Of a stretch of 64,000 nucleotides of DNA, positions 1-64,000 are shown piece after piece. The translations under genes and the position numbers were made by a program. The notes under the pieces are model-generated. The model worked only from the letters and a program-made list of their open reading frames with translations. It had not been told where the DNA came from and did not search any database. Numbering within the stretch: position 1 is the first letter of the stretch; the number at the start of each line of letters is the position of its first letter. Origin of the DNA: Cyclobacterium xiamenense (lineage in GTDB: Bacteria; Bacteroidota; Bacteroidia; Cytophagales; Cyclobacteriaceae); assembly GCF_009467825.1 (NCBI RefSeq), contig NZ_WIOK01000006.1, positions 1 through 64,000 on the forward strand, in the 5' to 3' direction.

Positions 1-52
1 TAACTTGGCCATAGTTGCTTTTTTGTACAACTCCAAAATACCATTTTTGGAG

Positions 53-99
53 AAAAAAAACAACTAAATTAGAGGCTGCCCGACTTTTCGGACAGCCTC
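53..99 (-). terminator. Terminator downstream of RND efflux operon
   Basis: On the minus strand a hairpin lies about 30 bases past the stop of the TolC-type gene. The outer stem GAGGCTG/CAGCCTC (72-78 with 93-99) and inner stem CCGA/TCGG (80-83 with 88-91) enclose a 4-base loop. A run of eight T residues (minus strand, 53-60) follows about 11 bases later, so the U-tract is displaced. A second 8-bp hairpin (31-38 with 45-52) lies just beyond. Intrinsic termination is inferred. Confidence 0.55.
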
Positions 100-130
100 G
101 TTGGTTAAAACTATCCTACGTGGTGGGAAC

Positions 131-1453
131 TCAGTCTGCCGTTTCCGGAAAATAAATTTTCCCGGACAGGCGCATCAGTTCGATTTCATTTTCCTTAATC
201 GTGTACAAGGATTCGATCAAGCGACTCTCCGCCTGAAGGCGGTTTACCTGTGCGTCTCTAAATTCCAGGTAATTGGCGATTCCCAGGCGAAACCGGTCCA
301 AGGCAATATCCGAATTTTCAACCGCCACTTCGTAATTATTTTTTTCGATCTCCAGCAACCGTTTGCTGTTTTCGTAGGTGTTGAAGGTTCGCTGCAAATC
401 TGCCTGCAGCTGGTTTTCGAATTGCTCGATCAGGTGCCGCTGATTATTGATTTGGATTTTTGCTCCCTGAATTCGCCGGTTTAGGGAAAGGCCACTGAAT
501 AGGTTCAAACTAATGGTTGCTCCCAGATTAATCCCCTGCTGCTCGTTGCTCAACAAAAAACCCGCAGCGGAATTGAGGGTATTGTCGTTGTAGGATCCAT
601 TTAATGTGATGGTGGGCAAGCGTTGGGCACGCAGCTCCTTTAGCTGAAGGTAGGCAACGTTTTCCATTCGCTGGGTCACCAAAAACATTTTGTTATTACT
701 GAAGGCATTGTCCCGCAAGTCTTCCAGAAACAAGTTTTCCTTAACTGTGATGGTGTCGTTTACCGCAAAATCATTTTCAGGCCCCAGTGCCAGTAATTCA
801 TTCAACGTAACCCGTGAATTTTGGATGACCTGTTCCTGACTCACCAGGGCTGTCAAATCCGCGTTATAATCCACCTGCGCGGCCAGAAAATCCCGCTTAG
901 ACGCTCTTCCAAATTCGTACTGCGCTTTGGCGATTTCCATGCGCTCGTTTGACAATTCCAGCGTGGTATTCAAGACCTCGTACCGTTGCTGCTCCAGCAC
1001 CAGACGGTAGTAGGCCGTGGCAATGGCTGCGACGGTATTTTCAATCACGACCTTGGCCTCCAGTTCGCTCACTTCGGCCAGTTTGCCCAATCGCTGCAGG
1101 GCAACCACCGCATCGGCACGAAACCCATAGATGCCCACCAAACTGTAATTGTTGGTTCGGGTTTGTGCGCCGGGAATAATCCGTGGATTTTCGGGGTCGC
1201 TTACAAATGCCTGTTCCGTATCCTCTCTCCGGTAGCCCCGGGTGTTGTTTAGATCCAGGGTGGGCATCAACAGACTCGTCCCAATTTTTCGTTCGTTTTC
1301 AGTCAGCAGCACCTGGTTGGTAGCTATTTTGACATCAAAATTATTTTCCAGGCCTATTTCTACCGCCTGTTCAAAAGTCAACGTTTCTCTTTGCTGAGCA
1401 AACAGGTTGCAAGAAATTACTCCCAGAAAACCAATCAATAAAAATTTCTTCAT
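131..1453 (-). CDS. TolC family outer membrane efflux protein
   Basis: This is the outer-membrane channel of a tripartite RND pump. The 440-residue product has a Sec signal peptide (hydrophobic stretch to about residue 19, then QQRETLTFEQAVEIGLENN, the usual start of an outer-membrane efflux protein repeat). Two long alpha-helical, Gln/Glu-rich repeats follow (about 25-220 and 250-425), as expected for TolC-like trimers. The start ATG lies one base after the stop of the upstream RND pump gene, so the two are translationally close. It is the last gene of a three-gene operon (adaptor, pump, channel) and is followed by a hairpin terminator. The pump's substrate cannot be told from sequence. Confidence 0.93.
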   Translation of the reverse strand: MKKFLLIGFLGVISCNLFAQQRETLTFEQAVEIGLENNFDVKIATNQVLLTENERKIGTSLLMPTLDLNNTRGYRREDTEQAFVSDPENPRIIPGAQTRTNNYSLVGIYGFRADAVVALQRLGKLAEVSELEAKVVIENTVAAIATAYYRLVLEQQRYEVLNTTLELSNERMEIAKAQYEFGRASKRDFLAAQVDYNADLTALVSQEQVIQNSRVTLNELLALGPENDFAVNDTITVKENLFLEDLRDNAFSNNKMFLVTQRMENVAYLQLKELRAQRLPTITLNGSYNDNTLNSAAGFLLSNEQQGINLGATISLNLFSGLSLNRRIQGAKIQINNQRHLIEQFENQLQADLQRTFNTYENSKRLLEIEKNNYEVAVENSDIALDRFRLGIANYLEFRDAQVNRLQAESRLIESLYTIKENEIELMRLSGKIYFPETAD

Positions 1454-1454
1454 A

Positions 1455-4400
1455 TCAGACTCTTGCTAACCTTCCTTGTTTAGACGTTAAATATGTATAT
1501 ACCCCGGGTATAACAAATAAGGTAAGAATGGTGGCCAGTGCCATCCCTCCAACGACGGCCACGCCCATGGGCACCCTTCCTTCGGAACCAGCACCCAACG
1601 CCAGTGCAATGGGTAAAATACCCAATATGGTGGAAAGACTGGTCATGAGAATGGGTCTGAATCGCGCAGCCGCTGCACCCTCGATCGCCTCGGGAATACT
1701 CATTCCCTGCGCTTTTCGCTGATTGGCAAATTCCACGATTAAGATACCATTTTTGGTCACCAAACCGATCAGCATGATGATACCGATCTGACTGAATACA
1801 TTCAGGGTAAAATCAAATAGCCACAACGACAACAAGGCACCGAAAATGGCCAATGGTACCGTAAACATGATCGTCAGCGGATCCAGGAAGCTCTCAAACT
1901 GTGCCGAAAGCACCAGGTAAATCAGTACCAGGGCAAAGACAAAAGCAAAAACCAAACTATTGGAACTATCCCGGTATTCCTTGGAAAGTCCGGCTACGTC
2001 CGTGGTATAGCTATCGTCCAGCACCTCTGCCGCGATCCGATCCATTTCCTCGAGACCGGTACCTACCGTTTCTCCCGGCGCAAGGCCGGCCTGAACGGTT
2101 GCGCTTACGAATCGATTGAACCGATAGAGTTGCGGGGGCGTGCTTCGCTCGGTTATGCTCACCAGGTTATCCATTTGTACCAATTGCCCGTCTTCGCCCC
2201 GAACGTAAAGCATGCGGAGGTTAATGGGTTCGTTGCGATCCTCCAGTTGCATTTCGCCCACGACCTGATACTGCTTCCCGTTCATGATGAAATAATCAAA
2301 CCGTTGCCCGGAATAACTCAGTTGCAGGGTTCGGGCGATTTCCTGAACCGACACCCCAATGTTTCGTGCCTTTTCACGATCAATTTCTACCTCAATTTCC
2401 GGCTTGGTGAATTTGAGGTTTACATCGGGGAAGGTAAACACCTCGCTTTGGCCCACGCGCTCCATGAAAACCGGAATAATTTCTTTCAATTTTTCCAGGG
2501 TTTGTGCCTGGATAACGTATTGAATGGGCAAGCCGGCCCTGCGGTCACCGATGGATGGCTCTTGCGCACCAAAAGCACGTACAGAGGTTTCCCGTTTCAG
2601 ATAGGCCGCTACCTCGTCAAAAATTGCCTGCTGCGAGCGTTCCCGCTGTTCGGCGTCTTTAAGAATTACCCGTATAAATCCCGAATTGGTACTTGCTGTT
2701 CCGAAACCGGGAGAAGTAACGGATATCAGTCCTTCGCGTTCCTCCTTAGGAATCAGGCTTTCCAATTCCGCGGTCATTTTGTCAATCACCCGGTCCATGT
2801 AGCCAAAGGTAGCTCCTTCCGGACCGGCCATGTTGATTCGTATTTGCCCCCGGTCTTCGATTGGTGCCAGCTCTGATGGAATAGACATAAAAAGGAAATA
2901 AGTTCCCAATCCCATAGCTCCAATCAATACGAAAGACATCCAGCGGACTTTCATAAACCCGGTCAATGCATTAACATACAATTCGTTGAGCCATAGGAAA
3001 AAAGGTTCTGTTTTTCGATGCAACCAATTTTGCCGCTCGCGTTTCTTTAGCAGTTTTGAGCTCAACATGGGCGTCATCGTTAGCGCCACAAAGGAGGAAA
3101 TAATTACCGCACCGGCCACCACGACGCCAAATTCGCGAAAAAGTCGTCCGGTAGTACCGGTAAGGAAAATAACCGGCAGAAACACTGCAGCCAACGAAAC
3201 GGTGGTAGCAATTACTGCAAAGAAAATCTCTTCGGCTCCCTTTTCGGCCGCCTTATCGGGATTTTCCCCTCCCTCGATTTTTGTATATATATTCTCCAAT
3301 ACCACAATGGCGTCGTCAACTACCAATCCAATGGACAGCACGATTCCGAGTAAGGTCAACACATTGATGGAAAACCCGGCCATATACATGATAAAGAATA
3401 CACCGACCAAGCTGATAGGAATGGTCAACACGGGGATAAACGTGGTCCTCCAGTCGCGCAAAAACAGAAAAATGATCAGCACTACCAACAGGAACGCAAC
3501 GAAGATCGTTTGCTGTACCTCACTGATAGAGTTCCGAATGTACTTGGTGGTATCGAATCCGATATCCAGCTGAATATCATCCGGAAGGTCCTTTTTGATA
3601 AACTCTAACCTCCTGTAAAACTCGTCGATGATTTCGATGCTGTTGGACCCCGGCAGGGGAACCATGGCAACACCTACCATGGGTATGCCATCCCGCTTCA
3701 GTACCGTGCGTTCGTTTAATGGGGCCAATTCGGCGCGGCCCACATCTTGAAAACGGACCACATTGTTCGCTTCCTCTTTAATGATCAGCCGGTTGAATTC
3801 TTCCGGAGTACTCATTCGGCTCCTTGTCCGAACGGAAAGCTCGATGGACTCGCCTTCGATCCTACCGGTAGGCAGCTCCACGTTTTCGCTCTGCACCTTG
3901 GTGAGCACATCCAATGGCGTTACCCCGTACGAAGCCATTCGCAGGGGATCCATCCGGAGCCGCATGGCATATTCCTTTTCTCCCCAAATACGTATTTCAC
4001 TCACCCCGTCAATGGTTTGCAAACGCTCTTTAAAAATGTTATTGGCAATATCAGAGAGCTCAAGTAAGCTTCGATTTTCGCTTTGCACGTTCAAAAAAAC
4101 GATGGGCTGGGTATCGGCGTCTTGCTTGGAAACAATGGGAGGTTCGGTATCAGGTGGCAGGTTCCGCTGCGCCCGGGAAACCTTGTCACGAACGTCATTC
4201 GCCGCTGCTTCCATGTCTGCTCCCACATCAAATTCAACCGTGATACTACTATTGCCATCATTACTGATGGAGGTCAATGACTTGATCCCGGAAATACCGT
4301 TGATGGCCTCCTCCAGTGGTTCGGTTATCTGCGCCTCGATAACGTCCGCGTTGGCGCCCACGTAGGCGGTACGAACGTTAACAACCGGGGGGTCGACGCT

Positions 4401-4517
4401 GGGGAATTCGCGAATACCAAGAAAAGAAATCCCTATAATACCAAAAATCATGATGGTAAGGGACATCACTATGGACAGTACCGGTCTTCGGATACTGATG
4501 GTGGATAAACTGGACAT
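1455..4517 (-). CDS. RND efflux transporter permease subunit (AcrB/HAE1 family)
   Basis: This is the inner-membrane, proton-driven pump of a tripartite efflux system. The 1020-residue length is typical of AcrB-type pumps. It shows TM1 near residues 12-30 (ISIRRPVLSIVMSLTIMIFG), two large periplasmic loops, and the proton-relay acidic pair in TM4 (GLVVDDAIVVLENI). The conserved TM10 lysine is also present (LVTKNGILIVEFAN). It lies 6 bases downstream of the adaptor gene and ends 1 base before the TolC-type gene, so it is clearly operonic. The N-terminal region (FLGIREFPSVDPPVV) is typical of Bacteroidota multidrug-type pumps rather than of heavy-metal (CusA) pumps. No regulator is adjacent. Confidence 0.95.
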   Translation of the reverse strand: MSSLSTISIRRPVLSIVMSLTIMIFGIIGISFLGIREFPSVDPPVVNVRTAYVGANADVIEAQITEPLEEAINGISGIKSLTSISNDGNSSITVEFDVGADMEAAANDVRDKVSRAQRNLPPDTEPPIVSKQDADTQPIVFLNVQSENRSLLELSDIANNIFKERLQTIDGVSEIRIWGEKEYAMRLRMDPLRMASYGVTPLDVLTKVQSENVELPTGRIEGESIELSVRTRSRMSTPEEFNRLIIKEEANNVVRFQDVGRAELAPLNERTVLKRDGIPMVGVAMVPLPGSNSIEIIDEFYRRLEFIKKDLPDDIQLDIGFDTTKYIRNSISEVQQTIFVAFLLVVLIIFLFLRDWRTTFIPVLTIPISLVGVFFIMYMAGFSINVLTLLGIVLSIGLVVDDAIVVLENIYTKIEGGENPDKAAEKGAEEIFFAVIATTVSLAAVFLPVIFLTGTTGRLFREFGVVVAGAVIISSFVALTMTPMLSSKLLKKRERQNWLHRKTEPFFLWLNELYVNALTGFMKVRWMSFVLIGAMGLGTYFLFMSIPSELAPIEDRGQIRINMAGPEGATFGYMDRVIDKMTAELESLIPKEEREGLISVTSPGFGTASTNSGFIRVILKDAEQRERSQQAIFDEVAAYLKRETSVRAFGAQEPSIGDRRAGLPIQYVIQAQTLEKLKEIIPVFMERVGQSEVFTFPDVNLKFTKPEIEVEIDREKARNIGVSVQEIARTLQLSYSGQRFDYFIMNGKQYQVVGEMQLEDRNEPINLRMLYVRGEDGQLVQMDNLVSITERSTPPQLYRFNRFVSATVQAGLAPGETVGTGLEEMDRIAAEVLDDSYTTDVAGLSKEYRDSSNSLVFAFVFALVLIYLVLSAQFESFLDPLTIMFTVPLAIFGALLSLWLFDFTLNVFSQIGIIMLIGLVTKNGILIVEFANQRKAQGMSIPEAIEGAAAARFRPILMTSLSTILGILPIALALGAGSEGRVPMGVAVVGGMALATILTLFVIPGVYTYLTSKQGRLARV

Positions 4518-4523
4518 GCGTTA

Positions 4524-5603
4524 TCAGTTGGTTAAAGTAATCGTTATGGGCATTCCATCCCTGGCTTGCAAAATTCCGGTGGTTAAAACCTGCTCGCCTG
4601 GCTTTAACCCGTCGACAATCTGTACCCGCGTATCGGTGCGTTTTCCAATGACCACTTTTCTGGATTCCGCAACTCCATCCCGGGCAACAAACACCTTATA
4701 TCCCTCTAATTCAGGAACCACTGATTCGGAAGGAACCAGTAACGCATCATCTACCTCATTCAAAACCAGGCGCACCCGCACAAACATCCCCGGCAGGAAC
4801 TTTTTATCCTTATTTGGACTTTTTGCCCGTATTTTTAATGTTCGCGTGGCGGCGTCTACATTCGGCTCGATGGCATATACTTCCCCTGTGGCCTCATCAT
4901 TGGAGACGTTTGACCGAAAATAAATCTGCGACCCCACCTTGATTTCACTCGAGTACCGCTCGGGTATGGAAAATTCAATTTTAATGGGGTCCACGTTCAC
5001 GATGGTCGCGATCACATCGGCGCTGCCGATAACACTCCCCTCGGAAACTTGCCGAAAACCCAGTTCCCCGTCAAACGGAGCGCGAATCACCATTTTATTA
5101 AGTTGTGCTTCAATCAACCGAAGGTCTGCCAAATTGGTATTGTATTGGTTGAGAACGATATCGTACTCTTCCTGACTAATTGCCTCTCTGGCAAGCAATT
5201 GTTTTTGCCTGTTTTCCTGACTTTCGTAGAGTTTTTTAGTAAAATCGAGCCGATCAAATTGCGCCCGGAGCTCGTCGTCATTGAGGTACAGCAATGGGGA
5301 ACCTTTTTTCACAAACTGCCCTTCCTCAAAGGAAACCTTTTCGACCAACCCAGCCACTTCGGGCCGTAGACTAACCATTTCATTGGGTATAAGCGAACCG
5401 GTAAGATTGAGACTGTTTTCAAGCTTTTCTTCCTTTAGCGTGATCACCTCCACTGGAATGGCGTTTCGGGCCGCCGGTTGTTGCGAGGCTTGTGGAGCAG
5501 GTGTATTCTGTTTTCCGCTAAAATCAAGCCTTGGATAAAAAAATGCGATGCTTATTACCAATAGGATGACAAGCGTCAAAACGATTTTGGTCTGATTTTT
5601 CAT
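4524..5603 (-). CDS. RND efflux periplasmic adaptor subunit (membrane fusion protein)
   Basis: This is the periplasmic adaptor linking the RND pump to the TolC-type channel. It has one N-terminal membrane anchor (about residues 5-22), a Pro/Gln-rich linker, a barrel-sandwich hybrid (LRPEVAGLVEKVSFEEGQFV), a short coiled-coil hairpin (about 110-170), and beta-barrel and membrane-proximal domains ending with KPGEQVLTTGIL. I chose the ATG at 5603 (MKNQTKIV), which puts the membrane anchor right at the N terminus; an in-frame ATG 17 codons upstream (5654) would add a charged, non-signal-like leader. It is the first gene of the operon, 6 bases before the pump gene. Confidence 0.92.
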   Translation of the reverse strand: MKNQTKIVLTLVILLVISIAFFYPRLDFSGKQNTPAPQASQQPAARNAIPVEVITLKEEKLENSLNLTGSLIPNEMVSLRPEVAGLVEKVSFEEGQFVKKGSPLLYLNDDELRAQFDRLDFTKKLYESQENRQKQLLAREAISQEEYDIVLNQYNTNLADLRLIEAQLNKMVIRAPFDGELGFRQVSEGSVIGSADVIATIVNVDPIKIEFSIPERYSSEIKVGSQIYFRSNVSNDEATGEVYAIEPNVDAATRTLKIRAKSPNKDKKFLPGMFVRVRLVLNEVDDALLVPSESVVPELEGYKVFVARDGVAESRKVVIGKRTDTRVQIVDGLKPGEQVLTTGILQARDGMPITITLTN

Positions 5604-5963
5604 TAGGGGCGCTGGTATTAAATTAGTTTTAGTGGCTAAATGTTTGTTACGCAAGAAACAACTATTCTCGCTTTTGTTTTACGTTTCGGAAATTAAAATT
5701 TCTTCTCCTGCTATGCTTTTTAAAAAGAGCAACACAATTCTTCTGAAAACATTCCAAGGAAGAACGAAACTAACTGATATTTTTATAATAAGGAAGTAAA
5801 TAAACACGAGAGGCAAAACGAGAATGCCAATGGCAGGTAAACATCCGCGTTAACGGGAATGGTACCGGGTTTCTCCCATAAAATCAGAAAATCAGGCCAC
5901 CCTGGTTAAACCAAGGTGGCCTGATCAACAGCAATCCTACAGTGGAAAACGGGAACTTCTGTT
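5604..5963. other. Intergenic region upstream of efflux operon
   Basis: This gene-free stretch lies between two minus-strand units. It carries the hairpin described at 5891-5925 and presumably the efflux operon promoter, but I find no clear TAnnTTTG element on the minus strand. Nothing else is recognisable. Confidence 0.5.
5891..5925 (-). terminator. Hairpin downstream of FAS1 lipoprotein gene
   Basis: An 11-bp perfect stem ATCAGGCCACC/GGTGGCCTGAT (5891-5901 with 5915-5925) with an inner TGG/CCA lies 38 bases past the stop of the fasciclin-domain gene. The following minus-strand bases are T-rich (TTTCTGATTT). It is a likely intrinsic terminator of the TonB receptor/FAS1 unit. Confidence 0.65.
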
Positions 5964-6947
5964 TTACTCAGCTTCCAGAACCGGCAGCATCACCTTATCG
6001 ATAATGTGAACAAATCCTGTTTGGAAGATATCGTCGTTCACGGTAACCAGGGTAGAAGTTGCATGATCTTCCCCATAGGCAAGCATCACATTCGCTCCAT
6101 CAATGGAAACCCTGGGCCTGACCTCCCCAGCAAATTGAGGCGTCAACAGCTGATTATTAGAAACATTGGCAGAGTAGACCAGGTCGTTTACGATATGGTA
6201 CCGGACAATCTCTTCCAGCGCATCTTCACCAACCATTTCCACCAATTCATCCAAAGAACCTGCGCCAAGTTCCGCCAATAAATTTGTAAAGGCCTGGTTA
6301 TCGGGGATAAATAGTGTCCGGAAATTAGCAGACAGCTGGGAATTCATCCCTAAAAAGGATACGACTTCCTTGAAAATGCTTAGTTCCGGATTTCCATCCA
6401 AATAGGCAGCCATGGTACTTGATCTGGGAAGCAACACCTCATCAATGATGTGTACCGTCCCATTCCCCATTTCTGAACGCAGAATAGTGACCGTTTGGTT
6501 ATTAAACCTCACCTGGCCCCCAGATCGGTTGACGAAGATATTTTGGTCTGCATTGGTTTGAATAAAATTAAAATTCGACCGGGATAAATCGGATTGCCTG
6601 ATGTTCGGCTCTGCAATATGATAGGCCAGCACGTTCTCCAGGCCTACAATATCTTCTGCCGATTCAAAGCCGTTTTCGGACATAAATGCTTCAATGGCAG
6701 CATTCGTAGGAGCGAAGACTGCCCGCTGCTCCTGCGTCTGTCGACTCACCAATAATGGCAGCAAGCCTTCACTCTCCAGGAGTTCATTGAAAATACTCAA
6801 CTCTGATTGTGCCGCAATCACATTGCTCAAGAGGGCATCTTCTGTTCTTCCGGCTACCGGCTCTTCGTAATTTGCATCGATGCAGCCGGCCATCAATAGG
6901 CCCGCTGCCAGAAGAAATAGGATATTTTTAAACGTATGATTCTTCAT
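5964..6947 (-). CDS. Lipoprotein with two fasciclin (FAS1) domains
   Basis: This is a probable outer-membrane or surface adhesion/ligand-binding lipoprotein. The signal peptide ends in a lipobox (LLMAGC, Cys22), and the mature N terminus is acidic (CIDANYEEP). Two FAS1 domains follow, at about residues 40-175 and 185-325. Each carries the H2-type signature, with a VHIID-containing close (GTVHIIDEVLLP; GFVHIIDKVMLP). FAS1 domains in bacteria mediate cell-surface adhesion or bind small ligands. The gene starts 25 bases after the stop of the upstream TonB-dependent receptor, so the two are likely cotranscribed. The partnership suggests, but does not prove, a receptor-associated surface lipoprotein taking the place of a SusD. 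Confidence 0.88.
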   Translation of the reverse strand: MKNHTFKNILFLLAAGLLMAGCIDANYEEPVAGRTEDALLSNVIAAQSELSIFNELLESEGLLPLLVSRQTQEQRAVFAPTNAAIEAFMSENGFESAEDIVGLENVLAYHIAEPNIRQSDLSRSNFNFIQTNADQNIFVNRSGGQVRFNNQTVTILRSEMGNGTVHIIDEVLLPRSSTMAAYLDGNPELSIFKEVVSFLGMNSQLSANFRTLFIPDNQAFTNLLAELGAGSLDELVEMVGEDALEEIVRYHIVNDLVYSANVSNNQLLTPQFAGEVRPRVSIDGANVMLAYGEDHATSTLVTVNDDIFQTGFVHIIDKVMLPVLEAE

Positions 6948-6972
6948 TGGAATGTCTTCTTTGGATCACAGA

Positions 6973-9900
6973 TCATTTGAAAATATACCTTAAGCCAACC
7001 TGCGCATTCCAGGTCTGGTTAAGGTTAAATAGGGACTGAGAAATTTGGGTAGGGTAGACGCCGGACTGACCTTGGATACTGTTTAAGGTAAATTGGGCAT
7101 TGCCACTATCATCTACTCCGTTAAAATTCAACAGGTTACTTTGTATCACCTGCCTTCCCACTCCCCAAGAATCCTTCAATAGGTTTCCTACATTTAAGAT
7201 ATCCAGGGAAATCTGAAGCTTATGCGCATTGGTATCCTTGGTCAGGTGAAGGTCCTGTATCAACCTGAAATCGAAGCGGTGTAACCAGGGCAATGTAGCA
7301 CCGTTTCTTTCGGTGACCCGGCCCCTGTTGGCGCGTAAATAGGGATCGCTCTCTATGTACTGGTCCAAAATTGCCCATTGCTCTGCAGCTGTTTGGGTGA
7401 TTACGCCTCCCGACACTCGGTCCATTAGTTGCGCATCTTCAAGGCTTTCGGGGACGTACATCAAACGAATACCGCCGCCATCACCAAAATTCCCGGAATA
7501 GGTATAGCTGTATCTTCCTTGCTCACCACCCTCATAAAACAGTGATATTTGGGTGTTATTGTATTCATTCAACCCCTTGGTGTTGAAAGAAACCAGACCC
7601 ACTACCCTATTCGGTTGATCAAAGCGATTGAATCCTTCTTCCGGATTATTTCTATCCGTTTGTACCGCCGTAGGCCAGAGGGAAGCTGCCTGCGAACCAC
7701 CGATTAGGCCAAAATCTCTTTTTTGGCTTCTGGTATAGGCCAGGCTGGTAAAGATCCCCGATCCCCAATCTTTTTGCAAAGACAAGGTCAGGGCACTGTA
7801 GGTACCCACATCGATATTGGTTAGCAAAAACAGCTCATTGATCCGAGTGCCCTCGATCCCCTGGCTATACGTTGGATAGGCATTCCCTCCGATATTGACC
7901 GATTCACCCGTGGGGGTACTGGCAAGGTTTGCCGAAAAGGGCATGTTGTAATCGTTGGAGTGCATGGCTTCCAACGTAAAAATAAATCCGTCTCCAAATT
8001 GATAATCCGCCGCCAAATTTGACCTCCAGGTTTGGGGCAGTTTGAAGTTTTCGTCCGTCACGTTCACGGAGCTGGAGATGTTGGGCTCCTGCTCTGCCGG
8101 ATTTGGTCGGTAGAAGTTGATATCGGACTGAAAGCCCTGCCATTCGCCTTCCTCCCACTGATCTGCTGTTTTTCCTACAAAACCCCTGGTAATACCATTG
8201 GCATTGATCTGGTTGGAAAGGTGCACGAAAATAGGTCTCGCTGTAAACAGTCCCGAACCCCCTCTTACCTGCAGCGAGCCATCACCCATCGCATCCCAAT
8301 TGAATCCAAACCTGGGAGAGAAAACCGGATTTACCGGAGGAAACTGACTCACGTCAGGGCTGATCATCTGACCCGGCTCCCTGGGGTTTTCTACCGAAAT
8401 ATTCAGTGCGTCCAATCGTGGATTTCTTGGGGCATCGATGGGATAAAAAGGCATGTCTATCCGCAAGCCCCCGGTAAGTTTCAAATCTCTGGTAACCTGG
8501 TATTCATCCTGGATGTACAGGCCTACCTGTCCAAAGCTTACCTGATCGGTAGGCAACGTAAAGGGGTTGTCGGCATCGTACGTAAAACCGATGGCAAAAC
8601 CATCCGGACGTACGTTCGGATTCTGATTAATCACGCTCTCCACAAAACTGTCATACGAATTATACCTGTACCAGGAATCCCAGGTGGGGTTAAAGGCATT
8701 ATCGAACGTCATGTACTCAAAGTTAACCCCCGCTGTAAACGTATGGTTACCCATAAAGTAGTTAAAATTATTGGTCAAATTGAACGTCTTGTTGTCCAGG
8801 AGATTTCCCCGCGTAAACAGTTCCGTACCCATCGAAAGATAGTAAAGAGGCGTATTCCCATCGAATTCCAACACTTCAATCATCGGAAATTCCTGACCTC
8901 CGGGTACCCCTCTCTGGGTAATGGCGCTGGTATAGCCGATATTCAGTGAATTGGCCATGTTGTCTCCCAGCGTCGAATTCAACTCAGCCACGATGGATGA
9001 AACATTATTCTCAGACGTGTAATGCGTATTTCTGAACGTCAACGCTTCAATTCCGCCTCGGTTGGTATTTCTATACCGTAAACTTCCGGGTAGGCCCCTG
9101 ATACTGTTTCCGTTTACGGTCACGTCCCTCAATTGCTGAAAACGGTTATAACGTACCGTTAACTTGTTTCTATCATTGACATTATAGTCCAGGCGAAAAT
9201 TTAATCGGGTCGCATCGTCAGCAAACGGTATGTTCTCGTAAGCGCCGGTCTGATAGCCATACAAATCGTTCAGTTGCTGGCTGACAAATTCTGCTCGCTC
9301 AGCGGGAACTCTCGATACAATTTGGTTATCAGGAAGCAACCCTTGTTCCGGTCGTGCAGCCAATCTGTTGTCGCCCGGAAGGTCATTGATTTCCGTTTCA
9401 GCACTTACGAAGAAAAATAATTTATCCTTAATGATAGGCCCACCAAACGCAATCCCGTGAATATTGGTTTGCGAGGCGGAAAAAGGTACATCTCGGCCGC
9501 CGTTTACGGTGACACCCTGCAGGCGATCATTTCTAAAAAGGGTATACGCTGTACCTCTCCATTCATTGGAGCCGGCTTTTGTAATCGCATTCACGTTCGC
9601 ACCCGTAAACCCGCTTTGGGTAACATCATACGGAGCGATGTTGACCTGAACCTCTTCAATCGCATCCAGTGATATGGGATTGCCTCCAGCAAACTGGCTG
9701 GAACCCAACCCGAAGTTATTGTTGTACAAATTCCCGTCAATGGTATAGTTGTTATACCGTTGATCTGCTCCTCCAAAACTGGTCCCGTTACTTTGAGGAG
9801 TCAGCCTGGTGAAATCATTGATCCCCCTGCTGATCGTAGGCATGGAATTAATCCGCTCGTTATTCAGGGAAGTGGAAGCCCCTGTTCTGTCAGCGTTCAT

Positions 9901-10290
9901 GATTCCATCTCGTCGCCCAATGATTTCGACGGCTTCAAGCTCTACTCCATCGGTAAAAGTGGCATCAATGGTGTATTTCTGTCCTAAAGAAAGGATAATG
10001 CCATCGTATACCTTTTCATCGAACCCTACGAAAGAAAAGGTGACCGTGTACGGACCTCCCACCCGCATGTTTGGAAGGTTAAATCTGCCGTCGATATTGG
10101 TGACAGAACCATACCGCGTTCCAGAAGGTTCGTGGATCGCGACCACATTCGCTCCTGGCAAAGTTTCTCCGGTGTCATCCGACACCGTTCCCTGCATGCT
10201 GGCAGTGGTAACTCCCTGTGAATACGCTAAGTCCGAGCACACGGCAAGGATTAGCATCACAAAAAGACTTTTTTGTAGTAGTTGCCTCAT
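6973..10290 (-). CDS. Oar-like TonB-dependent outer membrane receptor
   Basis: This is an outer-membrane TonB-dependent transporter of 1105 residues. A signal peptide ends near residue 24 (DLAYSQG). It is followed by a carboxypeptidase-regulatory-like beta-sandwich (about 30-115; GTVSDDTGETLPGANVV, DGRFNLPNMRVGGPYTV), a plug domain (about 120-250; NAITKAGSNEWRGTAYTLFR), and a long 22-strand-type barrel ending in aromatic residues (VGLRYIFK). The domain order and motifs match the Oar subgroup common in Bacteroidota rather than SusC. The only linked partner is the FAS1 lipoprotein 25 bases downstream. A candidate -7 element lies 64 bases upstream. The substrate is unknown; Myxococcus Oar is tied to protein export or transport. 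Confidence 0.9.
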   Translation of the reverse strand: MRQLLQKSLFVMLILAVCSDLAYSQGVTTASMQGTVSDDTGETLPGANVVAIHEPSGTRYGSVTNIDGRFNLPNMRVGGPYTVTFSFVGFDEKVYDGIILSLGQKYTIDATFTDGVELEAVEIIGRRDGIMNADRTGASTSLNNERINSMPTISRGINDFTRLTPQSNGTSFGGADQRYNNYTIDGNLYNNNFGLGSSQFAGGNPISLDAIEEVQVNIAPYDVTQSGFTGANVNAITKAGSNEWRGTAYTLFRNDRLQGVTVNGGRDVPFSASQTNIHGIAFGGPIIKDKLFFFVSAETEINDLPGDNRLAARPEQGLLPDNQIVSRVPAERAEFVSQQLNDLYGYQTGAYENIPFADDATRLNFRLDYNVNDRNKLTVRYNRFQQLRDVTVNGNSIRGLPGSLRYRNTNRGGIEALTFRNTHYTSENNVSSIVAELNSTLGDNMANSLNIGYTSAITQRGVPGGQEFPMIEVLEFDGNTPLYYLSMGTELFTRGNLLDNKTFNLTNNFNYFMGNHTFTAGVNFEYMTFDNAFNPTWDSWYRYNSYDSFVESVINQNPNVRPDGFAIGFTYDADNPFTLPTDQVSFGQVGLYIQDEYQVTRDLKLTGGLRIDMPFYPIDAPRNPRLDALNISVENPREPGQMISPDVSQFPPVNPVFSPRFGFNWDAMGDGSLQVRGGSGLFTARPIFVHLSNQINANGITRGFVGKTADQWEEGEWQGFQSDINFYRPNPAEQEPNISSSVNVTDENFKLPQTWRSNLAADYQFGDGFIFTLEAMHSNDYNMPFSANLASTPTGESVNIGGNAYPTYSQGIEGTRINELFLLTNIDVGTYSALTLSLQKDWGSGIFTSLAYTRSQKRDFGLIGGSQAASLWPTAVQTDRNNPEEGFNRFDQPNRVVGLVSFNTKGLNEYNNTQISLFYEGGEQGRYSYTYSGNFGDGGGIRLMYVPESLEDAQLMDRVSGGVITQTAAEQWAILDQYIESDPYLRANRGRVTERNGATLPWLHRFDFRLIQDLHLTKDTNAHKLQISLDILNVGNLLKDSWGVGRQVIQSNLLNFNGVDDSGNAQFTLNSIQGQSGVYPTQISQSLFNLNQTWNAQVGLRYIFK

Positions 10291-10703
10291 TTTACTAGTA
10301 GTTAGGTTTAATTTGAAAACTTTCGGTTAGAAATTAGGCTAATTGGGCAAGTACAAAGATAACCCTATAATAAGACTATCGTTTTTGCAAATTGTTATGT
10401 TTTCAATTTATCCCGTAAAAGTAGTTAACAATTCCCTAACTTTAGAATTAAGAAGTAAATTTTTTAAATAGCCACTACACATTCTATAAAAATATTTTTT
10501 TACTAATTTTATTAAAAATACCATATAAAATTCCAACTACTTATTTTATTCATCGGGTAATTTACCTGAACGGGACCAGCAGCAGGATATTCAAAAAACA
10601 GCCGGATAAAATTTACCGATTGCGGCCCTGTATTTGAATTTTTACCGCTAAAGTCTTTATCTTTTGGACTCCAATTAGAATCCATTACCGAAAACCAATA
10701 AAA
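10291..10703. other. AT-rich divergent intergenic region
   Basis: This 413-base region separates the divergent Oar-like receptor (-) and lysoplasmalogenase-family gene (+). It is strongly AT-rich from about 10410 to 10560 and holds the receptor's candidate promoter (10354-10361). I see no reading frame or convincing structured RNA. Confidence 0.6.
10354..10361 (-). promoter_or_regulatory. Candidate Bacteroidota -7 element for Oar-like receptor
   Basis: The minus strand reads TATCTTTG, a perfect match to TAnnTTTG, 64 bases upstream of the receptor start. The nearest TTTG upstream is 26 bases away, longer than the usual 17-23, so the -33 element is weak or absent. Confidence 0.45.
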
Positions 10704-11393
10704 ATGTATAAAAAAGGAATCGTTTGGCTGTATTTTTTCCTTTTTGCAGCCATGGCCGACATGGCATTGATCGTAAACCTTGAAAATCAGTTCCGAATTT
10801 ATAGCAAACCCCTACTCATCGCCTCCCTGCTGGGGTATTTTCTACAATCTACCTGGCTGATTCGGGGAAGTTTGTTGCGAAAAAGTGTAGCCGCTGCCTT
10901 GGTTTTTTCTTTGATTGGGGACGTTTTGTTGCTATTTCCCACCTTGTTTCTATATGGACTGGGCGCTTTTTTTATGACCCTGATCTGCTACATCCTTGCC
11001 TTCAAACTCACCCAAAACCATAGCTTTAATCCGCTACGAGTCAATTTTATCAACATGTTTCTGTACAACTTACCGGTGTACATTATGGCCGCATTCGTTT
11101 ACTTCCTGATACACCGACAATTACAAGAGCTAAAAATACCAGTGGTCATCTATCTGTTGGTGCTGGTCATGATGCTTACGCTGGCCAGAGAACGGTACGG
11201 AAGAACGCCTGCTGCAAGTTTTTGGCAGGTATTCCTTGGGGCGCTCCTTTTCTTTACGTCCAACAGCTTACTTGCACTGGACCGGTTTTTCCATCCCATC
11301 CCGGATGCCGGCATTCTGACGATGGGTGCCTATATACTTGCGCAACTGCTGATCGTGATGGGCATCCGAAGCCACCTGGTACACCCGCGCTAA
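10704..11393 (+). CDS. Lysoplasmalogenase family (YhhN/TMEM86) membrane protein
   Basis: This polytopic membrane protein of 229 residues has about eight hydrophobic segments spread over its whole length. It carries YhhN-family features: the early Lys-Pro in IYSKPLLIASLLGYF, the acidic FSLIGDVLLLF segment, and the C-terminal FLGALLFFTSNSLLALDRF motif. Characterised relatives hydrolyse the vinyl-ether bond of lysoplasmalogens; many bacterial members are untested. It stands alone, divergent from the Oar-like receptor and convergent with aspS, only 24 bases apart with no obvious terminator in between. Confidence 0.85.
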   Translation: MYKKGIVWLYFFLFAAMADMALIVNLENQFRIYSKPLLIASLLGYFLQSTWLIRGSLLRKSVAAALVFSLIGDVLLLFPTLFLYGLGAFFMTLICYILAFKLTQNHSFNPLRVNFINMFLYNLPVYIMAAFVYFLIHRQLQELKIPVVIYLLVLVMMLTLARERYGRTPAASFWQVFLGALLFFTSNSLLALDRFFHPIPDAGILTMGAYILAQLLIVMGIRSHLVHPR

Positions 11394-11417
11394 GCCTCGG
11401 ATAACCCAAACCGCATC

Positions 11418-13175
11418 CTACTCCTTTTTTGGTTGGACGGACAGGGAAAGTTCTGCCAGTTGATCTCCGGAAATGGCGCTTGGTGAATTGATCATTACAT
11501 CCCTTCCTGCGTTGTTCTTTGGAAAAGCAATGTAGTCCCGGATGGAGTCGCTTCCTCCAAAAATCGCGCAAAGCCGATCGAAACCGAATGCGATGCCCCC
11601 GTGGGGGGGAGCTCCGTATTCGAAGGCTTCCATCAAAAACCCAAATTGAGCCTGCGCTTCCTCTTCCGAAAAGCCCAGGTGTCGAAACATCAGTTGCTGC
11701 CGTTCCTTATCGTGAATTCGAATGGAACCGCCTCCGATTTCCACCCCATTGATCACCAGATCGTAGGCATTGGCCCGTACGCTTCCCGGGTCCGTTTCCA
11801 GCAAAGGCAGGTCTTCCATTTTTGGGGAAGTAAAGGGATGGTGCATGGCATGGTACCGGGCGGTTTCCTCATCCCATTCCAACAGGGGAAAATCCAGTAC
11901 CCAAAGGGCCTTGTATACCGTTTTGTCCCGTAAGCCCAGATCCTCTCCCAACTTGAGGCGAAGTTCGGAAAGTTGCTTGCGAGTAGTATGGAGGTCGCCA
12001 GATAAAACCAGCAGAAGATCGCCCGGCAAAGCTCCTGCTTTTTCTGCCCAGGCCTTTAAATCATCCTGGGTATAAAACTTGTCAGCCGATGATTTGAAGC
12101 TTCCGTCCGCGTTGCATTTGACGTATACCATTCCTTTGGCCCCGATCTGCGGGCGCTTCACCCAGTTGGTGAGTTCATCGAGTTGCTTCCGCGTGTACTC
12201 AGCCGCTCCTTTAGCACAAACACCAACCACCAGCTCCGCCGAATCGAACACGTTGAACCCCTTTCCCTGGGCCAGTTCGTTTAGCTCAACAAAGGTCATC
12301 CCAAACCTTAGGTCGGGTTTATCGTTGCCGTACAGCCGCATGGCATCTGCATAGGTCATGCGCACAATGTCATCCAGGTCCAACCCCTTGACCGATTGAA
12401 AAAGGTGCCGAATCAATCCTTCAAAAAGTTCCAGAATATCCTCCTGATCAACAAAGGATAATTCACAATCTATCTGGGTAAATTCGGGCTGGCGGTCAGC
12501 ACGCAGGTCTTCGTCTCTGAAGCACTTCACAATCTGAAAATACCGGTCAAAACCGCTCACCATTAGCAATTGCTTGAAGGTTTGAGGCGATTGGGGCAAT
12601 GCATAGAACTCCCCGGGATGGATGCGGCTTGGAACCACAAAGTCCCGCGCTCCTTCCGGAGTGGATTTGATCAATACCGGCGTCTCAACCTCGATAAAAT
12701 TGGATTGATCCATGTATTTCCGGGTTTCCTGCATCATCCGGTGCCTCAGGTGAAGCTTTTCCCGGATGGTATTTCTTCGTAGATCGAGGTACCGGTATTT
12801 CATCCGCAAGTCTTCGCCTCCATCCGTTTCGTCTTCGATAATGAAGGGTGGCACCTTGGCTTTGTTCAATACCTGAATTTCTGCCACTTTTATCTCAATA
12901 TCCCCGGTGGGGATCTTGTTGTTTTTGGCGGTACGTTCAATGACCTTCCCAGTGGCCTGTACCACAAACTCCCGCCCCAATGAGGCGGCAGTTTTGAGCA
13001 TGGCGGCATCCGATTCGCCTTCTTCAAAAATTAACTGCGTGATTCCATACCTGTCCCGTAAATCCACCCAAATCAAACCACCTTTGTTTCGTACCCGTTG
13101 CACCCAGCCGGCAAGGGTTACTATTTTATTCAGATCCTCCAACCGCAACTCCCCACAAGTATGTGTCCTAAGCAT
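11418..13175 (-). CDS. aspS: Aspartate--tRNA ligase
   Basis: This enzyme charges tRNA-Asp with aspartate in the cytoplasm. The 585-residue protein has an N-terminal OB-fold anticodon-binding domain (about 1-110; [21 protein letters not shown]) and a class II core. Motif 2 is visible as [18 protein letters not shown] and motif 3 as [14 protein letters not shown] insert lies between them at about 290-410, which identifies it as bacterial-type AspRS. The length is normal and the start [10 protein letters not shown] is typical. A TATCTTTG -7 element lies 31 bases upstream. It is a single-gene unit, convergent with the lysoplasmalogenase-family gene. Confidence 0.98.
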
Positions 13176-13205
13176 AAATTTTTACGTTTTTTTGCAATGA
13201 ATCGC

Positions 13206-13213
13206 CAAAGATA
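13206..13213 (-). promoter_or_regulatory. Candidate -7 element for aspS
   Basis: The minus strand reads TATCTTTG (consensus TAnnTTTG) about 31 bases upstream of the aspS ATG. I find no good -33 TTTG at standard spacing. Confidence 0.5.
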
Positions 13214-13408
13214 AACATTCAATGCAGAGATTGCTATTTTAGCCCCAAGATTAAACAATAGGCGGGTATTTTTACACGTTGAAAGGAGCAAACCAAAGGT
13301 GGGAATTAAATTAATCCCGTATATTGAGGCAGAAATTTCCTAAACAAGGCTGCTTTATGCGGAAAATTGACTTATTTTGTGTAGCTTTTATTATTTAAAC
13401 TTGATTTC

Positions 13409-14692
13409 ATGAAAAAATTTTGGACATACGGCGGAATCGTCTTGATTATTGGCATGACCTATTGGGTGATTCAGAAAAACGAAATTCCCGCCGAGGAAGT
13501 TGACAAGACCGATCTCCTGGAGCCCCTGGAAAGCATCCCTGTAGAAGAAAATTTGCTCTACGGAATCAACGTGGACGAGCTCGATATTACCGAGGGAATC
13601 GTACGGAGAAACGAAACACTTTCCGCCATCCTCGCCCCGTTTAACGTACCTTATCAAATTATCGATGAAATCGCCAAAAAATCTGCGGAGATTTTCGATG
13701 TCAAAAAGATCGCTTTTAATAAAAAATACACGGTTCTCACACCGAGAGATTCCCTTCGACAAGCGCGGTTTTTTATTTACGAACCAAACCCGACCGAATT
13801 TGTGGTATTCAAACTGGATCAGCCCGAAATTTACAAAGAGAGCAAACCAATGGAAATCATCGACAGGGAAATCGGGGGCACCATTACTTCTTCCCTGTAT
13901 GTAAACATGACCGAGTTGGGGCTTACCCCGGATCTGATTGACCAGTTTGCTGATTTGTACGGCTGGGTGGTCGATTTCCAACGCTTGCAAAAAGGCGATA
14001 AATTTAAGGTCATCTTCAAAGAACAGCAAGTAGAAAACAGAACGGTGGGTATAGAGGATATTGAAGCCGCTTATTTCGAGCACATGGGACAGGGGTACCA
14101 CGCCATCCCGTTCGAGCAAAATGGAATCGTTTCTTATTTTGATCAGGAAGGGAATAGCCTCAAAAAGGCCTTTCTACGTGACCCCCTCCGATTTACCCGC
14201 ATCAGCTCCCGCTATAGCCTCAGTCGTTTCCACCCGGTACAAAAGCGCTACAAAGCCCATTTGGGAACGGATTATGCCGCGCCCAGGGGAACGGAAATCC
14301 GTACGGTAGGCGACGGTACCGTATTGGAAGCGGGATACAGTGGGGGAAATGGAAACTACGTCAAAATTAAGCACAACGGCACCTACACCACCCAATACCT
14401 ACACATGTCCAAAATCGGAAAAGGTATTCGCAAAGGTACCCGGGTGAAGCAAGGGCAGGTTATAGGCTACGTGGGAAGTACCGGCCTTGCCACCGGTCCC
14501 CACCTATGTTTCCGCTTCTGGAAACACGGCAAACAGGTGGATTGGCTAAAGGAGGACATCCCACCCGCAGAACCCATCGCGGAAGAGAACCTGCAGGCTT
14601 TCGAACAAATAAAGTCAGAAAAAATAACCAAACTGCTGGCGATCCCCTACAGTGAAAAAACAGAATTACTTACAAGTTCTTTTGCTGACTGA
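13409..14692 (+). CDS. M23 family peptidoglycan metallopeptidase
   Basis: This is a probable envelope peptidoglycan endopeptidase of 427 residues. An N-terminal membrane anchor/signal segment (about 5-21) is followed by an acidic linker. A LysM/OapA-like region comes next (about 60-130; RRNETLSAILAPFNVPYQII), and the M23 LytM-like domain occupies about 275-380. Zinc-site residues are visible: His284 and Asp288 in HLGTDYAAP, then YLHM. The final motif reads His365-Leu-Cys367 (GPHLCFRFWK) where textbook M23 enzymes have HxH, so Cys may take the place of the last His. The gene is monocistronic, divergent from aspS and 573 bases before a SusC gene. Confidence 0.92.
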   Translation: MKKFWTYGGIVLIIGMTYWVIQKNEIPAEEVDKTDLLEPLESIPVEENLLYGINVDELDITEGIVRRNETLSAILAPFNVPYQIIDEIAKKSAEIFDVKKIAFNKKYTVLTPRDSLRQARFFIYEPNPTEFVVFKLDQPEIYKESKPMEIIDREIGGTITSSLYVNMTELGLTPDLIDQFADLYGWVVDFQRLQKGDKFKVIFKEQQVENRTVGIEDIEAAYFEHMGQGYHAIPFEQNGIVSYFDQEGNSLKKAFLRDPLRFTRISSRYSLSRFHPVQKRYKAHLGTDYAAPRGTEIRTVGDGTVLEAGYSGGNGNYVKIKHNGTYTTQYLHMSKIGKGIRKGTRVKQGQVIGYVGSTGLATGPHLCFRFWKHGKQVDWLKEDIPPAEPIAEENLQAFEQIKSEKITKLLAIPYSEKTELLTSSFAD

Positions 14693-15265
14693 CAACGGTT
14701 CAAATTTACACCTATACAAAAGGAAGTTGTATCGGATTTAAAAATATCGGCTCAAGTTCAACCCATTACCAAAACTGAATATTCAATAAGGTTAATCGAA
14801 TATCGGTGTTGATTTGGTAAAAAAAATCGGCATCTTTTGCAAAGATTTAACACTTCCGGTGAAAAAATAATTATTTCGTCAGATTTCTTCCTGACATGAT
14901 TTTATTCGTTTTGGATTTCTCAGGATTATGCCCGATCATGCCCAAGCTCTCACTTTTGCGAAAATGGGAAAGTTTCCATTTTTTTAGTTATAATAAAACA
15001 TAAAACAAACTTTAATTTGGGTTTATGGCTTTATAATCATTATTGGCAATAATTTATTTTACACCTGCCTGGTTCTCGCTTTCCTCTGAGGCAATCGCCA
15101 CCTCGGGAGAACCAGCGATGCATCTTAGACCTCAATAGTTGTCATTAATTTCTGATTATCAGTATTTTAAGTATATTTTTTTTCTTTAGTTTCCAAATTT
15201 TTCGGACAAAATGGCCGATTATCTCAAACATTGGCTAACTTCCCTATTCCACTAACAACTAACAC
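14693..15265. other. Intergenic region upstream of first SusC/SusD operon
   Basis: This gene-free stretch is AT-rich and includes the structured element at 15069-15115. It presumably contains the M23 gene's 3' end signals and the SusC promoter, but I find no exact TAnnTTTG match near SusC. Confidence 0.55.
15069..15115 (+). promoter_or_regulatory. Two-stem RNA-like element in SusC leader region
   Basis: A 9-bp perfect outer stem CTGGTTCTC/GAGAACCAG (15069-15077 with 15107-15115) encloses an inner 4-bp stem GAGG/CCTC (15088-15091 with 15101-15104) with a 9-base loop. It is not followed by a U-tract, so it is not an obvious terminator for the upstream M23 gene. It ends about 150 bases before the SusC start. 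A cis-acting leader structure is inferred. Confidence 0.35.
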
Positions 15266-18200
15266 ATGAGAAAGAAATTACCACTAATTTTATTAGTCGG
15301 GCTTTTCGTGCAATTTTCTTTTGCGCAGACCCAACGAATTAGCGGAACAATCCTATCCGCAGAAGACAACTCTCCCATACCCGGAGTGAGTATACTGGTC
15401 AAAGGCTCCACGACCGGAACCGTTTCTGACCTGGATGGCAACTATGCCTTTGATGTCCCTTCGCAAGCAGAAACCCTCGTCTTTTCCTTTATTGGTATGG
15501 CCACGCAGGAAGCGGTCATCGGAGGTCGCTCGGTGATCGATGTATCGATGGCTTCCAGCATGAATGCATTAAATGAAGTCGTCGTCACGGCTATCGGTAT
15601 TGAACGGGAAAAGAAAGCCCTGGGCTATGCCGTTTCCGAGGTAGACTCGGAGGACCTCACCCAACGCTCCGAACCGGATGTGGTACGTGCACTAAATGGA
15701 AAGGTGGCCGGCGTGCTCATTCAAGGCTCAGGTGGCGTGACCGGAGGCAATACCAACATCACCATTCGCGGAAGCTCTTCCCTTACCGGAAACAATCAAC
15801 CCTTATTTGTCGTGGATGGAATTCCTTTCGATAACTCTACCCAGGGCTTCTCTAATTCGGAGGGAAATAGCGTTACGAACCGCTCCTTCGACATAGATCC
15901 AAATATTGTTGCTTCGGTAACGGTATTAAAGGGAGCTGCCGCTGCGGCACTATATGGATCTAGAGCCCAAAATGGCGTCGTGATCATAACGACCAAAAGT
16001 GGGAGCGGAATTTCCCGCAAAGGAATGGAAGTCAGCTATAGCACCTCCTTCGGCGTCGAGGAAGTAGCCAAGCTTCCGGATTACCAAAACGAGTACGGAC
16101 AAGGTGGCAACGGAAATGTATACATCGAAAACTATTTCGGTTCCTTTGGCGCGCCCTACACGGCCTACGACTCCGTGCCGCATCCGTATACCAACCCTGC
16201 CTTGGGTCCCTATCTCAACTCCCCTTCCTACCAAAACGTAGCTACCCGCGGAGACAACGTCCGGTACCAGCCCTTTACGGATAAATACCGGAACTTTTTC
16301 GAGCGGGGACAATTACAGGAACACGCCGTATCGGTGCAATCGGGGGGAGAAAAAACATCGGTTTCGGCGGGCCTTTCCTGGATGGACAATACCGGGATCA
16401 TCCCGAATTCCTCGGTCAACCGAATTTCGGCAAACGTAGGCGGAAATGCGGAATTGGACAATGGGTTGAAACTAAGTGCTTCACTCAATTACGTGAGTAC
16501 CGTGCAAAAAAACCCGGCACTCGGTAGCGGTAATTTTGGTGGTTTTAATCAATCGGCCGCTCAGTTGGTCTTGTGGATGCCCACGAGTTTTGACCTGGAC
16601 GGCTATCCCTACCAACGGGATGAAGACGGAGGTGCCATGTACTACCGTACCGCAAACAACCCCCTATGGGTGGCGGATAACTCCATGAACGAAAGCAATG
16701 TGGACCGCTACTTTGGAAACATCAAAGCCAGCTATGACCTGACCGACTGGCTCTCGGTGGCCTACCAACTTGGATACAATGCCTACACCGATCGTCGGTT
16801 TTTTATGATGGAGCCAGGAGGCTTCGGTTCGGCTATTCAGCAATCCGGTTTCATGCGCAGATCCAATTTCTCCAACGCAGAATTGGACGGGAACCTTTTG
16901 ATCAACATCAACAAAGCCCTTTCGGATGACTTTTACCTACGCACCATCACGGGCTGGAATATCAACCAACGCACCACTACGACCAACCAATTTGGTGGAA
17001 ATGGAGTCATCGAACGGGGCATTCAATCGTTTACAAACACCTCTTCGCAGTTTATTATTGAAGACCGCTTCGTCCGAAGAAGGTTTGCCGGCTTGTTTGC
17101 CGATGTTTCGCTGGCTTATCAGGAATGGGCCTTTTTGAACCTGACGGCAAGAAACGATTGGTCCTCCACCTTGCCGGAAAACAACCGGAGCTACTTTTAT
17201 CCCGGACTTAGTACCTCTGTCATTCTGAGCGATGCGCTGGAATGGAACAGCTCTTTTCTTGATTATGCCAAAATCAGGGCAGGTATCGGGCAGGTTGGAA
17301 ACGACGCCGATCCCTATCTTACTACCAACAATTTCCTACTCAACCAACCAGTGAATAGTGGCGGCGGTAGTACCCAATTTCCGTTTGCAAACCAATACGG
17401 CACTGTAAACGGCTCCGCCATCAACAGCAACCGGGGTAATCCACTCTTAAAACCCGAGCTCACCACCGAAACCGAACTGGGCACCGAGTTGCTATTCCTA
17501 AACCAACGAATCGGTCTGGACTTCACCTACTACGACCGTACCACGGAAAACGGAATCACCGCAATCAATGTCCCTCCCTCCAGTGGTTCGGCCACTCAGG
17601 TGGTTAATATTGGAAAGGTACGAAACCGAGGGATTGAAATCGGCTTGAACCTAAAAGTTTTGGAACGCCCCAATGGCTTTAACTGGGATATTTTTACCGC
17701 CTTTACACGAAACAGAAACGAGGTTTTGGAACTACAGGAAGGAGTGGACCAAATCGTTTTAACCAGCAGTGCCGGAAGTAGTGAAATTGTGCAAATCGCG
17801 CATCGTACCGGGCAGCCGTTTGGTGTACTCATCGGTAGGAAGGCCATCCGCGACGCGGCAGGCAACCTACTTATCGATGGATTACCAGGAACTACCTTTG
17901 GAAAGTACATTGACAATCCGGAACCCCAGGTGATCGGAGATCCCAACCCGGATTTTGTCGTGGGGATTACCAACGACTTCTCCTACAAAGGGCTAAAGCT
18001 AGCCGTGGTGATGGACTGGGTGCAGGGAGGAGACCTGTATTCCAAATCCAACCGGGAAATTGTCGGACGAGGTCTAACGAACGACGCGGGTGACCGGATG
18101 GTTTCCCGAATCATGCCCGGATACATCGCTGCCAGAAACGCAGACGGAAGTCTCACCCGGGATGAAAATGGTAATTACATGGCGGCAGTAGACGCCAGCG

Positions 18201-18550
18201 GTGAACCCATTCGAAACACCATCAACATTACCAATTTTAATTGGTGGTACGACCGCGGCGGCTTCGGCTGGAATGCCGCTGAAGAGTTTCATACCTTCGA
18301 TGCGACGGTGTTCCGACTGAGAGAAGTAGCGCTCAGTTACAGCTTTCCGGCGCGATGGCTCCAAAAAACCCCCTTTGGTTCTGCCAATCTAGGCATGTCG
18401 GGGAGAAACCTGTGGTTTATCACACCGAATCTTCACGAGGGTTTAAACCTGGATCCGGAAACGAGTTCCTTTCCCGGCCTGAGAGGTATTGACTTTATCG
18501 GTGTGCCATCGGCAAGAAGATACAGCATGAATTTATCCGTGACCTTTTAA
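15266..18550 (+). CDS. SusC/RagA family TonB-linked outer membrane protein (first pair)
   Basis: This is the outer-membrane importer partner of the SusD encoded next to it. It has a signal peptide ending near residue 20 (QFSFAQTQRISG) and a carboxypeptidase-D-regulatory-like domain (about 22-105; ILSAEDNSPIPGVSILVKG, DLDGNYAFDV). The plug domain (about 110-240) carries the SusC/RagA signatures ITIRGSSSLTGNNQPLFVVDG and LKGAAAAALYGSRAQNGVVII. A large barrel ends in MNLSVTF. The 1094-residue length is normal. The SusD gene starts 12 bases after its stop. No glycoside hydrolase, peptidase or sigma/anti-sigma pair is linked, so the ligand is unknown. Its plug-start sequence (ALGYAVSEVD) resembles that of the second SusC at 33654-36890 (ALGYTVQQVD). 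Confidence 0.95.
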   Translation: MRKKLPLILLVGLFVQFSFAQTQRISGTILSAEDNSPIPGVSILVKGSTTGTVSDLDGNYAFDVPSQAETLVFSFIGMATQEAVIGGRSVIDVSMASSMNALNEVVVTAIGIEREKKALGYAVSEVDSEDLTQRSEPDVVRALNGKVAGVLIQGSGGVTGGNTNITIRGSSSLTGNNQPLFVVDGIPFDNSTQGFSNSEGNSVTNRSFDIDPNIVASVTVLKGAAAAALYGSRAQNGVVIITTKSGSGISRKGMEVSYSTSFGVEEVAKLPDYQNEYGQGGNGNVYIENYFGSFGAPYTAYDSVPHPYTNPALGPYLNSPSYQNVATRGDNVRYQPFTDKYRNFFERGQLQEHAVSVQSGGEKTSVSAGLSWMDNTGIIPNSSVNRISANVGGNAELDNGLKLSASLNYVSTVQKNPALGSGNFGGFNQSAAQLVLWMPTSFDLDGYPYQRDEDGGAMYYRTANNPLWVADNSMNESNVDRYFGNIKASYDLTDWLSVAYQLGYNAYTDRRFFMMEPGGFGSAIQQSGFMRRSNFSNAELDGNLLININKALSDDFYLRTITGWNINQRTTTTNQFGGNGVIERGIQSFTNTSSQFIIEDRFVRRRFAGLFADVSLAYQEWAFLNLTARNDWSSTLPENNRSYFYPGLSTSVILSDALEWNSSFLDYAKIRAGIGQVGNDADPYLTTNNFLLNQPVNSGGGSTQFPFANQYGTVNGSAINSNRGNPLLKPELTTETELGTELLFLNQRIGLDFTYYDRTTENGITAINVPPSSGSATQVVNIGKVRNRGIEIGLNLKVLERPNGFNWDIFTAFTRNRNEVLELQEGVDQIVLTSSAGSSEIVQIAHRTGQPFGVLIGRKAIRDAAGNLLIDGLPGTTFGKYIDNPEPQVIGDPNPDFVVGITNDFSYKGLKLAVVMDWVQGGDLYSKSNREIVGRGLTNDAGDRMVSRIMPGYIAARNADGSLTRDENGNYMAAVDASGEPIRNTINITNFNWWYDRGGFGWNAAEEFHTFDATVFRLREVALSYSFPARWLQKTPFGSANLGMSGRNLWFITPNLHEGLNLDPETSSFPGLRGIDFIGVPSARRYSMNLSVTF

Positions 18551-18562
18551 TTAGCTCTGAAA

Positions 18563-20188
18563 ATGAATCGATTTTCTTTCACATATACCGCTTCAGTGAC
18601 CCTGATTTGCTGTCTGGGTTGCCTATTTTCCTGCAGTGAAGACCTGCTGGATATCAACAACGACCCCAACACCTCCACCCAACTGGCCCTGCCAAATACC
18701 CTGGCATTTGCACAGGTATCCCTGGTGTCAAACCTTTTGGATGTACCCAATACCAATGCGGGTTCGTTCAGTCGCATGTGGTATACCACTGCCATCCGAA
18801 ACTACGAGCAAAACCAAGGCACCTACAGCGAGTCCTGGGTCAATCTGTATTCCAGACCGCTGGCAAACCTGCAAGCGATACTGGACGGCTCATCAGAGGA
18901 GGATCTGGGCTACAGGGGTATTACCCGCCTGTTAAAGGCCTACACATTCAGTGTCATGGTGGACCTGTATGGGGACGTACCCTACTTTGAAGCACTGAAT
19001 CCTGAGGTTACCTTTCCATCCGTAGACCAGGGAGAAGCCATCTATGCCGATCTCCTGCTGCAGATAGATCAGGGGATTCAGGAATTGAGTGCCGCCTCCG
19101 GCAGTGTGCAAGGAGACATGATCTACGGGGGCGACCGCAGCAAATGGATCAAAATGGGCAATACCCTGAAACTAAAGCTATACGCACAGACACGGAAGGA
19201 AAACTCCATCAATTCCGTACAAGGCTTCAATCAACTGATAAACGCGGACTTGATTTCCTCCGCCTCGGATGACTTTCAGTTAAAATACGGCAGTCAGCAA
19301 ACGCCCAATCAGAACCGGCACCCCCTGCATGTCAACCATTACAATCAGGCCACGGCTTACTGGATGGACAACTGGACCATGGCAAATTTGCTAAACGACG
19401 GGACCATTAGTGGCGTGACGGGTCGCCGGGTTTCCTACCGCACTGTGGAAGACCCACGGCTAAGGTATTACCTGTTCCGACAAGTTCCCGGCGATGGCGG
19501 CGGATCGGTGGTAACCTGCGCCGGGGGAGGCTGTCCCATTGGGCTTATTGGCAATGGGTACCTGGGTCGGGACGCAGGAGATCCCTCTGCGTTTTCCAAC
19601 GAAGGAGCATTGATCGCCACTTTTGGGGTGTACCCGGTTGGCGGATTGGTGGATACCGACGCCCCCAGAACGGTCACGGCATCGGACGGAACCGGACGGG
19701 GTGTGTTTCCCATGTTGACCTCGTTCATGGTCAAGTTTCTGCATGCCGAAATGGCACTGACCACCGCTACCGATGGCGATCCGCTGGCGCTATTGACCGA
19801 CGCCATCGGCCTGTCTATGGAAAAAGTGAAAAACTTTGGCGCCGAGGAAATGCCTTCCATCGTAGGTAGCCCCTACGAAATGTCCTCCGAGGCAATCGCT
19901 GCCTATATTGCCGATGTACAAGCCCGGTACAACGCCACCGAAAGCGAGGAAGAAAAACTCAACATTATCATGACGGAATACCAATTGGCACTGTGGGGAA
20001 ATGGCATCGAGGCGTACACGAATTACCGACGGACGGGTTATCCAGACTTCGCAGAAACTTCTCCGGTCATGGGAAATCCTCCCTATCCGCAGCGATTCAT
20101 CATTCCCGTTTCGGAATTGGAAACCAATCCTTCCCTGGCCGATTACAGTCCGGATCCCTTTGAACCGGTTTTCTGGAGCCAACCCTGA
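18563..20188 (+). CDS. SusD/RagB family nutrient-binding lipoprotein (first pair)
   Basis: This surface lipoprotein would form the lid of the SusC transporter. The signal peptide ends in a lipobox at Cys24 (CLFSC), followed by the acidic SEDLLDINNDPN typical of surface-exported lipoproteins and of the SusD_2-type family. TPR-like helices surround GITRLLKAYTFSVMVDLYGDVPYFEAL, the family's signature. The 541-residue length is usual, and it ends with the ISxSELETNPSL-type C-terminal region. It sits 12 bases after SusC and 27 bases before a small lipoprotein gene. Glycan, peptide or other ligand cannot be decided from sequence. Confidence 0.93.
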   Translation: MNRFSFTYTASVTLICCLGCLFSCSEDLLDINNDPNTSTQLALPNTLAFAQVSLVSNLLDVPNTNAGSFSRMWYTTAIRNYEQNQGTYSESWVNLYSRPLANLQAILDGSSEEDLGYRGITRLLKAYTFSVMVDLYGDVPYFEALNPEVTFPSVDQGEAIYADLLLQIDQGIQELSAASGSVQGDMIYGGDRSKWIKMGNTLKLKLYAQTRKENSINSVQGFNQLINADLISSASDDFQLKYGSQQTPNQNRHPLHVNHYNQATAYWMDNWTMANLLNDGTISGVTGRRVSYRTVEDPRLRYYLFRQVPGDGGGSVVTCAGGGCPIGLIGNGYLGRDAGDPSAFSNEGALIATFGVYPVGGLVDTDAPRTVTASDGTGRGVFPMLTSFMVKFLHAEMALTTATDGDPLALLTDAIGLSMEKVKNFGAEEMPSIVGSPYEMSSEAIAAYIADVQARYNATESEEEKLNIIMTEYQLALWGNGIEAYTNYRRTGYPDFAETSPVMGNPPYPQRFIIPVSELETNPSLADYSPDPFEPVFWSQP

Positions 20189-20215
20189 TCATGAACGTAC
20201 TTTAATCACAAGAAA

Positions 20216-20785
20216 ATGAAACGACATTCCTATATCTCACTCGTTGCCCTGGCCCTTACCTTTAGTAGCTGTCTGGAAGAAGATTCCATCAAAGAACCGG
20301 ACTACGAAGTGGGCATCATCGCCAATGCCAGCCTGGAACCCGGCAAATACTGGTTCAATATCCTGGAACTCGAGTCCAGCGAAGTAGCCTTTGACCTAAG
20401 CTACGAAGGCTTCGGCGTTCATACGGCTTCGTCCATCGAATTGTTTCTAAACCGCGGTTCTAACCGGGTTTCCCTGGGTAATTTTACCGACTTTCCCTCG
20501 TCCATTTCCATGACAGGCGCGGAGGCCTATGGGTATTTTGGCGAATCACCTGCTTCCATAGCAGACGCAGGTCTGTCCCGGGACGAATTTCGGATTACCT
20601 ACGAAATTACAACAAGCGAAGGGTTGCGGTTTTCGCAGTACGGTCAGTACTACAACTACAACCCCTCGCTGGACGGGCGGTATACGGGCCGGTATGCGCA
20701 GTTTTATACCAATCTGCCCGGATTTGGAACGCTGGTTTTGGAGGTACGGCCTCCCAATCCGCAGAATCCCAACGAACAAAATTAG
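20216..20785 (+). CDS. Small SusCD-linked lipoprotein of unknown function
   Basis: I do not recognise a family. The 189-residue product has a Sec lipoprotein signal (lipobox SSC, Cys19) followed by an acidic LEEDSIKEPD stretch like Bacteroidota surface-export signals. The mature part is rich in aromatic and Gly/Ser residues (YGYFGESP; GRYTGRYAQFYTNLPGFG), compatible with a beta-sandwich ligand-binding fold. It is the third gene of the SusC-SusD operon (27-base gap) and is followed by a strong terminator. By position it could be a SusE/F-like accessory surface binding protein, though it is shorter than those. The gene call is firm; the function is not. Confidence 0.75.
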   Translation: MKRHSYISLVALALTFSSCLEEDSIKEPDYEVGIIANASLEPGKYWFNILELESSEVAFDLSYEGFGVHTASSIELFLNRGSNRVSLGNFTDFPSSISMTGAEAYGYFGESPASIADAGLSRDEFRITYEITTSEGLRFSQYGQYYNYNPSLDGRYTGRYAQFYTNLPGFGTLVLEVRPPNPQNPNEQN

Positions 20786-20817
20786 GACAGACCGCGAATT
20801 AGCAGATTTCGTCAAAA

Positions 20818-20851
20818 CAAAAAATGGAGCTACTAGAGCTCCATTTTTTTG
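20818..20851. terminator. Bidirectional terminator between the two SusCD operons
   Basis: An 8-bp perfect stem ATGGAGCT/AGCTCCAT (20824-20831 with 20837-20844) with a 5-base loop is flanked by A-runs on the left and a T-run on the right, so it can act on both strands. It lies about 35 bases after the plus-strand lipoprotein gene and about 220 bases after the minus-strand amidase operon. Confidence 0.85.
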
Positions 20852-21061
20852 TTTTTTTAGTAATTCATCAATCACCTAACAGCGAACGTTAATCCAGAAG
20901 GACAAACCCAATTGAACACCTAAAACTGGGGTCTTTTATTTTTCTCCCCCGGTTTTATATACCCTTCGCCTATGAGCTGTTTTAAATAACCCGTAGAATG
21001 CAACCACACGCGTTTTCCAGAAAACCGTTTTTGGTGACGCCGGTTGACCCCGGCAGGTTGC

Positions 21062-22627
21062 CTACTGCAACCCAATTTCGTCAAAACCTTCAGGTGCCCG
21101 TCGGTGCCGGGTAAGCTGCTCGTACGCATGAGAAATACTGAATAATTCTCCCTCACTAAAGGGCCTTCCAAGCAGCTGGAATCCGGCTGGATACCTTCCA
21201 TAGGAGTAGCCCATCGGCACGGCGATGGCTGGAAAACCCGTTGGTGGTGAAAGCTTTCCGCTGGTATCCCCCCGGGGACCATTAAGGTCACCGATCAATC
21301 TGGGCGGATAGGTAAAGGAGGGGTAGATAAGCGCGTCTAGTTCCAGGCTATCCATTACACCGAGGATTCGGTTCCGCAATTCCTGTCGCAACGCCATGTT
21401 TTTTTCCCAATCAGGATGCGCTTCGGGAACATCCACGTCATTTTGTGCATCGATCAAGCGCTTCTCTAAGTACGGGTGGTATTTTTCGGAATCAATGATT
21501 TCCTGCAGCGATTTGTAGGCAGCACTGTCTCCAAGACTGGCCAGGTAGGCATTGTAGTCTCGCTTCAATTGCCGGATGCGGGTCCCGGACTCGTTCAGGG
21601 AGTCCAGTTCCTCAATCCGGACGCTATCCAAAAGGATGGCACCACCCGCGCGCAAATCATCCAATGCAGTCATCATCAGGGAATAAACGCTGGTATCTGA
21701 TTCTGCTTTCGGAAAAAGCTGATGCAATACACCGATTCGCTTCCCGTTCAACGAACTCCCTTCAAGAAACGGCAGGTAGGAATCCGGCTTGGAAGCCACA
21801 CTGGCCTGCGTAACGGTATCTGCCTCATCGTATCCTGCGATGACATCGAATACGCGTACGGCGTCTTCAACCGTTCTGGCCATAGGACCACCAATGTCAT
21901 TGGTAAGCGCAAGCGGTACAATGCCATCCCTGCTGGTCAATCCCATGGTGGACCGTATGCCGACGAGGGCCTGATGGGAAGATGGTCCCCTGATGGAACT
22001 TCCGGTATCGGTACCTAATCCGACAACCGCTAAACTCGCAGCGATAGCCGCACCGGTACCCCCGCTGGAGCCGGCAGTGGTTCGGCGGGTATCGTAGGGA
22101 TTTCTACTGTACCCCGGCAGTACCGAACTAACGGAAAATTCTCCACTGGAGGCAAATTCCGCCAAATTCGCCTTGGCGATAATGATGGCGCCAGCCTCCC
22201 TTAGCCTCCTTACCTGAAACGCGTCATCGGGCGGGTAAGATTCTTTGAGCGCGAGCGTACCGTTACTGGTGGGCATTCCCTTTACATCGTAATTGTCTTT
22301 TACGATGAGGGGGATACCGTGCAAAGGTCCCACTTTTCCGCTTGCGGCGTATACGCTGTCCAGGTACCTGGCCGTTTCCATGGCCTCCGGATTCACGATG
22401 ATTATTGAATTGATGGAAGGCCCCTGTTTGTCAAACGCCTCGATTCGCCGAAGGTATCCTTCTACCAGGTATTGTGCGGTAACGTCTCCCTTCTCCATTG
22501 CCGCATGAATGCCGGCAATGGTGGCCTCAAGCAATGGAAAATTGGATTCGTTCGCATTTGGTGAGCTGCAGGCAAGGCCAACCAGTGAGAACACAAGCAT
22601 CACCTGCACTGATTTTTTTATAAACAT
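21062..22627 (-). CDS. Amidase-signature family lipoprotein (last gene of amide locus)
   Basis: This is an amidase-signature (AS) serine hydrolase that cleaves C-N amide bonds. Unlike the other four amidases of the locus it carries a lipoprotein signal (lipobox VGLAC, Cys20), so it is membrane-anchored. The triad is visible: Lys110 (PLIVKD), cis-Ser187 (AGSSGG) and nucleophile Ser211 (DTGSSIRGP), with the family's 24-residue Ser-Ser spacing. It belongs to a different AS subgroup from the Tat amidases, with SxTLALKES and IGGPMARTVEDA regions. The 521-residue length is normal. It starts 9 bases after the asparaginase-like gene and is the last gene of the run. The substrate is unknown. Confidence 0.9.
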   Translation of the reverse strand: MFIKKSVQVMLVFSLVGLACSSPNANESNFPLLEATIAGIHAAMEKGDVTAQYLVEGYLRRIEAFDKQGPSINSIIIVNPEAMETARYLDSVYAASGKVGPLHGIPLIVKDNYDVKGMPTSNGTLALKESYPPDDAFQVRRLREAGAIIIAKANLAEFASSGEFSVSSVLPGYSRNPYDTRRTTAGSSGGTGAAIAASLAVVGLGTDTGSSIRGPSSHQALVGIRSTMGLTSRDGIVPLALTNDIGGPMARTVEDAVRVFDVIAGYDEADTVTQASVASKPDSYLPFLEGSSLNGKRIGVLHQLFPKAESDTSVYSLMMTALDDLRAGGAILLDSVRIEELDSLNESGTRIRQLKRDYNAYLASLGDSAAYKSLQEIIDSEKYHPYLEKRLIDAQNDVDVPEAHPDWEKNMALRQELRNRILGVMDSLELDALIYPSFTYPPRLIGDLNGPRGDTSGKLSPPTGFPAIAVPMGYSYGRYPAGFQLLGRPFSEGELFSISHAYEQLTRHRRAPEGFDEIGLQ

Positions 22628-22636
22628 GGGGTTGGA

Positions 22637-24391
22637 TTAATGGGTGTGAAAAACTTCCTGATACAATGCTATCTTTTCTTTTATGGCCTCTAGCTCTTCA
22701 TCGGTCGGGTTTTGGGGATCTTTTGCCGGAGGATAAGCTCCAAACCGAAGTATACATGCCATCAGGAGTATGCGACCCTTGGTGGCGGTTATATTGTGTC
22801 CTTCAATAAAAAGGTTATTGGGATTGGTATCCATAAACCCGTCGGCGTTTCCCCGAGCTGCCTTCAGCACTGGAAACCCGTGCAGGGCAGCCAGCTCCAG
22901 CGCAGCATCCATCGGGGCAATCATGGAACCATAGGGCGCCATGCCCTCTCCCACAAATCCGGCAAGTGGGTATTTTTTCAGGTTATCGTTGATCCGGGCA
23001 AGAATATCTACCTCACTGGAAGGATCGTCGCTTCCATCGTCTTCTGTTTTCCAACGAGCACTCTTGTACAGGGTAACCATGGGCATGGATTCGGGAATGA
23101 GTTCTCCATCGGGTCCTTTTACAGCCACGTCTACGGTAGCAATAAGCCCGTTATCCGAAAGCGTAATGCCGGGTACGGATTTTGGAATCCGGCTAAAATT
23201 CACCTCGGACTGGTGGGTATGTTTTCTTACCGGAAGAAAGGTAAGTTTCGCCCCGTATCCCATGGAGCCGATCACGCCTCCAAAGCCGCCAGTGACCACG
23301 TATCCTCCGGGTTTGGCGTCGCCTTTTTGCACTTCTCTGGAGGAAAAAATGGTCTGATCCTGGATCATGACAGAGCCCACCTTACTGGCGCCGTCATCCC
23401 CTGCCCATACCCCGGAAGCGATATATTGAATCCCATCGATGATATTTTGATCCCCATCTGCGCTCACCAGTCCCCGCATGCGCTGTGCGGCATTGAAAAC
23501 CAGGGGAGATTTGGAATCGATGAGCAGCCCCATCCAATACGCCGTGTTTTCGATACTTGGACTTCCTTCGAGCCAGATGGAGCCATCGTACTCACCCGAC
23601 GCCATTACGCGCTGTACCATATTGGTAGCCCTGGCTAGTTGCATTCGGTTTTGAGAGGCCCCGTAAGGGCCATAGGTGAAGAAATCCTTTCCCAATGTCT
23701 CGGGCGCAATATCCCCTTCTCCGACATCCGTTCGTAGCTCTGCAGGCAACCCTTTGGTATACCCTCCAGCGGGCGCAGGTCTGAAAAAGTCGTAGTCGGC
23801 AATTCCATGGATATTTCCTCCCGCACGCTCGATTTCTTCAAATATCCGGGATGCATTGGGATAGAATGTCTGCCTGGACTCAGAAAAAGGAGCCCCCGGA
23901 TAAGCGGCGGTACCGTCCCAGGGCTGACCATCTGCCTGAACCGCCATGTAGGGCAGGGGGTAAAGCCCGTCTTCCGGCTTTAACGCTATCTTCAATACCG
24001 GCTTGTCGGAGGGGTCTTTCCGCGTCTGGCGAAATTTCCCATCTGCGCCGACAAATCCGTCAGGCGCACCGTATAGTTCCCTCACGTCGCTTTCCAGCGG
24101 ATGGGCCGTGTACATTTCCACGTAGAGCGTGACCGGGGCCGCTAAACGCTGGTAGTACAAGCGGTCGTACGGCAATGGTTCTCCCTGTTCGTTTCTCAGA
24201 AGGGGCAGGTCGTTTGCCTCCCTTGCCTTATTGCTGGTGATCAGCGGATAGCTGTTTTGAATGGTCGCAGTGGGCCCGGAGAAAATGGCGATCCTGGGTT
24301 TTTCTTGCGAAAAGCCCTCGCCGAGGCACAGTACAAACAAAGCGAGCAATATTCCTATCGGTTTTTTATGAAAGTGGTGAGTGGTTGTCAT
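22637..24391 (-). CDS. Secreted asparaginase-fold protein with altered active site
   Basis: This 584-residue protein is exported by Sec (hydrophobic segment ending GEGFSQ). It can be aligned by eye with L-asparaginase/glutaminase: an N-terminal PRIAIFSGPTATIQNS at the TGGTIAG position, DGSIWLEGSPSIENTAYWMGLL at the HGTDTxEET position, SADGDQNIIDGI, and the C-terminal KGRILLMACILRF helix. The second catalytic motif reads EGSPS instead of HGTDT, so the usual Thr-Asp pair is Ser-Pro. That argues against standard asparaginase chemistry. The start at 24391 (MTTTHH) leaves a 14-base gap after the acetamidase gene; an ATG 10 codons upstream would overlap it. Function is inferred only as an amide-related hydrolase or binding protein. 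Confidence 0.75.
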   Translation of the reverse strand: MTTTHHFHKKPIGILLALFVLCLGEGFSQEKPRIAIFSGPTATIQNSYPLITSNKAREANDLPLLRNEQGEPLPYDRLYYQRLAAPVTLYVEMYTAHPLESDVRELYGAPDGFVGADGKFRQTRKDPSDKPVLKIALKPEDGLYPLPYMAVQADGQPWDGTAAYPGAPFSESRQTFYPNASRIFEEIERAGGNIHGIADYDFFRPAPAGGYTKGLPAELRTDVGEGDIAPETLGKDFFTYGPYGASQNRMQLARATNMVQRVMASGEYDGSIWLEGSPSIENTAYWMGLLIDSKSPLVFNAAQRMRGLVSADGDQNIIDGIQYIASGVWAGDDGASKVGSVMIQDQTIFSSREVQKGDAKPGGYVVTGGFGGVIGSMGYGAKLTFLPVRKHTHQSEVNFSRIPKSVPGITLSDNGLIATVDVAVKGPDGELIPESMPMVTLYKSARWKTEDDGSDDPSSEVDILARINDNLKKYPLAGFVGEGMAPYGSMIAPMDAALELAALHGFPVLKAARGNADGFMDTNPNNLFIEGHNITATKGRILLMACILRFGAYPPAKDPQNPTDEELEAIKEKIALYQEVFHTH

Positions 24392-24405
24392 GGTGGAGGT
24401 TGGAT

Positions 24406-25554
24406 TTAGGAAGAATACCAATAGTCAAACGTTCTATTGGTGAATATAGACTTGGGAATCATGCCGTGAACGCCCTCCGTCCGGTCCACTACTTGCGTAA
24501 TTTCAAAGTCGACGGCTGTACTCGATATGGACATGGCTTCTTCATAGCTAAAGCCAAGATGCTCGTGAATAAATCGAATCGACTCCGCCAGTGCCTGCTT
24601 CATGGCTTCATCCAAATCGGGGTTGAGGCCGAAGACGATAAAGTGATCGGGCGTTTCGGCTAGGGGCATGCTGATGGTCTTTTTATGAATGACAAACTCC
24701 GCCACCAGAATCATCGATGTCTCGATGGCGGTGCCACTGACCTCACCGTTTCCCTGTGCGCCGTGTGCATCCCCGGTTGTGAAAAGCCCCCCTTCCACCG
24801 AGACCGGCAAAGTAAGCGTCGTTCCTTTGATCAGGTGCTTTAAATCCAGGTTGCCTCCGAAAAAATCCGGCGGTATGGAACTTACCCTACCGGTTTCCGG
24901 GGGCGGGGAAAGGGCCATGACGCCCATAAAAGGTTTCAAAGGGATTTCCACGCCTGGGAGTAACTCAGCCGACGTTCGCTTCTTGTTGTATTTATACACG
25001 AAGCTCTCGCTGTTTTTAATCTCTTGGGGTATGTCCTCTCTCCCGGGTCGTACATGGTTTACCCCGTACTCGCTTCGGAGGATGACATCATGAATTCGGA
25101 TTTCGATGCTATCGCCCGGCATGGCTCCCTCGATAAAAACCGGTCCGGTAAGCATGTGACCTCTGATGCCGGATGGCTCAGGGGGTACGTTTTTTATGAT
25201 CTCAACAAGCTCCTTTGCATGGTCATCGTAAGCCAGATTGTTTTCTTTGAAAAAGGATTCCGGGTCCTCCCGCGGAACTCCCGAAGTACTAACGGTATGT
25301 ATTTCCACAATCTCCCCCTCCTTTACGGTAAGCTTGGGCGGTACATCTGCTCCGAAATAGCCCCAGACCATATTTTCCGGATAGGAGCGCAGCACCTTAT
25401 CTACCTTTGGCCCTAGCCTTTTGCCAGATTCACGGGTAATTGAGGAGGTTAGTCGATCCTTTCCCGACAACAGGCCGGGCAGGGCGGTGAAGGCAAATGC
25501 ACCGCCCACAAGCGATTTTTCAATAAACCCCCTTCTTGAATTATTCTTTTCCAT
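24406..25554 (-). CDS. Tat-exported acetamidase/formamidase family protein
   Basis: This FmdA/AmdA-family amidohydrolase would release ammonia from short amides such as formamide or acetamide. The 382-residue protein has a twin-arginine signal (NSRRGFIEK then a hydrophobic stretch, residues 5-28). The family's core follows: GDSIEIRIHDV near 140 and the metal-site motif GDAHGAQGNGEVSGTAIE near 265. Most characterised members are cytoplasmic, so Tat export is unusual. It lies 48 bases after the amidase at 25603 and 14 bases before the asparaginase-like gene, inside the amide operon. The family assignment is firm; the substrate could be a larger amide. Confidence 0.88.
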   Translation of the reverse strand: MEKNNSRRGFIEKSLVGGAFAFTALPGLLSGKDRLTSSITRESGKRLGPKVDKVLRSYPENMVWGYFGADVPPKLTVKEGEIVEIHTVSTSGVPREDPESFFKENNLAYDDHAKELVEIIKNVPPEPSGIRGHMLTGPVFIEGAMPGDSIEIRIHDVILRSEYGVNHVRPGREDIPQEIKNSESFVYKYNKKRTSAELLPGVEIPLKPFMGVMALSPPPETGRVSSIPPDFFGGNLDLKHLIKGTTLTLPVSVEGGLFTTGDAHGAQGNGEVSGTAIETSMILVAEFVIHKKTISMPLAETPDHFIVFGLNPDLDEAMKQALAESIRFIHEHLGFSYEEAMSISSTAVDFEITQVVDRTEGVHGMIPKSIFTNRTFDYWYSS

Positions 25555-25602
25555 TGGTCATTTTTGTTAGTGGTTGTCGTTCAAAAATTAGTGTGTCGGT
25601 TG

Positions 25603-27183
25603 TCAAATCATCGGTCGTCTCCAACCCCCGGATCTACTTTCCAGGTATTGTGCCACGGCCAGGGAAACATCTTCCCGCCAGGGATGGGCTACGCATTGCA
25701 CCCCTATGGGAAGCGTACCATTTGTGTCACACCTCACCACGGTAACCGGCCATCCGGTGGTATTGTAGGGTCCGCAGTAGCTCGCGCCGGGTTTACTGCT
25801 GGTCCACTCGTTTCCAAGACCCTGATCGATTTCCTCAGCGGGAGTAGCCGTTGTCGGACAGAGAATGACGTCGTATTGTTGAAACCATTGAAGCATCTTC
25901 GTCCTGTTTTTGTCCTGAAGCGTCAATAATTCAGAATAGCGATCTGCCGAAATGGGGCTCCCGCTGTCGAGCCTGTTTTGAATGGATTCGCTAAGGGTAT
26001 TGCTTCCATGCAGGTCTCCGGCTCGTTTTAAAAATGCCCAGGCATCCCCCGCAACCAACTCTCGTCGTATTTCCCCCAACTCAGTAAAGATATCCAACGG
26101 CATGTCCTCCATCACTTCAGCTCCTGCTTCTTCCATCCATTTGGCAGCCTGACGGACGGTATTTTGTGTTTCCTCGGCCGTCTCTGCAATCAAATTTGAG
26201 GGGTAATAGGCGACCTTCAGTCCTTTCATGTCAATGAGTGCCGGATCCGGCCAGGGCATCGGCACCACGGCTGCATCCCGACCATCCGGGCCACTCATCA
26301 GCGGAGTGAGCAAAATCAGGTCCTCCACCCGGCGGGCCATTGGTCCTGGCTGTTGCCAGGAATCAAACACGCCCCCGTAATCCACAATGTGTCCGGTACG
26401 GGGGCAACGGACGGATGTAGGCTTGATACCCGCTATTCCATTCGTGCTGGAAGGCAACCGCACGCTCCCCCCCCAGTCGGTACCAATATCGAATGCGGCA
26501 CCCCCCGCTGCAATAATCGACCCCGCTCCGCCACTACTGCCGGAGGTTCCTCGTTTCAGGTCGTAGGGATTCTTGCTTAGCCCATAGATGATGTTCCCTG
26601 TCGTTCGCACGCCTCTCATCCCCCCGCCGGCTAGCGTAAACTCTGGTGTATTCGTTTTTCCGAGCAGAATGGCTCCATTTTCTCGCATTCGGGCCAAAAC
26701 GGTGGCATCCTTTTTACCCACGAAATCAATTCTGCCGAGGGTACCGCCGGTACTGATCACGCCTTCCGCTTCAAAGGAATCTTTGAGCGTCATTGGAATG
26801 CCGTGAAGAGGCCCCATGTACTGCTTTTTCCGCAACGCCGCATCCGCGGCTTTGGCTTCATCCATTGCCCGATCGAAACATTGCATCACGACGGCGTTAA
26901 GGTGGTAATTCACATCTTCTATTCGATCGATGTAGGCCTGGGTCAGCTCTACGGACGAGACCTTCTTGGTTCGTATCATTTCCGAAAGCTTTACCGTTGA
27001 CATAAAGATCAACTCGTCCGTTTTATCCGTTGACACCAGGCGCCGGGCAGAAGATTTTTCACTGGCTGCAGCAAGCGTCGAGGTGCTAAGACTCATCGCG
27101 GCGGCACTACCCGCGCCTATAAGTGTTAAAAATTTACGACGGGACTGACTGGTTTCGGATTGGGCTGCTTTATATTTTTTCAT
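25603..27183 (-). CDS. Tat-exported amidase-signature enzyme (fourth in locus order)
   Basis: This AS-family amide hydrolase has 526 residues. A strong Tat signal is present (SQSRRKFLTLIGAGSAAA, residues 12-31). The triad is intact: Lys134 (MTLKDS), cis-Ser216 (SGSSGG) and nucleophile Ser240 (DWGGSVRLP). It is closest by eye to the amidase at 28879-30471; both share GTDWGGSVR, TNGIAGIKPTSVR, PRTGHIVDYGG and WQQPGPMARRV-type stretches, so these two are recent duplicates. It lies 96 bases after the amidase at 27280, the widest gap between enzyme genes of the run, and 48 bases before the acetamidase gene. Periplasmic location is inferred from the signal. Confidence 0.93.
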   Translation of the reverse strand: MKKYKAAQSETSQSRRKFLTLIGAGSAAAMSLSTSTLAAASEKSSARRLVSTDKTDELIFMSTVKLSEMIRTKKVSSVELTQAYIDRIEDVNYHLNAVVMQCFDRAMDEAKAADAALRKKQYMGPLHGIPMTLKDSFEAEGVISTGGTLGRIDFVGKKDATVLARMRENGAILLGKTNTPEFTLAGGGMRGVRTTGNIIYGLSKNPYDLKRGTSGSSGGAGSIIAAGGAAFDIGTDWGGSVRLPSSTNGIAGIKPTSVRCPRTGHIVDYGGVFDSWQQPGPMARRVEDLILLTPLMSGPDGRDAAVVPMPWPDPALIDMKGLKVAYYPSNLIAETAEETQNTVRQAAKWMEEAGAEVMEDMPLDIFTELGEIRRELVAGDAWAFLKRAGDLHGSNTLSESIQNRLDSGSPISADRYSELLTLQDKNRTKMLQWFQQYDVILCPTTATPAEEIDQGLGNEWTSSKPGASYCGPYNTTGWPVTVVRCDTNGTLPIGVQCVAHPWREDVSLAVAQYLESRSGGWRRPMI

Positions 27184-27252
27184 GGATTAGCATGGTTAAA
27201 TCGTTGTTCAATTGATTGATGGTTGGTGAAGCCGTCGCGGGAATTGGGATCG

Positions 27253-27278
27253 GTCACCCGGGAGCGAAGGGCTCCGGT
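27253..27278 (-). other. GC-rich hairpin between two amidase genes
   Basis: The stem GGAGC/GCTCC (27261-27265 with 27271-27275, loop 5) is extended by CC/GG with one bulge. It sits directly after the stop of the amidase at 27280 and has no U-tract. It may protect or process the mRNA rather than terminate it; a chance pairing is possible. Confidence 0.3.
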
Positions 27279-27279
27279 A

Positions 27280-28794
27280 TTACAAATTTTCGGGTTTGGA
27301 ATAGCCCCCAAATGCATTTTCCAGGACACCGGCAACCGCCAGAACTTTATCTTCCGTCCAGGGCTTACCGACAATCTGAATCCCCAAAGGCAATCCTTCA
27401 TCGGAAGTACCTGCGCGCACCACTGCTGCCGGCCATCCGGTGGCATTGTATTCGGAGGTGTACCAGTGGCCCGGAAAGCGTTCTGCGTCTACCTTCATGG
27501 CGGCAGTGGAAGTAACCGGGCACAGCAAAATGTCGTAATCGTCCATAAATTGGAGCATCTTGCTCTTGAGGGTATCGATCTCTTCTACCAATCTGGAATA
27601 CACGTCGGCAGATACTGTCTCCCCCGAAATATTCAGATTTGGGGAGATTACCTTGGTCCCGCATTGTTTGATTAAGCGCTTGAGATGGGCTTTCCCATCA
27701 GCGCTATTCAGTTCAGAACGTTTTTCAGAAAGTTCTTGAAGCACTGCCGGGCGGTCTGCCACTACGCTTTTCACCGATGATTTAAGGCTTTCGGCGCAGT
27801 CTACCACCATCTTTTTGATCTCAGGAATTGGTTCCGCAATGTCATTGGTGGTATAATAGGCGATTCGCAGTTGCGAAAGGTCTACCTCCGCAGGGTCAGC
27901 GAGTGGAACGGGACTGATGCTGGCATCCAATTGATCCGGACCAGAAATAATCGAGAGCAACAAGTACAGATCTTCCACTTTTCTCGCCATTGGACCCGGC
28001 TGTTGGTAACTTCCGAACCGATCCCCGTAACCCGGTAAATGGCCGGTTTGGGGGATCCGTCCACTCGTTGGTTTGATACTGGCCAGGCCACAGACATGGG
28101 CCGGTGCGCGCACACTCCCACCGGAATCGGTGCCGATGTCAAAGTAGGATCCACCCGCTGCCAAAATAGCGGCTGCCCCACCACTACTCCCCGACGGGTG
28201 GCGGCTGAGATCGTACGGGTTTAGTGTCTGTCCGTAAATCAGGTTGGTCGTCAGCGAGGACATGGTGAATTCAGGCGTGTTGGTCTTACCCAGTAAAATC
28301 GCTCCTTCCTTTTTGAGCCTTGCCACAACGGTAGCATCGGTACCCGGCATGTAATCTTTACGGCCCATGGTGCCGGCAGTCGAAATAATTCCGGAGGTAT
28401 CGAAGGAATCCTTGATCGTCATGGGTACTCCATGGAGTAAGCCGAGCGGTTTTCCTGCCTTAACGGCTGCATCTGCCGCTTTGGCCTCGAGTAGTGCGCG
28501 CTCCCCTGCCACCTGAACCACGGCGTTGATTTTCGGGTTTACCTCTGCAATCCGCTCCAGACAACGGCTTACTACCTCTTCACTGCTGATCTCTTTATTG
28601 CGGATCATCTCTGCCACTTTCGTCGCGGACATGTACAGGAGTTCGTCGGTGGCATCGTTCGATGTAAATTCCCTCCGTGGAGGCACGACGCCCTCCGGAA
28701 GCAGTTGACCAAAGGCCGGAAGTACCGAGCCCAGTGATCCGATTCCAAGCGTGGCAATAAATTTTCTTCGGTTGTTGGTGGTTTGTTTTTTCAT
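27280..28794 (-). CDS. Tat-exported amidase-signature enzyme (third in locus order)
   Basis: This AS-family amide hydrolase has 504 residues and an N-terminal Tat-type signal (NNRRKFIATLGIGSLGS). The triad is present: Lys128 (MTIKDS), cis-Ser203 (SGSSGG) and nucleophile Ser227 (DSGGSVRAP). After the nucleophile it reads AHVCGLASIKPTSGRIPQTGHLPGYGD, clearly different from the other paralogues (which have GIAGIKPT and HIVDYGG), so its acyl-binding pocket probably differs. It has an 84-base gap to the previous gene and is followed by a GC-rich hairpin. The start MKKQTTNNRRKF places the RR motif correctly. Confidence 0.93.
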   Translation of the reverse strand: MKKQTTNNRRKFIATLGIGSLGSVLPAFGQLLPEGVVPPRREFTSNDATDELLYMSATKVAEMIRNKEISSEEVVSRCLERIAEVNPKINAVVQVAGERALLEAKAADAAVKAGKPLGLLHGVPMTIKDSFDTSGIISTAGTMGRKDYMPGTDATVVARLKKEGAILLGKTNTPEFTMSSLTTNLIYGQTLNPYDLSRHPSGSSGGAAAILAAGGSYFDIGTDSGGSVRAPAHVCGLASIKPTSGRIPQTGHLPGYGDRFGSYQQPGPMARKVEDLYLLLSIISGPDQLDASISPVPLADPAEVDLSQLRIAYYTTNDIAEPIPEIKKMVVDCAESLKSSVKSVVADRPAVLQELSEKRSELNSADGKAHLKRLIKQCGTKVISPNLNISGETVSADVYSRLVEEIDTLKSKMLQFMDDYDILLCPVTSTAAMKVDAERFPGHWYTSEYNATGWPAAVVRAGTSDEGLPLGIQIVGKPWTEDKVLAVAGVLENAFGGYSKPENL

Positions 28795-28878
28795 GGGTGT
28801 TTGGTTTTAGGTATCTGTGGTCAGCATTAGGTCTTGATGACGGTGCGTATGGGTCCATTTTTTTTAAAAGTGAAACGG

Positions 28879-30471
28879 CTAAATGGGAGGCATTTTCCAT
28901 CCTCCTGATTTTTGCTCCAGGTAACTTGCCACAGCAAGTGCCACGTCTTCCCGCCAGGGCTGGGCGACTACCTGTACACCGATTGGCAAGCCTTCGGCAT
29001 TTTCTCCACAGCGCACGACCGCACCGGGCCATCCACAGGTATTGAACGGTTTGGTATAGCTTTCTCCCGGATTGTCCATGTACTTGGATGACTCGGAGAA
29101 TCCGCTGTTAATATCCCCCGCAGGCGCGTTCGTCACCGGACAGAGGAGTACATCGTAATCGGAAAACCATTGCAGCATCTTGCTTCGGTTGGCATCTTGC
29201 ATTTCCAATAGCTTGGTATACCGTGCCGTTGAGATTGTCTCGCCTTGTTCCGACAACCGTTGCCGGAGACTTGCGCCGTAGGTCTTGGATCCGGCGCGCT
29301 CTGTTGCTCGTTTGAGCCACTGCCAGCCATCACCGATGATCAAATCACGTCGGATTGTGCCCAACTCGACCAAGAGGTCTCTTGGGCAATCCTCCGTTAC
29401 GGACAAACTGACTTCTTCCATCCATTTGGCGGCTTTTTGTACCGTGTCCCGCGTGGCTGGATCGGTTCTGGCTATCCCATTTTCCGAGAAAAAAGCAACC
29501 CGCAACCCGGCAATATCGACCGTTTTATAATCGGGCCAGGGCATGGGAATCACGGCAGCATCTTTGAAATCCGGGCCTGCCATGAGAGGGGTGAGCAAAT
29601 CCAGGTCCCTTACAAACCGCGCCATGGGGCCAGGTTGCTGCCAGGCATCGAAAAGCCCTCCATAATCGACAATATGTCCGGTACGGGGGAGCCGTACCGA
29701 GGTAGGCTTGATACCAGCTATCCCGTTGGTACCAGAAGGTCCTCTCACGCTGCCTCCCCAGTCGGTACCAATATCAAAGGCTGCTCCTCCTGCGGCCACA
29801 ATGGCTCCTGCGCCTCCACTACTTCCGGAAGTCGTTTTGTCGAGGTCATAAGGGTTCTTACTGATACCGTAAATAATATTATTGGTGGAATTAACTCCCA
29901 ATACAGCTCCAATAAGCGTGAATTCGGGGGTATTGGTTTTTCCCAGTAGAATCCCTCCCTGCTGCCGTACCCGGGCGACAACCGTGGCATCTGCATCCGG
30001 TACAAAATTCATTTTGCCGATCGTCCCGCCGGTACTTACCACGCCTTCGGTCATGAATGAGTCCTTTATTGTAAGCGGTACGCCATGAAGAGATCCGGTT
30101 GAATTCCCTTTGGCTAAGGCCTGATCCGCTTTTTTCGCTTCATCAAGCGCCCGATCAAAACACTCCATGACCACGGCGTTTAACTGGTAATTGACTGCAT
30201 CAATACGATCGATGTACGCCTGTACCACTTCGAGTGCCGACACTTCCTTTGTTCGGATCATCTCTGCCAGTGCGGTTACGGATTTGTAATGAATTGATGC
30301 CGGCTCCGCCTTGGTGCCAAATTCCCGGATCAGCAGGCGTTTATCGAGTCCCTTTGCAATGTTTGGCAGGTACGTAGCCCCGATGGTCCCGACAGCTACT
30401 TTTTCTATAAAGGACCGTCTGGAAACCGTTTCAGCGGTCTTTGTTGCGATGTATTTTTTTACCTTATTCAT
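28879..30471 (-). CDS. Tat-exported amidase-signature enzyme (second in locus order)
   Basis: This AS-family amide hydrolase has 530 residues from the ATG at 30471 (MNKVKKYI). An open frame continues upstream to 30663, but that leader overlaps the preceding amidase gene and would bury the signal peptide, so I reject it. The Tat signal is near-consensus (VSRRSFIEKVAVGTIGA, residues 16-32). The triad is Lys136 (LTIKDS), cis-Ser217 (SGSSGG) and nucleophile Ser241 (DWGGSVRGP). It is the likely closest paralogue of the amidase at 25603. It lies 38 bases after the first amidase and 84 bases before the third. Confidence 0.93.
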   Translation of the reverse strand: MNKVKKYIATKTAETVSRRSFIEKVAVGTIGATYLPNIAKGLDKRLLIREFGTKAEPASIHYKSVTALAEMIRTKEVSALEVVQAYIDRIDAVNYQLNAVVMECFDRALDEAKKADQALAKGNSTGSLHGVPLTIKDSFMTEGVVSTGGTIGKMNFVPDADATVVARVRQQGGILLGKTNTPEFTLIGAVLGVNSTNNIIYGISKNPYDLDKTTSGSSGGAGAIVAAGGAAFDIGTDWGGSVRGPSGTNGIAGIKPTSVRLPRTGHIVDYGGLFDAWQQPGPMARFVRDLDLLTPLMAGPDFKDAAVIPMPWPDYKTVDIAGLRVAFFSENGIARTDPATRDTVQKAAKWMEEVSLSVTEDCPRDLLVELGTIRRDLIIGDGWQWLKRATERAGSKTYGASLRQRLSEQGETISTARYTKLLEMQDANRSKMLQWFSDYDVLLCPVTNAPAGDINSGFSESSKYMDNPGESYTKPFNTCGWPGAVVRCGENAEGLPIGVQVVAQPWREDVALAVASYLEQKSGGWKMPPI

Positions 30472-30509
30472 GCATGTATCTTTTGGTATATAGGGGTTTT
30501 CGGATAAGA

Positions 30510-32057
30510 TCACATCGCTGGCATTTGCCAACCACCCAGTTCGTCCTCCAGGTATTGGGCGACTGCCAACACCTTGTGATCCTGAAAAGGCTGTCCGACT
30601 ATTTGAACCCCAATAGGTAAACCGTCTTTGCTTGTTCCGGCTCGTACTACCGCCGCCGGCCAACCGGTGAGGTTAAAAATACCCATGTACCCGTAGGCTT
30701 CGGGTGAACTGGCGGATCTTTCAAACACCGTAGGATTGGGGGCAGCACCGTCGAAATGTACCGGGCAAATGAGGATGTCGTATGCCTGCATCCATTGCAG
30801 CAGCTTGCTACGACAAGCGTCAAGTTTTTCTACCAACGCGGTAAACTCCCTGGATGGGATCGCGGTGGACGGGTCTGCCAGCCGGAGTAGGGGATGGGTT
30901 TGCTTGGTTCCGAATTTTTCGGCCAGCCGATTCACCCATGCCCTGCCATCAGCACTGAAAAGGTCCTGACGCACCTGTTCTGCTTCCTGGAATTGGCTAA
31001 CAGGCGCATCTTCTTTAAGGCGTATTCCGGCCCCTTCCAATGCCGCAACCGCACCGTTGATTGCCTTTTTGGTCTCCTCCGAGCAGGCCTTCGTGCTGCC
31101 GTGTTCGACAAACCAGGCGTACCGCAGGTCCGCTATACGAATACTGTCCGGATCGGTCCAGGGAACCGGGTGAATGGCCGCGTCACGTTGGTCAGGCCCC
31201 ATGATAATGGGCAAAATTAGTTTCAGGTCTTCTACATACCGGGCCATCGGACCGAGCACCTGATACGCATCAAACAATCCACCATAATCTACAATGTGGC
31301 CCGTTCTGGGAACCAGGCCCGTGGTGGGTTTTATCCCGGCGATCCCATTAAAGTGAGCTGGCCCGCGAATACTGCCGCCAAAATCCGATCCGATGTCGAA
31401 AGGTGAGCCACCCGCCGCCACAATGGCACCTGCCCCTCCACTACTTCCTCCCGGGCTGTAGCCTTCTTTGTAGGGATTGCTCGTCATGCCGTAGACCAGG
31501 TTAGCGGTGGTTCCGGATAGCGTAAATTCGGGGGTGTTGGTTTTTCCCAGGAGAATCGCCCCCTGAGCCCGAAGCCTGGCAACAATCGTGGCATCCTCCG
31601 CCGGCATAAACTCTTTTCTTCCCAGCGTTCCGCCAGTACTCACCACGCCTGCGGTTTCCAATGAGTCTTTGATGGTCATGGGTACCCCATGCAATGCGCC
31701 CATGGTCCTGCCGGCTGCCAACATCCTATCTGCCTTTTCGGCCTCTTGTAGCGCCCGCTCTTTACAGGTCAGAACCACGGCGTTGATCGCAGGATTCACT
31801 TCTTCCATCCGCCGATATACGGCGTTTACAAGCGCTACGGAGGAAATTTCTTTTTCGCGGATCATTTGCGCCAGCTGCACGACCGATGCCGCAGTGACTT
31901 CGTCCACGACCCGATTGGGTTGGTAATAAGAAACCGAGTCGTTCTTCCGGGATGTTGGCATAATAGGGGAGGCCATCAACCCTAGCCCCCCCTTACCAAA
32001 CAACACAAAAGACGAACGTATAAAGTCTCTTCGGTTATTTTTTTTATTAAAAATCAT
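30510..32057 (-). CDS. Tat-exported amidase-signature enzyme (first after SusD)
   Basis: This AS-family amide hydrolase of 515 residues begins with a Tat-type signal (NNRRDFIRSSFVLFGKGGLGLMA). The triad is intact: Lys130 (MTIKDS), cis-Ser205 (GGSSGG) and nucleophile Ser229 (DFGGSIRGP). The stretch AHFNGIAGIKPTTGLVPRTGHIVDYGG mixes features of the other three paralogues. It starts 27 bases after the SusD stop, the tight spacing expected for cotranscription with the transporter genes, and tying the whole amidase array to SusC/SusD. Substrate unknown; the AS family includes peptide amidases, aryl-acylamidases, nylon-oligomer hydrolases and fatty-acid amide hydrolase. Confidence 0.94.
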   Translation of the reverse strand: MIFNKKNNRRDFIRSSFVLFGKGGLGLMASPIMPTSRKNDSVSYYQPNRVVDEVTAASVVQLAQMIREKEISSVALVNAVYRRMEEVNPAINAVVLTCKERALQEAEKADRMLAAGRTMGALHGVPMTIKDSLETAGVVSTGGTLGRKEFMPAEDATIVARLRAQGAILLGKTNTPEFTLSGTTANLVYGMTSNPYKEGYSPGGSSGGAGAIVAAGGSPFDIGSDFGGSIRGPAHFNGIAGIKPTTGLVPRTGHIVDYGGLFDAYQVLGPMARYVEDLKLILPIIMGPDQRDAAIHPVPWTDPDSIRIADLRYAWFVEHGSTKACSEETKKAINGAVAALEGAGIRLKEDAPVSQFQEAEQVRQDLFSADGRAWVNRLAEKFGTKQTHPLLRLADPSTAIPSREFTALVEKLDACRSKLLQWMQAYDILICPVHFDGAAPNPTVFERSASSPEAYGYMGIFNLTGWPAAVVRAGTSKDGLPIGVQIVGQPFQDHKVLAVAQYLEDELGGWQMPAM

Positions 32058-32084
32058 GCGTTTGTCTTTGTTTAAATTGGCAAC

Positions 32085-33563
32085 TTATCGATCCCACCAC
32101 ACGCGGGTCAAAAGATCATCCGAACCTTGTCTGGCCACTGCTTGCTCATAGTTCGCTTTATTCAAATTAATCTCACTAGGTGGGTAACCTTTGCGTCTGG
32201 GTATGCCATCGATAACTCCGTCTCTTGCTACTTCCAACTCCGGGTATTGAAGCCGTCTCCATTCACACCAGGACTGAACGCCCTGCATGTAAAAAGAAAT
32301 CCACTTCTGATTGCCAATGGAACGCATGGGGTTCGTCGTGTCATAGGTAACTGCTTCCTGCGCTAAATAATCGGCAACTGCAGATGGATCCGAAATACCC
32401 CACTGCTCCATGGATGCGGTGATCGCCTCTATGTAAAATTCCGAGGGACTGCCGGAAATCCAGCCTCTTTCCGCTGCTTCAGCCTTGATAAACGCAACCT
32501 CCGCGTAAGACATAATGGTAAAAACTGAAGTTGGCTGGAGGATAGTTTCGGTATTTGGCCAAGAAACGGCGAAGTCACTGATGGCACTACCGGATGCTCG
32601 GTCCAGTCCGACCGGCTGTCCGATGTATCCGCCTCCCAGCGTTTGATTTATTGCAGGATCGGCATATCTTTCCAGTCGCGGATCGTTTAACGATTTGAGC
32701 ATGTCAACCAGTGTGCTGGCGATTCCGTAATTGGGAACACTCAATTCGTACCGGAAAAACCAAGGATTGTTATTGGGTTGGGATTCTAAAAATTGATAGA
32801 AGGCATTGTCGTCAGTTGATGTCATGGGGCCCGCTGCTACCGCCTCGGACAGCGCGGACGCAGCCACATTGGGTGCCACATTTGAAAGCCGGAGTGCTAC
32901 CCTCATTTTTAGACTATTGGCAAACTTGTACCACTGTTCCATATCCCCTCCAAAAATAATGTCGCCGTCAATCGATCCATCGGCGGCATTGATCATTGCT
33001 GCCGCCTCCGACAGTTCCTTAATCAAATCCAAATAGATCGTTTCCTGATCGGTATAGGTGGGTAGGGAAAAAGCATTTCCCTTTAAGGCCTCCTGGTAGG
33101 GAACATCCCCCCACACATCGGTAATGTTTTGATAGGCCCAAGCCTTCAGAATCCTTGCCACTGCGATTTGGTTGTGGTTAGGTCCGGACAGCGCCGCATT
33201 GACCATGGTCTCTTCGTTGGAATTTAAAAGGATGACTTCTTCCAAATCTCTCAACCCATTGGTGTAAAAGGTTGAAAAATCGCCCTCTACCGTTGCATAA
33301 ATATCATCAAAACCGCCCCGCAAATTTGCCATCTGCTGCGCATAAATCATGGCGGGAAGCCCGATGCCGTTAAGCTGGTCGTGGTTGCCAAATAGGTCTG
33401 CTACTAATTCTCGCTGTGCCCCGGTCAGCAGACTCGAGGTGGGCACTTCCAGCGGCTGGTTGGGATCAATATTTAATTCCTCAAAGCCCTCGGTACAAGC
33501 AGCCGACCAAATCAGTAGGCCGCCGAGTAATAGGATGGTAGGTATATTTTTTATCGTTTTCAT
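32085..33563 (-). CDS. SusD/RagB family nutrient-binding lipoprotein (amide locus)
   Basis: This surface lipoprotein is the partner of the SusC at 33654. I start at 33563 (MKTIKNIP), giving 492 residues with a clean lipoprotein signal (WSAAC, Cys23). ATGs at 33572, 33590 and 33638 would add a charged leader without signal character. The mature N terminus TEGFEELNIDPNQP and the helix ILKAWAYQNITDVWGDVPYQEAL are typical of the SusD_2-type nutrient-binding family. The gene is 90 bases after SusC and 27 bases before the first amidase. By context it should capture the amide-bearing substrate at the surface. Confidence 0.92.
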   Translation of the reverse strand: MKTIKNIPTILLLGGLLIWSAACTEGFEELNIDPNQPLEVPTSSLLTGAQRELVADLFGNHDQLNGIGLPAMIYAQQMANLRGGFDDIYATVEGDFSTFYTNGLRDLEEVILLNSNEETMVNAALSGPNHNQIAVARILKAWAYQNITDVWGDVPYQEALKGNAFSLPTYTDQETIYLDLIKELSEAAAMINAADGSIDGDIIFGGDMEQWYKFANSLKMRVALRLSNVAPNVAASALSEAVAAGPMTSTDDNAFYQFLESQPNNNPWFFRYELSVPNYGIASTLVDMLKSLNDPRLERYADPAINQTLGGGYIGQPVGLDRASGSAISDFAVSWPNTETILQPTSVFTIMSYAEVAFIKAEAAERGWISGSPSEFYIEAITASMEQWGISDPSAVADYLAQEAVTYDTTNPMRSIGNQKWISFYMQGVQSWCEWRRLQYPELEVARDGVIDGIPRRKGYPPSEINLNKANYEQAVARQGSDDLLTRVWWDR

Positions 33564-33653
33564 TTGAGTCATTCTTAGATGTTGGAACATGTCGGTATCA
33601 GGCAGATTTTTGAGATAAAATCCGATTTTCCTGTCCAATAAAGTAAATGGATG

Positions 33654-36600
33654 TTACAGCTTGATGTTGATGTTGAAACCAATCATACGGGGAGCTGGCA
33701 ACGATGCTCCCTCCAAGCCCTGAACGTTACTTGATCCATAGGCGATTTCCGAGGGATCAATGTGGGGCACGTTGCTGTGCAGCAAGGCCACGTTTCGAGA
33801 GAACACGGATACCCGAAGCCCATTGATAAAGAGGTTGCGCAGCATTCCGCTGGGAACGTTATAGCCCAGGCTGATTTCTCGTAATTTGATGTAGGAGGCA
33901 TCGTATACGGATAATGCATCCAGGCTATACAGTTGCTTCAGGTAGTTCTGTGCTTCCAGGTATACCGTATTGGGCTCCCCATTTTCAAAAACCGCATCCG
34001 CTCGGATACCTCCGCCTTCGGACACGGGATTTCTTTTGGGAACTCCCCGGTCATTGTCTCCTACCGACTCAATGAACTGCCCATTGGCAATGCCATTTTG
34101 AACGGTTTCCGACCAAAAACTACCCCCTGATTGGAAATCGATCAAGGCACTCAACGTGATCCCGCGGTACGTGAAGGTATTGGAAAAGCCACCCGTTACG
34201 TCCGGTAAAATACTGCCGACTACCTCGCCTGGATTCCGAAGATAAAAGCCATTGCTACCAACGATCGGTTTTCCGGTCTCCTCGTGGTAGATGACATTTG
34301 GCGTGATAATCGTACCGTAAGGCTGCCCTACCGTGGCATTGACGGAGTTGGTACCGTCTCGTCCACCCAACTCGAAATTATCCTGACCTTCTGCCAGTTC
34401 CAGCACCCGATTTCTATTACGCGCCAGGTTCAGGTTTACATCCCAGGAAAAATCATTTCTTTCGATAGGGGTGCCACTCAGCATGACCTCGATGCCTTTG
34501 TTTTCCATTTCTCCCGCATTAACGATGAGCGACTGAAAACCCGTGGTCGAGGAAACCGGAAGTGCCAGGATTTGATTGAAGGTATTTACCTTGTAGACCG
34601 TAAAATCCAGACCTATTCTATTTTCCAAAAAACGTAAATCCAACCCTGCTTCCAAATTCGACACAATTTCCGGCTTCAGGTTGCTGTTTCTCAAAACGTC
34701 ATCTACCGTGAACACCGAGGTATTGGCGTAGGGGTCCCCGTTGGCATAGGTGTTGATCAAGCGGTACGGATCCGTGTCATTCCCCACCTGGGCCCAACCC
34801 AGACGCATTTTGCCGAAAGAAATGAAATCAGCTCCCGTCATCAGGTTCGAAAAAACGAAACTGCTTGACACGGCGGGGTACAGGTAGGAATTGTTGTCTA
34901 CCGGTAAAGTAGAAGACCAATCGTTCCGAAGCGAAGCCTCGAGGAACAGGAAATCCCGGTAGCCCAAATTACCGCTTGCGTAAATACTGTGTACCTCTCG
35001 TTCGGATTTGAAATCCCGGATTTCTGGCCGCTGGAGGGAGGCTACCAGGTTGTAAAAATTCGGCACACTCAAGCCACCCTGCGTCCGGGTGTAATTATTG
35101 GTGAACGTATTTTTCCGGATATTGCCCCCAAAGGTAACTCCCAGACTGAAATCATCCCCGAATTCGGTATTGTACTGGCCGAGAAGCTCGAAATTATCCT
35201 CCCGAAAATTGTACAAGTCTTTTTCGTAAGCATTCTGAAGGTAGCCTCCGATTGAAGCCCGGTCTTCGCGCACGTCGGTGTAGAAATCGGTTCGGGCAAA
35301 CAAGGTTACTGAAAGCTCCGGAAGGATCTGGTAGGAGATGTTGATGTTTCCAAAAACCCGGTCCTTTAAATCGTTATTATAACTCTCGAATAGCGTAAAA
35401 TAGGGATTGTTGTTGTAGCTCTGTTCCGTGTGCCTCCCCAGTCCTTGTGTATTCCAGGTCATGTGGTAATACCGGTCCGATTGATAATTTCTTAACCGGG
35501 CGGGATCAATTTGACGCTGGGTCCAGGCATACCAGTATGTCAACACGTTTACAGGCCGCTCCGGAGACCAGTCGCCCGTTGCGGGCCGACCGAGTGCCTC
35601 GGTACGTATGTAGTTAATCTTGGCTCCTGCGGAAAACTTGTCGGTTATTTGCGTATTGGCACTTACCGCAATTGTATTTCTATTGAGCGAACTATTGGGC
35701 ATGACCCCGGTTTGATCGAGGTTGGTATAGGAAAGTCTGAAAGAGCTCTTATCATCGCCTCCGCTAATGGATACGTTATTTGATAAAGTAACGCCGGTTT
35801 CAAAGAAATCTCTGATATTATTGGGAGTAGCCTGCCAGGGTCGCACTTCTCCGTAATTTGGCTCGCCCGGATACATGCTGTCCCAATGCCTTACGGGCGT
35901 TCCGTCAAAACGAGGTCCCCAACTGTTGTTGGCATTCGTATTGACCACTTTATAAGTCAGTCCATCCAGCGGATCCACGACTTCCTCAAAATCCAAAGAA
36001 AATCCTCCGCCGTACTCATTTTGCATTTCCGGCAATAAAAATACGTTGCTAACCATCGTGGAGGAATTGATGCTAACGCCGATACCCTTGTTTTTTGCAC
36101 CGCTCTTCGTTGTGATAAGGATGACGCCATTTGAAGCCCTGGACCCGTACAATGCGGAAGCACTTGGTCCCTTCAGCACCGAAATGGACTCCACATCGTC
36201 GGGGTTAATATCCTGAGCCGCATTCCCATAATCCCGACCCCCATTTCCTGACACCTGATCCGTGGAGTTGTAGTTGGAGTTATCGATCGGAGTACCATCC
36301 ACCACGAAGAGCGGTTGGTTATTGCCGGAAATGGAATTGATTCCCCGTATGGTGATACGTGAGGAACCGCCAATATTGCCGGAGGAATTCGATATCTGAA
36401 CACCGGCAATTTTACCTGTAAGCGAATTGACGATATTGGTTTCCTTGGCTTCATCCAAGCCACGGGTATCCACCTGCTGTACGGTATAACCCAGGGCACG
36501 TTCGTCTCGTTTAACGCCCAATGCAGTCACCACTACTTCGGAAAGTGCCGTTTCTTCCGGCGTCAGTGAAATCGTTATTTCACTTTGGTTACCGATAGCG

Positions 36601-36890
36601 ACTTCTTTTTTGTTGTAGCCAATAAACGAAACTTCCAATTCCTTTTCTGATTCGGACAGGGTCAGGGAAAATTCCCCGTTTATGTCCGTCGCCGCTCCTT
36701 TGGTGGTACCTTTTACGAGCACGCTGGCTCCTGGAATCGACATTGCGTTTTCATCAACTACCTTGCCTTTCACTGTCAGACTTTGCGCCTGAACCGAACC
36801 AAGGGATAAAAAACCGATTAGCAAGACCAACCAGATAAACGAGTTCCTCCCACCGGAACGCCGTTCCGGGGCATGTGTAAAATTTTTCAT
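33654..36890 (-). CDS. SusC/RagA family TonB-linked outer membrane protein (amide locus)
   Basis: This outer-membrane importer has 1078 residues. The signal peptide ends near residue 36 (LGSVQAQS). A carboxypeptidase-regulatory-like domain follows (KVVDENAMSIPGASVLVKGT; DINGEFSLTL), then the plug with the SusC/RagA signatures ITIRGINSISGNNQPLFVVDG and LKGPSASALYGSRASNGVILI, and a barrel ending FNINIKL. It heads a nine-gene minus-strand run that ends at 21062. A full promoter match with 19-base spacing lies about 240 bases upstream, implying a long leader. The run contains only amide-hydrolase-family enzymes, so an amide-containing solute is the inferred cargo. Confidence 0.95.
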   Translation of the reverse strand: MKNFTHAPERRSGGRNSFIWLVLLIGFLSLGSVQAQSLTVKGKVVDENAMSIPGASVLVKGTTKGAATDINGEFSLTLSESEKELEVSFIGYNKKEVAIGNQSEITISLTPEETALSEVVVTALGVKRDERALGYTVQQVDTRGLDEAKETNIVNSLTGKIAGVQISNSSGNIGGSSRITIRGINSISGNNQPLFVVDGTPIDNSNYNSTDQVSGNGGRDYGNAAQDINPDDVESISVLKGPSASALYGSRASNGVILITTKSGAKNKGIGVSINSSTMVSNVFLLPEMQNEYGGGFSLDFEEVVDPLDGLTYKVVNTNANNSWGPRFDGTPVRHWDSMYPGEPNYGEVRPWQATPNNIRDFFETGVTLSNNVSISGGDDKSSFRLSYTNLDQTGVMPNSSLNRNTIAVSANTQITDKFSAGAKINYIRTEALGRPATGDWSPERPVNVLTYWYAWTQRQIDPARLRNYQSDRYYHMTWNTQGLGRHTEQSYNNNPYFTLFESYNNDLKDRVFGNINISYQILPELSVTLFARTDFYTDVREDRASIGGYLQNAYEKDLYNFREDNFELLGQYNTEFGDDFSLGVTFGGNIRKNTFTNNYTRTQGGLSVPNFYNLVASLQRPEIRDFKSEREVHSIYASGNLGYRDFLFLEASLRNDWSSTLPVDNNSYLYPAVSSSFVFSNLMTGADFISFGKMRLGWAQVGNDTDPYRLINTYANGDPYANTSVFTVDDVLRNSNLKPEIVSNLEAGLDLRFLENRIGLDFTVYKVNTFNQILALPVSSTTGFQSLIVNAGEMENKGIEVMLSGTPIERNDFSWDVNLNLARNRNRVLELAEGQDNFELGGRDGTNSVNATVGQPYGTIITPNVIYHEETGKPIVGSNGFYLRNPGEVVGSILPDVTGGFSNTFTYRGITLSALIDFQSGGSFWSETVQNGIANGQFIESVGDNDRGVPKRNPVSEGGGIRADAVFENGEPNTVYLEAQNYLKQLYSLDALSVYDASYIKLREISLGYNVPSGMLRNLFINGLRVSVFSRNVALLHSNVPHIDPSEIAYGSSNVQGLEGASLPAPRMIGFNINIKL

Positions 36891-37131
36891 GATGTTGTTA
36901 GTGGTTAAGTAGTGAAAATAATCTACCCCTACGCGTACAGAGATCCTAATTCAGTATGCGGGTAGCAAATATTCAAATGGTTACTTTGGGGGAAGGTTAT
37001 TCTAAGGGATACTATCTTGGGCGCATGTTGGGATGTGGCGCTTCACCAATGGCCTCAAACAAATAAGGCCCTGATTGGAACACCATTCAGAATGTTGGGT
37101 TGAATTTGTCAGCTGCTAACGTCTTCGGAAC

Positions 37132-37162
37132 CAAATATATATGCCGACCCTGTAATAACAAA
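37132..37162 (-). promoter_or_regulatory. Bacteroidota-type promoter for amide locus SusC
   Basis: The minus strand carries TTTG (37159-37162), 19 bases, then TATATTTG (37132-37139). This matches the -33 TTTG and -7 TAnnTTTG consensus at standard spacing. The -7 element is about 240 bases upstream of the SusC ATG, predicting a leader of roughly 230 bases. Confidence 0.6.
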
Positions 37163-37664
37163 GAAATCCCAATATTATTTTTTTAAACTAATAGGCAAAA
37201 ATATAGTTAAAAATAATATTTTAAGACATTTTCATATACTTTAAATTTACATTATTAAACTTCTAAATCTTTTTATTACTATTTTTACTATATTTAAATC
37301 AATTAAAATTTCATTCGATTATATTTACACTGGTGCATTCTATGGCTATTTTACAAACCTGTTTTTTTATTTTATACAAATTTTTTACGTATAGTCATTA
37401 ATTTTAAAACCTATTTTTTTGATTCTATTTATTTTTATTGATTTTGCAGGTAATTTATTAACTAATAATAGGCTAAAAATCTTTTTTTCTAATTTTGGCG
37501 CATAAGAACGTTTTTTATTTCTTATTTCTTCATATTTCAAAATTTAAATTGATCGAAAGGCCATTATGTTTTTCAATACCTACCTATTTTACTTTCAAAA
37601 CTATTTTTTAGGACGATAACAGCCTGAGGGTTCATTACCACTGTGCCTTGCCTTAATCTTGTCC

Positions 37665-37684
37665 CGTATGGTTCAATCCATGCG
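37665..37684. other. Short hairpin in gene-free region
   Basis: A 7-bp stem with a 6-base loop (CGTATGG/CCATGCG with one G-U pair, loop TTCAAT). The loop resembles a tRNA T-arm, but it has 6 bases and no acceptor, D or anticodon arms can be built around it, so it is not a tRNA. Confidence 0.25.
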
Positions 37685-37692
37685 CTTGACAG

Positions 37693-37797
37693 CTTCCGCA
37701 AAATGCAGGTTTCGGACCGCTATACACCGCTAAAAAAGCAAAAAATCCCCGTTGAGCAAGCTCGGCAGGGTTAAAGAGGGTACCTGCGCTCCGGAAG
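37693..37797. other. Possible structured RNA element
   Basis: Two consecutive helices can close a roughly 100-base domain: CTTCCG (37693-37698) with CGGAAG (37792-37797), and GCAGGT (37705-37710) with ACCTGC (37782-37787). An inner GAGC/GCTC hairpin lies near 37754-37763. The strand is unknown. It sits between the amide-locus promoter and the OmpA-gene terminator, where no protein is encoded. Covariation evidence is needed to separate this from chance. Confidence 0.25.
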
Positions 37798-37948
37798 AAA
37801 AATCACACATGCATAAATGCTACAGCGATGCACCAATTCGCGGAGCCGATAAGGACAGGGCTTGGCAATAACAACCAGGAAAGAAATCACAGATTGCGGA
37901 AAAGGAAATTTTGTTTTACCAGGGAGACCAACCTGTATTACGAAGAGC

Positions 37949-37978
37949 AAAAAAAGAGGAGCGTTACCGGCTCCTCTT
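37949..37978 (-). terminator. Terminator of T9SS cargo/PorP/OmpA operon
   Basis: A 9-bp perfect stem AAGAGGAGC/GCTCCTCTT (37954-37962 with 37970-37978, loop 7) lies 17 bases past the stop of the OmpA-family gene. It is followed on the minus strand by seven T residues. This is a classic intrinsic terminator. Confidence 0.9.
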
Positions 37979-37995
37979 ATTGCTTAGGGGTAGAT

Positions 37996-40374
37996 TTACT
38001 CTTTTTGACTCCAGTGTTTGTTAAGGCGGGGGATACTTTTGGGGAGACTCAGCTCCGTTCGTCGGTTTAGCTGGTGCATCTCGGGAGTACATGGAACCTC
38101 CTCGCAATCGTTTACCGGCTTGTCCTTTCCAAAAAATTCATAGACCAGCCGCTCCGACGCGATCCCTTTCCCTTCCAGGTAGTTTTTGACCACCAGTGCC
38201 CGCCTTTCGGACAAGGCTTCATTGTAGGCTGCCGAGCCCCTGCTGTCTGTATGACCAGTGATTGCTAATCGTCGGTTCAGCATGGCTCTCAACATCAATG
38301 CGACGCGTTCCAGAGCCATTTTATCCTGCAAGGAAAGTGCTGCTTCATCAAAACCGAAATAAATGGTAGGCAACGCTTCCGGTAGCTGAATGGTGCTCAC
38401 ATCACATAAATCAATTCCTCGCATTTCGGGAGGTACCGGGTACGATTTCCCTACTTCGGGAAAGGCTTCTAACAATAGTTCGGTACGACGGTCTAACTGA
38501 TAATTTTCTTCGGAACAGGGAACACCTTCCCCGCAATCGGAGGTCAGTTCGGTTTCACCTAACCACTCTGCCTGAATGCGGGACCTTGCGATGCCGTACT
38601 TGCTCAGGTAATCGCGTACCGCATCCGCCCGCTTTTCACTCAACACCTCGTTGTAGGCGTCGTTTGCTCGCGCATCGGTATGGGAGCGGACCACGATATT
38701 CAGAAAAGAATACGATGTCAATAACTCGGCAATTCTATCCAAGGGCGCTTCCGCATCCTCCCGAATTTCAGATTGGTCCAGGTTGTAATACACCAAATCC
38801 ACATACACCGCGGTCCTATAGGGTATTTTCACCAACTGATAAGTTTTCTCGAGTTTTCCATCGCTCATTCCTTTGCTGGAAAGACTTTTGTCCTCCAGGG
38901 CAAAATACCCGTCTTTTTTAATGGAAATTTCCTGATTTTGCTCCGGGCTGATGGTAGCCCGAATCACTCCGCCACCATCTTGTTCCACCGCAACGGTCCG
39001 TTTTTCGCTGCCTTCCGTCAATTGTACCTCCAGGGGACCGGAAACGGCTGTTCCGTCGCAAGCCAATACCTGTGCCACGAAATCCATATCCAGGGTCTCC
39101 AATTCAAACACATCGTCCAAACCGGTGCTTCCGGGGCGATTGGAAGAAATCACCACCGAATGATCGTCCGTCTCAAAAAAAGCAAAATCGTCCTGTGGAG
39201 AATTGTACGGCAGTCCCATATTTTTAACACCCAGGAATTCGTTTCCTTTCCTGTCCGATACAAAAATATCCAACCCTCCCAGGCCTATGTGCCCATCGGA
39301 AGCAAAATAAAAGCTTCCGTTTTGCATGAACGGGTCGATCTCGTTCCCGGCGGTATTGATTAGCGGACCCAAATTAACCGGCTGCCCAAATGTAAACGCC
39401 TCATCGAATTCCATGTAGTACAAATCGTATTCCCCATAGCCCCCGGGCATGTTGGATGAAAAATACAAGCGGTTTTGGGATTCGTCTACAAAGGGGCTTT
39501 TCAAGCCATATTCCAGGGGAGCATTGATCGGAAGCCCGACAAAATCCACCGGGTTACCGGAGGCGTCAAGCTGGCTGTAATATATTTCCGGTTGTACCTC
39601 GTAATCATTGGATTTCCTTATATCCCGGGTTACGGTGTAAAAAATCAGGTCCTTGTCTGCGAGCGGATAGGGATCACTGGCGTGAAACACACCCGGGACC
39701 GGTGGTTCAAAAAGCGAAACTTTGCCGTCTTCATCCACGGAATAAATGTTCAGGAAATTACGCCCGGTCCAATCCGATGTTTTCGAATAGTACGTGTAGC
39801 TTTTGTCGATCCGCAATCCGCTTTTTTTACGCTCTCCTGCCTCCCCTCTATCTGAGGAAAAGTAGGTGCGCCCATTCGCTGATTTTACCCAGCCAAAATC
39901 GGTGCTGGAACTATTGATACTTTGAACACGCTTTACACGGGTATTTCCGGCGGCGTCGTACCAGACTTTCAGCGAGTCCAGATTCAGGTTTCGAAGTGCT
40001 TCGGGCTTGCTTGTCCCCATCGAATCCAAGGCTGCGAACACCGCTTCCGTGTCGCCGGCCTGATTGGCAGCAGCAATGTATGCCAGCCGATCCTGTTGCA
40101 AGGCCTCGGGATAGGCCACCGCTCTTTTCCACCAGTCGTATGCGCGGGAGTAATCCCGCATCTTGTCGTAGGCAATCGCTGCACCCTTTGCAGCCTGGTA
40201 GGATGGTTTTTTGCCAAAGTCCTCTGCGTATCCCTTTCCCGCTTCAAAATAATTTTCTTCCGTCGCCTTCCTGTCTGCATAGCGCAACAAGCCCCGTTGG
40301 GCCAGGGAAGGAGGGATGGATAGCAGCGACAAAAGAACTATCGGTAGCAGCAGGTAGGTAGAAATCTTTTTCAT
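37996..40374 (-). CDS. OmpA family protein with PD40 repeats and two OmpA domains
   Basis: This outer-membrane-associated, peptidoglycan-binding protein would work with the neighbouring PorP/SprF. From the ATG at 40374 (MKKISTYLL) it has 792 residues. It has a signal peptide, a TPR-like helical region (about 30-120), WD40-like PD40 beta-propeller repeats (about 150-430; YFSSDRGEAG, YFSSNMPGGYGEYDLYYM, FYFASDGHIGLGGLDIFVSD) and a carboxypeptidase-regulatory-like insert. Two tandem OmpA C-terminal domains follow (SHTDARANDAYNEVLSEKRA; GHTDSRGSAAYNEALSERRA). The tandem duplication is uncommon. It starts 2 bases after the PorP stop; the ATG at 40386 would overlap PorP. The set resembles T9SS anchoring proteins of the PorE/SprE neighbourhood type. 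Confidence 0.9.
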   Translation of the reverse strand: MKKISTYLLLPIVLLSLLSIPPSLAQRGLLRYADRKATEENYFEAGKGYAEDFGKKPSYQAAKGAAIAYDKMRDYSRAYDWWKRAVAYPEALQQDRLAYIAAANQAGDTEAVFAALDSMGTSKPEALRNLNLDSLKVWYDAAGNTRVKRVQSINSSSTDFGWVKSANGRTYFSSDRGEAGERKKSGLRIDKSYTYYSKTSDWTGRNFLNIYSVDEDGKVSLFEPPVPGVFHASDPYPLADKDLIFYTVTRDIRKSNDYEVQPEIYYSQLDASGNPVDFVGLPINAPLEYGLKSPFVDESQNRLYFSSNMPGGYGEYDLYYMEFDEAFTFGQPVNLGPLINTAGNEIDPFMQNGSFYFASDGHIGLGGLDIFVSDRKGNEFLGVKNMGLPYNSPQDDFAFFETDDHSVVISSNRPGSTGLDDVFELETLDMDFVAQVLACDGTAVSGPLEVQLTEGSEKRTVAVEQDGGGVIRATISPEQNQEISIKKDGYFALEDKSLSSKGMSDGKLEKTYQLVKIPYRTAVYVDLVYYNLDQSEIREDAEAPLDRIAELLTSYSFLNIVVRSHTDARANDAYNEVLSEKRADAVRDYLSKYGIARSRIQAEWLGETELTSDCGEGVPCSEENYQLDRRTELLLEAFPEVGKSYPVPPEMRGIDLCDVSTIQLPEALPTIYFGFDEAALSLQDKMALERVALMLRAMLNRRLAITGHTDSRGSAAYNEALSERRALVVKNYLEGKGIASERLVYEFFGKDKPVNDCEEVPCTPEMHQLNRRTELSLPKSIPRLNKHWSQKE

Positions 40375-40376
40375 AA

Positions 40377-41351
40377 TCAGAACCATCTAGGGTTGTTCAT
40401 GTTCACTTTCCTTGGGGAAATGTAGTAGCCAAGGGAAAACTCGTGGGAATTGTTCCGAAGCCCGCTGAAGGCGTTGGTTTGCACGTCATAGGCGTAACCC
40501 AGTCTGAATTTTTCTGTTGCAAATAGTTCCAGTATCAAGGCTATGGCGTTTCTGGCAGTCAGGCCATCGGGCAATTGGTCCTGTCCCCATTTGACATTGG
40601 TACGGTAGGAAGCGCCTGCCCAAATCCGGTCCATGAATAAAAACATTCCGTTCAAATCCAGATTGGTTGGTCCCCTGCCTCCATTTCTAACCAGAAAAGA
40701 AGGTTTGAACTGCACCGCGTCTGAAAGTGGCACCAATCCTCCCGCGGTAAGGTAATAGTGTACGTTGTGGTAAGCCAATGCAACCGCTTCGGATTCCAGG
40801 GAATTTCTCCCAATCAAATTGTACGCACTAAACCCCGCATAAAAAGAGGGTGTATGAAAAAATATACCCGTATTCAAGTTGGGGGTAAAAAGGTTAATTC
40901 GACCCTCTGGGATTTCGGAATCATCAAAATCATTCGGGTTAAACATCGCACCGTCAATGGCGTATTCGGATACACCGGCGCTGATTCCAAAGCCCAAAAA
41001 GGACGCCTGCCCTGTCTGAATGCGATACGCATAGCTGAGCAAACCCGAATTGGTCCTGGCTGGCCCCATTTCATCGGATAGAATGGCGACACCGAAACCC
41101 ATCAGGCCCTCGTTTGCACTCAGGTCTGCAGTGACGGTGAAGGTAGTAGGTGCACCCGGCAAGCCTGCCCATTGGTTGCGGTAGGTGGATTGAATGTAGT
41201 GCTCTCCCTTGTAGCCGGCATAGGCAGGGTTTACGTGCAATCCATTAAACATGTACTGACTAAACTGTGGCAATTGCTGTGCAGAAAGCTCCCCTGCCAG
41301 CAGGAATGCCATTATTGCCACAAACCTTCCTACACTATAACTATTTTTCAT
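40377..41351 (-). CDS. Type IX secretion PorP/SprF family membrane protein
   Basis: This outer-membrane beta-barrel of 324 residues belongs to the PorP/SprF family. A signal peptide ends at LSAQQ. The family hallmark follows directly: LPQFSQYMFNGLHVNPAYAGYKG, then SYRNQW-like YIQSTYRNQWAGLPGAP. The C terminus is FSLGYYISPRK. SprF-like proteins are needed to secrete or attach partner proteins with type B T9SS C-terminal domains and are usually encoded next to them. That is the case here: the cargo gene ends 39 bases upstream and the OmpA-family gene starts 2 bases downstream. Confidence 0.94.
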   Translation of the reverse strand: MKNSYSVGRFVAIMAFLLAGELSAQQLPQFSQYMFNGLHVNPAYAGYKGEHYIQSTYRNQWAGLPGAPTTFTVTADLSANEGLMGFGVAILSDEMGPARTNSGLLSYAYRIQTGQASFLGFGISAGVSEYAIDGAMFNPNDFDDSEIPEGRINLFTPNLNTGIFFHTPSFYAGFSAYNLIGRNSLESEAVALAYHNVHYYLTAGGLVPLSDAVQFKPSFLVRNGGRGPTNLDLNGMFLFMDRIWAGASYRTNVKWGQDQLPDGLTARNAIALILELFATEKFRLGYAYDVQTNAFSGLRNNSHEFSLGYYISPRKVNMNNPRWF

Positions 41352-41390
41352 CGAATTCGAATTTAAATCCAGCCAATAAATACAACGCTT

Positions 41391-44324
41391 CTATTTCACT
41401 ACTTGCACCCAGCCTTTATACGTTTGGCTTTCACCAGCGCGATCGGTAATCACCACTACATAAAAATAGGACCCGGCATTGAGTCCGTCGGCCGCCCAAT
41501 CGTTTTGGTAATCATCGGAGACATATACATGATCGCCGTTTCTATTCAGAATTGTCAGCGAACTTTGAGCGAAGCGCTCAATTCCTCGAATTTCAAAGGT
41601 GTCGTTTTTCCCATCGGCATTTCCTGGTGTAATGACGTTCGGAATAAAGAATGGATTGACCTGATTGGTATCGGTATCCTCCTGCTGTGTGGAAGTATTC
41701 TCCTGATCCTCCGGAACCTGCACCCGAACGGTGTTGGTAATCGACCCGACTTGTGTGGCCTGTACCCGAATGGTATACACCTGCGACACCCCTGCACCAA
41801 GGGTCGGTATGGTCCAGGTAACCGTATTTCCCGATACCAGTGCTTCGGCATCCCCTGTAAAATCAAGGTATACCAGACCGGTCGGTAACTCATCCACTAG
41901 GGTGATGTTCTCTCCCGTACTGGTACCGTTGTTCGTTACTCGAATTTCGTAATCAAATTCGTTCCCCTCGTACAGCGATGCTCCAAGCGACGTCTTTTCT
42001 ACGCTGATATCCACCGGCCGTGCCAAAATCGTAACCGGAACCGCCTGAACCATGTCCATGTACGCTCCGATTTCAATGGAAGCGGAATTGACCTGTGGCC
42101 CTAAACCAATGCCCATTAGTAGCAAATCGATCTCCGTGGAGGTACCGGCTGGTATCGTTTCCAGCAACCAGGTGGTCCCTTCCTGCGCCTCCGGATCCGA
42201 ACTAAGGAGCATCAAGCCGTCGGGAAGCATGTCTTCCACCTGCACGTCCGCTAAATCAAACGCCGAGTTGTTCGTAAGCGTGAGCGTGTAGCTGACCAGC
42301 CCGCCGATTGGAAGTGTTGTGAGGTTTGGCACCTTTGAAACCTCAAATAAAATAGGCCGTACGGTGAGCGAAACCAGCGCCTGATCACAAAACTGCCGGT
42401 CTGTATTTTCACAAATCTCGTAAGTAAAACTATCGGCTCCGGAAAAATTAGACCCGGGGGTGTAAGTAAGCGTACCGTCCGCATTTTGGTCCAGGGAACC
42501 GTTTTCCGGCCCCTCCAAAATTTCCAGCGTCTCCACTAATAATTCACCCGTATTGATGAAATCATTCGCTAGTACATCCAGCACGATTGCCTGGTTTTGA
42601 TTGGTGGTAAATGCATCGTCGTTCGCTTCCAATTGAATGTCTAGCAGGGTAAAACGAATGACTCCCTGATCGGTATTGCCCGGGTTAATGACTTCCTGGA
42701 TTTCGTATACCAATTCGTAGGACCCATTGGGCAAGCCAGCAGGGAGTGACAATTCCCCATCGGCGGACAAGGTAAGACCGGACAAACCGTCCGCATCCAA
42801 TAGGCTCACCTGCACCCTTCCCTCTGGAATTGCTTCCCCATTGAGCAGGTCGTTATCCAAAACATTTCCAATTGGGCCGGCACGATTCAGGTTTACATCG
42901 CCGTAATCATCGTCTACCGCTGAAAGCAGGGTAGGCGCCACCCGGATGGTAGCCGTTGCCTGATCGCATTTTGCCGGATCGGCGGCATCGCAGATCTGGT
43001 ACACCAATAGGTACTCGCCGGCAGGTAGCCCCTCATCGATATCAATGGATCCGTCGTCGGTCAGCTGAATAAACCCAGCGGAGTTATTACTGATGGTTGT
43101 TAGGTTTACATTTTCAATCAAGGCCGGTAAGCCATTGAGCAAATCGTTTTCTAATACGTTTACCACGCTGTCCCGGGAAAAACTATCGGCTACTTCTACT
43201 GCATCGTCAAAGGCTTCTGGCTTGTACTCGATTACTTCTATACGAACTTCCGCATCGTCCGAATCTTGTCCGGCCGTTAGTTGATACCGCAACGTGTACA
43301 CTCCGGGAGGCGTATTCGGCGGAACATCCACTGTTCCGTCCGGATTTAATGTAGCCGTTCCAGCCGGAAAATCTTCCAAAATGCTTAGTTGGATATCGAT
43401 TGGGTTGAGCGGCGCACCGTTTAGCTCATCGTTATCAAAAATATTCAACACGGCCTCCCCACCAAGCTCGCTGTTTACCCGTTCGGCCAGGTCGGGCCTG
43501 GCGGAAATTGCATTCACAAAAAAGACCAACTTTCCATCCGGCTCATTGACCGCAACAATACGAATCCCAAAGATCGGCTCCTCAGAAGCGAAAAGAGCGG
43601 GGGAAAATAGCACCATTTCCTGGGCTTGGGAGGGTTCATTACTTACATGGTTGATACCAGTTTGCCACTGAAAGCCCCTTACCTCAATGACATTGGCTCC
43701 TTCTATTGGTTCCCCATCCCTGCCCAGTGCGATAAAATCAGTCGGTGAGTTCCCGTCCCGCTCCGTGTACAACAGGTAACCGGAGGTAACCACCGGATCC
43801 CGATAGATCAGGTCAACAAATGGATCTCCTCTGGGAATGGAGGGCTGTGAATTGATGTCCCAGTAAGACCGAATGTCCGGGGTTGATACAACTTCTTCCA
43901 GGTTATCGAAAAATGCCGGATCCCGGTGAGAAATAATCACATTCGTTGAACGAACAATCTGGATAGCAGATGGTCTGATTTCGTTGCTTCCAATAGCCGC
44001 ATTCGGATTGGCCACAGACGGTCTTCGGGTCGTCGCAAAAATTACCCGTCCATCTTCCAGGCGAATGCCACTGACGATCACGGGCACATCCTCCGGACTT
44101 GGGTTCTGGTTCCCTTCAGGGGCGTTTTGTACCAGTTCCTGCCCATCAATGAGGTAGGTCACCTGTTCCATGCGAATAAGGTTTTCCGTCCCATTCACGG
44201 TCACTACCTGTCCATAAAGCGGAGCAGTTCCGAGGAAGAAAATCACCCCCAAAACCGAAAAAACCATCCGCAAGTAGGAAAAATCATGCAGGGAATGATT
44301 TTTAATTAACACTAATTTTTTCAT
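41391..44324 (-). CDS. Large secreted T9SS type B cargo protein (gliding motility-associated C-terminal domain)
   Basis: This is a probable surface adhesin or filament-like protein of 977 residues. It has a signal peptide ending near residue 39 (TAPLYGQVV) and a unique N-terminal region (about 40-280). Four cadherin/Ig-like repeats about 96-100 residues apart follow, each with a VLxNDxLNG-type Ca-binding motif near residues 295, 391, 491 and 586. Two DUF11-like repeats come next (SYTLTLTNNSAFDLADVQVED; YEIRVTNNGTSTGENITLVDE), then the C-terminal type B sorting domain (FFIPNVITPGNADGKNDTFEI ... NWAADGLNAGSYFYVV). That domain sends it through the T9SS. It is first in an operon with PorP/SprF and an OmpA-family protein. 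Confidence 0.93.
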   Translation of the reverse strand: MKKLVLIKNHSLHDFSYLRMVFSVLGVIFFLGTAPLYGQVVTVNGTENLIRMEQVTYLIDGQELVQNAPEGNQNPSPEDVPVIVSGIRLEDGRVIFATTRRPSVANPNAAIGSNEIRPSAIQIVRSTNVIISHRDPAFFDNLEEVVSTPDIRSYWDINSQPSIPRGDPFVDLIYRDPVVTSGYLLYTERDGNSPTDFIALGRDGEPIEGANVIEVRGFQWQTGINHVSNEPSQAQEMVLFSPALFASEEPIFGIRIVAVNEPDGKLVFFVNAISARPDLAERVNSELGGEAVLNIFDNDELNGAPLNPIDIQLSILEDFPAGTATLNPDGTVDVPPNTPPGVYTLRYQLTAGQDSDDAEVRIEVIEYKPEAFDDAVEVADSFSRDSVVNVLENDLLNGLPALIENVNLTTISNNSAGFIQLTDDGSIDIDEGLPAGEYLLVYQICDAADPAKCDQATATIRVAPTLLSAVDDDYGDVNLNRAGPIGNVLDNDLLNGEAIPEGRVQVSLLDADGLSGLTLSADGELSLPAGLPNGSYELVYEIQEVINPGNTDQGVIRFTLLDIQLEANDDAFTTNQNQAIVLDVLANDFINTGELLVETLEILEGPENGSLDQNADGTLTYTPGSNFSGADSFTYEICENTDRQFCDQALVSLTVRPILFEVSKVPNLTTLPIGGLVSYTLTLTNNSAFDLADVQVEDMLPDGLMLLSSDPEAQEGTTWLLETIPAGTSTEIDLLLMGIGLGPQVNSASIEIGAYMDMVQAVPVTILARPVDISVEKTSLGASLYEGNEFDYEIRVTNNGTSTGENITLVDELPTGLVYLDFTGDAEALVSGNTVTWTIPTLGAGVSQVYTIRVQATQVGSITNTVRVQVPEDQENTSTQQEDTDTNQVNPFFIPNVITPGNADGKNDTFEIRGIERFAQSSLTILNRNGDHVYVSDDYQNDWAADGLNAGSYFYVVVITDRAGESQTYKGWVQVVK

Positions 44325-44460
44325 ATACCCTTTCTATTAAAAACCATCCATCTAGCCAACACAAAAAACAACCTTAATAAAGTACTGGCAAATTAGCCAT
44401 TTCTTACTAAATCTGAAAAAGATACCCAATTTATCTATTCGTATCCATCTCGCCCATGAA

Positions 44461-44490
44461 AACTCAGGCAGCCAAATGGCTGCCTGAGTT
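44461..44490 (-). terminator. Terminator after LruC-domain gene
   Basis: A perfect 13-bp stem AACTCAGGCAGCC/GGCTGCCTGAGTT (44461-44473 with 44478-44490, loop AAAT) lies about 108 bases past the LruC-domain stop, with four T residues following on the minus strand. A TTTTTT also follows three bases beyond it on the plus strand. Confidence 0.7.
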
Positions 44491-44597
44491 CCCTTTTTTG
44501 AATACTGTTGGTCATTATTCCGTTGATTACTAGAGGCTTCCAACGGCGATTATTTCCATAGAGATGCCTTGTTGATCAGCGACAACGCCTCCGGCCA

Positions 44598-46148
44598 TCA
44601 GGGAATCCTATTTGGCCCTCCACCTCTGACGATAGTGTCCTCCTGGAAATTTGCATTCAGCATCACCCTTTCGTTTCGGTATCCGCCGTTATTCAAATAC
44701 CAATCCGGATACGATTCTCCTCCGGATACGACCCATTCAAAAAATCGGGTATATCCTTTGGTGATCGGAACTTTGTTTACCATGTAGGGAATACTTACCG
44801 GTACGTTCATTGCCCAGGGCAACCCATTTTCTTTGCTCCGGTAATAGCTACTCGGACCAGAAGTACTTCCATCTTCTTTGGTACCAAAAATCGATTCATC
44901 TGCATGACGAGTTGGCTTCATTCCGGGCAAGTGTACTTCCACTCCTCTTTTTTGATTCACGATCAAAAAGGGATTAAAATTATCCATTCCCAGTTCGCTC
45001 AACTTTGTTGGGCCCGCATCCGTGGCCTTACCCTCTTCCTTCAAGCGGATCACGATCGTCTGCAACTCCGGTTTTTGGAGCTTAAAATCCGGATCGGTAT
45101 TGATCCCCAAAGCCCCTCCACCTGGGTGGGTAAGAAAATGCGATACCCTATCGAAAGGAATAATTGTGGCAAATTCATTGTCCAGTTCCAGTCCTTTTTC
45201 GTCGATTTTATGGATACTTTCCGGGCTGGCTTTGGTTCCGCTTACCTTGATTACCTTTCTGGGCGACAAGCCTGCAAATTCAATCCCAAAACCGTTGGTG
45301 AAACCCGCACCAGCAGCCCTTGGTGACAATTCGATGATGATTTCTACCACGTCTCCCGCTGCGTCCGTAACGCGGTTTAGTCGATAATCTACCACCAAAT
45401 CATTGAAATCGTAGTCGCCAGTGGCTGGCCATAAGTCCTCAAACATCAGGGTACCGTATCCGGTGGCCGGCAAGAAATTATCAAACGCACGGTACCGATC
45501 TTCGGGATAGGCATCTTCCGAATCGGCTACGCCATCATTGTCCGCGTCCGCTTTTTCACTTTTGGGAAAACAATCGTCTGACGGGTCGGCGCTGTAGCTT
45601 CCCGGAATAACAAAATCATCCATGCCGATGCGTGCCATGCCACCGGAGCCCACCAAACTAAACATGATCTTCACCGTGCTTCCCACCAGCTCCTCGGGTA
45701 CCGCTATGGCTACCTCGTGGACTTCTGTCTGTTTGTTAATCGGATTTGGGAAATCGAATACATCAAACCTGGTAACGTCACCCTCTCCGGTACTCTCGTT
45801 TTCAGCGTCAAATTCAATATACTGTAGCACGATGCTGCGGTTACCCCCTGCATTTCCGTCCAGCCTGGTTTTGAAACTTATTTTTCCTGCCTCCATGGTA
45901 ATCCAGGGTGTTTTTACCCAGGTGGCAGTCGTTGATTGGTTCGTAACCTGATTTGATCGCAAGCTGTAATCGCCCGAAATCATGGTTTGATTGTGATTAC
46001 TTACCGTCACTGCCCCCATGGACCAGCAGGCAGCGACGTACTTATTGCGACTACCTAACTCTGCATCATTGGTAACGGTATTTTCCTGGGCTATAAGGGA
46101 AAAGCTGATAACTCCCATTAAATAGCTGAATATCAATAGTTTTTTCAT
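44598..46148 (-). CDS. LruC domain-containing exported protein
   Basis: This 516-residue exported protein has a signal peptide (VISFSLIAQE). The N-terminal half is a jelly-roll-like domain (about 30-190; SGDYSLRSNQ, GMDDFVIPGSY). An Asp-rich thrombospondin-3-like calcium segment (DADNDGVADSEDAYPEDRYRA, about 198-218) leads into the LruC domain (GTLMFEDLWPATGDYDFNDLVVDYRLN and onward). LruC was first described in Leptospira and is common in Bacteroidota surface proteins; its activity is unknown. I see no T9SS C-terminal sorting domain. It follows the small lipoprotein gene by 64 bases and is probably in the same unit. Confidence 0.88.
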   Translation of the reverse strand: MKKLLIFSYLMGVISFSLIAQENTVTNDAELGSRNKYVAACWSMGAVTVSNHNQTMISGDYSLRSNQVTNQSTTATWVKTPWITMEAGKISFKTRLDGNAGGNRSIVLQYIEFDAENESTGEGDVTRFDVFDFPNPINKQTEVHEVAIAVPEELVGSTVKIMFSLVGSGGMARIGMDDFVIPGSYSADPSDDCFPKSEKADADNDGVADSEDAYPEDRYRAFDNFLPATGYGTLMFEDLWPATGDYDFNDLVVDYRLNRVTDAAGDVVEIIIELSPRAAGAGFTNGFGIEFAGLSPRKVIKVSGTKASPESIHKIDEKGLELDNEFATIIPFDRVSHFLTHPGGGALGINTDPDFKLQKPELQTIVIRLKEEGKATDAGPTKLSELGMDNFNPFLIVNQKRGVEVHLPGMKPTRHADESIFGTKEDGSTSGPSSYYRSKENGLPWAMNVPVSIPYMVNKVPITKGYTRFFEWVVSGGESYPDWYLNNGGYRNERVMLNANFQEDTIVRGGGPNRIP

Positions 46149-46212
46149 TACTCTTATCGTTAAAAATTAAAATACTTCCTCACGTTTATTGCTGTACCTG
46201 GCAAACAACCAA

Positions 46213-46644
46213 TCAAGGCTCCAGGTCTTCGTCACCCATGTCTACAATAAAATCAAAGGCCACCCGATTGTCTACAATCTCTCTCTCTTGTTCGATTGCC
46301 CCGTATTTCATGGTGACGGCTGTTACATGCGAAGGTAGATCAAATGTCATCTCGAAATCCTCACTCATTGCCTGCGCACCGGCAAAGAATTCATCCCCAG
46401 TTTCGGTTTCCAGCGTTAGTTTCCGGTTGACGGCCACGTCTACATCCAGACCTTCAACCGTTACCGTGATTTTGTCACTGGTTTTCCAATCAAAAACTGC
46501 GGTAGCCTGCAATTCCTCAATGTTTTCCGTCTGAGTCGAAGGCTGTTGCTCCAGGGGCTCTTCTACGCAGGAGAAAAGTAACAGTGCGGGGAGAACTATC
46601 CAGGCACCAATCCCGGCTTCAAAATTTTTCTTGCTGTTTTTCAT
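46213..46644 (-). CDS. Small lipoprotein of unknown function
   Basis: I choose the ATG at 46644 (MKNSKKNF), giving 143 residues with a lipoprotein signal (LLLFSC, Cys26). The mature end is acidic (VEEPLEQQPS), as in surface-directed Bacteroidota lipoproteins. An ATG 30 codons upstream (46734) would bury the signal. The mature domain is a short beta-rich segment (TVTVEGLDVDVAVNRKLTLET) of no family I recognise. It resembles the N-terminal region that often precedes LruC domains in single proteins, and the LruC gene follows 64 bases downstream, so the two may work together. Confidence 0.65.
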   Translation of the reverse strand: MKNSKKNFEAGIGAWIVLPALLLFSCVEEPLEQQPSTQTENIEELQATAVFDWKTSDKITVTVEGLDVDVAVNRKLTLETETGDEFFAGAQAMSEDFEMTFDLPSHVTAVTMKYGAIEQEREIVDNRVAFDFIVDMGDEDLEP

Positions 46645-47160
46645 TTTTCGGTCGATTAAAAGTTTTGTTCCAAAACGGAACCGTTCTATTAGCTGTTTAT
46701 TTACTCCTACGAAATTCCGAAAATAAAACTGCATCCGGGAGTTTTTTCGATGAACCCGCCCAATTGGGCGACAAAATGGTCCGTAGAAGGGTCTAACTTT
46801 TCTTTATCCTATTGAATTCCAGCACTAAAAATAAAACCGAAGTTAGTAGCTTGAAAGATTTTTTAAATTTATTTACCGATTTTGTAGTACAAAATTTTTT
46901 TTATTATTTAAGAACCAAATTATTCTATATGTATTTTTTCAAATCGCGTATTCTGAAGGTCATGGTCAATTTTTTGCAATTCCAGATTCGGTGAGCAAAC
47001 GATACCAAGGATTACCCCATTTTTGCACCGATTTTAGGGTGGATTTTTCCAAAAAAAACCACCCAACGCCGCCCGTACAAAAATTACGGAGCCTGCCAGC
47101 CGCCCCACCAAATTCGCAAAAAATAAATAGTATATTTGCCTGTTAAATGAAACAAACACC
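46645..47160. other. AT-rich divergent intergenic region
   Basis: This 516-base region lies between the divergent lipoprotein gene and sugar dehydrogenase gene. It is AT-rich from 46800 to 46990. A hairpin GGGTGG-aTTTTT/AAAAA-CCACCC lies at 47037-47064, and the sugar dehydrogenase -7 element is at 47131. No convincing gene is visible. Confidence 0.55.
47131..47138 (+). promoter_or_regulatory. Candidate -7 element for sugar dehydrogenase gene
   Basis: TATATTTG matches TAnnTTTG exactly and lies 22 bases upstream of the start codon. No TTTG at standard distance is visible upstream. Confidence 0.45.
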
Positions 47161-48312
47161 ATGAAAAAAAGGAGTATAACAAAGATAATCATCGCATTCA
47201 TAGGAATGCTATCTTGGATAGCCTGCGAGTCCCCCAAACAGGAAAAGGCACCCGTAGATCCGTATGCGGTAACTACCGAAAAACTCACCATCAAGGTTGA
47301 TACCTTATACGAAGGATTTGAACACCCTTGGGGAATGACCTGGCTTTCAGACGGCAGGATGTTGGTCACCGAAAGAAAAGGGGAAATCCTGATATTTAAA
47401 GACGATCAATATACCGGCGAAAAATTAGCCGGAGTGCCGGCCGTTCATGAAGTGAATCAAGCCGGTTTGCTGGACATCCAAACCCATCCCGATCATGCCG
47501 CTAATGGTTGGATTTATTTCTCCTACGCCAAACCGGTTGATGGAGGCGGTGCCACGGCAATCATGCGTGCAAAAGTGGAAGGAAACAGCCTCACAGAAAA
47601 AGAAGACCTGATCGTCACCACTCCGGCAGTAGAGGGAGGCAGGCATTTTGGAAGCCGTATCATCTTCGATAAGGACAATTACCTGTATTTCAGTAATGGC
47701 GAACGGGGAAGCAACCCCGAGAATGCCCAATCGCTAAAAAATTCCCATGGCAAAATCCACCGCATTCACGACGACGGAAGGATTCCTTCGGATAATCCCT
47801 TCGTAAACGAGCCCGATGCCATTCCCTCCATTTGGACCTACGGCAACCGAAATCCGCAGGGACTGGTCTATGACCGGGCAAACGACCGGATCTACGGCAT
47901 CGAACACGGTCCGAAGGGCGGAGACGAGATCAACCTGATCAAAAAAGGAAACAATTATGGATGGCCGGAAATTACCTACGGCATTGATTACGATGACAGC
48001 ATCATTACCGAGGACACGGTAAAAACAGGCATGGAGCAGCCCATTCACTTTTGGCGACCTTCCATCGCCCCTTGCGGATCCACGCTGGTTACCTCGGATC
48101 GCTACCCTTCCTGGAAAGGGAACTTGCTCGTAGGTGCACTTGCCAAACAGCACATTGCCCGGGTCACCCTTGATGGGAGCTCTTATGCCGGTGAGGAAAA
48201 ACTTTTACAAGATATCGGTCGGGTCAGGCATGTGGCCCAAAGTCCGGACGGATACATTTACGCCATCACGGAAGGTACCGGATTTCTGATCAAGCTGATC
48301 CCACAGGAATAA
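47161..48312 (+). CDS. PQQ-dependent sugar dehydrogenase family lipoprotein
   Basis: This is a soluble-type glucose/sorbosone dehydrogenase family beta-propeller (YliI/Asd-like) of 383 residues, lipid-anchored (lipobox SWIAC, Cys22) and therefore periplasmic or on the outer membrane. Family motifs are clear: GFEHPWGMTWLSDGRMLVTER at the start of the propeller, HPDHAANGWIYFSYA, and GNRNPQGLVYD. HGPKGGDEINLIKKGNNYGWP is the family's calcium/PQQ-side signature. The catalytic His is expected in the GRHFGSRIIFD region. PQQ synthesis genes are not in the window. It is a single-gene unit with its own promoter element and a strong terminator. Confidence 0.93.
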   Translation: MKKRSITKIIIAFIGMLSWIACESPKQEKAPVDPYAVTTEKLTIKVDTLYEGFEHPWGMTWLSDGRMLVTERKGEILIFKDDQYTGEKLAGVPAVHEVNQAGLLDIQTHPDHAANGWIYFSYAKPVDGGGATAIMRAKVEGNSLTEKEDLIVTTPAVEGGRHFGSRIIFDKDNYLYFSNGERGSNPENAQSLKNSHGKIHRIHDDGRIPSDNPFVNEPDAIPSIWTYGNRNPQGLVYDRANDRIYGIEHGPKGGDEINLIKKGNNYGWPEITYGIDYDDSIITEDTVKTGMEQPIHFWRPSIAPCGSTLVTSDRYPSWKGNLLVGALAKQHIARVTLDGSSYAGEEKLLQDIGRVRHVAQSPDGYIYAITEGTGFLIKLIPQE

Positions 48313-48315
48313 CCT

Positions 48316-48354
48316 AAAAAACCCCCGCTAGAAGCTTTTCCAGCGGGGGTTTTT
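48316..48354. terminator. Bidirectional terminator
   Basis: The stem AAAAACCCCCGCT/AGCGGGGGTTTTT (48317-48329 with 48342-48354) with a 12-base loop is flanked by an A-run and a T-run. It lies directly between the plus-strand sugar dehydrogenase gene and the minus-strand barrel gene, so it can serve both. Confidence 0.9.
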
Positions 48355-48366
48355 AGTTTTTTTCGA

Positions 48367-48858
48367 CTAAAAGGTAAATCGAATGGACAGGGCCACTTCG
48401 TCCCCCCAAAAACCGCCACCATTGATGATATTAAAGGCCGGTTTATAGTCCAGCGATAGGTTAATCGGTGCGTCTACAAATTTGTAATCCAAGCCGATAA
48501 TCCCATCAATACCCACAATGGTGGATCCTCTGTACCCGGGGTCTGCCCAGGGTGGATTGGAATTGCCGCTATTCCAGCTGCCGATATGGGCTCCTCCGCC
48601 GTAAAACCACCGCAGTCCCCGGACCTCCCGGATATCTTTATGTACTTCGTAAAGTCCGGTAATCACCAGTCCTCTCCATCGGGTGTGAAGGATTCCCTCG
48701 AGCGCTACGTCCGATTGGATAAAATGCTTCACGGTTAGCCCGTTACTGACTCCTGCCCGCAAGCCTATCCCGGTAGCATAGGTCTGCGCCTGACTCTCGT
48801 TCAGGAAACTGAGTCCCAGAAACAAGACAATTAGTACGCTTAATGATGTCTTTACCAT
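48367..48858 (-). CDS. Small outer membrane beta-barrel protein
   Basis: This 163-residue protein has a signal peptide (FLNESQAQT, cleavage near 24). It then shows alternating hydrophobic strands with Gly/aromatic turns and a C-terminal Phe (VALSIRFTF). That is the pattern of a small eight-strand outer-membrane barrel of the kind annotated in Bacteroidota as porin-like or OmpW/PorT-like. I cannot name a specific family. It sits 20 bases downstream of the formyl-THF cyclo-ligase gene, and its stop is next to a terminator, so it ends the bshC/cyclo-ligase unit. Confidence 0.75.
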   Translation of the reverse strand: MVKTSLSVLIVLFLGLSFLNESQAQTYATGIGLRAGVSNGLTVKHFIQSDVALEGILHTRWRGLVITGLYEVHKDIREVRGLRWFYGGGAHIGSWNSGNSNPPWADPGYRGSTIVGIDGIIGLDYKFVDAPINLSLDYKPAFNIINGGGFWGDEVALSIRFTF

Positions 48859-48878
48859 ACAACTGTTGTTTAGATATA

Positions 48879-49454
48879 CTATTTATTAAAAATAACACTT
48901 CCGTGCGGAAACACACAGGCATCCAAAGCCACGTCGTGTTCTGCTACCGGAATCGATTTCACCGTATCGAAATAAGATAGCCCCACTTTGAGCACTTTCG
49001 GCCGCAATTGCCCAAAGAAACGGTCGTAAAAGCCCATGCCATACCCTAACCTATTTCCTGCATCATCTACTCCCAACAGTGGCACGAAAACCAAATCAAT
49101 GCTTTCGTTGGAAGCGTAGATAGGCTTTTTGGGAATGGGAATACCCATACCGTCTTCGATAAAGACGGTATCTTTGGTAATCTTTACCGTTTGGAGCTTA
49201 TGCCCAAGCCGGTCGGTAATGGAACCATACACTTCGTATCCCGCACCAAATAAGGATGGCAATAATAATACCGTATTGATCTCGTAAAGCTTTTTGATGG
49301 GTAAAAAAAGGTGAATGTGTCGAATAGCGCGATATGCATTCAAAAACCGCATGCTTTCGGAAGCTATTTTTTCCGAGCGAATAGACCGCTCTTTTTCGCT
49401 GAGCGCTTTTCTATCTTCCTTGAACTTTTTCCTGAGTATTTCCTTCGCCTCCAT
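48879..49454 (-). CDS. 5-formyltetrahydrofolate cyclo-ligase
   Basis: This cytoplasmic folate enzyme converts 5-formyl-THF to 5,10-methenyl-THF with ATP. The 191-residue length is typical. Family features are the N-terminal basic helix (ILRKKFKEDRKAL), a P-loop-like middle and the signature GVDDAGNRLGYGMGFYDRFF near 130-150, where GxGxGxYD binds substrate. There is only one plausible start (MEAKEILRKKFK at 49454). The gene therefore overlaps the end of bshC by 44 bases in another frame, a longer overlap than usual, and implies coupled translation. Confidence 0.93.
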   Translation of the reverse strand: MEAKEILRKKFKEDRKALSEKERSIRSEKIASESMRFLNAYRAIRHIHLFLPIKKLYEINTVLLLPSLFGAGYEVYGSITDRLGHKLQTVKITKDTVFIEDGMGIPIPKKPIYASNESIDLVFVPLLGVDDAGNRLGYGMGFYDRFFGQLRPKVLKVGLSYFDTVKSIPVAEHDVALDACVFPHGSVIFNK

Positions 49455-51009
49455 TCTCCCACAAAATTACAAAATTAAAATCCAAGGGATCAAACTGACC
49501 GAATAGCTCGTTTATAAAATTCGGATTTGCCAGGTAATATTCGAGAAAATTCACCCGCCTTTCCTGCAAGGTTCCGTTTGGAAAAAGGAAGTCCTTGACT
49601 TCGTGCAGCTGACGGATGGCATCTCCCTGCTTTCTTTCTTCTGCTTTTCTAAATTTCACGGCTACCTGGTTGAGAATTTTTTCACTACGGGTAAAGGCCG
49701 CTTTTACCGCCTGCCCCAGGCTAGGGTCCAACCCGAATCCCCTGTTTTCGAGGGTACCAAACAATTGATTCAATTGCTCCCTTTCCCTTTGCAGGGAGAC
49801 GTCCTCCGATGCGTTCTTTAGGGTATAGTCGATTCTCAAGCGATCTACATGCTGGAAAAGCTCCTCAGGTTTCAGTCCCAGTTTGTCAATTTTGCGCCCA
49901 ATTTGTCTGGGAACGATCATGGCAAAGTTTCGCGGAAGAAGAAACGGAAAATCCACCGTATAGTGATCAAATACCCTTTTCAATTGAAACCAATAGGCCA
50001 CCTCGGCAGGGCCTCCCAGGTAGGCCAGGTTGGGAAGTATTACTTCCTGGTACAGGGGCCGCATGACCACATTGGGGCTAAATCGCTCCGGATGCGTATC
50101 CAGCAAGGCCTCCATTTCTGCGTAGCTCCATTCGTTTTTGCCATCTTGCGTCCGAAACCGGCCGTTTTGTAGCACCAGGCGGTCCCTGCGCCCGGGCTCC
50201 ATGTAAAAAAAGTTGATCTCTCGGGGAAAAACCTGGGTCTTGTACCCGGCTTCCTCCAGGGCTCGGTTGCTTTCATTTACCAACCCATTGGCTTCCTGGG
50301 AAAAAACATCTGTTTTGATTTGGGGCAAAAACGAACGTTTGAGCCCGGGATGATTCGCATCCAGGATCACCAACCCTTTATCTGCGAATAAATGGTGCAC
50401 GTATTTCCTAACGGCCTCTTTGAGCTGCGTGCTGGAAATATAGGCCTCTTTGAAAAATTCGGGCAGGAAGTCCCATTCCTTCACCAATGCCTTCAGGGAA
50501 TCGTCTAGCAAAAATTCCCCCACCGGACCGGTTTGATCGCTGTCCCAGGCATACCGCTTCCCATCAAAATGAAAATGATTGATCTCGGCAAAATCGTGGT
50601 CTTCCGTGGCCATCCAATACAGGGGAACAATTTGGTAATCCGGGTAGGCTTTCTGAATTTTCTCCGCTAAAAGGACCGTAGAAACAATTTTATAGATAAA
50701 AAAGGACGGCCCGGTCATGAAGTTAAGCTGGTGTCCCGTTGTCACAGTAAAGGTCCGAGGCTCCCTCAGTCTTTTGATATTCTGGGCCACCGGAGAATCC
50801 TCATAGCCTGCATACTGTTCCTCCAATGCCTCCACCAATAGCTCCCGACGGGTTTCCGGAAAGGATTTGTTTTCCAAAACCCGGCCAAATCGGCCAATTT
50901 CCGGAAATTCCTGATAAAATTGCGTGAGTGCCTCCTCTTTTTTAATGTAGTCTAAAAACAGCGCTGAAAATAAGCCCGTACAGGCAGGGTCTACAGTGGA
51001 TTTTATCAT
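49411..51009 (-). CDS. bshC: Bacillithiol synthase BshC (cysteine-adding enzyme)
   Basis: This enzyme adds cysteine to glucosaminyl-malate in the last step of bacillithiol synthesis. I start at 51009 (MIKSTVDPACTGLFS), giving 532 residues, the normal family length; the open frame extends 62 codons further, but that part overlaps copA and lacks family similarity. Rossmann-fold motifs are seen in FTVTTGHQLNFMTGPSFFIYK (about 150-170) and YQIVPLYWMATEDHDFAEINH, the family's ATP/substrate region. VVMRPLYQEVILPNLAYLGGPAEVAYW is also characteristic. A helical coiled-coil domain ends the protein. It is divergent from copA and overlaps the cyclo-ligase gene by 44 bases. Confidence 0.93.
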   Translation of the reverse strand: MIKSTVDPACTGLFSALFLDYIKKEEALTQFYQEFPEIGRFGRVLENKSFPETRRELLVEALEEQYAGYEDSPVAQNIKRLREPRTFTVTTGHQLNFMTGPSFFIYKIVSTVLLAEKIQKAYPDYQIVPLYWMATEDHDFAEINHFHFDGKRYAWDSDQTGPVGEFLLDDSLKALVKEWDFLPEFFKEAYISSTQLKEAVRKYVHHLFADKGLVILDANHPGLKRSFLPQIKTDVFSQEANGLVNESNRALEEAGYKTQVFPREINFFYMEPGRRDRLVLQNGRFRTQDGKNEWSYAEMEALLDTHPERFSPNVVMRPLYQEVILPNLAYLGGPAEVAYWFQLKRVFDHYTVDFPFLLPRNFAMIVPRQIGRKIDKLGLKPEELFQHVDRLRIDYTLKNASEDVSLQREREQLNQLFGTLENRGFGLDPSLGQAVKAAFTRSEKILNQVAVKFRKAEERKQGDAIRQLHEVKDFLFPNGTLQERRVNFLEYYLANPNFINELFGQFDPLDFNFVILWENGGEGNTQEKVQGR

Positions 51010-51158
51010 AAAAGGTGCAATTTTATCGTATTTCCGGCAGTAATGGTGGTTAAAAACCTGCGTATAAACGTTAAAGTTCAACAATTTTATCGATTTATCA
51101 GAAATGGTGCGATACATTTTTGCGAAAATTATATAACAGGTAGACCGGGAATTCCGGG

Positions 51159-51166
51159 TACCTTTG
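51159..51166 (+). promoter_or_regulatory. Candidate -7 element for copA
   Basis: TACCTTTG matches TAnnTTTG and lies 15 bases before the copA start codon, so the predicted leader is very short. No -33 TTTG is at standard spacing. Confidence 0.3.
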
Positions 51167-51181
51167 GGAAACGATTGAATC

Positions 51182-53392
51182 ATGAGCAAGACCATTGAAG
51201 TTCCGGTATCGGGTATGAGTTGTGCGGCCTGCGCGGTGAGCGTGGAGACCCTGCTGAAAGAAACACCGGGCGTGCAATCGGCCAGCGTAAACTATGCCAC
51301 GCAGGCGGCCACGCTCGTTTTTGATGAAGCGGTCACCGATTTGAATCAAGCCCGGGAAAAAATCCATTCCGTTGGATACGAACTACTGCTCGACCAACAG
51401 GAAAAAGACAGCCTGGCTGAAATCCAGCACTCGGCCTATAAAAAACTACGAAGGAATACCATCGCCTCGGGAATACTTGCGCTGCCTGTGTTCCTTATCG
51501 GCATGTTTTGGATGGATTTACCCTATGGGAACTACATTTCCTGGATCCTGACCACTCCGATACTTTTCATCTTTGGCCGAAAGTTTTTTACCAATGCGTT
51601 GAAGCAGACCCGACTCGGAAAAGCCAACATGGACACTCTGGTGGCCTTGAGCACCGGAATTGCCTACCTGTACAGCATGTTTACCACCCTTTTCCCCGAA
51701 TGGTTGGAAGCCCGCGGAATCAGTGCCCATGTTTATTTCGAAACGGCGGCTGTCATCGTCTTCTTTATATTACTGGGTCGCATGTTGGAATCCGGGGCAA
51801 AGGCCGGTACCTCCGAGGCCTTGCGTAAATTAATCGGCTTGCAACCGGACAGTCTGACTGTCATCCGGGATGGAAAAGAATACACACTGCCGGTGGGATC
51901 GGTTGTAACCGGCGAAAGAATCGTTATCAAACCCGGACAACGACTGCCACTCGATGGACTCGTGGAACAGGGGAGTTCATACGTAGACGAGAGTTCGCTC
52001 ACGGGAGAGCCCATACCGGTCGCAAAAAATCCGGGTGATACGGTCTACGCGGGTACCATTAACCAGAAGGGTAGTTTTACGTTTACTGCCACTGCAGCTG
52101 CCGCTGACACCCTCCTCGCAAACATTATCTCCCGGGTTAAGCAGGCACAGGGATCAAAGGCACCCATACAGAAAACCGTGGATCGGGTAACGGCTGTGTT
52201 TGTTCCCGTCGTGCTTGGTCTGGCTTTTGTGACCTTCCTTGCCTGGTCCTTTAGCGGAATCGATGAGGCCCTGCTCCGGGGAATGCTTTCTGCAATAACC
52301 GTTTTGGTAATTGCCTGCCCCTGTGCACTTGGCCTCGCAACCCCTACTGCCATCATGGTGGGAATGGGCAAAGCCGCCTCCCTGGGTATTTTGATAAAGG
52401 ATGCAGAAAGTCTGGAAAGAGGGAAGCGCACGGACACCCTTATCCTTGACAAAACCGGCACCATCACGGAGGGCAAGCCGAAAGTAAGCGCGGTGGAATG
52501 GCGAGACGGGATGGATGCAAGCGCATTGATGCCCATTTTTCAGGCACTGGAAGCAAAAAGTGAACACCCCCTCGCCACGGCCATCGCGCAACATTTCAGC
52601 CCTTCTGAACAGCCCTTGCCATTGACCGATTTCCAGTCCGAAACCGGAAAAGGAGTCATGGCACGCTTCGAAGGTAAATCCTACCGGATAGGCACGCTTC
52701 GATGGCTAACTACCTGCGGAGTGGATACAGCGGGTAAGCTGATAGCGTCCGGAGAAAACGCGTTGGAGCAGGGGAATATCCTGGTATACATGGCAGTAGA
52801 TCACCGCCTGGCCGGCTGGGTTGCCATTTCCGACCAGATCAGGAAAGATTCAAAAGCCGCGATCTCCACCCTTCGCCAAATGGGCATTGCGGTACACATG
52901 CTTACCGGAGATCAGGAAAAAACAGCGACCGCTGTGGCAACTGCTGTAGGTATACAGCACGTAAAAAGCGGCATGTTGCCCCAAGACAAGGGCGCCTACC
53001 TGCAGCAACTTCAACAAAAAGGGCATACGGTAGCCATGGTGGGCGACGGAATCAACGACAGCGAAGCACTGGTGTTGGCAGACCTTAGCATCGCCATGGG
53101 CGCAGGAACTGACATTGCGATGGAAACCGCCAAGGTTACGTTAATGCATTCCTCCTTAAAAGCCGTTCCCCAGTTGCTAAAACTCAGTACCCAAACGGTA
53201 CGCACGATACGCCAAAATCTCTTTTGGGCGTTTATTTATAACATCATCGGGATACCCATCGCCGCGGGCGTGTTGTATCCCGTATCGGGTTTTTTGCTCA
53301 ACCCGATGATCGCCGGTGCAGCCATGGCGCTTAGTTCGGTATCGGTGGTGAGCAACAGCCTTCGGCTGAAATTTACGAAAACAAACGATTAG
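51182..53392 (+). CDS. copA: Copper-translocating P1B-type ATPase
   Basis: This inner-membrane Cu(I) efflux ATPase has 736 residues. One N-terminal heavy-metal-associated domain carries GMSCAACAVSVE (Cys14, Cys17). Membrane helices flank the cation motif CPC in VIACPCALGLATPT. The A-domain has SLTGEPIPV, the P-domain has the phosphorylated Asp in LDKTGTITEGK, the N-domain has SEHPLA, and the hinge reads MVGDGINDSEAL. The CPC motif and the two final helices place it with Cu(I) pumps. A 70-residue copper chaperone-like gene starts 2 bases after the stop, so the two are cotranscribed. No copper-sensing regulator is nearby. Confidence 0.95.
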   Translation: MSKTIEVPVSGMSCAACAVSVETLLKETPGVQSASVNYATQAATLVFDEAVTDLNQAREKIHSVGYELLLDQQEKDSLAEIQHSAYKKLRRNTIASGILALPVFLIGMFWMDLPYGNYISWILTTPILFIFGRKFFTNALKQTRLGKANMDTLVALSTGIAYLYSMFTTLFPEWLEARGISAHVYFETAAVIVFFILLGRMLESGAKAGTSEALRKLIGLQPDSLTVIRDGKEYTLPVGSVVTGERIVIKPGQRLPLDGLVEQGSSYVDESSLTGEPIPVAKNPGDTVYAGTINQKGSFTFTATAAAADTLLANIISRVKQAQGSKAPIQKTVDRVTAVFVPVVLGLAFVTFLAWSFSGIDEALLRGMLSAITVLVIACPCALGLATPTAIMVGMGKAASLGILIKDAESLERGKRTDTLILDKTGTITEGKPKVSAVEWRDGMDASALMPIFQALEAKSEHPLATAIAQHFSPSEQPLPLTDFQSETGKGVMARFEGKSYRIGTLRWLTTCGVDTAGKLIASGENALEQGNILVYMAVDHRLAGWVAISDQIRKDSKAAISTLRQMGIAVHMLTGDQEKTATAVATAVGIQHVKSGMLPQDKGAYLQQLQQKGHTVAMVGDGINDSEALVLADLSIAMGAGTDIAMETAKVTLMHSSLKAVPQLLKLSTQTVRTIRQNLFWAFIYNIIGIPIAAGVLYPVSGFLLNPMIAGAAMALSSVSVVSNSLRLKFTKTND

Positions 53393-53394
53393 TC

Positions 53395-53607
53395 ATGTCT
53401 AACGAAACTTCCATGAAATTCAAGACCACCATTAAATGTGGCGCCTGTGTGGCCGCTGTAACTCCGGCACTAAACGAACTGGTTCCCAATGCCTGGGAGG
53501 TAGATCTTAGCTCCCCCGATAGAATCCTGACCATACATCAGCCTGTAGATCCGGAAAGCGTAAAAGCCGCTTTGGAAAAATCCGGATACAGGGGCGAATC
53601 AATTTAA
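53395..53607 (+). CDS. Small heavy-metal-associated (HMA) protein, CopZ-like
   Basis: This 70-residue single HMA domain carries metal-binding Cys15 and Cys18 (KCGACVAAV). That differs from the common GMTCxxC context: a Lys replaces Met before the first Cys, and Gly-Ala lies between the cysteines. It starts 2 bases after the copA stop and is surely cotranscribed. It is a likely cytoplasmic Cu(I) chaperone delivering to CopA. The beta-alpha-beta-beta-alpha-beta pattern is complete, ending in ESVKAALEKSGYRGESI. Confidence 0.88.
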   Translation: MSNETSMKFKTTIKCGACVAAVTPALNELVPNAWEVDLSSPDRILTIHQPVDPESVKAALEKSGYRGESI

Positions 53608-53657
53608 GGGAACAGGCTACGGATGGGACAAAATTTTCTTACTTTTGGTCCTATTCT

Positions 53658-54896
53658 ATGATGAATTATACTGCATTTACTTTAGACAACGGCCTTCAGG
53701 TAGTGGTCCATGAAGATCATACCTCCGAAATGGCCGTTGTCAACGTGCTCTACAAGGTAGGCTCCCGAAACGAAACCCCCGGAAAAACCGGTTTGGCACA
53801 TTACTTCGAACACCTGATGTTTTCCGGTTCCCGGCATGTTCCTGCGTTTGACAGTGCCCTGGAGCGGGTGGGGGGATCCAGCAATGCCTTTACGAACACC
53901 GATATAACCAATTACTACATCTCTCTTCCCGCTGCAAATCTGGAGACTGCCCTTTGGCTGGAGTCGGATCGCATGCTGCACCTGAGTTTAAATGAGCAGC
54001 AAATCCACACCCAAAAACAGGTGGTAATCGAGGAATTCAAGCAGCGCTACCTCAACCAACCCTATGGGGACGCCATGCACCATGTGCGTAGCCTTGCTTT
54101 TGAAAAGCATCCCTATCGCTGGCCGACCATCGGGGAACATATTGAGGACATCGAGCGATTCGAGAAAGCAGACCTGACTAACTTCTACCGGCAACATTAT
54201 TCCCCCGACAATGCCGTATTGTGCATTGCCGGCAAGGTCAGGGCGGAGGAAGTCAAAGACAAAGTCAACCACTGGTTTGGGGAAATACCTCGGGGTCCGC
54301 TGCCCATTCCAAGACCCGTGACCGAACCCGCCCAACTGGAAAAACGGACCATGCGGGTAGCTGCCGACGTCCCCACGGACGCGCTGTATAAGGTGTTCCG
54401 GATCCCCGGCAGACTGCACGAAGCCTACCTTGCCTGCGATCTCATTACCGACATTTTGAGCGTGGGTAGGTCCTCCGTGTTGGAACAAAAACTGATAAAG
54501 AACGGATCTGTATTTGCCAGTTGCCAGGCCTATGTTTTAGGAAATGTAGATCCCGGGCTCCTGGTTTTTACCGGGAAGATGGAAAAAGGCATCCCTGCCG
54601 AGAAGGCAGAAGAGGAATTGGACAAAGTCATCAACCGCTTCAAACAAGATATCTTTCCCCGCAACCTACTCCAAAAGATAAAGAACCAGGCAGAAGCCAT
54701 GGAAACCTTTGAATCCGTTTCTTTGCTGGGTAGGGCCATGAAGCTGGCCTATTACGCGTACCTGGGGAACCCTGCCTTGATTCAGGCGGAATTTGATCGG
54801 AAATTATCCATTTCTGCAGAAGAAATCATGGATGCTTCCCGCACCTACCTGAGTGAAGATTCGGCCTCGGTAGTGTATTACACGCAGAAAAACTGA
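53658..54896 (+). CDS. M16 family zinc metallopeptidase
   Basis: This pitrilysin-type peptidase has 412 residues. The inverted zinc motif HxxEH is present as His48-Tyr-Phe-Glu51-His52 (HYFEHLMF). The downstream glutamate helix (VIEEFKQRYLNQPYGDAMH) is also present. The second half (about 220-412) is the non-catalytic M16_C domain. There is no signal peptide, so a cytoplasmic location is likely, and it is a single-unit (about 45 kDa) form. Many such enzymes are encoded next to an inactive M16 partner; none is adjacent here. The gene lies 50 bases after the HMA gene and 26 bases before ispF. Confidence 0.93.
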   Translation: MMNYTAFTLDNGLQVVVHEDHTSEMAVVNVLYKVGSRNETPGKTGLAHYFEHLMFSGSRHVPAFDSALERVGGSSNAFTNTDITNYYISLPAANLETALWLESDRMLHLSLNEQQIHTQKQVVIEEFKQRYLNQPYGDAMHHVRSLAFEKHPYRWPTIGEHIEDIERFEKADLTNFYRQHYSPDNAVLCIAGKVRAEEVKDKVNHWFGEIPRGPLPIPRPVTEPAQLEKRTMRVAADVPTDALYKVFRIPGRLHEAYLACDLITDILSVGRSSVLEQKLIKNGSVFASCQAYVLGNVDPGLLVFTGKMEKGIPAEKAEEELDKVINRFKQDIFPRNLLQKIKNQAEAMETFESVSLLGRAMKLAYYAYLGNPALIQAEFDRKLSISAEEIMDASRTYLSEDSASVVYYTQKN

Positions 54897-54922
54897 CAGC
54901 TAGGTAGTAAATAAAATTGATT

Positions 54923-55420
54923 ATGACTGATTTCAGAATAGGGTTTGGGTACGATGTGCATCAGCTCAAAGAAAACGTTGATTTTTGGCTAGGTGGCATT
55001 AAAATCCCACACCACAGCGGCGCGGTCGGCCATTCGGATGCCGACGTTTTGATCCACGTGATTTGCGATGCCTTATTGGGAGCAGCCAACCTCCGGGATA
55101 TCGGCTACCATTTTTCCGATCAGGACCCGCAATACAAAGGGATTGACAGCAAACTCCTACTCAAAGAGGTACTGGTGCTGTTGGAAAAAAGCGGCTACGT
55201 CTTGGGCAACCTGGATGCCACTATCTGCCTGCAACAACCAAAAATCAACCCGCATATACCTGCCATGAAAGCATGCCTTGCGGAAGTCATGCAGGTAGCA
55301 GAAGGCCAGATTTCCATCAAAGCGACAACCACGGAAACCTTGGGCTTCGTCGGCCGGCAAGAGGGTGTATCGGCCTACTGCGTGGCATTGATCCAACGAA
55401 AAAACCTTCCCAACTCATGA
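54923..55420 (+). CDS. ispF: 2-C-methyl-D-erythritol 2,4-cyclodiphosphate synthase
   Basis: This is the MEP (non-mevalonate) isoprenoid pathway enzyme, cyclising CDP-ME-2-phosphate to MEcPP. From the ATG at 54923 (MTDFRIGFGYDVHQL) it has 165 residues; a TTG two codons upstream is a weaker start. Zinc and substrate motifs are clear: GYDVHQL, HHSGAVGHSDADVLIHVICDALLGAANLRDIGYHFSD, and the C-terminal IKATTTETLGFVGRQEG. Length is normal. Its stop overlaps the mnmD start as ATGA, so the two are translationally coupled. Confidence 0.97.
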   Translation: MTDFRIGFGYDVHQLKENVDFWLGGIKIPHHSGAVGHSDADVLIHVICDALLGAANLRDIGYHFSDQDPQYKGIDSKLLLKEVLVLLEKSGYVLGNLDATICLQQPKINPHIPAMKACLAEVMQVAEGQISIKATTTETLGFVGRQEGVSAYCVALIQRKNLPNS

Positions 55421-56106
55421 ACAAGCAGGAACCCAGAATCATTACCACGGAAGACGGGTCCCACTCGGTATACCTTCCGGAGCTGAACGAAAGCTACCAT
55501 TCCTCCCACGGAGCCTACCGGGAATCCATTCATGTATTTCTCCTGTACGGATTGGAGGCCTGGTATGCCCGCAATCGGGGAAAATTTCCCATTCGGATAT
55601 TTGAAGTCGGTTTTGGAACAGGTCTCAACGCCTGGCTCACACTGATCTGGGCGGAGCAAAATCAAGTACCGGTATTGTACCATACCATCGAGCCGCATCC
55701 CCTTTCCGAGAAAATCTACGAGGCCTTGAATTTTACGCAGATGGATGAGACCCTTACCCATTACAATGGCTATTTTAAACGCTTGCACAAAATGGATTGG
55801 GATATTGGGAAACCTCTGACGGACTATTTTAATATCAAGAAAGAAAAAATCACCCTGCAGGACGTACAGCTCTATCCCACCGATATCGTTTATTTTGACG
55901 CGTTTTCCCCAAAAAAACAACCCGAACTCTGGGAAAAACCGCTTCTGGAAAAAATTGAAACCAGCATGAATCCGGGCGCCAACTTTGTCACCTACTGCGC
56001 CGCAGGCCACCTCAAGAAAAACCTCTTGTCGCTGGACCTGACGCTGGATGACGTTCCCGGCCCCCCGGGAAAAAAAGAAATGACCCGGGCATGGAAAAAA
56101 AGCTGA
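55417..56106 (+). CDS. mnmD: tRNA (mnm5s2U34) methyltransferase MnmD
   Basis: This SAM-dependent methyltransferase completes mnm5(s2)U34 in tRNA wobble positions. It is the stand-alone methyltransferase half of the MnmC fusion. From ATG 55417 (MNKQEPRIITTEDGS) it has 229 residues. The start overlaps the ispF stop (ATGA); a longer open frame from 55273 lies wholly over ispF and is rejected. SAM motif I is visible in IFEVGFGTGLNAWLTLIWAE. VYFDAFSPKKQPELWEKPLLEKI and TYCAAGHLKK... are typical of the family's catalytic region. Its end overlaps the next lipoprotein gene by 16 bases. Confidence 0.93.
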   Translation: MNKQEPRIITTEDGSHSVYLPELNESYHSSHGAYRESIHVFLLYGLEAWYARNRGKFPIRIFEVGFGTGLNAWLTLIWAEQNQVPVLYHTIEPHPLSEKIYEALNFTQMDETLTHYNGYFKRLHKMDWDIGKPLTDYFNIKKEKITLQDVQLYPTDIVYFDAFSPKKQPELWEKPLLEKIETSMNPGANFVTYCAAGHLKKNLLSLDLTLDDVPGPPGKKEMTRAWKKS

Positions 56107-56627
56107 GGCGGACGTTGCTCTTCATCGCGTTGGCATGCGGGACAGGCCTGTATACTGCTTGCTCCAAAAAAAATGAGCGCTCGTACCGGAACCAGGAAGT
56201 AGCAGATGAAGTCACCGGGCAAGCGGCCGAGGTTGCCGAACAATCCGGATGGTTTGACAAGACCGAAGGAGACAGTACCTGGCAAACGTACTGGCAAAAT
56301 GGAAAACGCTATTACGAGAGTATATGGGCTTTGGACAAACGCGTCGGCAATAAATTCTTTCCAAAAATTCAGGATGCCTTTCTATTTGAAGATAAATTCT
56401 ACTTAAAAGCAACGTTCCCGGTAGCCTATGCCGGTGAAATACAATTCACCTTTCCGGAATACCCGGACTACACCCTCAACCGGATTGGTGAACAGGCCTT
56501 TCAGGTGGTTATTAACGATGCTTTGGATTTAAACCGGGTTGTATTCTCTCTGGAATACCTTCCTTCGGAAAACGACAGCCTGGAGCCCACCCGCTATTCG
56601 TTCACGCACGTGGTTTTTCAAGAATAA
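56091..56627 (+). CDS. Small lipoprotein of unknown function
   Basis: This 178-residue product has a lipoprotein signal (TGLYTAC, Cys24, then SKKNERS). I do not recognise a family. The mature part contains an amphipathic segment followed by beta-rich sequence with aromatic/acidic strands (EIQFTFPEYPDYTLN; VVFSLEYLPSEND). The ATG lies 16 bases inside the mnmD 3' end, so translation is coupled to mnmD. The operon order is ispF, mnmD, lipoprotein. A hairpin follows the stop by 8 bases. Confidence 0.7.
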   Translation: MEKKLRRTLLFIALACGTGLYTACSKKNERSYRNQEVADEVTGQAAEVAEQSGWFDKTEGDSTWQTYWQNGKRYYESIWALDKRVGNKFFPKIQDAFLFEDKFYLKATFPVAYAGEIQFTFPEYPDYTLNRIGEQAFQVVINDALDLNRVVFSLEYLPSENDSLEPTRYSFTHVVFQE

Positions 56628-56635
56628 AAAAGGGA

Positions 56636-56682
56636 CCAAAAAAATCCATTCATCTCCTCCCGCATTACCGGGGGATTTTTGG
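56636..56682. terminator. Possible bidirectional terminator
   Basis: CCAAAAAAATCC (56636-56647) can pair with GGATTTTTGG (56673-56682), with an inner CCCG/CGGG helix. It lies between the convergent lipoprotein and PfkB kinase genes. Both flanks are A/T-rich but the U-tract lies inside the stem, so efficiency is uncertain. Confidence 0.4.
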
Positions 56683-56753
56683 AGTAGCTTTTCGTTTCGA
56701 GACCCAATACCGACCGGCCTCACCCGGCCATCTGCCTGAACCTGGCAGCAAAT

Positions 56754-57761
56754 TTACTCTACTTCCGGTTGGAGTCGCTTCCGGATTTCCTGAGCTTCTT
56801 GCCAGGTAAGCCGGGGGCCAAACTGGCTGACAATCTTGGAAGCGGCCATACTGGCCAGCTTTCCACTAGAGGCATACGAATGCCCGTTGGTAATTCCATA
56901 AAGAAAGGCTCCCGCAAACATGTCTCCGGCGCCGTTGCTATCCACTGCTTTGGTAGGGTAAGGTTCGATATCAATAAAGGTATCTCCGTCGTAAATGATG
57001 GCACCATTTTTTCCCTGCGTAATCACAAAATGACGAGCCAGTTTTTTCATGGCCTCTCTGGCTTCCAGGAGCGTCTCCGTACCGGTGTAGCGCATGGCTT
57101 CTTCTTCGTTTGCAAAAAGCAGGTCCACCCCTTGGCCAATTACCTCTTGAAATCCCTCCCCAAAATACTTGACCATGGCCGGGTCCGAAAAGGTAAGGGC
57201 TACTTTCACGTCGTTTTCCCGGGCAATTTTCCGTGCCTCAAGCATGGCCTCTCGGGCGTTAGGCGAGGTGATTAGGTAGCCTTCTATGTACAAGTATTTC
57301 GAATCTTTGATGGCCGCGGCGTTCAACTGAGCCTTGGAAAAGGTTTGCGTGATACCAAGGAAGGTATTCATGGTCCGTTCCGCATCGGAGGTGACCATCA
57401 CCAGGCATTTACCGGTGATTCCTTTTTCCAATTGATAGGGGTCCAGGTTGTGGTTGACACCGGATTCGCGCAAGTCTTCCATAAAAAACCGGCCGAGCTC
57501 ATCGTCGCCCACCTTGCAGCAATAAAAGGCCTTTCCACCAAACTGGCTCAAGGCAATCACCGTATTGGCGGCAGACCCACCGCATTGCAATTTGGAAGTT
57601 TTGGTATGGATAGCAGCCATCAGGGTAGCCTGCCGTTCTTCGTCCACCAGGGTCATAAGACCTTTTTCTATGCCGTTTGTCTCCAGGAAGGACTCGGTCA
57701 CTTCAAACTCAATATCCACCAGGGCATTTCCCATGCCTGTTACGTCGTACTTTTTTGTCAT
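56754..57761 (-). CDS. PfkB family carbohydrate/adenosine kinase
   Basis: This cytoplasmic PfkB-family kinase has 335 residues. The two family signatures are visible: GGSAANTVIALSQFGG (about 60-75) and the ATP-site/catalytic region DSNGAGDMFAGAFLYGITNG (about 270-290), where the Asp in GAGD is the catalytic base. The N terminus TGMGNALVDIEFEV is typical of the subgroup annotated as adenosine kinase in Bacteroidota; the sugar or nucleoside substrate is not proven by sequence. It lies 62 bases downstream of the TMEM220 gene and may be the end of the ebo transcript. Confidence 0.88.
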   Translation of the reverse strand: MTKKYDVTGMGNALVDIEFEVTESFLETNGIEKGLMTLVDEERQATLMAAIHTKTSKLQCGGSAANTVIALSQFGGKAFYCCKVGDDELGRFFMEDLRESGVNHNLDPYQLEKGITGKCLVMVTSDAERTMNTFLGITQTFSKAQLNAAAIKDSKYLYIEGYLITSPNAREAMLEARKIARENDVKVALTFSDPAMVKYFGEGFQEVIGQGVDLLFANEEEAMRYTGTETLLEAREAMKKLARHFVITQGKNGAIIYDGDTFIDIEPYPTKAVDSNGAGDMFAGAFLYGITNGHSYASSGKLASMAASKIVSQFGPRLTWQEAQEIRKRLQPEVE

Positions 57762-57823
57762 TTTTTGTTTTTTTAGTTTCTCCGACCGCGAGCATGTTCT
57801 TACTGCTTTCGGGGATTTTAGGG

Positions 57824-58222
57824 CTACGATTCGTTCGTATCCTGGCTTTGAAGAAGCCGAATGCGGCGCCCCACAATAGCTTCCAAGGCAAAAATGAGGG
57901 CTGCTGTCGTTAATCCAAAAAATTCACGATTTATCTCCATGGCGGTGGTTTTCATGGAAAGATCTTTTTGCTTCCATTCGTCACCGATCCAGCCTGAAAT
58001 ATTTTCCGGCCAAAAGAATACCGCGGCAATCAGGTAGCTAAAGGTCAAAAACACCAGTATATTGACATTAAACTTTCCGAAAGACGCAAATCCCGCAGTT
58101 AGGGAGGCGACCAGATACAAGGGAACCCACCACTGGGGGTCGGGATCATTAATTTGCCAATAGGCAAACAATAAAAATAGCACCGACCAGCTACCAAAAA
58201 ACCATTTCCAACCTTTGCTCAT
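57824..58222 (-). CDS. Transmembrane 220 family protein
   Basis: This small membrane protein of 132 residues has about four transmembrane helices. The first two are separated by the family-specific motif YWQINDPDPQWWVPLYL, which places it in the TMEM220 family. The function of that family is unknown in any organism as far as I know. It sits 48 bases downstream of eboF and 62 bases upstream of the kinase gene on the same strand, so it may be cotranscribed with the ebo genes. Confidence 0.85.
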   Translation of the reverse strand: MSKGWKWFFGSWSVLFLLFAYWQINDPDPQWWVPLYLVASLTAGFASFGKFNVNILVFLTFSYLIAAVFFWPENISGWIGDEWKQKDLSMKTTAMEINREFFGLTTAALIFALEAIVGRRIRLLQSQDTNES

Positions 58223-58270
58223 AGGAACGATAAGTTACGTAATTTCATGATAAAAAGCATTTCTTCCGGC

Positions 58271-59647
58271 TTATTTTCTCAAAACCCGGTCGTAAATCAA
58301 TTGGTAAATGTCCGTAGGACGTACCTCCGGGGGCAGATCTCCGGAATTGTCCGCAGTGATCAAAACAGGCCAGTCCGTCTCGCTTTCGCTGATGCGTCCG
58401 TGGGAACCTTTCACCAGATCCGGTCGCAAGGGTATGACGTCCATCAGGTAGCGAAAACCCAGTTTCTTTTTTAGCAAAATCCAGCCCAGACGGGCTTTTA
58501 AAAACGGGATGTCGGGATTGGCAAACATTTCTACCGGATCGTACCCCGGTTTTCGGTGGATATCTACCGTACGGGCGTAATCGGGTGCCTTGTTTTCATC
58601 CAACCAATAGTAGTAGGTAAACCAGGAGTTTGGATCCGCCACGGCTACCAGGTCTCCTGCGCGTTCGTGATTCAGGTGAAATTCAGACTTCCCTTTCTCG
58701 TCGAGGACTTTTTCTACACCTGGCAGGGCAGCCACTAATTGGCTCACTGCTTCTTTATCGGAAGGGTCGTTCACATATAGGTGCGCCACTTGATGATCGG
58801 CGACCGCAAAAGCCTTGCTGGTACCCGCATCCAATGTCTCCAATCCCAATTCGTCCTTGACCTGTATATAGCCCGCTTTTCTTAGCGCCTGATTGATAGG
58901 GATGGGCTGATTCACGGAGGTGATGCCGTACTCAGAAAGTAAGATAATTTCCGCACCCTTGCCTTCGTAGTAGCCGATCAATCGCTCACATAATGCATCG
59001 ATCTCTTCCAGGTCCTTTCCAATGTGTGTAAAATCGATCCCGAATTTTTGGAGGCCGTAATCCAGGTGAGGAAGGTATACGAACGTTAGCGTCGGGTCGT
59101 ACCATTCGTCTACTTTCATGGATGCCTCAGCGATCCATTTGGATGAAGAGATATTGGCATTTGGACCCCAAAAGGAGAACAAAGGAAACTGGCCCAGTTC
59201 CTTCTGAAGGCGATCGCGCAGGTCCATGGGCTGGCTGTGAACGTCCGGAAGCTTTCTGCCATCTGACGGATACAGGGGTCTTGGAGTGACGGCATAGTCT
59301 ACCGAGGAGTACATGTTGTACCACCAAAACATATTGGCACAGGTAAAATCGGGATTTTGCGCTTTGAGTGCATCCCATACCTTGGGCGATTGAACGAGCC
59401 GGTTGGATTGCCTCCAAAACTTGATCTCGCATTCGTCTTTAAAATACCAGCCGTTGCCAACGATACCATTTTCCTCCGGCCATTTGCCGGTCAGGTACAC
59501 GGACTGCGCCGAGCAGGTCACCGCAGGCAATACCGGTTTGATGGCCGCTTGCCGGCGCTTGCTGATCCATTTACTTAGAAAAGGGGTATGCTTTCCCAGC
59601 AATCTGCCCGAGAGCGCTACCACATTTAGGACAACCGTTTTTTTCAT
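58271..59647 (-). CDS. eboF: EboF-like alkaline-phosphatase-superfamily protein
   Basis: This phosphodiesterase/nucleotide-pyrophosphatase-like protein of the ebo cluster has 458 residues from ATG 59647. The start overlaps the eboE stop as ATGA. An upstream extension to 59731 lies over eboE. The nucleophile region is present (LPAVTCSAQSVYLTGKWPEENGI, Thr44), as are HLDYGLQKFG and ADHQVAHLYV. The usual N-terminal metal-ligand Asp is not seen (VVLNVVALSGR), and the normal DHG motif reads SEYGI, so the metal site looks altered. No signal peptide is obvious. A role in processing a phosphorylated metabolite is inferred from family and cluster. Confidence 0.85.
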   Translation of the reverse strand: MKKTVVLNVVALSGRLLGKHTPFLSKWISKRRQAAIKPVLPAVTCSAQSVYLTGKWPEENGIVGNGWYFKDECEIKFWRQSNRLVQSPKVWDALKAQNPDFTCANMFWWYNMYSSVDYAVTPRPLYPSDGRKLPDVHSQPMDLRDRLQKELGQFPLFSFWGPNANISSSKWIAEASMKVDEWYDPTLTFVYLPHLDYGLQKFGIDFTHIGKDLEEIDALCERLIGYYEGKGAEIILLSEYGITSVNQPIPINQALRKAGYIQVKDELGLETLDAGTSKAFAVADHQVAHLYVNDPSDKEAVSQLVAALPGVEKVLDEKGKSEFHLNHERAGDLVAVADPNSWFTYYYWLDENKAPDYARTVDIHRKPGYDPVEMFANPDIPFLKARLGWILLKKKLGFRYLMDVIPLRPDLVKGSHGRISESETDWPVLITADNSGDLPPEVRPTDIYQLIYDRVLRK

Positions 59648-60852
59648 TTGATTTGCTTTTTTACCCAATCCAACTCCCGGATAATGGATTGGTCCAGGGA
59701 AAGGTGAATGTCTTCGGGTAGCACTTCCCAAGTATAGGTCTCTACCTCCAGTTGGCTGGAATACCTCCCTTCCTTATTTAATTTCAGTACGGTGAGTATG
59801 TCTTCCTGCGTGGACTGCAGGGTGCCGTACCCGGATAAAAAAACCGGCACGTGAAAATGAATCCTCCATTCGATTTCTTTTGTTTCTACCAAATTCAGCA
59901 AGGCGTCTGGGAGATCCGGATAGGCCTTTTGAGATCCATCCCTGGCCACACCGATCACCTGATGCAGGTAGGTAGACTCTACAAATGGCAGCAGGGCCCG
60001 TTCTACGGTTTTTCTCTCCGCCATTTTTTCCGGAATGGGTATTTTTAACGCCGCGCTTAGCTGGAATTTTCCAATTTTTATTCCAGCTTCCCGAAAAGCG
60101 TTCAATACTCCTGCGTGGTCTTCGTAGGCGACCGCAAAATGGCAAACGTCGTAACATACCTGCAGGTGATTCAACACTAGCTCCCGGGCATCTGCCTCGG
60201 ACATCCCATGCCTGGATTGAAACCAGTCAATGCCCTGAGGAAGCAACCATTCCTCAAAAAAACGGATCAATCCCTCAGCATTCTCCAACACCCCGTCCGG
60301 TTCCGGCTCTATATCCAGGTGCAACTCCTGTCCGGTTTCCTTTTTGATCGAGTGCAGGTGTTCCACCACTTGCAGTAAGTGTTTGCAGGAATCCGCCTTT
60401 ACCTGGTCCAGCGCTTCCGGTTCCTTATGCCAGTGTTTGTAGCTCAAGGGAGAGGTAGAAATGCCTGCATCCAGCCGCTCCGGCATGATTGCTGACAAAA
60501 TATCGGCAAGGCGAATCGTATAGGCCAGCCTTGCTTCGGTGGTCCAATCGGGATGGTGAACTTCGTCTTTAACGACCTGCCGATGAAATCCGCCAAAGGG
60601 AAACCCATTCAATGTAAATACATAACAATCGTTGGTTTTCAGCCAACTTTTTAACTCGTCCAACTTGCCGGGTTCCATCAGTTCACGGCTGGCTTCATCC
60701 GAAATCCGTAAGCCAATACCGAAGGAACCCTTCCCGGATACCTGCTGCTTGATCAGAGGGAGATGTTCCTTTAGATTGGTGAAAGTGGCTTCCCAGCTTT
60801 CCCCCGGGTGAATATTGGTACAATAAGTTAGGTGATAATCGGCAATACGCAT
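59644..60852 (-). CDS. eboE: Metabolite traffic protein EboE
   Basis: This TIM-barrel protein of the sugar phosphate isomerase/epimerase (xylose isomerase-like) superfamily has 402 residues. EboE traits are the start MRIADYHLTYCTNIHPGESW, YVFTLNGFPFGGFH, HLDIEPEPDG (Glu/Asp metal ligands), VCYDVCHFAVAYED and the C-terminal HFHVPVFLSGYGTLQSTQED. The His/Glu/Asp residues of the barrel-top metal site look intact. It follows eboD by 37 bases and overlaps eboF by four bases (ATGA). The reaction is unknown; the cluster is linked to moving a precursor to the periplasm in cyanobacteria. Confidence 0.92.
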   Translation of the reverse strand: MRIADYHLTYCTNIHPGESWEATFTNLKEHLPLIKQQVSGKGSFGIGLRISDEASRELMEPGKLDELKSWLKTNDCYVFTLNGFPFGGFHRQVVKDEVHHPDWTTEARLAYTIRLADILSAIMPERLDAGISTSPLSYKHWHKEPEALDQVKADSCKHLLQVVEHLHSIKKETGQELHLDIEPEPDGVLENAEGLIRFFEEWLLPQGIDWFQSRHGMSEADARELVLNHLQVCYDVCHFAVAYEDHAGVLNAFREAGIKIGKFQLSAALKIPIPEKMAERKTVERALLPFVESTYLHQVIGVARDGSQKAYPDLPDALLNLVETKEIEWRIHFHVPVFLSGYGTLQSTQEDILTVLKLNKEGRYSSQLEVETYTWEVLPEDIHLSLDQSIIRELDWVKKQIK

Positions 60853-60889
60853 GGTACGAGTCGTTCTTGATTTGTTGCTAAGGCGCAGT

Positions 60890-62050
60890 TCAGGCCTTCG
60901 AATTAGCCAGTTGGAACTGATTTAATTTTTCGATGGCTTTTCGGATAAGTCCCGGATCCATGTGGTGAACTTCTACTCCATGCCCTATTTTGTCCAAAAG
61001 CATAATGGTCAATTCTCCTCCCAAATGTTCTCGGAATTCTTCGAGCCCTTTGATCAGGGAATCTCCGGACAATTCCGGAACGTACAACTCGAAGCCCAAC
61101 TTTACAATCACGTCAATCACCCGCTTTAGCTCGTTTTCGGAAATCATGCCGGCCAGGAAGGAATAGGTCGTATCCAATGCGATCCCGATAGCGACCGCTT
61201 CCCCGTGCCGAATCCTGTATCCACTCAGGTGTTCCAGCTTATGCGCTGCCCAGTGGCCAAAATCCAGTGGCCGGGAGGATCCCGATTCAAAGGGGTCTCC
61301 GGATGCAATGTGATCCATGTGCATCTGCGCACAGCGGTAAATCAGCTCCTGCATGGAAGGATCGCTTTTATCCATCAGCTCCAGGGCCTGCTGCTCGATC
61401 CAAACAAAAAAGGAGGCGTCTTTGATCAATGCCACTTTAAGTGCTTCCGAAATTCCAGAACGCCAATCCCGTTCTTCGAGGGTTTGAAGAAAGTGCGCAT
61501 CGTTGATCACCGCATAAGGCGGGGCAAAGGCTCCCAGGTAATTTTTCTTGCCGTAGGCATTGATGCCATTTTTGACCCCTACCCCAGAGTCATTTTGCGA
61601 GAGCACCGTCGTCGGAATGCGGATGTGCCGAATACCCCGATGGGCGATGGTGGCCGCAAAACCCACCATGTCCAGCAGAGCGCCTCCACCCAGGCCTACG
61701 ATATAGGAATGCCGGTCTATCCCGTACTCATGGGTAGCTTTCAGAACTTGCTGAAGGTATTCTTGTTCGTTTTTCACCTGTTCCCCCCCCGGCACCACCA
61801 AGGGCACAGCACATAGGGTAAACACCTCCCGGTAGGCCGCCGCGTAAGTTTGAATGGCCGCGATCAGGGAAGGATGATGCCGGACGACACCTTCATCCAC
61901 TACCAGGTATACTTTGGGTACCTTATCCCCCTGGATCAGGTCCGCAAAAAGCCGGTTACTGACGGCGAACAAATCTTCGGTAAAATAAACCCGATAGCTA
62001 AAGGGCACACTGAAAACCTGCTCAATTGATTGATGTGCTATTTTTTTCAT
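60890..62050 (-). CDS. eboD: 3-dehydroquinate synthase-like protein EboD
   Basis: This NAD-binding, dehydroquinate-synthase-like (sugar-phosphate cyclase superfamily) enzyme has 386 residues. The NAD site GLGGGALLDMVGFAATI is present, as is IRIPTTVLSQNDSGVGVKNGIN. The metal ligands are Glu in SGISEALKVALI, His in RHGEAVAIGI, and His in DFGHWAAHKLEHLSGYRIRHG. This domain architecture in an ebo setting identifies EboD rather than the shikimate-pathway AroB. The product could be a cyclitol or another sugar-derived ring. It lies 70 bases after eboC and 37 bases before eboE. Confidence 0.92.
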   Translation of the reverse strand: MKKIAHQSIEQVFSVPFSYRVYFTEDLFAVSNRLFADLIQGDKVPKVYLVVDEGVVRHHPSLIAAIQTYAAAYREVFTLCAVPLVVPGGEQVKNEQEYLQQVLKATHEYGIDRHSYIVGLGGGALLDMVGFAATIAHRGIRHIRIPTTVLSQNDSGVGVKNGINAYGKKNYLGAFAPPYAVINDAHFLQTLEERDWRSGISEALKVALIKDASFFVWIEQQALELMDKSDPSMQELIYRCAQMHMDHIASGDPFESGSSRPLDFGHWAAHKLEHLSGYRIRHGEAVAIGIALDTTYSFLAGMISENELKRVIDVIVKLGFELYVPELSGDSLIKGLEEFREHLGGELTIMLLDKIGHGVEVHHMDPGLIRKAIEKLNQFQLANSKA

Positions 62051-62120
62051 TTTTAATAAGCCGGATTCACCGAACTTTTCATTTCATTATAAATAAGTAA
62101 TTTATCCCCTGTTTGGTTCA

Positions 62121-63020
62121 TCAGGTTACAGCAAATACCCTGGCCAGAAGCAAGGATACCGGCAACAGCAAAAGGATTGCTACCGCCACCATCCAGCCGG
62201 CAAAAGCTGCTGCCAGGGATGCGTTGACAATGATCAAGGCGAGTACCGCTGCTTTTACCGATTTCCCTATCAGCGCAGGCTCCTGGGTTTTCAGCGCTTT
62301 TATCAATGGGGGAAAAATAAAATACGTCAATAAAACCAGAAAAGGCACCGTTTCCAACCAGTAACTGGCCCGGAAATAGGCCAGCGTTCCGATAAATACC
62401 ACGATACCGGCATACAAAAAAAGCCCCCCATACAGGGCACTTTTATTCTTGCCATGCACCTCACCACGACTGACCATGGTAATGGCCGCCACGTACACGA
62501 GGGGTACAAAGCCGATGTACCAGAACTCGCGGATGGTCTGCGACATCAGGGTCATTCCGAGAAATAGGTTTCCCGCCCGGCACAAGCCCATATTAATGGG
62601 GCCAAATAGCCGTTTATGTTTGCCCCAGGCATCGTACAAAACGGCAAACAGGCCTACCAAAATCGCCAGCAAACCTGCCGTAAAATCAACTTGAAACGCG
62701 GCCAAAATCCCGCCTAGCAGTAATAAAGAGGCCATCCAGGCCGCACTCCTGACCGAGGCCTGACCGCTTGGAATGGGCCGCTCGGGACGCTCAATCTTAT
62801 CCAGCTTTGCGTCAAAAACGTCGTTGAATGCGACTCCTCCCCCGTACAGGCCAATGGTTGCTAGCACCAGCCAGCCAAGATCCAGCCAAAGCTGTAGAGG
62901 GGACTCTTCCAGCAGTATAAAGGCGGCACCTGAAATAGCGGCACCTGCCAAAATATCCGCTATGGCTGTGATGATATTAGCCGGACGTGTAAGCCGGATG
63001 TGCGCAAGGAGGTTTGCCAT
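62121..63020 (-). CDS. eboC: UbiA-like prenyltransferase EboC
   Basis: This polytopic membrane protein of 299 residues is a UbiA-type prenyltransferase family member with about eight or nine hydrophobic helices. The first Asp-rich motif is clear (GGVAFNDVFDAKLDKIERPERPIPSG); the second canonical DxxxD motif is weak (VLYDAWGKHKRL), as is usual for EboC. It lies 8 bases after eboB, with no gap in strand or operon. It probably handles a prenylated or lipid-linked intermediate, but no acceptor is known. Confidence 0.92.
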   Translation of the reverse strand: MANLLAHIRLTRPANIITAIADILAGAAISGAAFILLEESPLQLWLDLGWLVLATIGLYGGGVAFNDVFDAKLDKIERPERPIPSGQASVRSAAWMASLLLLGGILAAFQVDFTAGLLAILVGLFAVLYDAWGKHKRLFGPINMGLCRAGNLFLGMTLMSQTIREFWYIGFVPLVYVAAITMVSRGEVHGKNKSALYGGLFLYAGIVVFIGTLAYFRASYWLETVPFLVLLTYFIFPPLIKALKTQEPALIGKSVKAAVLALIIVNASLAAAFAGWMVAVAILLLLPVSLLLARVFAVT

Positions 63021-63028
63021 TAACCGAA

Positions 63029-63940
63029 TTAATTCTCAATGATATTGGAAGAATCGTTGTCCACCCTGGGCGTTTGTCCACCACGTAAGACCGTGCTGCC
63101 CCCGTGTTTTTTGGTTTGATCGATGGGCTCTTTCTCCAACCAGTCTTTTTCCTCCATCTGTCCGCTCTGCCCGTAGGCCTTCAGGGCATTTTTGTAGCAA
63201 GTCATTTCCACATGTTCCTTGGGAATCCCTTTTTCCAGCATCAATGCTGCCGTCTTGGGTACCGCCAGGGGATCACTGATGCCCCAATCTGCCGCACTAT
63301 CCACAATGATCCGTTCCGGACCGTATTGGCGAACGATTTCCACCATCCGCTCGCTCCCCATCTTGGTGTGCGGATAGATGGTAAAAGCCGCCCAATACCC
63401 ACGGTCTAGCACTTCCTTGACGGTCTCTTCGTTATTGTGGTCCACGATCACCATGCCTGGATCGAGCCCGTGTTCCTCACTCACATCCATGCTGCGAAGG
63501 GTCCCCTTCTTTTTATCCCGATGCGGGGTGTGGATCATCACAGGCAAGTCCACCTCCTTGGCCAGTTCCAGTTGCAGGCGGTAAAATCGGTCTTCTGCCT
63601 CCGTCTGATCGTCGTATCCGATTTCACCGATGGCCACTACGCCTTCCTTTCCCACATACAAAGGCAACAGCTCCATCACCTCTTCTGCCAGGGGTACGTT
63701 ATTGGCCTCCTTGCTATTTAGTCCGATGGTACAGTAGTGAACGATACCAAACTGCTTGGCGCGGAACCGTTCCCAACCAACCAGGCTGCTGAAGTAATCC
63801 TGAAAACTACCCACTTTGGTCCGGGGTTGGCCCAACCAAAAAGCCGGCTCAATGACCGCAACTATCCCAGCCTTGTGCATGGCTTCGTAATCATCTGTCG
63901 TCCGGGAGGTCACGTGTATATGCGGATCGATGTACATCAT
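63029..63940 (-). CDS. eboB: TatD family metal-dependent hydrolase EboB
   Basis: This TatD/amidohydrolase-superfamily barrel has 303 residues. Metal ligands are visible: DPHIH at residues 5-9, Glu in GEIGYDD, His in IHTPH, His in VDHNN and Asp in IIVDSAADWG. The C terminus is long and disordered-looking (KKHGGSTVLRGGQTPRVDNDSS), beyond the usual barrel. In ebo clusters this gene follows eboA. It is upstream of eboC by 8 bases. The substrate is unknown. Confidence 0.92.
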   Translation of the reverse strand: MMYIDPHIHVTSRTTDDYEAMHKAGIVAVIEPAFWLGQPRTKVGSFQDYFSSLVGWERFRAKQFGIVHYCTIGLNSKEANNVPLAEEVMELLPLYVGKEGVVAIGEIGYDDQTEAEDRFYRLQLELAKEVDLPVMIHTPHRDKKKGTLRSMDVSEEHGLDPGMVIVDHNNEETVKEVLDRGYWAAFTIYPHTKMGSERMVEIVRQYGPERIIVDSAADWGISDPLAVPKTAALMLEKGIPKEHVEMTCYKNALKAYGQSGQMEEKDWLEKEPIDQTKKHGGSTVLRGGQTPRVDNDSSNIIEN

Positions 63941-64000
63941 AACTAAACAAATTTATCTGCTAACCTACTCTTTTTTCAATGCAATTCATAGCGATACCCA
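63941..64000 (-). other. Truncated upstream gene end, position expected for eboA
   Basis: On the minus strand all three reading frames meet a stop between 63960 and 63990, so whichever gene lies upstream ends within this 60-base edge. Standard ebo order predicts eboA here. The fragment is far too short to assign from sequence. Confidence 0.3.

Follow-up and report, generated by a model that had tools for sequence, protein, structure and literature searches.

SusC/SusD (SusCD) pairs are carriers of ligands that exceed porin size, and glycans have been assigned to most of these importers and peptides to few. The described systems nearest to the locus reported here are SusCD-headed utilisation loci and the acetamidase/formamidase operons, whose aliphatic amidase we take to belong to another family. 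In these operons, FmdA and amide hydrolases adjoin ABC importers (PMC13209695). In the 64,000-nucleotide stretch of Cyclobacterium xiamenense DNA analysed here (the window), a SusCD pair heads a run of amidase-signature and related genes.

Layout of the locus and its proteins

Positions 21062-36890 hold nine genes, all on the minus strand, as in the preliminary description of this DNA. The features of the region are as follows.

33654..36890, minus: SusC/RagA TonB-dependent outer-membrane importer, 1078 aa (TIGR04056, TIGR04057, plug and CarbopepD_reg_2 domains)
32085..33563, minus: SusD-type lid (PF12771; ORF reaches 33638; lipobox-like IWSAAC)
30510..32057, minus: AmiA, amidase-signature enzyme, twin-arginine leader NRRDFI (PF01425, 333.5 bits; catalytic motifs; tree)
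28879..30471, minus: AmiB, amidase-signature enzyme, twin-arginine leader SRRSFI (PF01425, 306.3 bits)
27280..28794, minus: AmiC, amidase-signature enzyme, twin-arginine leader NRRKFI (PF01425, 337.4 bits)
25603..27183, minus: AmiD, amidase-signature enzyme, twin-arginine leader SRRKFL (PF01425, 292.7 bits)
24406..25554, minus: FmdA/AmdA-family protein, twin-arginine leader SRRGFI (PF03069, 110.8 bits)
22637..24391, minus: AsnL, divergent member of the asparaginase fold, leader judged by eye to be Sec-type (PF00710, 36.2 bits, partial)
21062..22627, minus: AmiE, amidase-signature enzyme, putative lipoprotein (PF01425, 297.2 bits)
36891..37953, minus: upstream AT-rich region with one promoter-like match
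20819..20849, strand undefined: terminator-like stem flanked on each side by A and T runs, downstream cassette edge
37954..37978, minus: terminator-like stem 3' of the upstream OmpA-family gene, the other cassette edge

The start of AmiB was moved from 30663 to the ATG at 30471 because the longer, 594-residue frame overlaps AmiA; for AsnL, whose ORF reaches 24421, the ATG at 24391 is the probable start, and the candidates for SusD are the ATGs at 33590, 33572 and 33563. With the starts corrected, the gaps across all nine genes are 9-96 bases, the range first described. Upstream of the run, no long gene is present for about 1.1 kb. This region contains a promoter-like match to the general Bacteroidota-type consensus upstream of susC (37162-37132); such matches are not above chance in the whole window (2 found, 2.43 expected). 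The terminator search called the stem at 20819-20849 on the plus strand, and in our own reading it is bidirectional. Base composition gives no support for a foreign origin, with third-position GC of 0.52-0.58 in the nine genes and 0.53-0.62 in nine neighbours.

The importer proposed in the preliminary description is borne out by both of its components. SusC scores 643.7 bits against TIGR04056 (cut-off 368.25) and 61.6 bits against TIGR04057 (cut-off 46.2) in NCBIfam, and Pfam matches its plug and CarbopepD_reg_2 domains; the adjoining gene matches SusD-like_2 at 374.2 bits, and its lipobox-like motif fails the strict lipobox pattern. Solved relatives of SusD were found, and the best solved relative of SusC is the peptide importer BT2264 (E 1.7e-131). 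The value of this likeness as evidence for peptides is weakened by the neighbouring SusC2, which scores nearly alike (E 1.3e-122). Pfam and NCBIfam gave no match to a glycoside hydrolase, peptidase, sigma or anti-sigma family within the nine genes, in agreement with the first account.

The five amidase-signature enzymes of that account are five Pfam Amidase proteins (292.7-337.4 bits, cut-off 27), and the whole genome has only two further matches to this family. All five contain the [ILV]KD, SSGG and GxDxG[GS]S motifs of the Lys-cisSer-Ser site, whose catalytic roles we presume from the family at large. AmiA-D are four related enzymes, AmiD and AmiB being 60% identical. AmiA-D and FmdA carry twin-arginine leaders in each of the four genomes inspected (the window, L019, L021 and G103), of the form RRxF[LI] in the window, and the genome encodes TatC (205.1 bits); leader motif and TatC together suggest that these five proteins are Tat substrates. 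The periplasmic placing of the enzymes proposed earlier is consistent with the export predicted from their leaders. AmiE resembles the peptide amidase of PDB 1m21, its best solved relative, over residues 29-516 (E 6.5e-75); it differs in being a putative lipoprotein, with Cys20 outside a strict lipobox, and in falling below the PRK08137 equivalog cut-off (374.5 bits, cut-off 534). For AmiA, AmiD and an AmiA-D profile, no close relative was found among solved structures.

FmdA, described as an acetamidase/formamidase, belongs to the FmdA_AmdA family (cut-off 27) but fails the formamidase equivalog NF045496 (55.5 of 500 bits); its best solved relative, 3b9t, is named a twin-arginine translocation pathway signal protein. 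AsnL has a weak, partial match to Asparaginase (cut-off 22.5), and hhalign aligns it with ordinary asparaginases over most of the asparaginase domain (probability 99.4). It is not an ordinary asparaginase. Compared with type II L-asparaginase, it retains a Lys162-type position, but has [EQ]GSPx for HGTDT, about 200 extra residues before the main match, and a TIGR00520 score of 51.1 bits (cut-off 314.3). The conserved Thr-Asp pair (T89-D90) is replaced by Ser-Pro in 15/15 aligned members, in which GSP and K366 are invariant; this count leaves out a split Neorhizobium copy (L026) and a Lichenicola fragment (L027). AsnL is a separate subfamily with Ser-Pro in place of the asparaginase Thr-Asp. 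An AlphaFold model built from a five-row alignment (A3) had a mean pLDDT of 37.2 and was set aside. In the preliminary count of seven amide-hydrolase-family enzymes, AsnL as the seventh is a guess, since the canonical pair is absent.

A movable cassette in Cyclobacteriaceae

Five other Cyclobacterium genomes have the nine genes in identical order, and so does a genome of another Cyclobacteriaceae genus (G103), where they lie at a different genomic site. A check on whether the association was peculiar to this genome found it in seven genomes and two genera. The proteins are 66-83% identical between the genera. Two genomes (G067 and G195) lack the cassette, and in these the flanking genes, measured between their aligned ends, are separated by 139 and 82 bases, with a single terminator stem similar to the cassette-edge stem. 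In one and the same search, these two genomes have two PF01425 matches each, against seven in each of six distinct carriers. In a survey of 148 Cyclobacteriaceae genomes at E 1e-30, only three had seven matches (this genome, G123 and G103), all of them cassette carriers; the next highest, G002 and G085, had six each. Gene order in seven genomes, the two sites and the empty sites in two genomes establish that the nine genes are one inherited, movable cassette.

Related enzyme sets and alternative functions

The tree and the fetched genomic regions place AmiA-D-type and AmiE-like enzymes with FmdA in tandem clusters within the gammaproteobacterial order that includes a Nevskia metagenome-assembled genome. 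These clusters share with the cassette the AmiA-like and B/D-like amidase classes, an AmiE-like enzyme, FmdA and, in two of the genomes that carry them, AsnL. They differ in that no SusC or SusD match was found among their gene calls; in the place of this pair there are often RND genes and ordinary asparaginases. Of the 15 fetched regions, 10 contain efflux genes of the RND or membrane-fusion type, a count that leaves out the AmiA-D clusters on G1323:C14, G1308:C27 and G1304:C237; Pfam confirmed the RND genes of the Nevskia genome and G1297. We know of no name for this asparaginase-FmdA-tandem amidase-RND cluster type. The preliminary description knew of no system with the composition of the cassette; our literature searches likewise found no description of such a SusCD system, but much of the enzyme set is common to these clusters, in which no SusCD was detected.

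In the rhizobia, plasmids of Rhizobium tumorigenes and R. rhododendri carry FmdA-AsnL with amidases, an SBP_bac_5/oligopeptide-type ABC importer and urease, and one of the two is also annotated with cysteine hydrolases. An importer of this type also stands beside FmdA-AsnL in G1148. FmdA adjoins AsnL in three of nine near full-length rhizobial copies of AsnL, the rest lying among other catabolic genes; neighbours of AsnL elsewhere include luciferase-like monooxygenases, an M20-family enzyme and a dihydroorotate-dehydrogenase-family enzyme. In a search with AmiD, no plasmid match was found at E 1e-90.

The efflux genes of the gammaproteobacterial regions raise the alternative of periplasmic detoxification, in which exported amidases would inactivate amide or peptide toxins such as non-ribosomal peptides and SusCD would be an entry or scavenging route. 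Several paralogues of one fold would suit varied targets, the window has an RND operon at 131-5654, about 15 kb from the cassette, and a relative of this operon is found some 9 kb away from the G103 cassette. The cassette itself, however, has no pump, an importer would raise exposure, and on the two rhizobial plasmids an importer and urease take the place of a pump. We regard detoxification as unlikely.

The urease operon that adjoins FmdA-AsnL on those plasmids, together with the cysteine hydrolases of one of them and the AsnL neighbours listed above, would fit nitrogen scavenging, with FmdA, AsnL and the amidases acting on ureido compounds or short amides to free ammonium. SusCD would be needless for small amides, given the size of its ligands, and FmdA lies far under the formamidase cut-off; we give this reading a rather small chance. 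A methylenediurea variant suggested by the urease link was dropped; none of the papers listed under that word concerns such genes.

A further reading, in which the cassette degrades not peptides but amides of synthetic or lipid origin (oligomers of polyamide or urethane, N-acyl amino acids), appears improbable. Nylon-oligomer hydrolase NylA is matched by the AmiA-D profile over nearly its whole length (E 3.1e-62); the profile matches urethanases and fatty acid amide hydrolases as well, but it does not discriminate, as GatA has the top score and many amidases score similarly. The 17-34% divergence of the cassette between genera, moreover, suggests too great an age for synthetic substrates. That SusCD and the amidases are chance neighbours is scarcely credible and is rejected on the conserved order, the two sites and the empty sites.

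Proposed function and comparison with known systems

We consider the chances somewhat better than even that the cassette is a mobile locus for the utilisation of a bulky compound, rich in amides and most likely peptide-like, with SusCD import and periplasmic hydrolysis. SusD would catch the ligand, and SusC would move it into the periplasm with TonB energy; there, AmiA-D and FmdA (exported by Tat), AsnL (exported by Sec) and AmiE (as a lipoprotein) would cleave different side groups or amide bonds, yielding ammonium and small acids or amines. We infer a single transcript for the nine genes, as well as this import, export, periplasmic hydrolysis and division of labour. The proposal is favoured by the close spacing of the nine genes, their shared order and the empty sites, the twin-arginine leaders and TatC, the Lys-Ser-Ser motifs, the likeness of AmiE to peptide amidase among solved proteins, the oligopeptide-type importer beside FmdA-AsnL, and the related tandem enzymes of the Nevskia order. 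Against it we count the lack of a peptidase in the locus, the RND efflux genes that often adjoin the gammaproteobacterial clusters, the non-specific likeness of SusC to BT2264, the distance of AmiA, AmiD and the AmiA-D profile from solved structures, the missing Thr-Asp pair of AsnL, and the infrequent FmdA-AsnL pairing in rhizobia.

More tentatively, the amide utilisation locus may represent a new, horizontally mobile class of SusCD locus, in which an importer and a cross-phylum multi-amidase module dismantle in the periplasm a natural poly-amide, for instance a non-ribosomal or modified peptide, and the Ser-Pro site of AsnL has an undescribed chemistry; we hold this to be possible rather than probable. 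A movable and conserved SusCD locus with almost only amidases as its enzymes would widen the known diet of SusCD importers and give a genetic handle on the use of amide-form dissolved organic nitrogen by Bacteroidota. Several organisms for a substrate hunt are available from groups far apart from one another (Cyclobacteriaceae, the Nevskia order and, to some extent, rhizobia), and AsnL is a testable alteration of a classic active site.

Acetamidase/formamidase operons differ from the cassette in having no SusCD and no multi-amidase set. PULs are defined by CAZymes, and Pfam and NCBIfam found none among the nine genes. As in the SusCD-headed utilisation loci (PULs and the oligopeptide importers BT2261-64 and RagAB), an importer pair heads same-strand enzymes that are predicted to be exported; the cassette differs from these loci in that its seven enzymes, five of them with Tat-type leaders, comprise FmdA, AsnL and five amidase-signature proteins.

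Gene content and predicted export of the cassette

The nine minus-strand genes of the cassette (window 21062-36890) are present as the preliminary description stated, according to gene calls and, for the families, Pfam and NCBIfam. Read in the direction of transcription, they are SusC, SusD, AmiA, AmiB, AmiC, AmiD, FmdA, AsnL and AmiE; SusC, SusD (of the PF12771 type), the five amidase-signature proteins and the one FmdA/AmdA protein are supported by these databases. The claim of an asparaginase-fold protein stands in part: AsnL does match asparaginase, but the match is weak and partial. Three starts were corrected, AmiB to ATG 30471, AsnL to a probable ATG 24391 and SusD to one among ATG 33590, 33572 and 33563, and the intergenic gaps of 9-96 bases described earlier hold after these corrections.

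The cassette contains five of the seven amidase-signature (PF01425) matches of the window genome. At E 1e-30, 141 of 148 Cyclobacteriaceae genomes sampled contain such a match, and seven is the maximum, reached in the window genome, G123 and G103, each of them a cassette carrier; G002 and G085 have six.

All five window amidases retain the Lys-Ser-Ser motifs. AmiA-D share 44-60% identity with one another, whereas AmiE is only 26-29% identical to them and has peptide amidase as its nearest solved protein (E 6.5e-75). AmiA, AmiD and the A-D profile score similarly against a wide range of amidases (GatA, NylA, urethanases, FAAH), and their substrates are therefore unreadable from sequence. Twin-arginine leaders are found on AmiA-D and FmdA in the window, Cyclobacterium plantarum (L019), C. 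jeungdonense (L021) and G103, a carrier from another Cyclobacteriaceae genus, and the window genome encodes TatC. The AsnL leader is of the Sec type, as judged by eye; AmiE and SusD each have a cysteine in a lipoprotein-like context, with neither strictly fitting the lipobox pattern used.

Inheritance and insertion site

A search for conserved synteny, the check put forward in the preliminary description, found the nine-gene order beyond the window genome, in Cyclobacterium and in another genus. The order is identical in G123, G153, C. jeungdonense (G174), C. plantarum, Cyclobacterium sp. Bin_11 and G103, with protein identities of 66-91% (the C. plantarum SusC, at the start of its stretch L019/L111, was read from residue 64 on). 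Wherever the Cyclobacterium flanks were read, an OmpA-family gene lies on one side (window, G153, G174) and a 189-aa gene of unknown function on the other (window, G123, G153, G174, L019 and L020, the last from Bin_11). Neither flanking gene was found within the 50 kb read in G103, and the cassette site there thus differs from that in Cyclobacterium.

Two non-carrier Cyclobacterium genomes, G067 and G195, give no AsnL match; gaps of 139 and 82 bases separate the aligned ends of their flanking genes, each gap holding one terminator-like stem. A strict stem pattern occurs once in each of these empty sites and once per cassette edge in G153:

L057 6093-6117, strict terminator pattern at a G153 cassette edge
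L058 3351-3375, strict terminator pattern at a G153 cassette edge

The stem common to these edges and the empty sites is a possible recombination target. The two edge stems of the window are unlike each other, and only the downstream one (20819-20849) fits a looser pattern. AspRS is 85 and 86% identical to the window protein in the two non-carriers, compared with 89 and 90% in G153 and G174, values that would be compatible with a single gain inside Cyclobacterium. Third-position GC gives no foreign signature in the cassette.

Several neighbouring features were also recorded. At window 37996-44324, a block of OmpA-family, PorP/SprF and CHU_C (type IX secretion) genes is conserved whether or not a genome carries the cassette. 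A second, convergent SusC/SusD pair lies with the 189-aa gene at window 15266-20785; of this block, only the 189-aa gene was found at that place in C. jeungdonense. An RND efflux operon (OEP, AcrB-type, HlyD-type) occupies window 131-5654, about 15 kb from the cassette, and two of its genes have relatives in G103 (L034), where they lie roughly 9 kb away from the cassette.

Related genes and clusters in other bacteria

Of 196 Cyclobacteriaceae genomes, five, including that of the window, give a high-scoring AsnL match. There were 18 matches altogether, and the remaining 13 are weak (E 2e-8 to 2e-4) and fall in frames as long as ordinary asparaginases (342-377 aa). Broader draws, overlapping partly with the family, gave a match in the window genome only, both for its phylum (395 genomes, E 1e-30) and for its class (247 genomes, E 1e-40). 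In 349 genomes of its phylum the Nevskia sp. metagenome-assembled genome (MAG), a gammaproteobacterium, is alone in giving a match. Five copies occur in 4 of 149 genomes of the family of G1131, which was chosen for a urease 86% identical to that of the Rhizobium tumorigenes plasmid and whose family is, on that identity, taken as rhizobial. Seven plasmid records match, four with coverage of 88-94%.

Fifteen aligned AsnL members share 133 invariant columns. In all 15 the asparaginase HGTDT is replaced by [EQ]GSPx, the Thr-Asp pair becoming Ser-Pro, and the lysine at the Lys162 position (asparaginase numbering) is invariant. Alignment of the family on ordinary asparaginases with hhalign (probability 99.4) supports the second and third motifs and does not place the first, G[PS][TN]ATI, on asparaginase TGGTIAG; our reading is that this motif may be the TGGTIAG counterpart, followed by an insert of about 200 residues. 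We call AsnL a distinct subfamily and a putative enzyme.

In rhizobia, plasmids of R. tumorigenes (L024) and R. rhododendri (L025) carry three consecutive amidases (only about 29-31% identical to those of the window), an ABC importer of the oligopeptide type, FmdA directly next to AsnL, and a urease operon; FmdA-AsnL adjoin the same importer type in G1148. FmdA adjoins AsnL in three of nine near full-length rhizobial copies (four plasmid, five genomic), the others lying near luciferase-like monooxygenases (Agrobacterium vitis, Neorhizobium, G1220) or other catabolic or transport genes. AsnL thus occurs also without FmdA nearby, and these contexts do not fix its substrate. The plasmid urease operon is divergent, with close relatives (85-86%) in G1131 and G831 beside an amidase gene and ABC transporter genes. 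The monooxygenases of L023, L026 and L049 are luciferase-like or NtaA-type, the Neorhizobium AsnL is split across two frames, and a Lichenicola cladoniae plasmid has a 64-residue AsnL-like fragment (L027:12001-12192, 53% identity) near RidA and LysR-type genes.

In the Nevskia MAG, a single 68-kb contig (G796:C198; L029-L032) holds 18 PF01425 genes, one of them overlooked by the gene caller, and 23 of the genome's 42 matches. Among its products are enzymes resembling AmiC and AmiD (53-58% identity) and others resembling AmiE, together with two FmdA proteins, AsnL, two hydrolases of the S9 family, and a membrane-fusion and AcrB-type (RND) pair. AmiA-D-type enzymes (E 1e-110 or better) occur in 15 of 85 genomes of this order, the MAG included, each of which has two or more next to one another. 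Fifteen regions taken from the 14 others contain FmdA and asparaginases (8/15), AmiE-like enzymes (13/15), RND or membrane-fusion genes (10/15) and AsnL (1/15, G1291). The window SusC and SusD gave no match at 1e-6 among the gene calls of these regions; all absences here are weak, given heuristic calls and several contig-edge ends. Pfam supports the asparaginase assignments in G1297, G1322 and G1291, the RND assignments in the MAG and G1297, and one FmdA; the remaining labels rest on BLAST. A polytopic membrane protein of about 570 aa precedes an asparaginase-FmdA-amidase cluster (L092:2957-4687, similar in G1322, G1291, G1292 and G1323); the G1297 copy has no Pfam, NCBIfam or significant PDB match.

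A tree of 67 amidases (16 Cyclobacteriaceae, 5 MAG, 42 other order members, 4 outgroups on long branches), which leaves out some matches overlooked by the gene caller, places AmiA with gammaproteobacterial A-like enzymes (support 99/97). AmiB pairs with AmiD as its sister (100/99), and the two join gammaproteobacterial D-like enzymes (97/88); AmiC is separate and is not united with the gammaproteobacterial enzymes termed C-like by BLAST. The A and B/D classes, at a minimum, were therefore distinct before both phyla shared them.

Proposed function and comparison with known systems

The most likely function, in our view and with moderate confidence, is uptake of a large ligand that is rich in amides and probably peptide-like, which would then be hydrolysed in the periplasm. 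The size of the ligand is suggested by the importer class, since SusCD importers serve ligands too large for porins. The peptide leaning comes from AmiE, the oligopeptide-type importer of some rhizobia and, weakly, BT2264, the solved SusC of a peptide importer. The last resemblance is not specific, because the cassette SusC (E 1.7e-131) and the neighbouring SusC2 (E 1.3e-122) match it nearly equally. Detoxification by amidases predicted to be exported remains a serious rival to import and hydrolysis, because RND genes often lie beside related clusters.

PMC7782687 gives oligopeptides as ligands of BT2261-64 and RagAB, and acetamidase and formamidase operons are among the subjects treated in PMC13209695. 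In a chiefly open-access literature, no publication was found that brings SusC and SusD together with "amidase signature", or an amidase and SusD together with Cyclobacterium, and looser searches gave no title on such a SusCD-amidase system, in agreement with the earlier statement that no described system of this composition was known to its author. The cassette is real, conserved and mobile. Of putative function, it is a new form of the SusCD utilisation locus, with an enzyme set partly common to different phyla.
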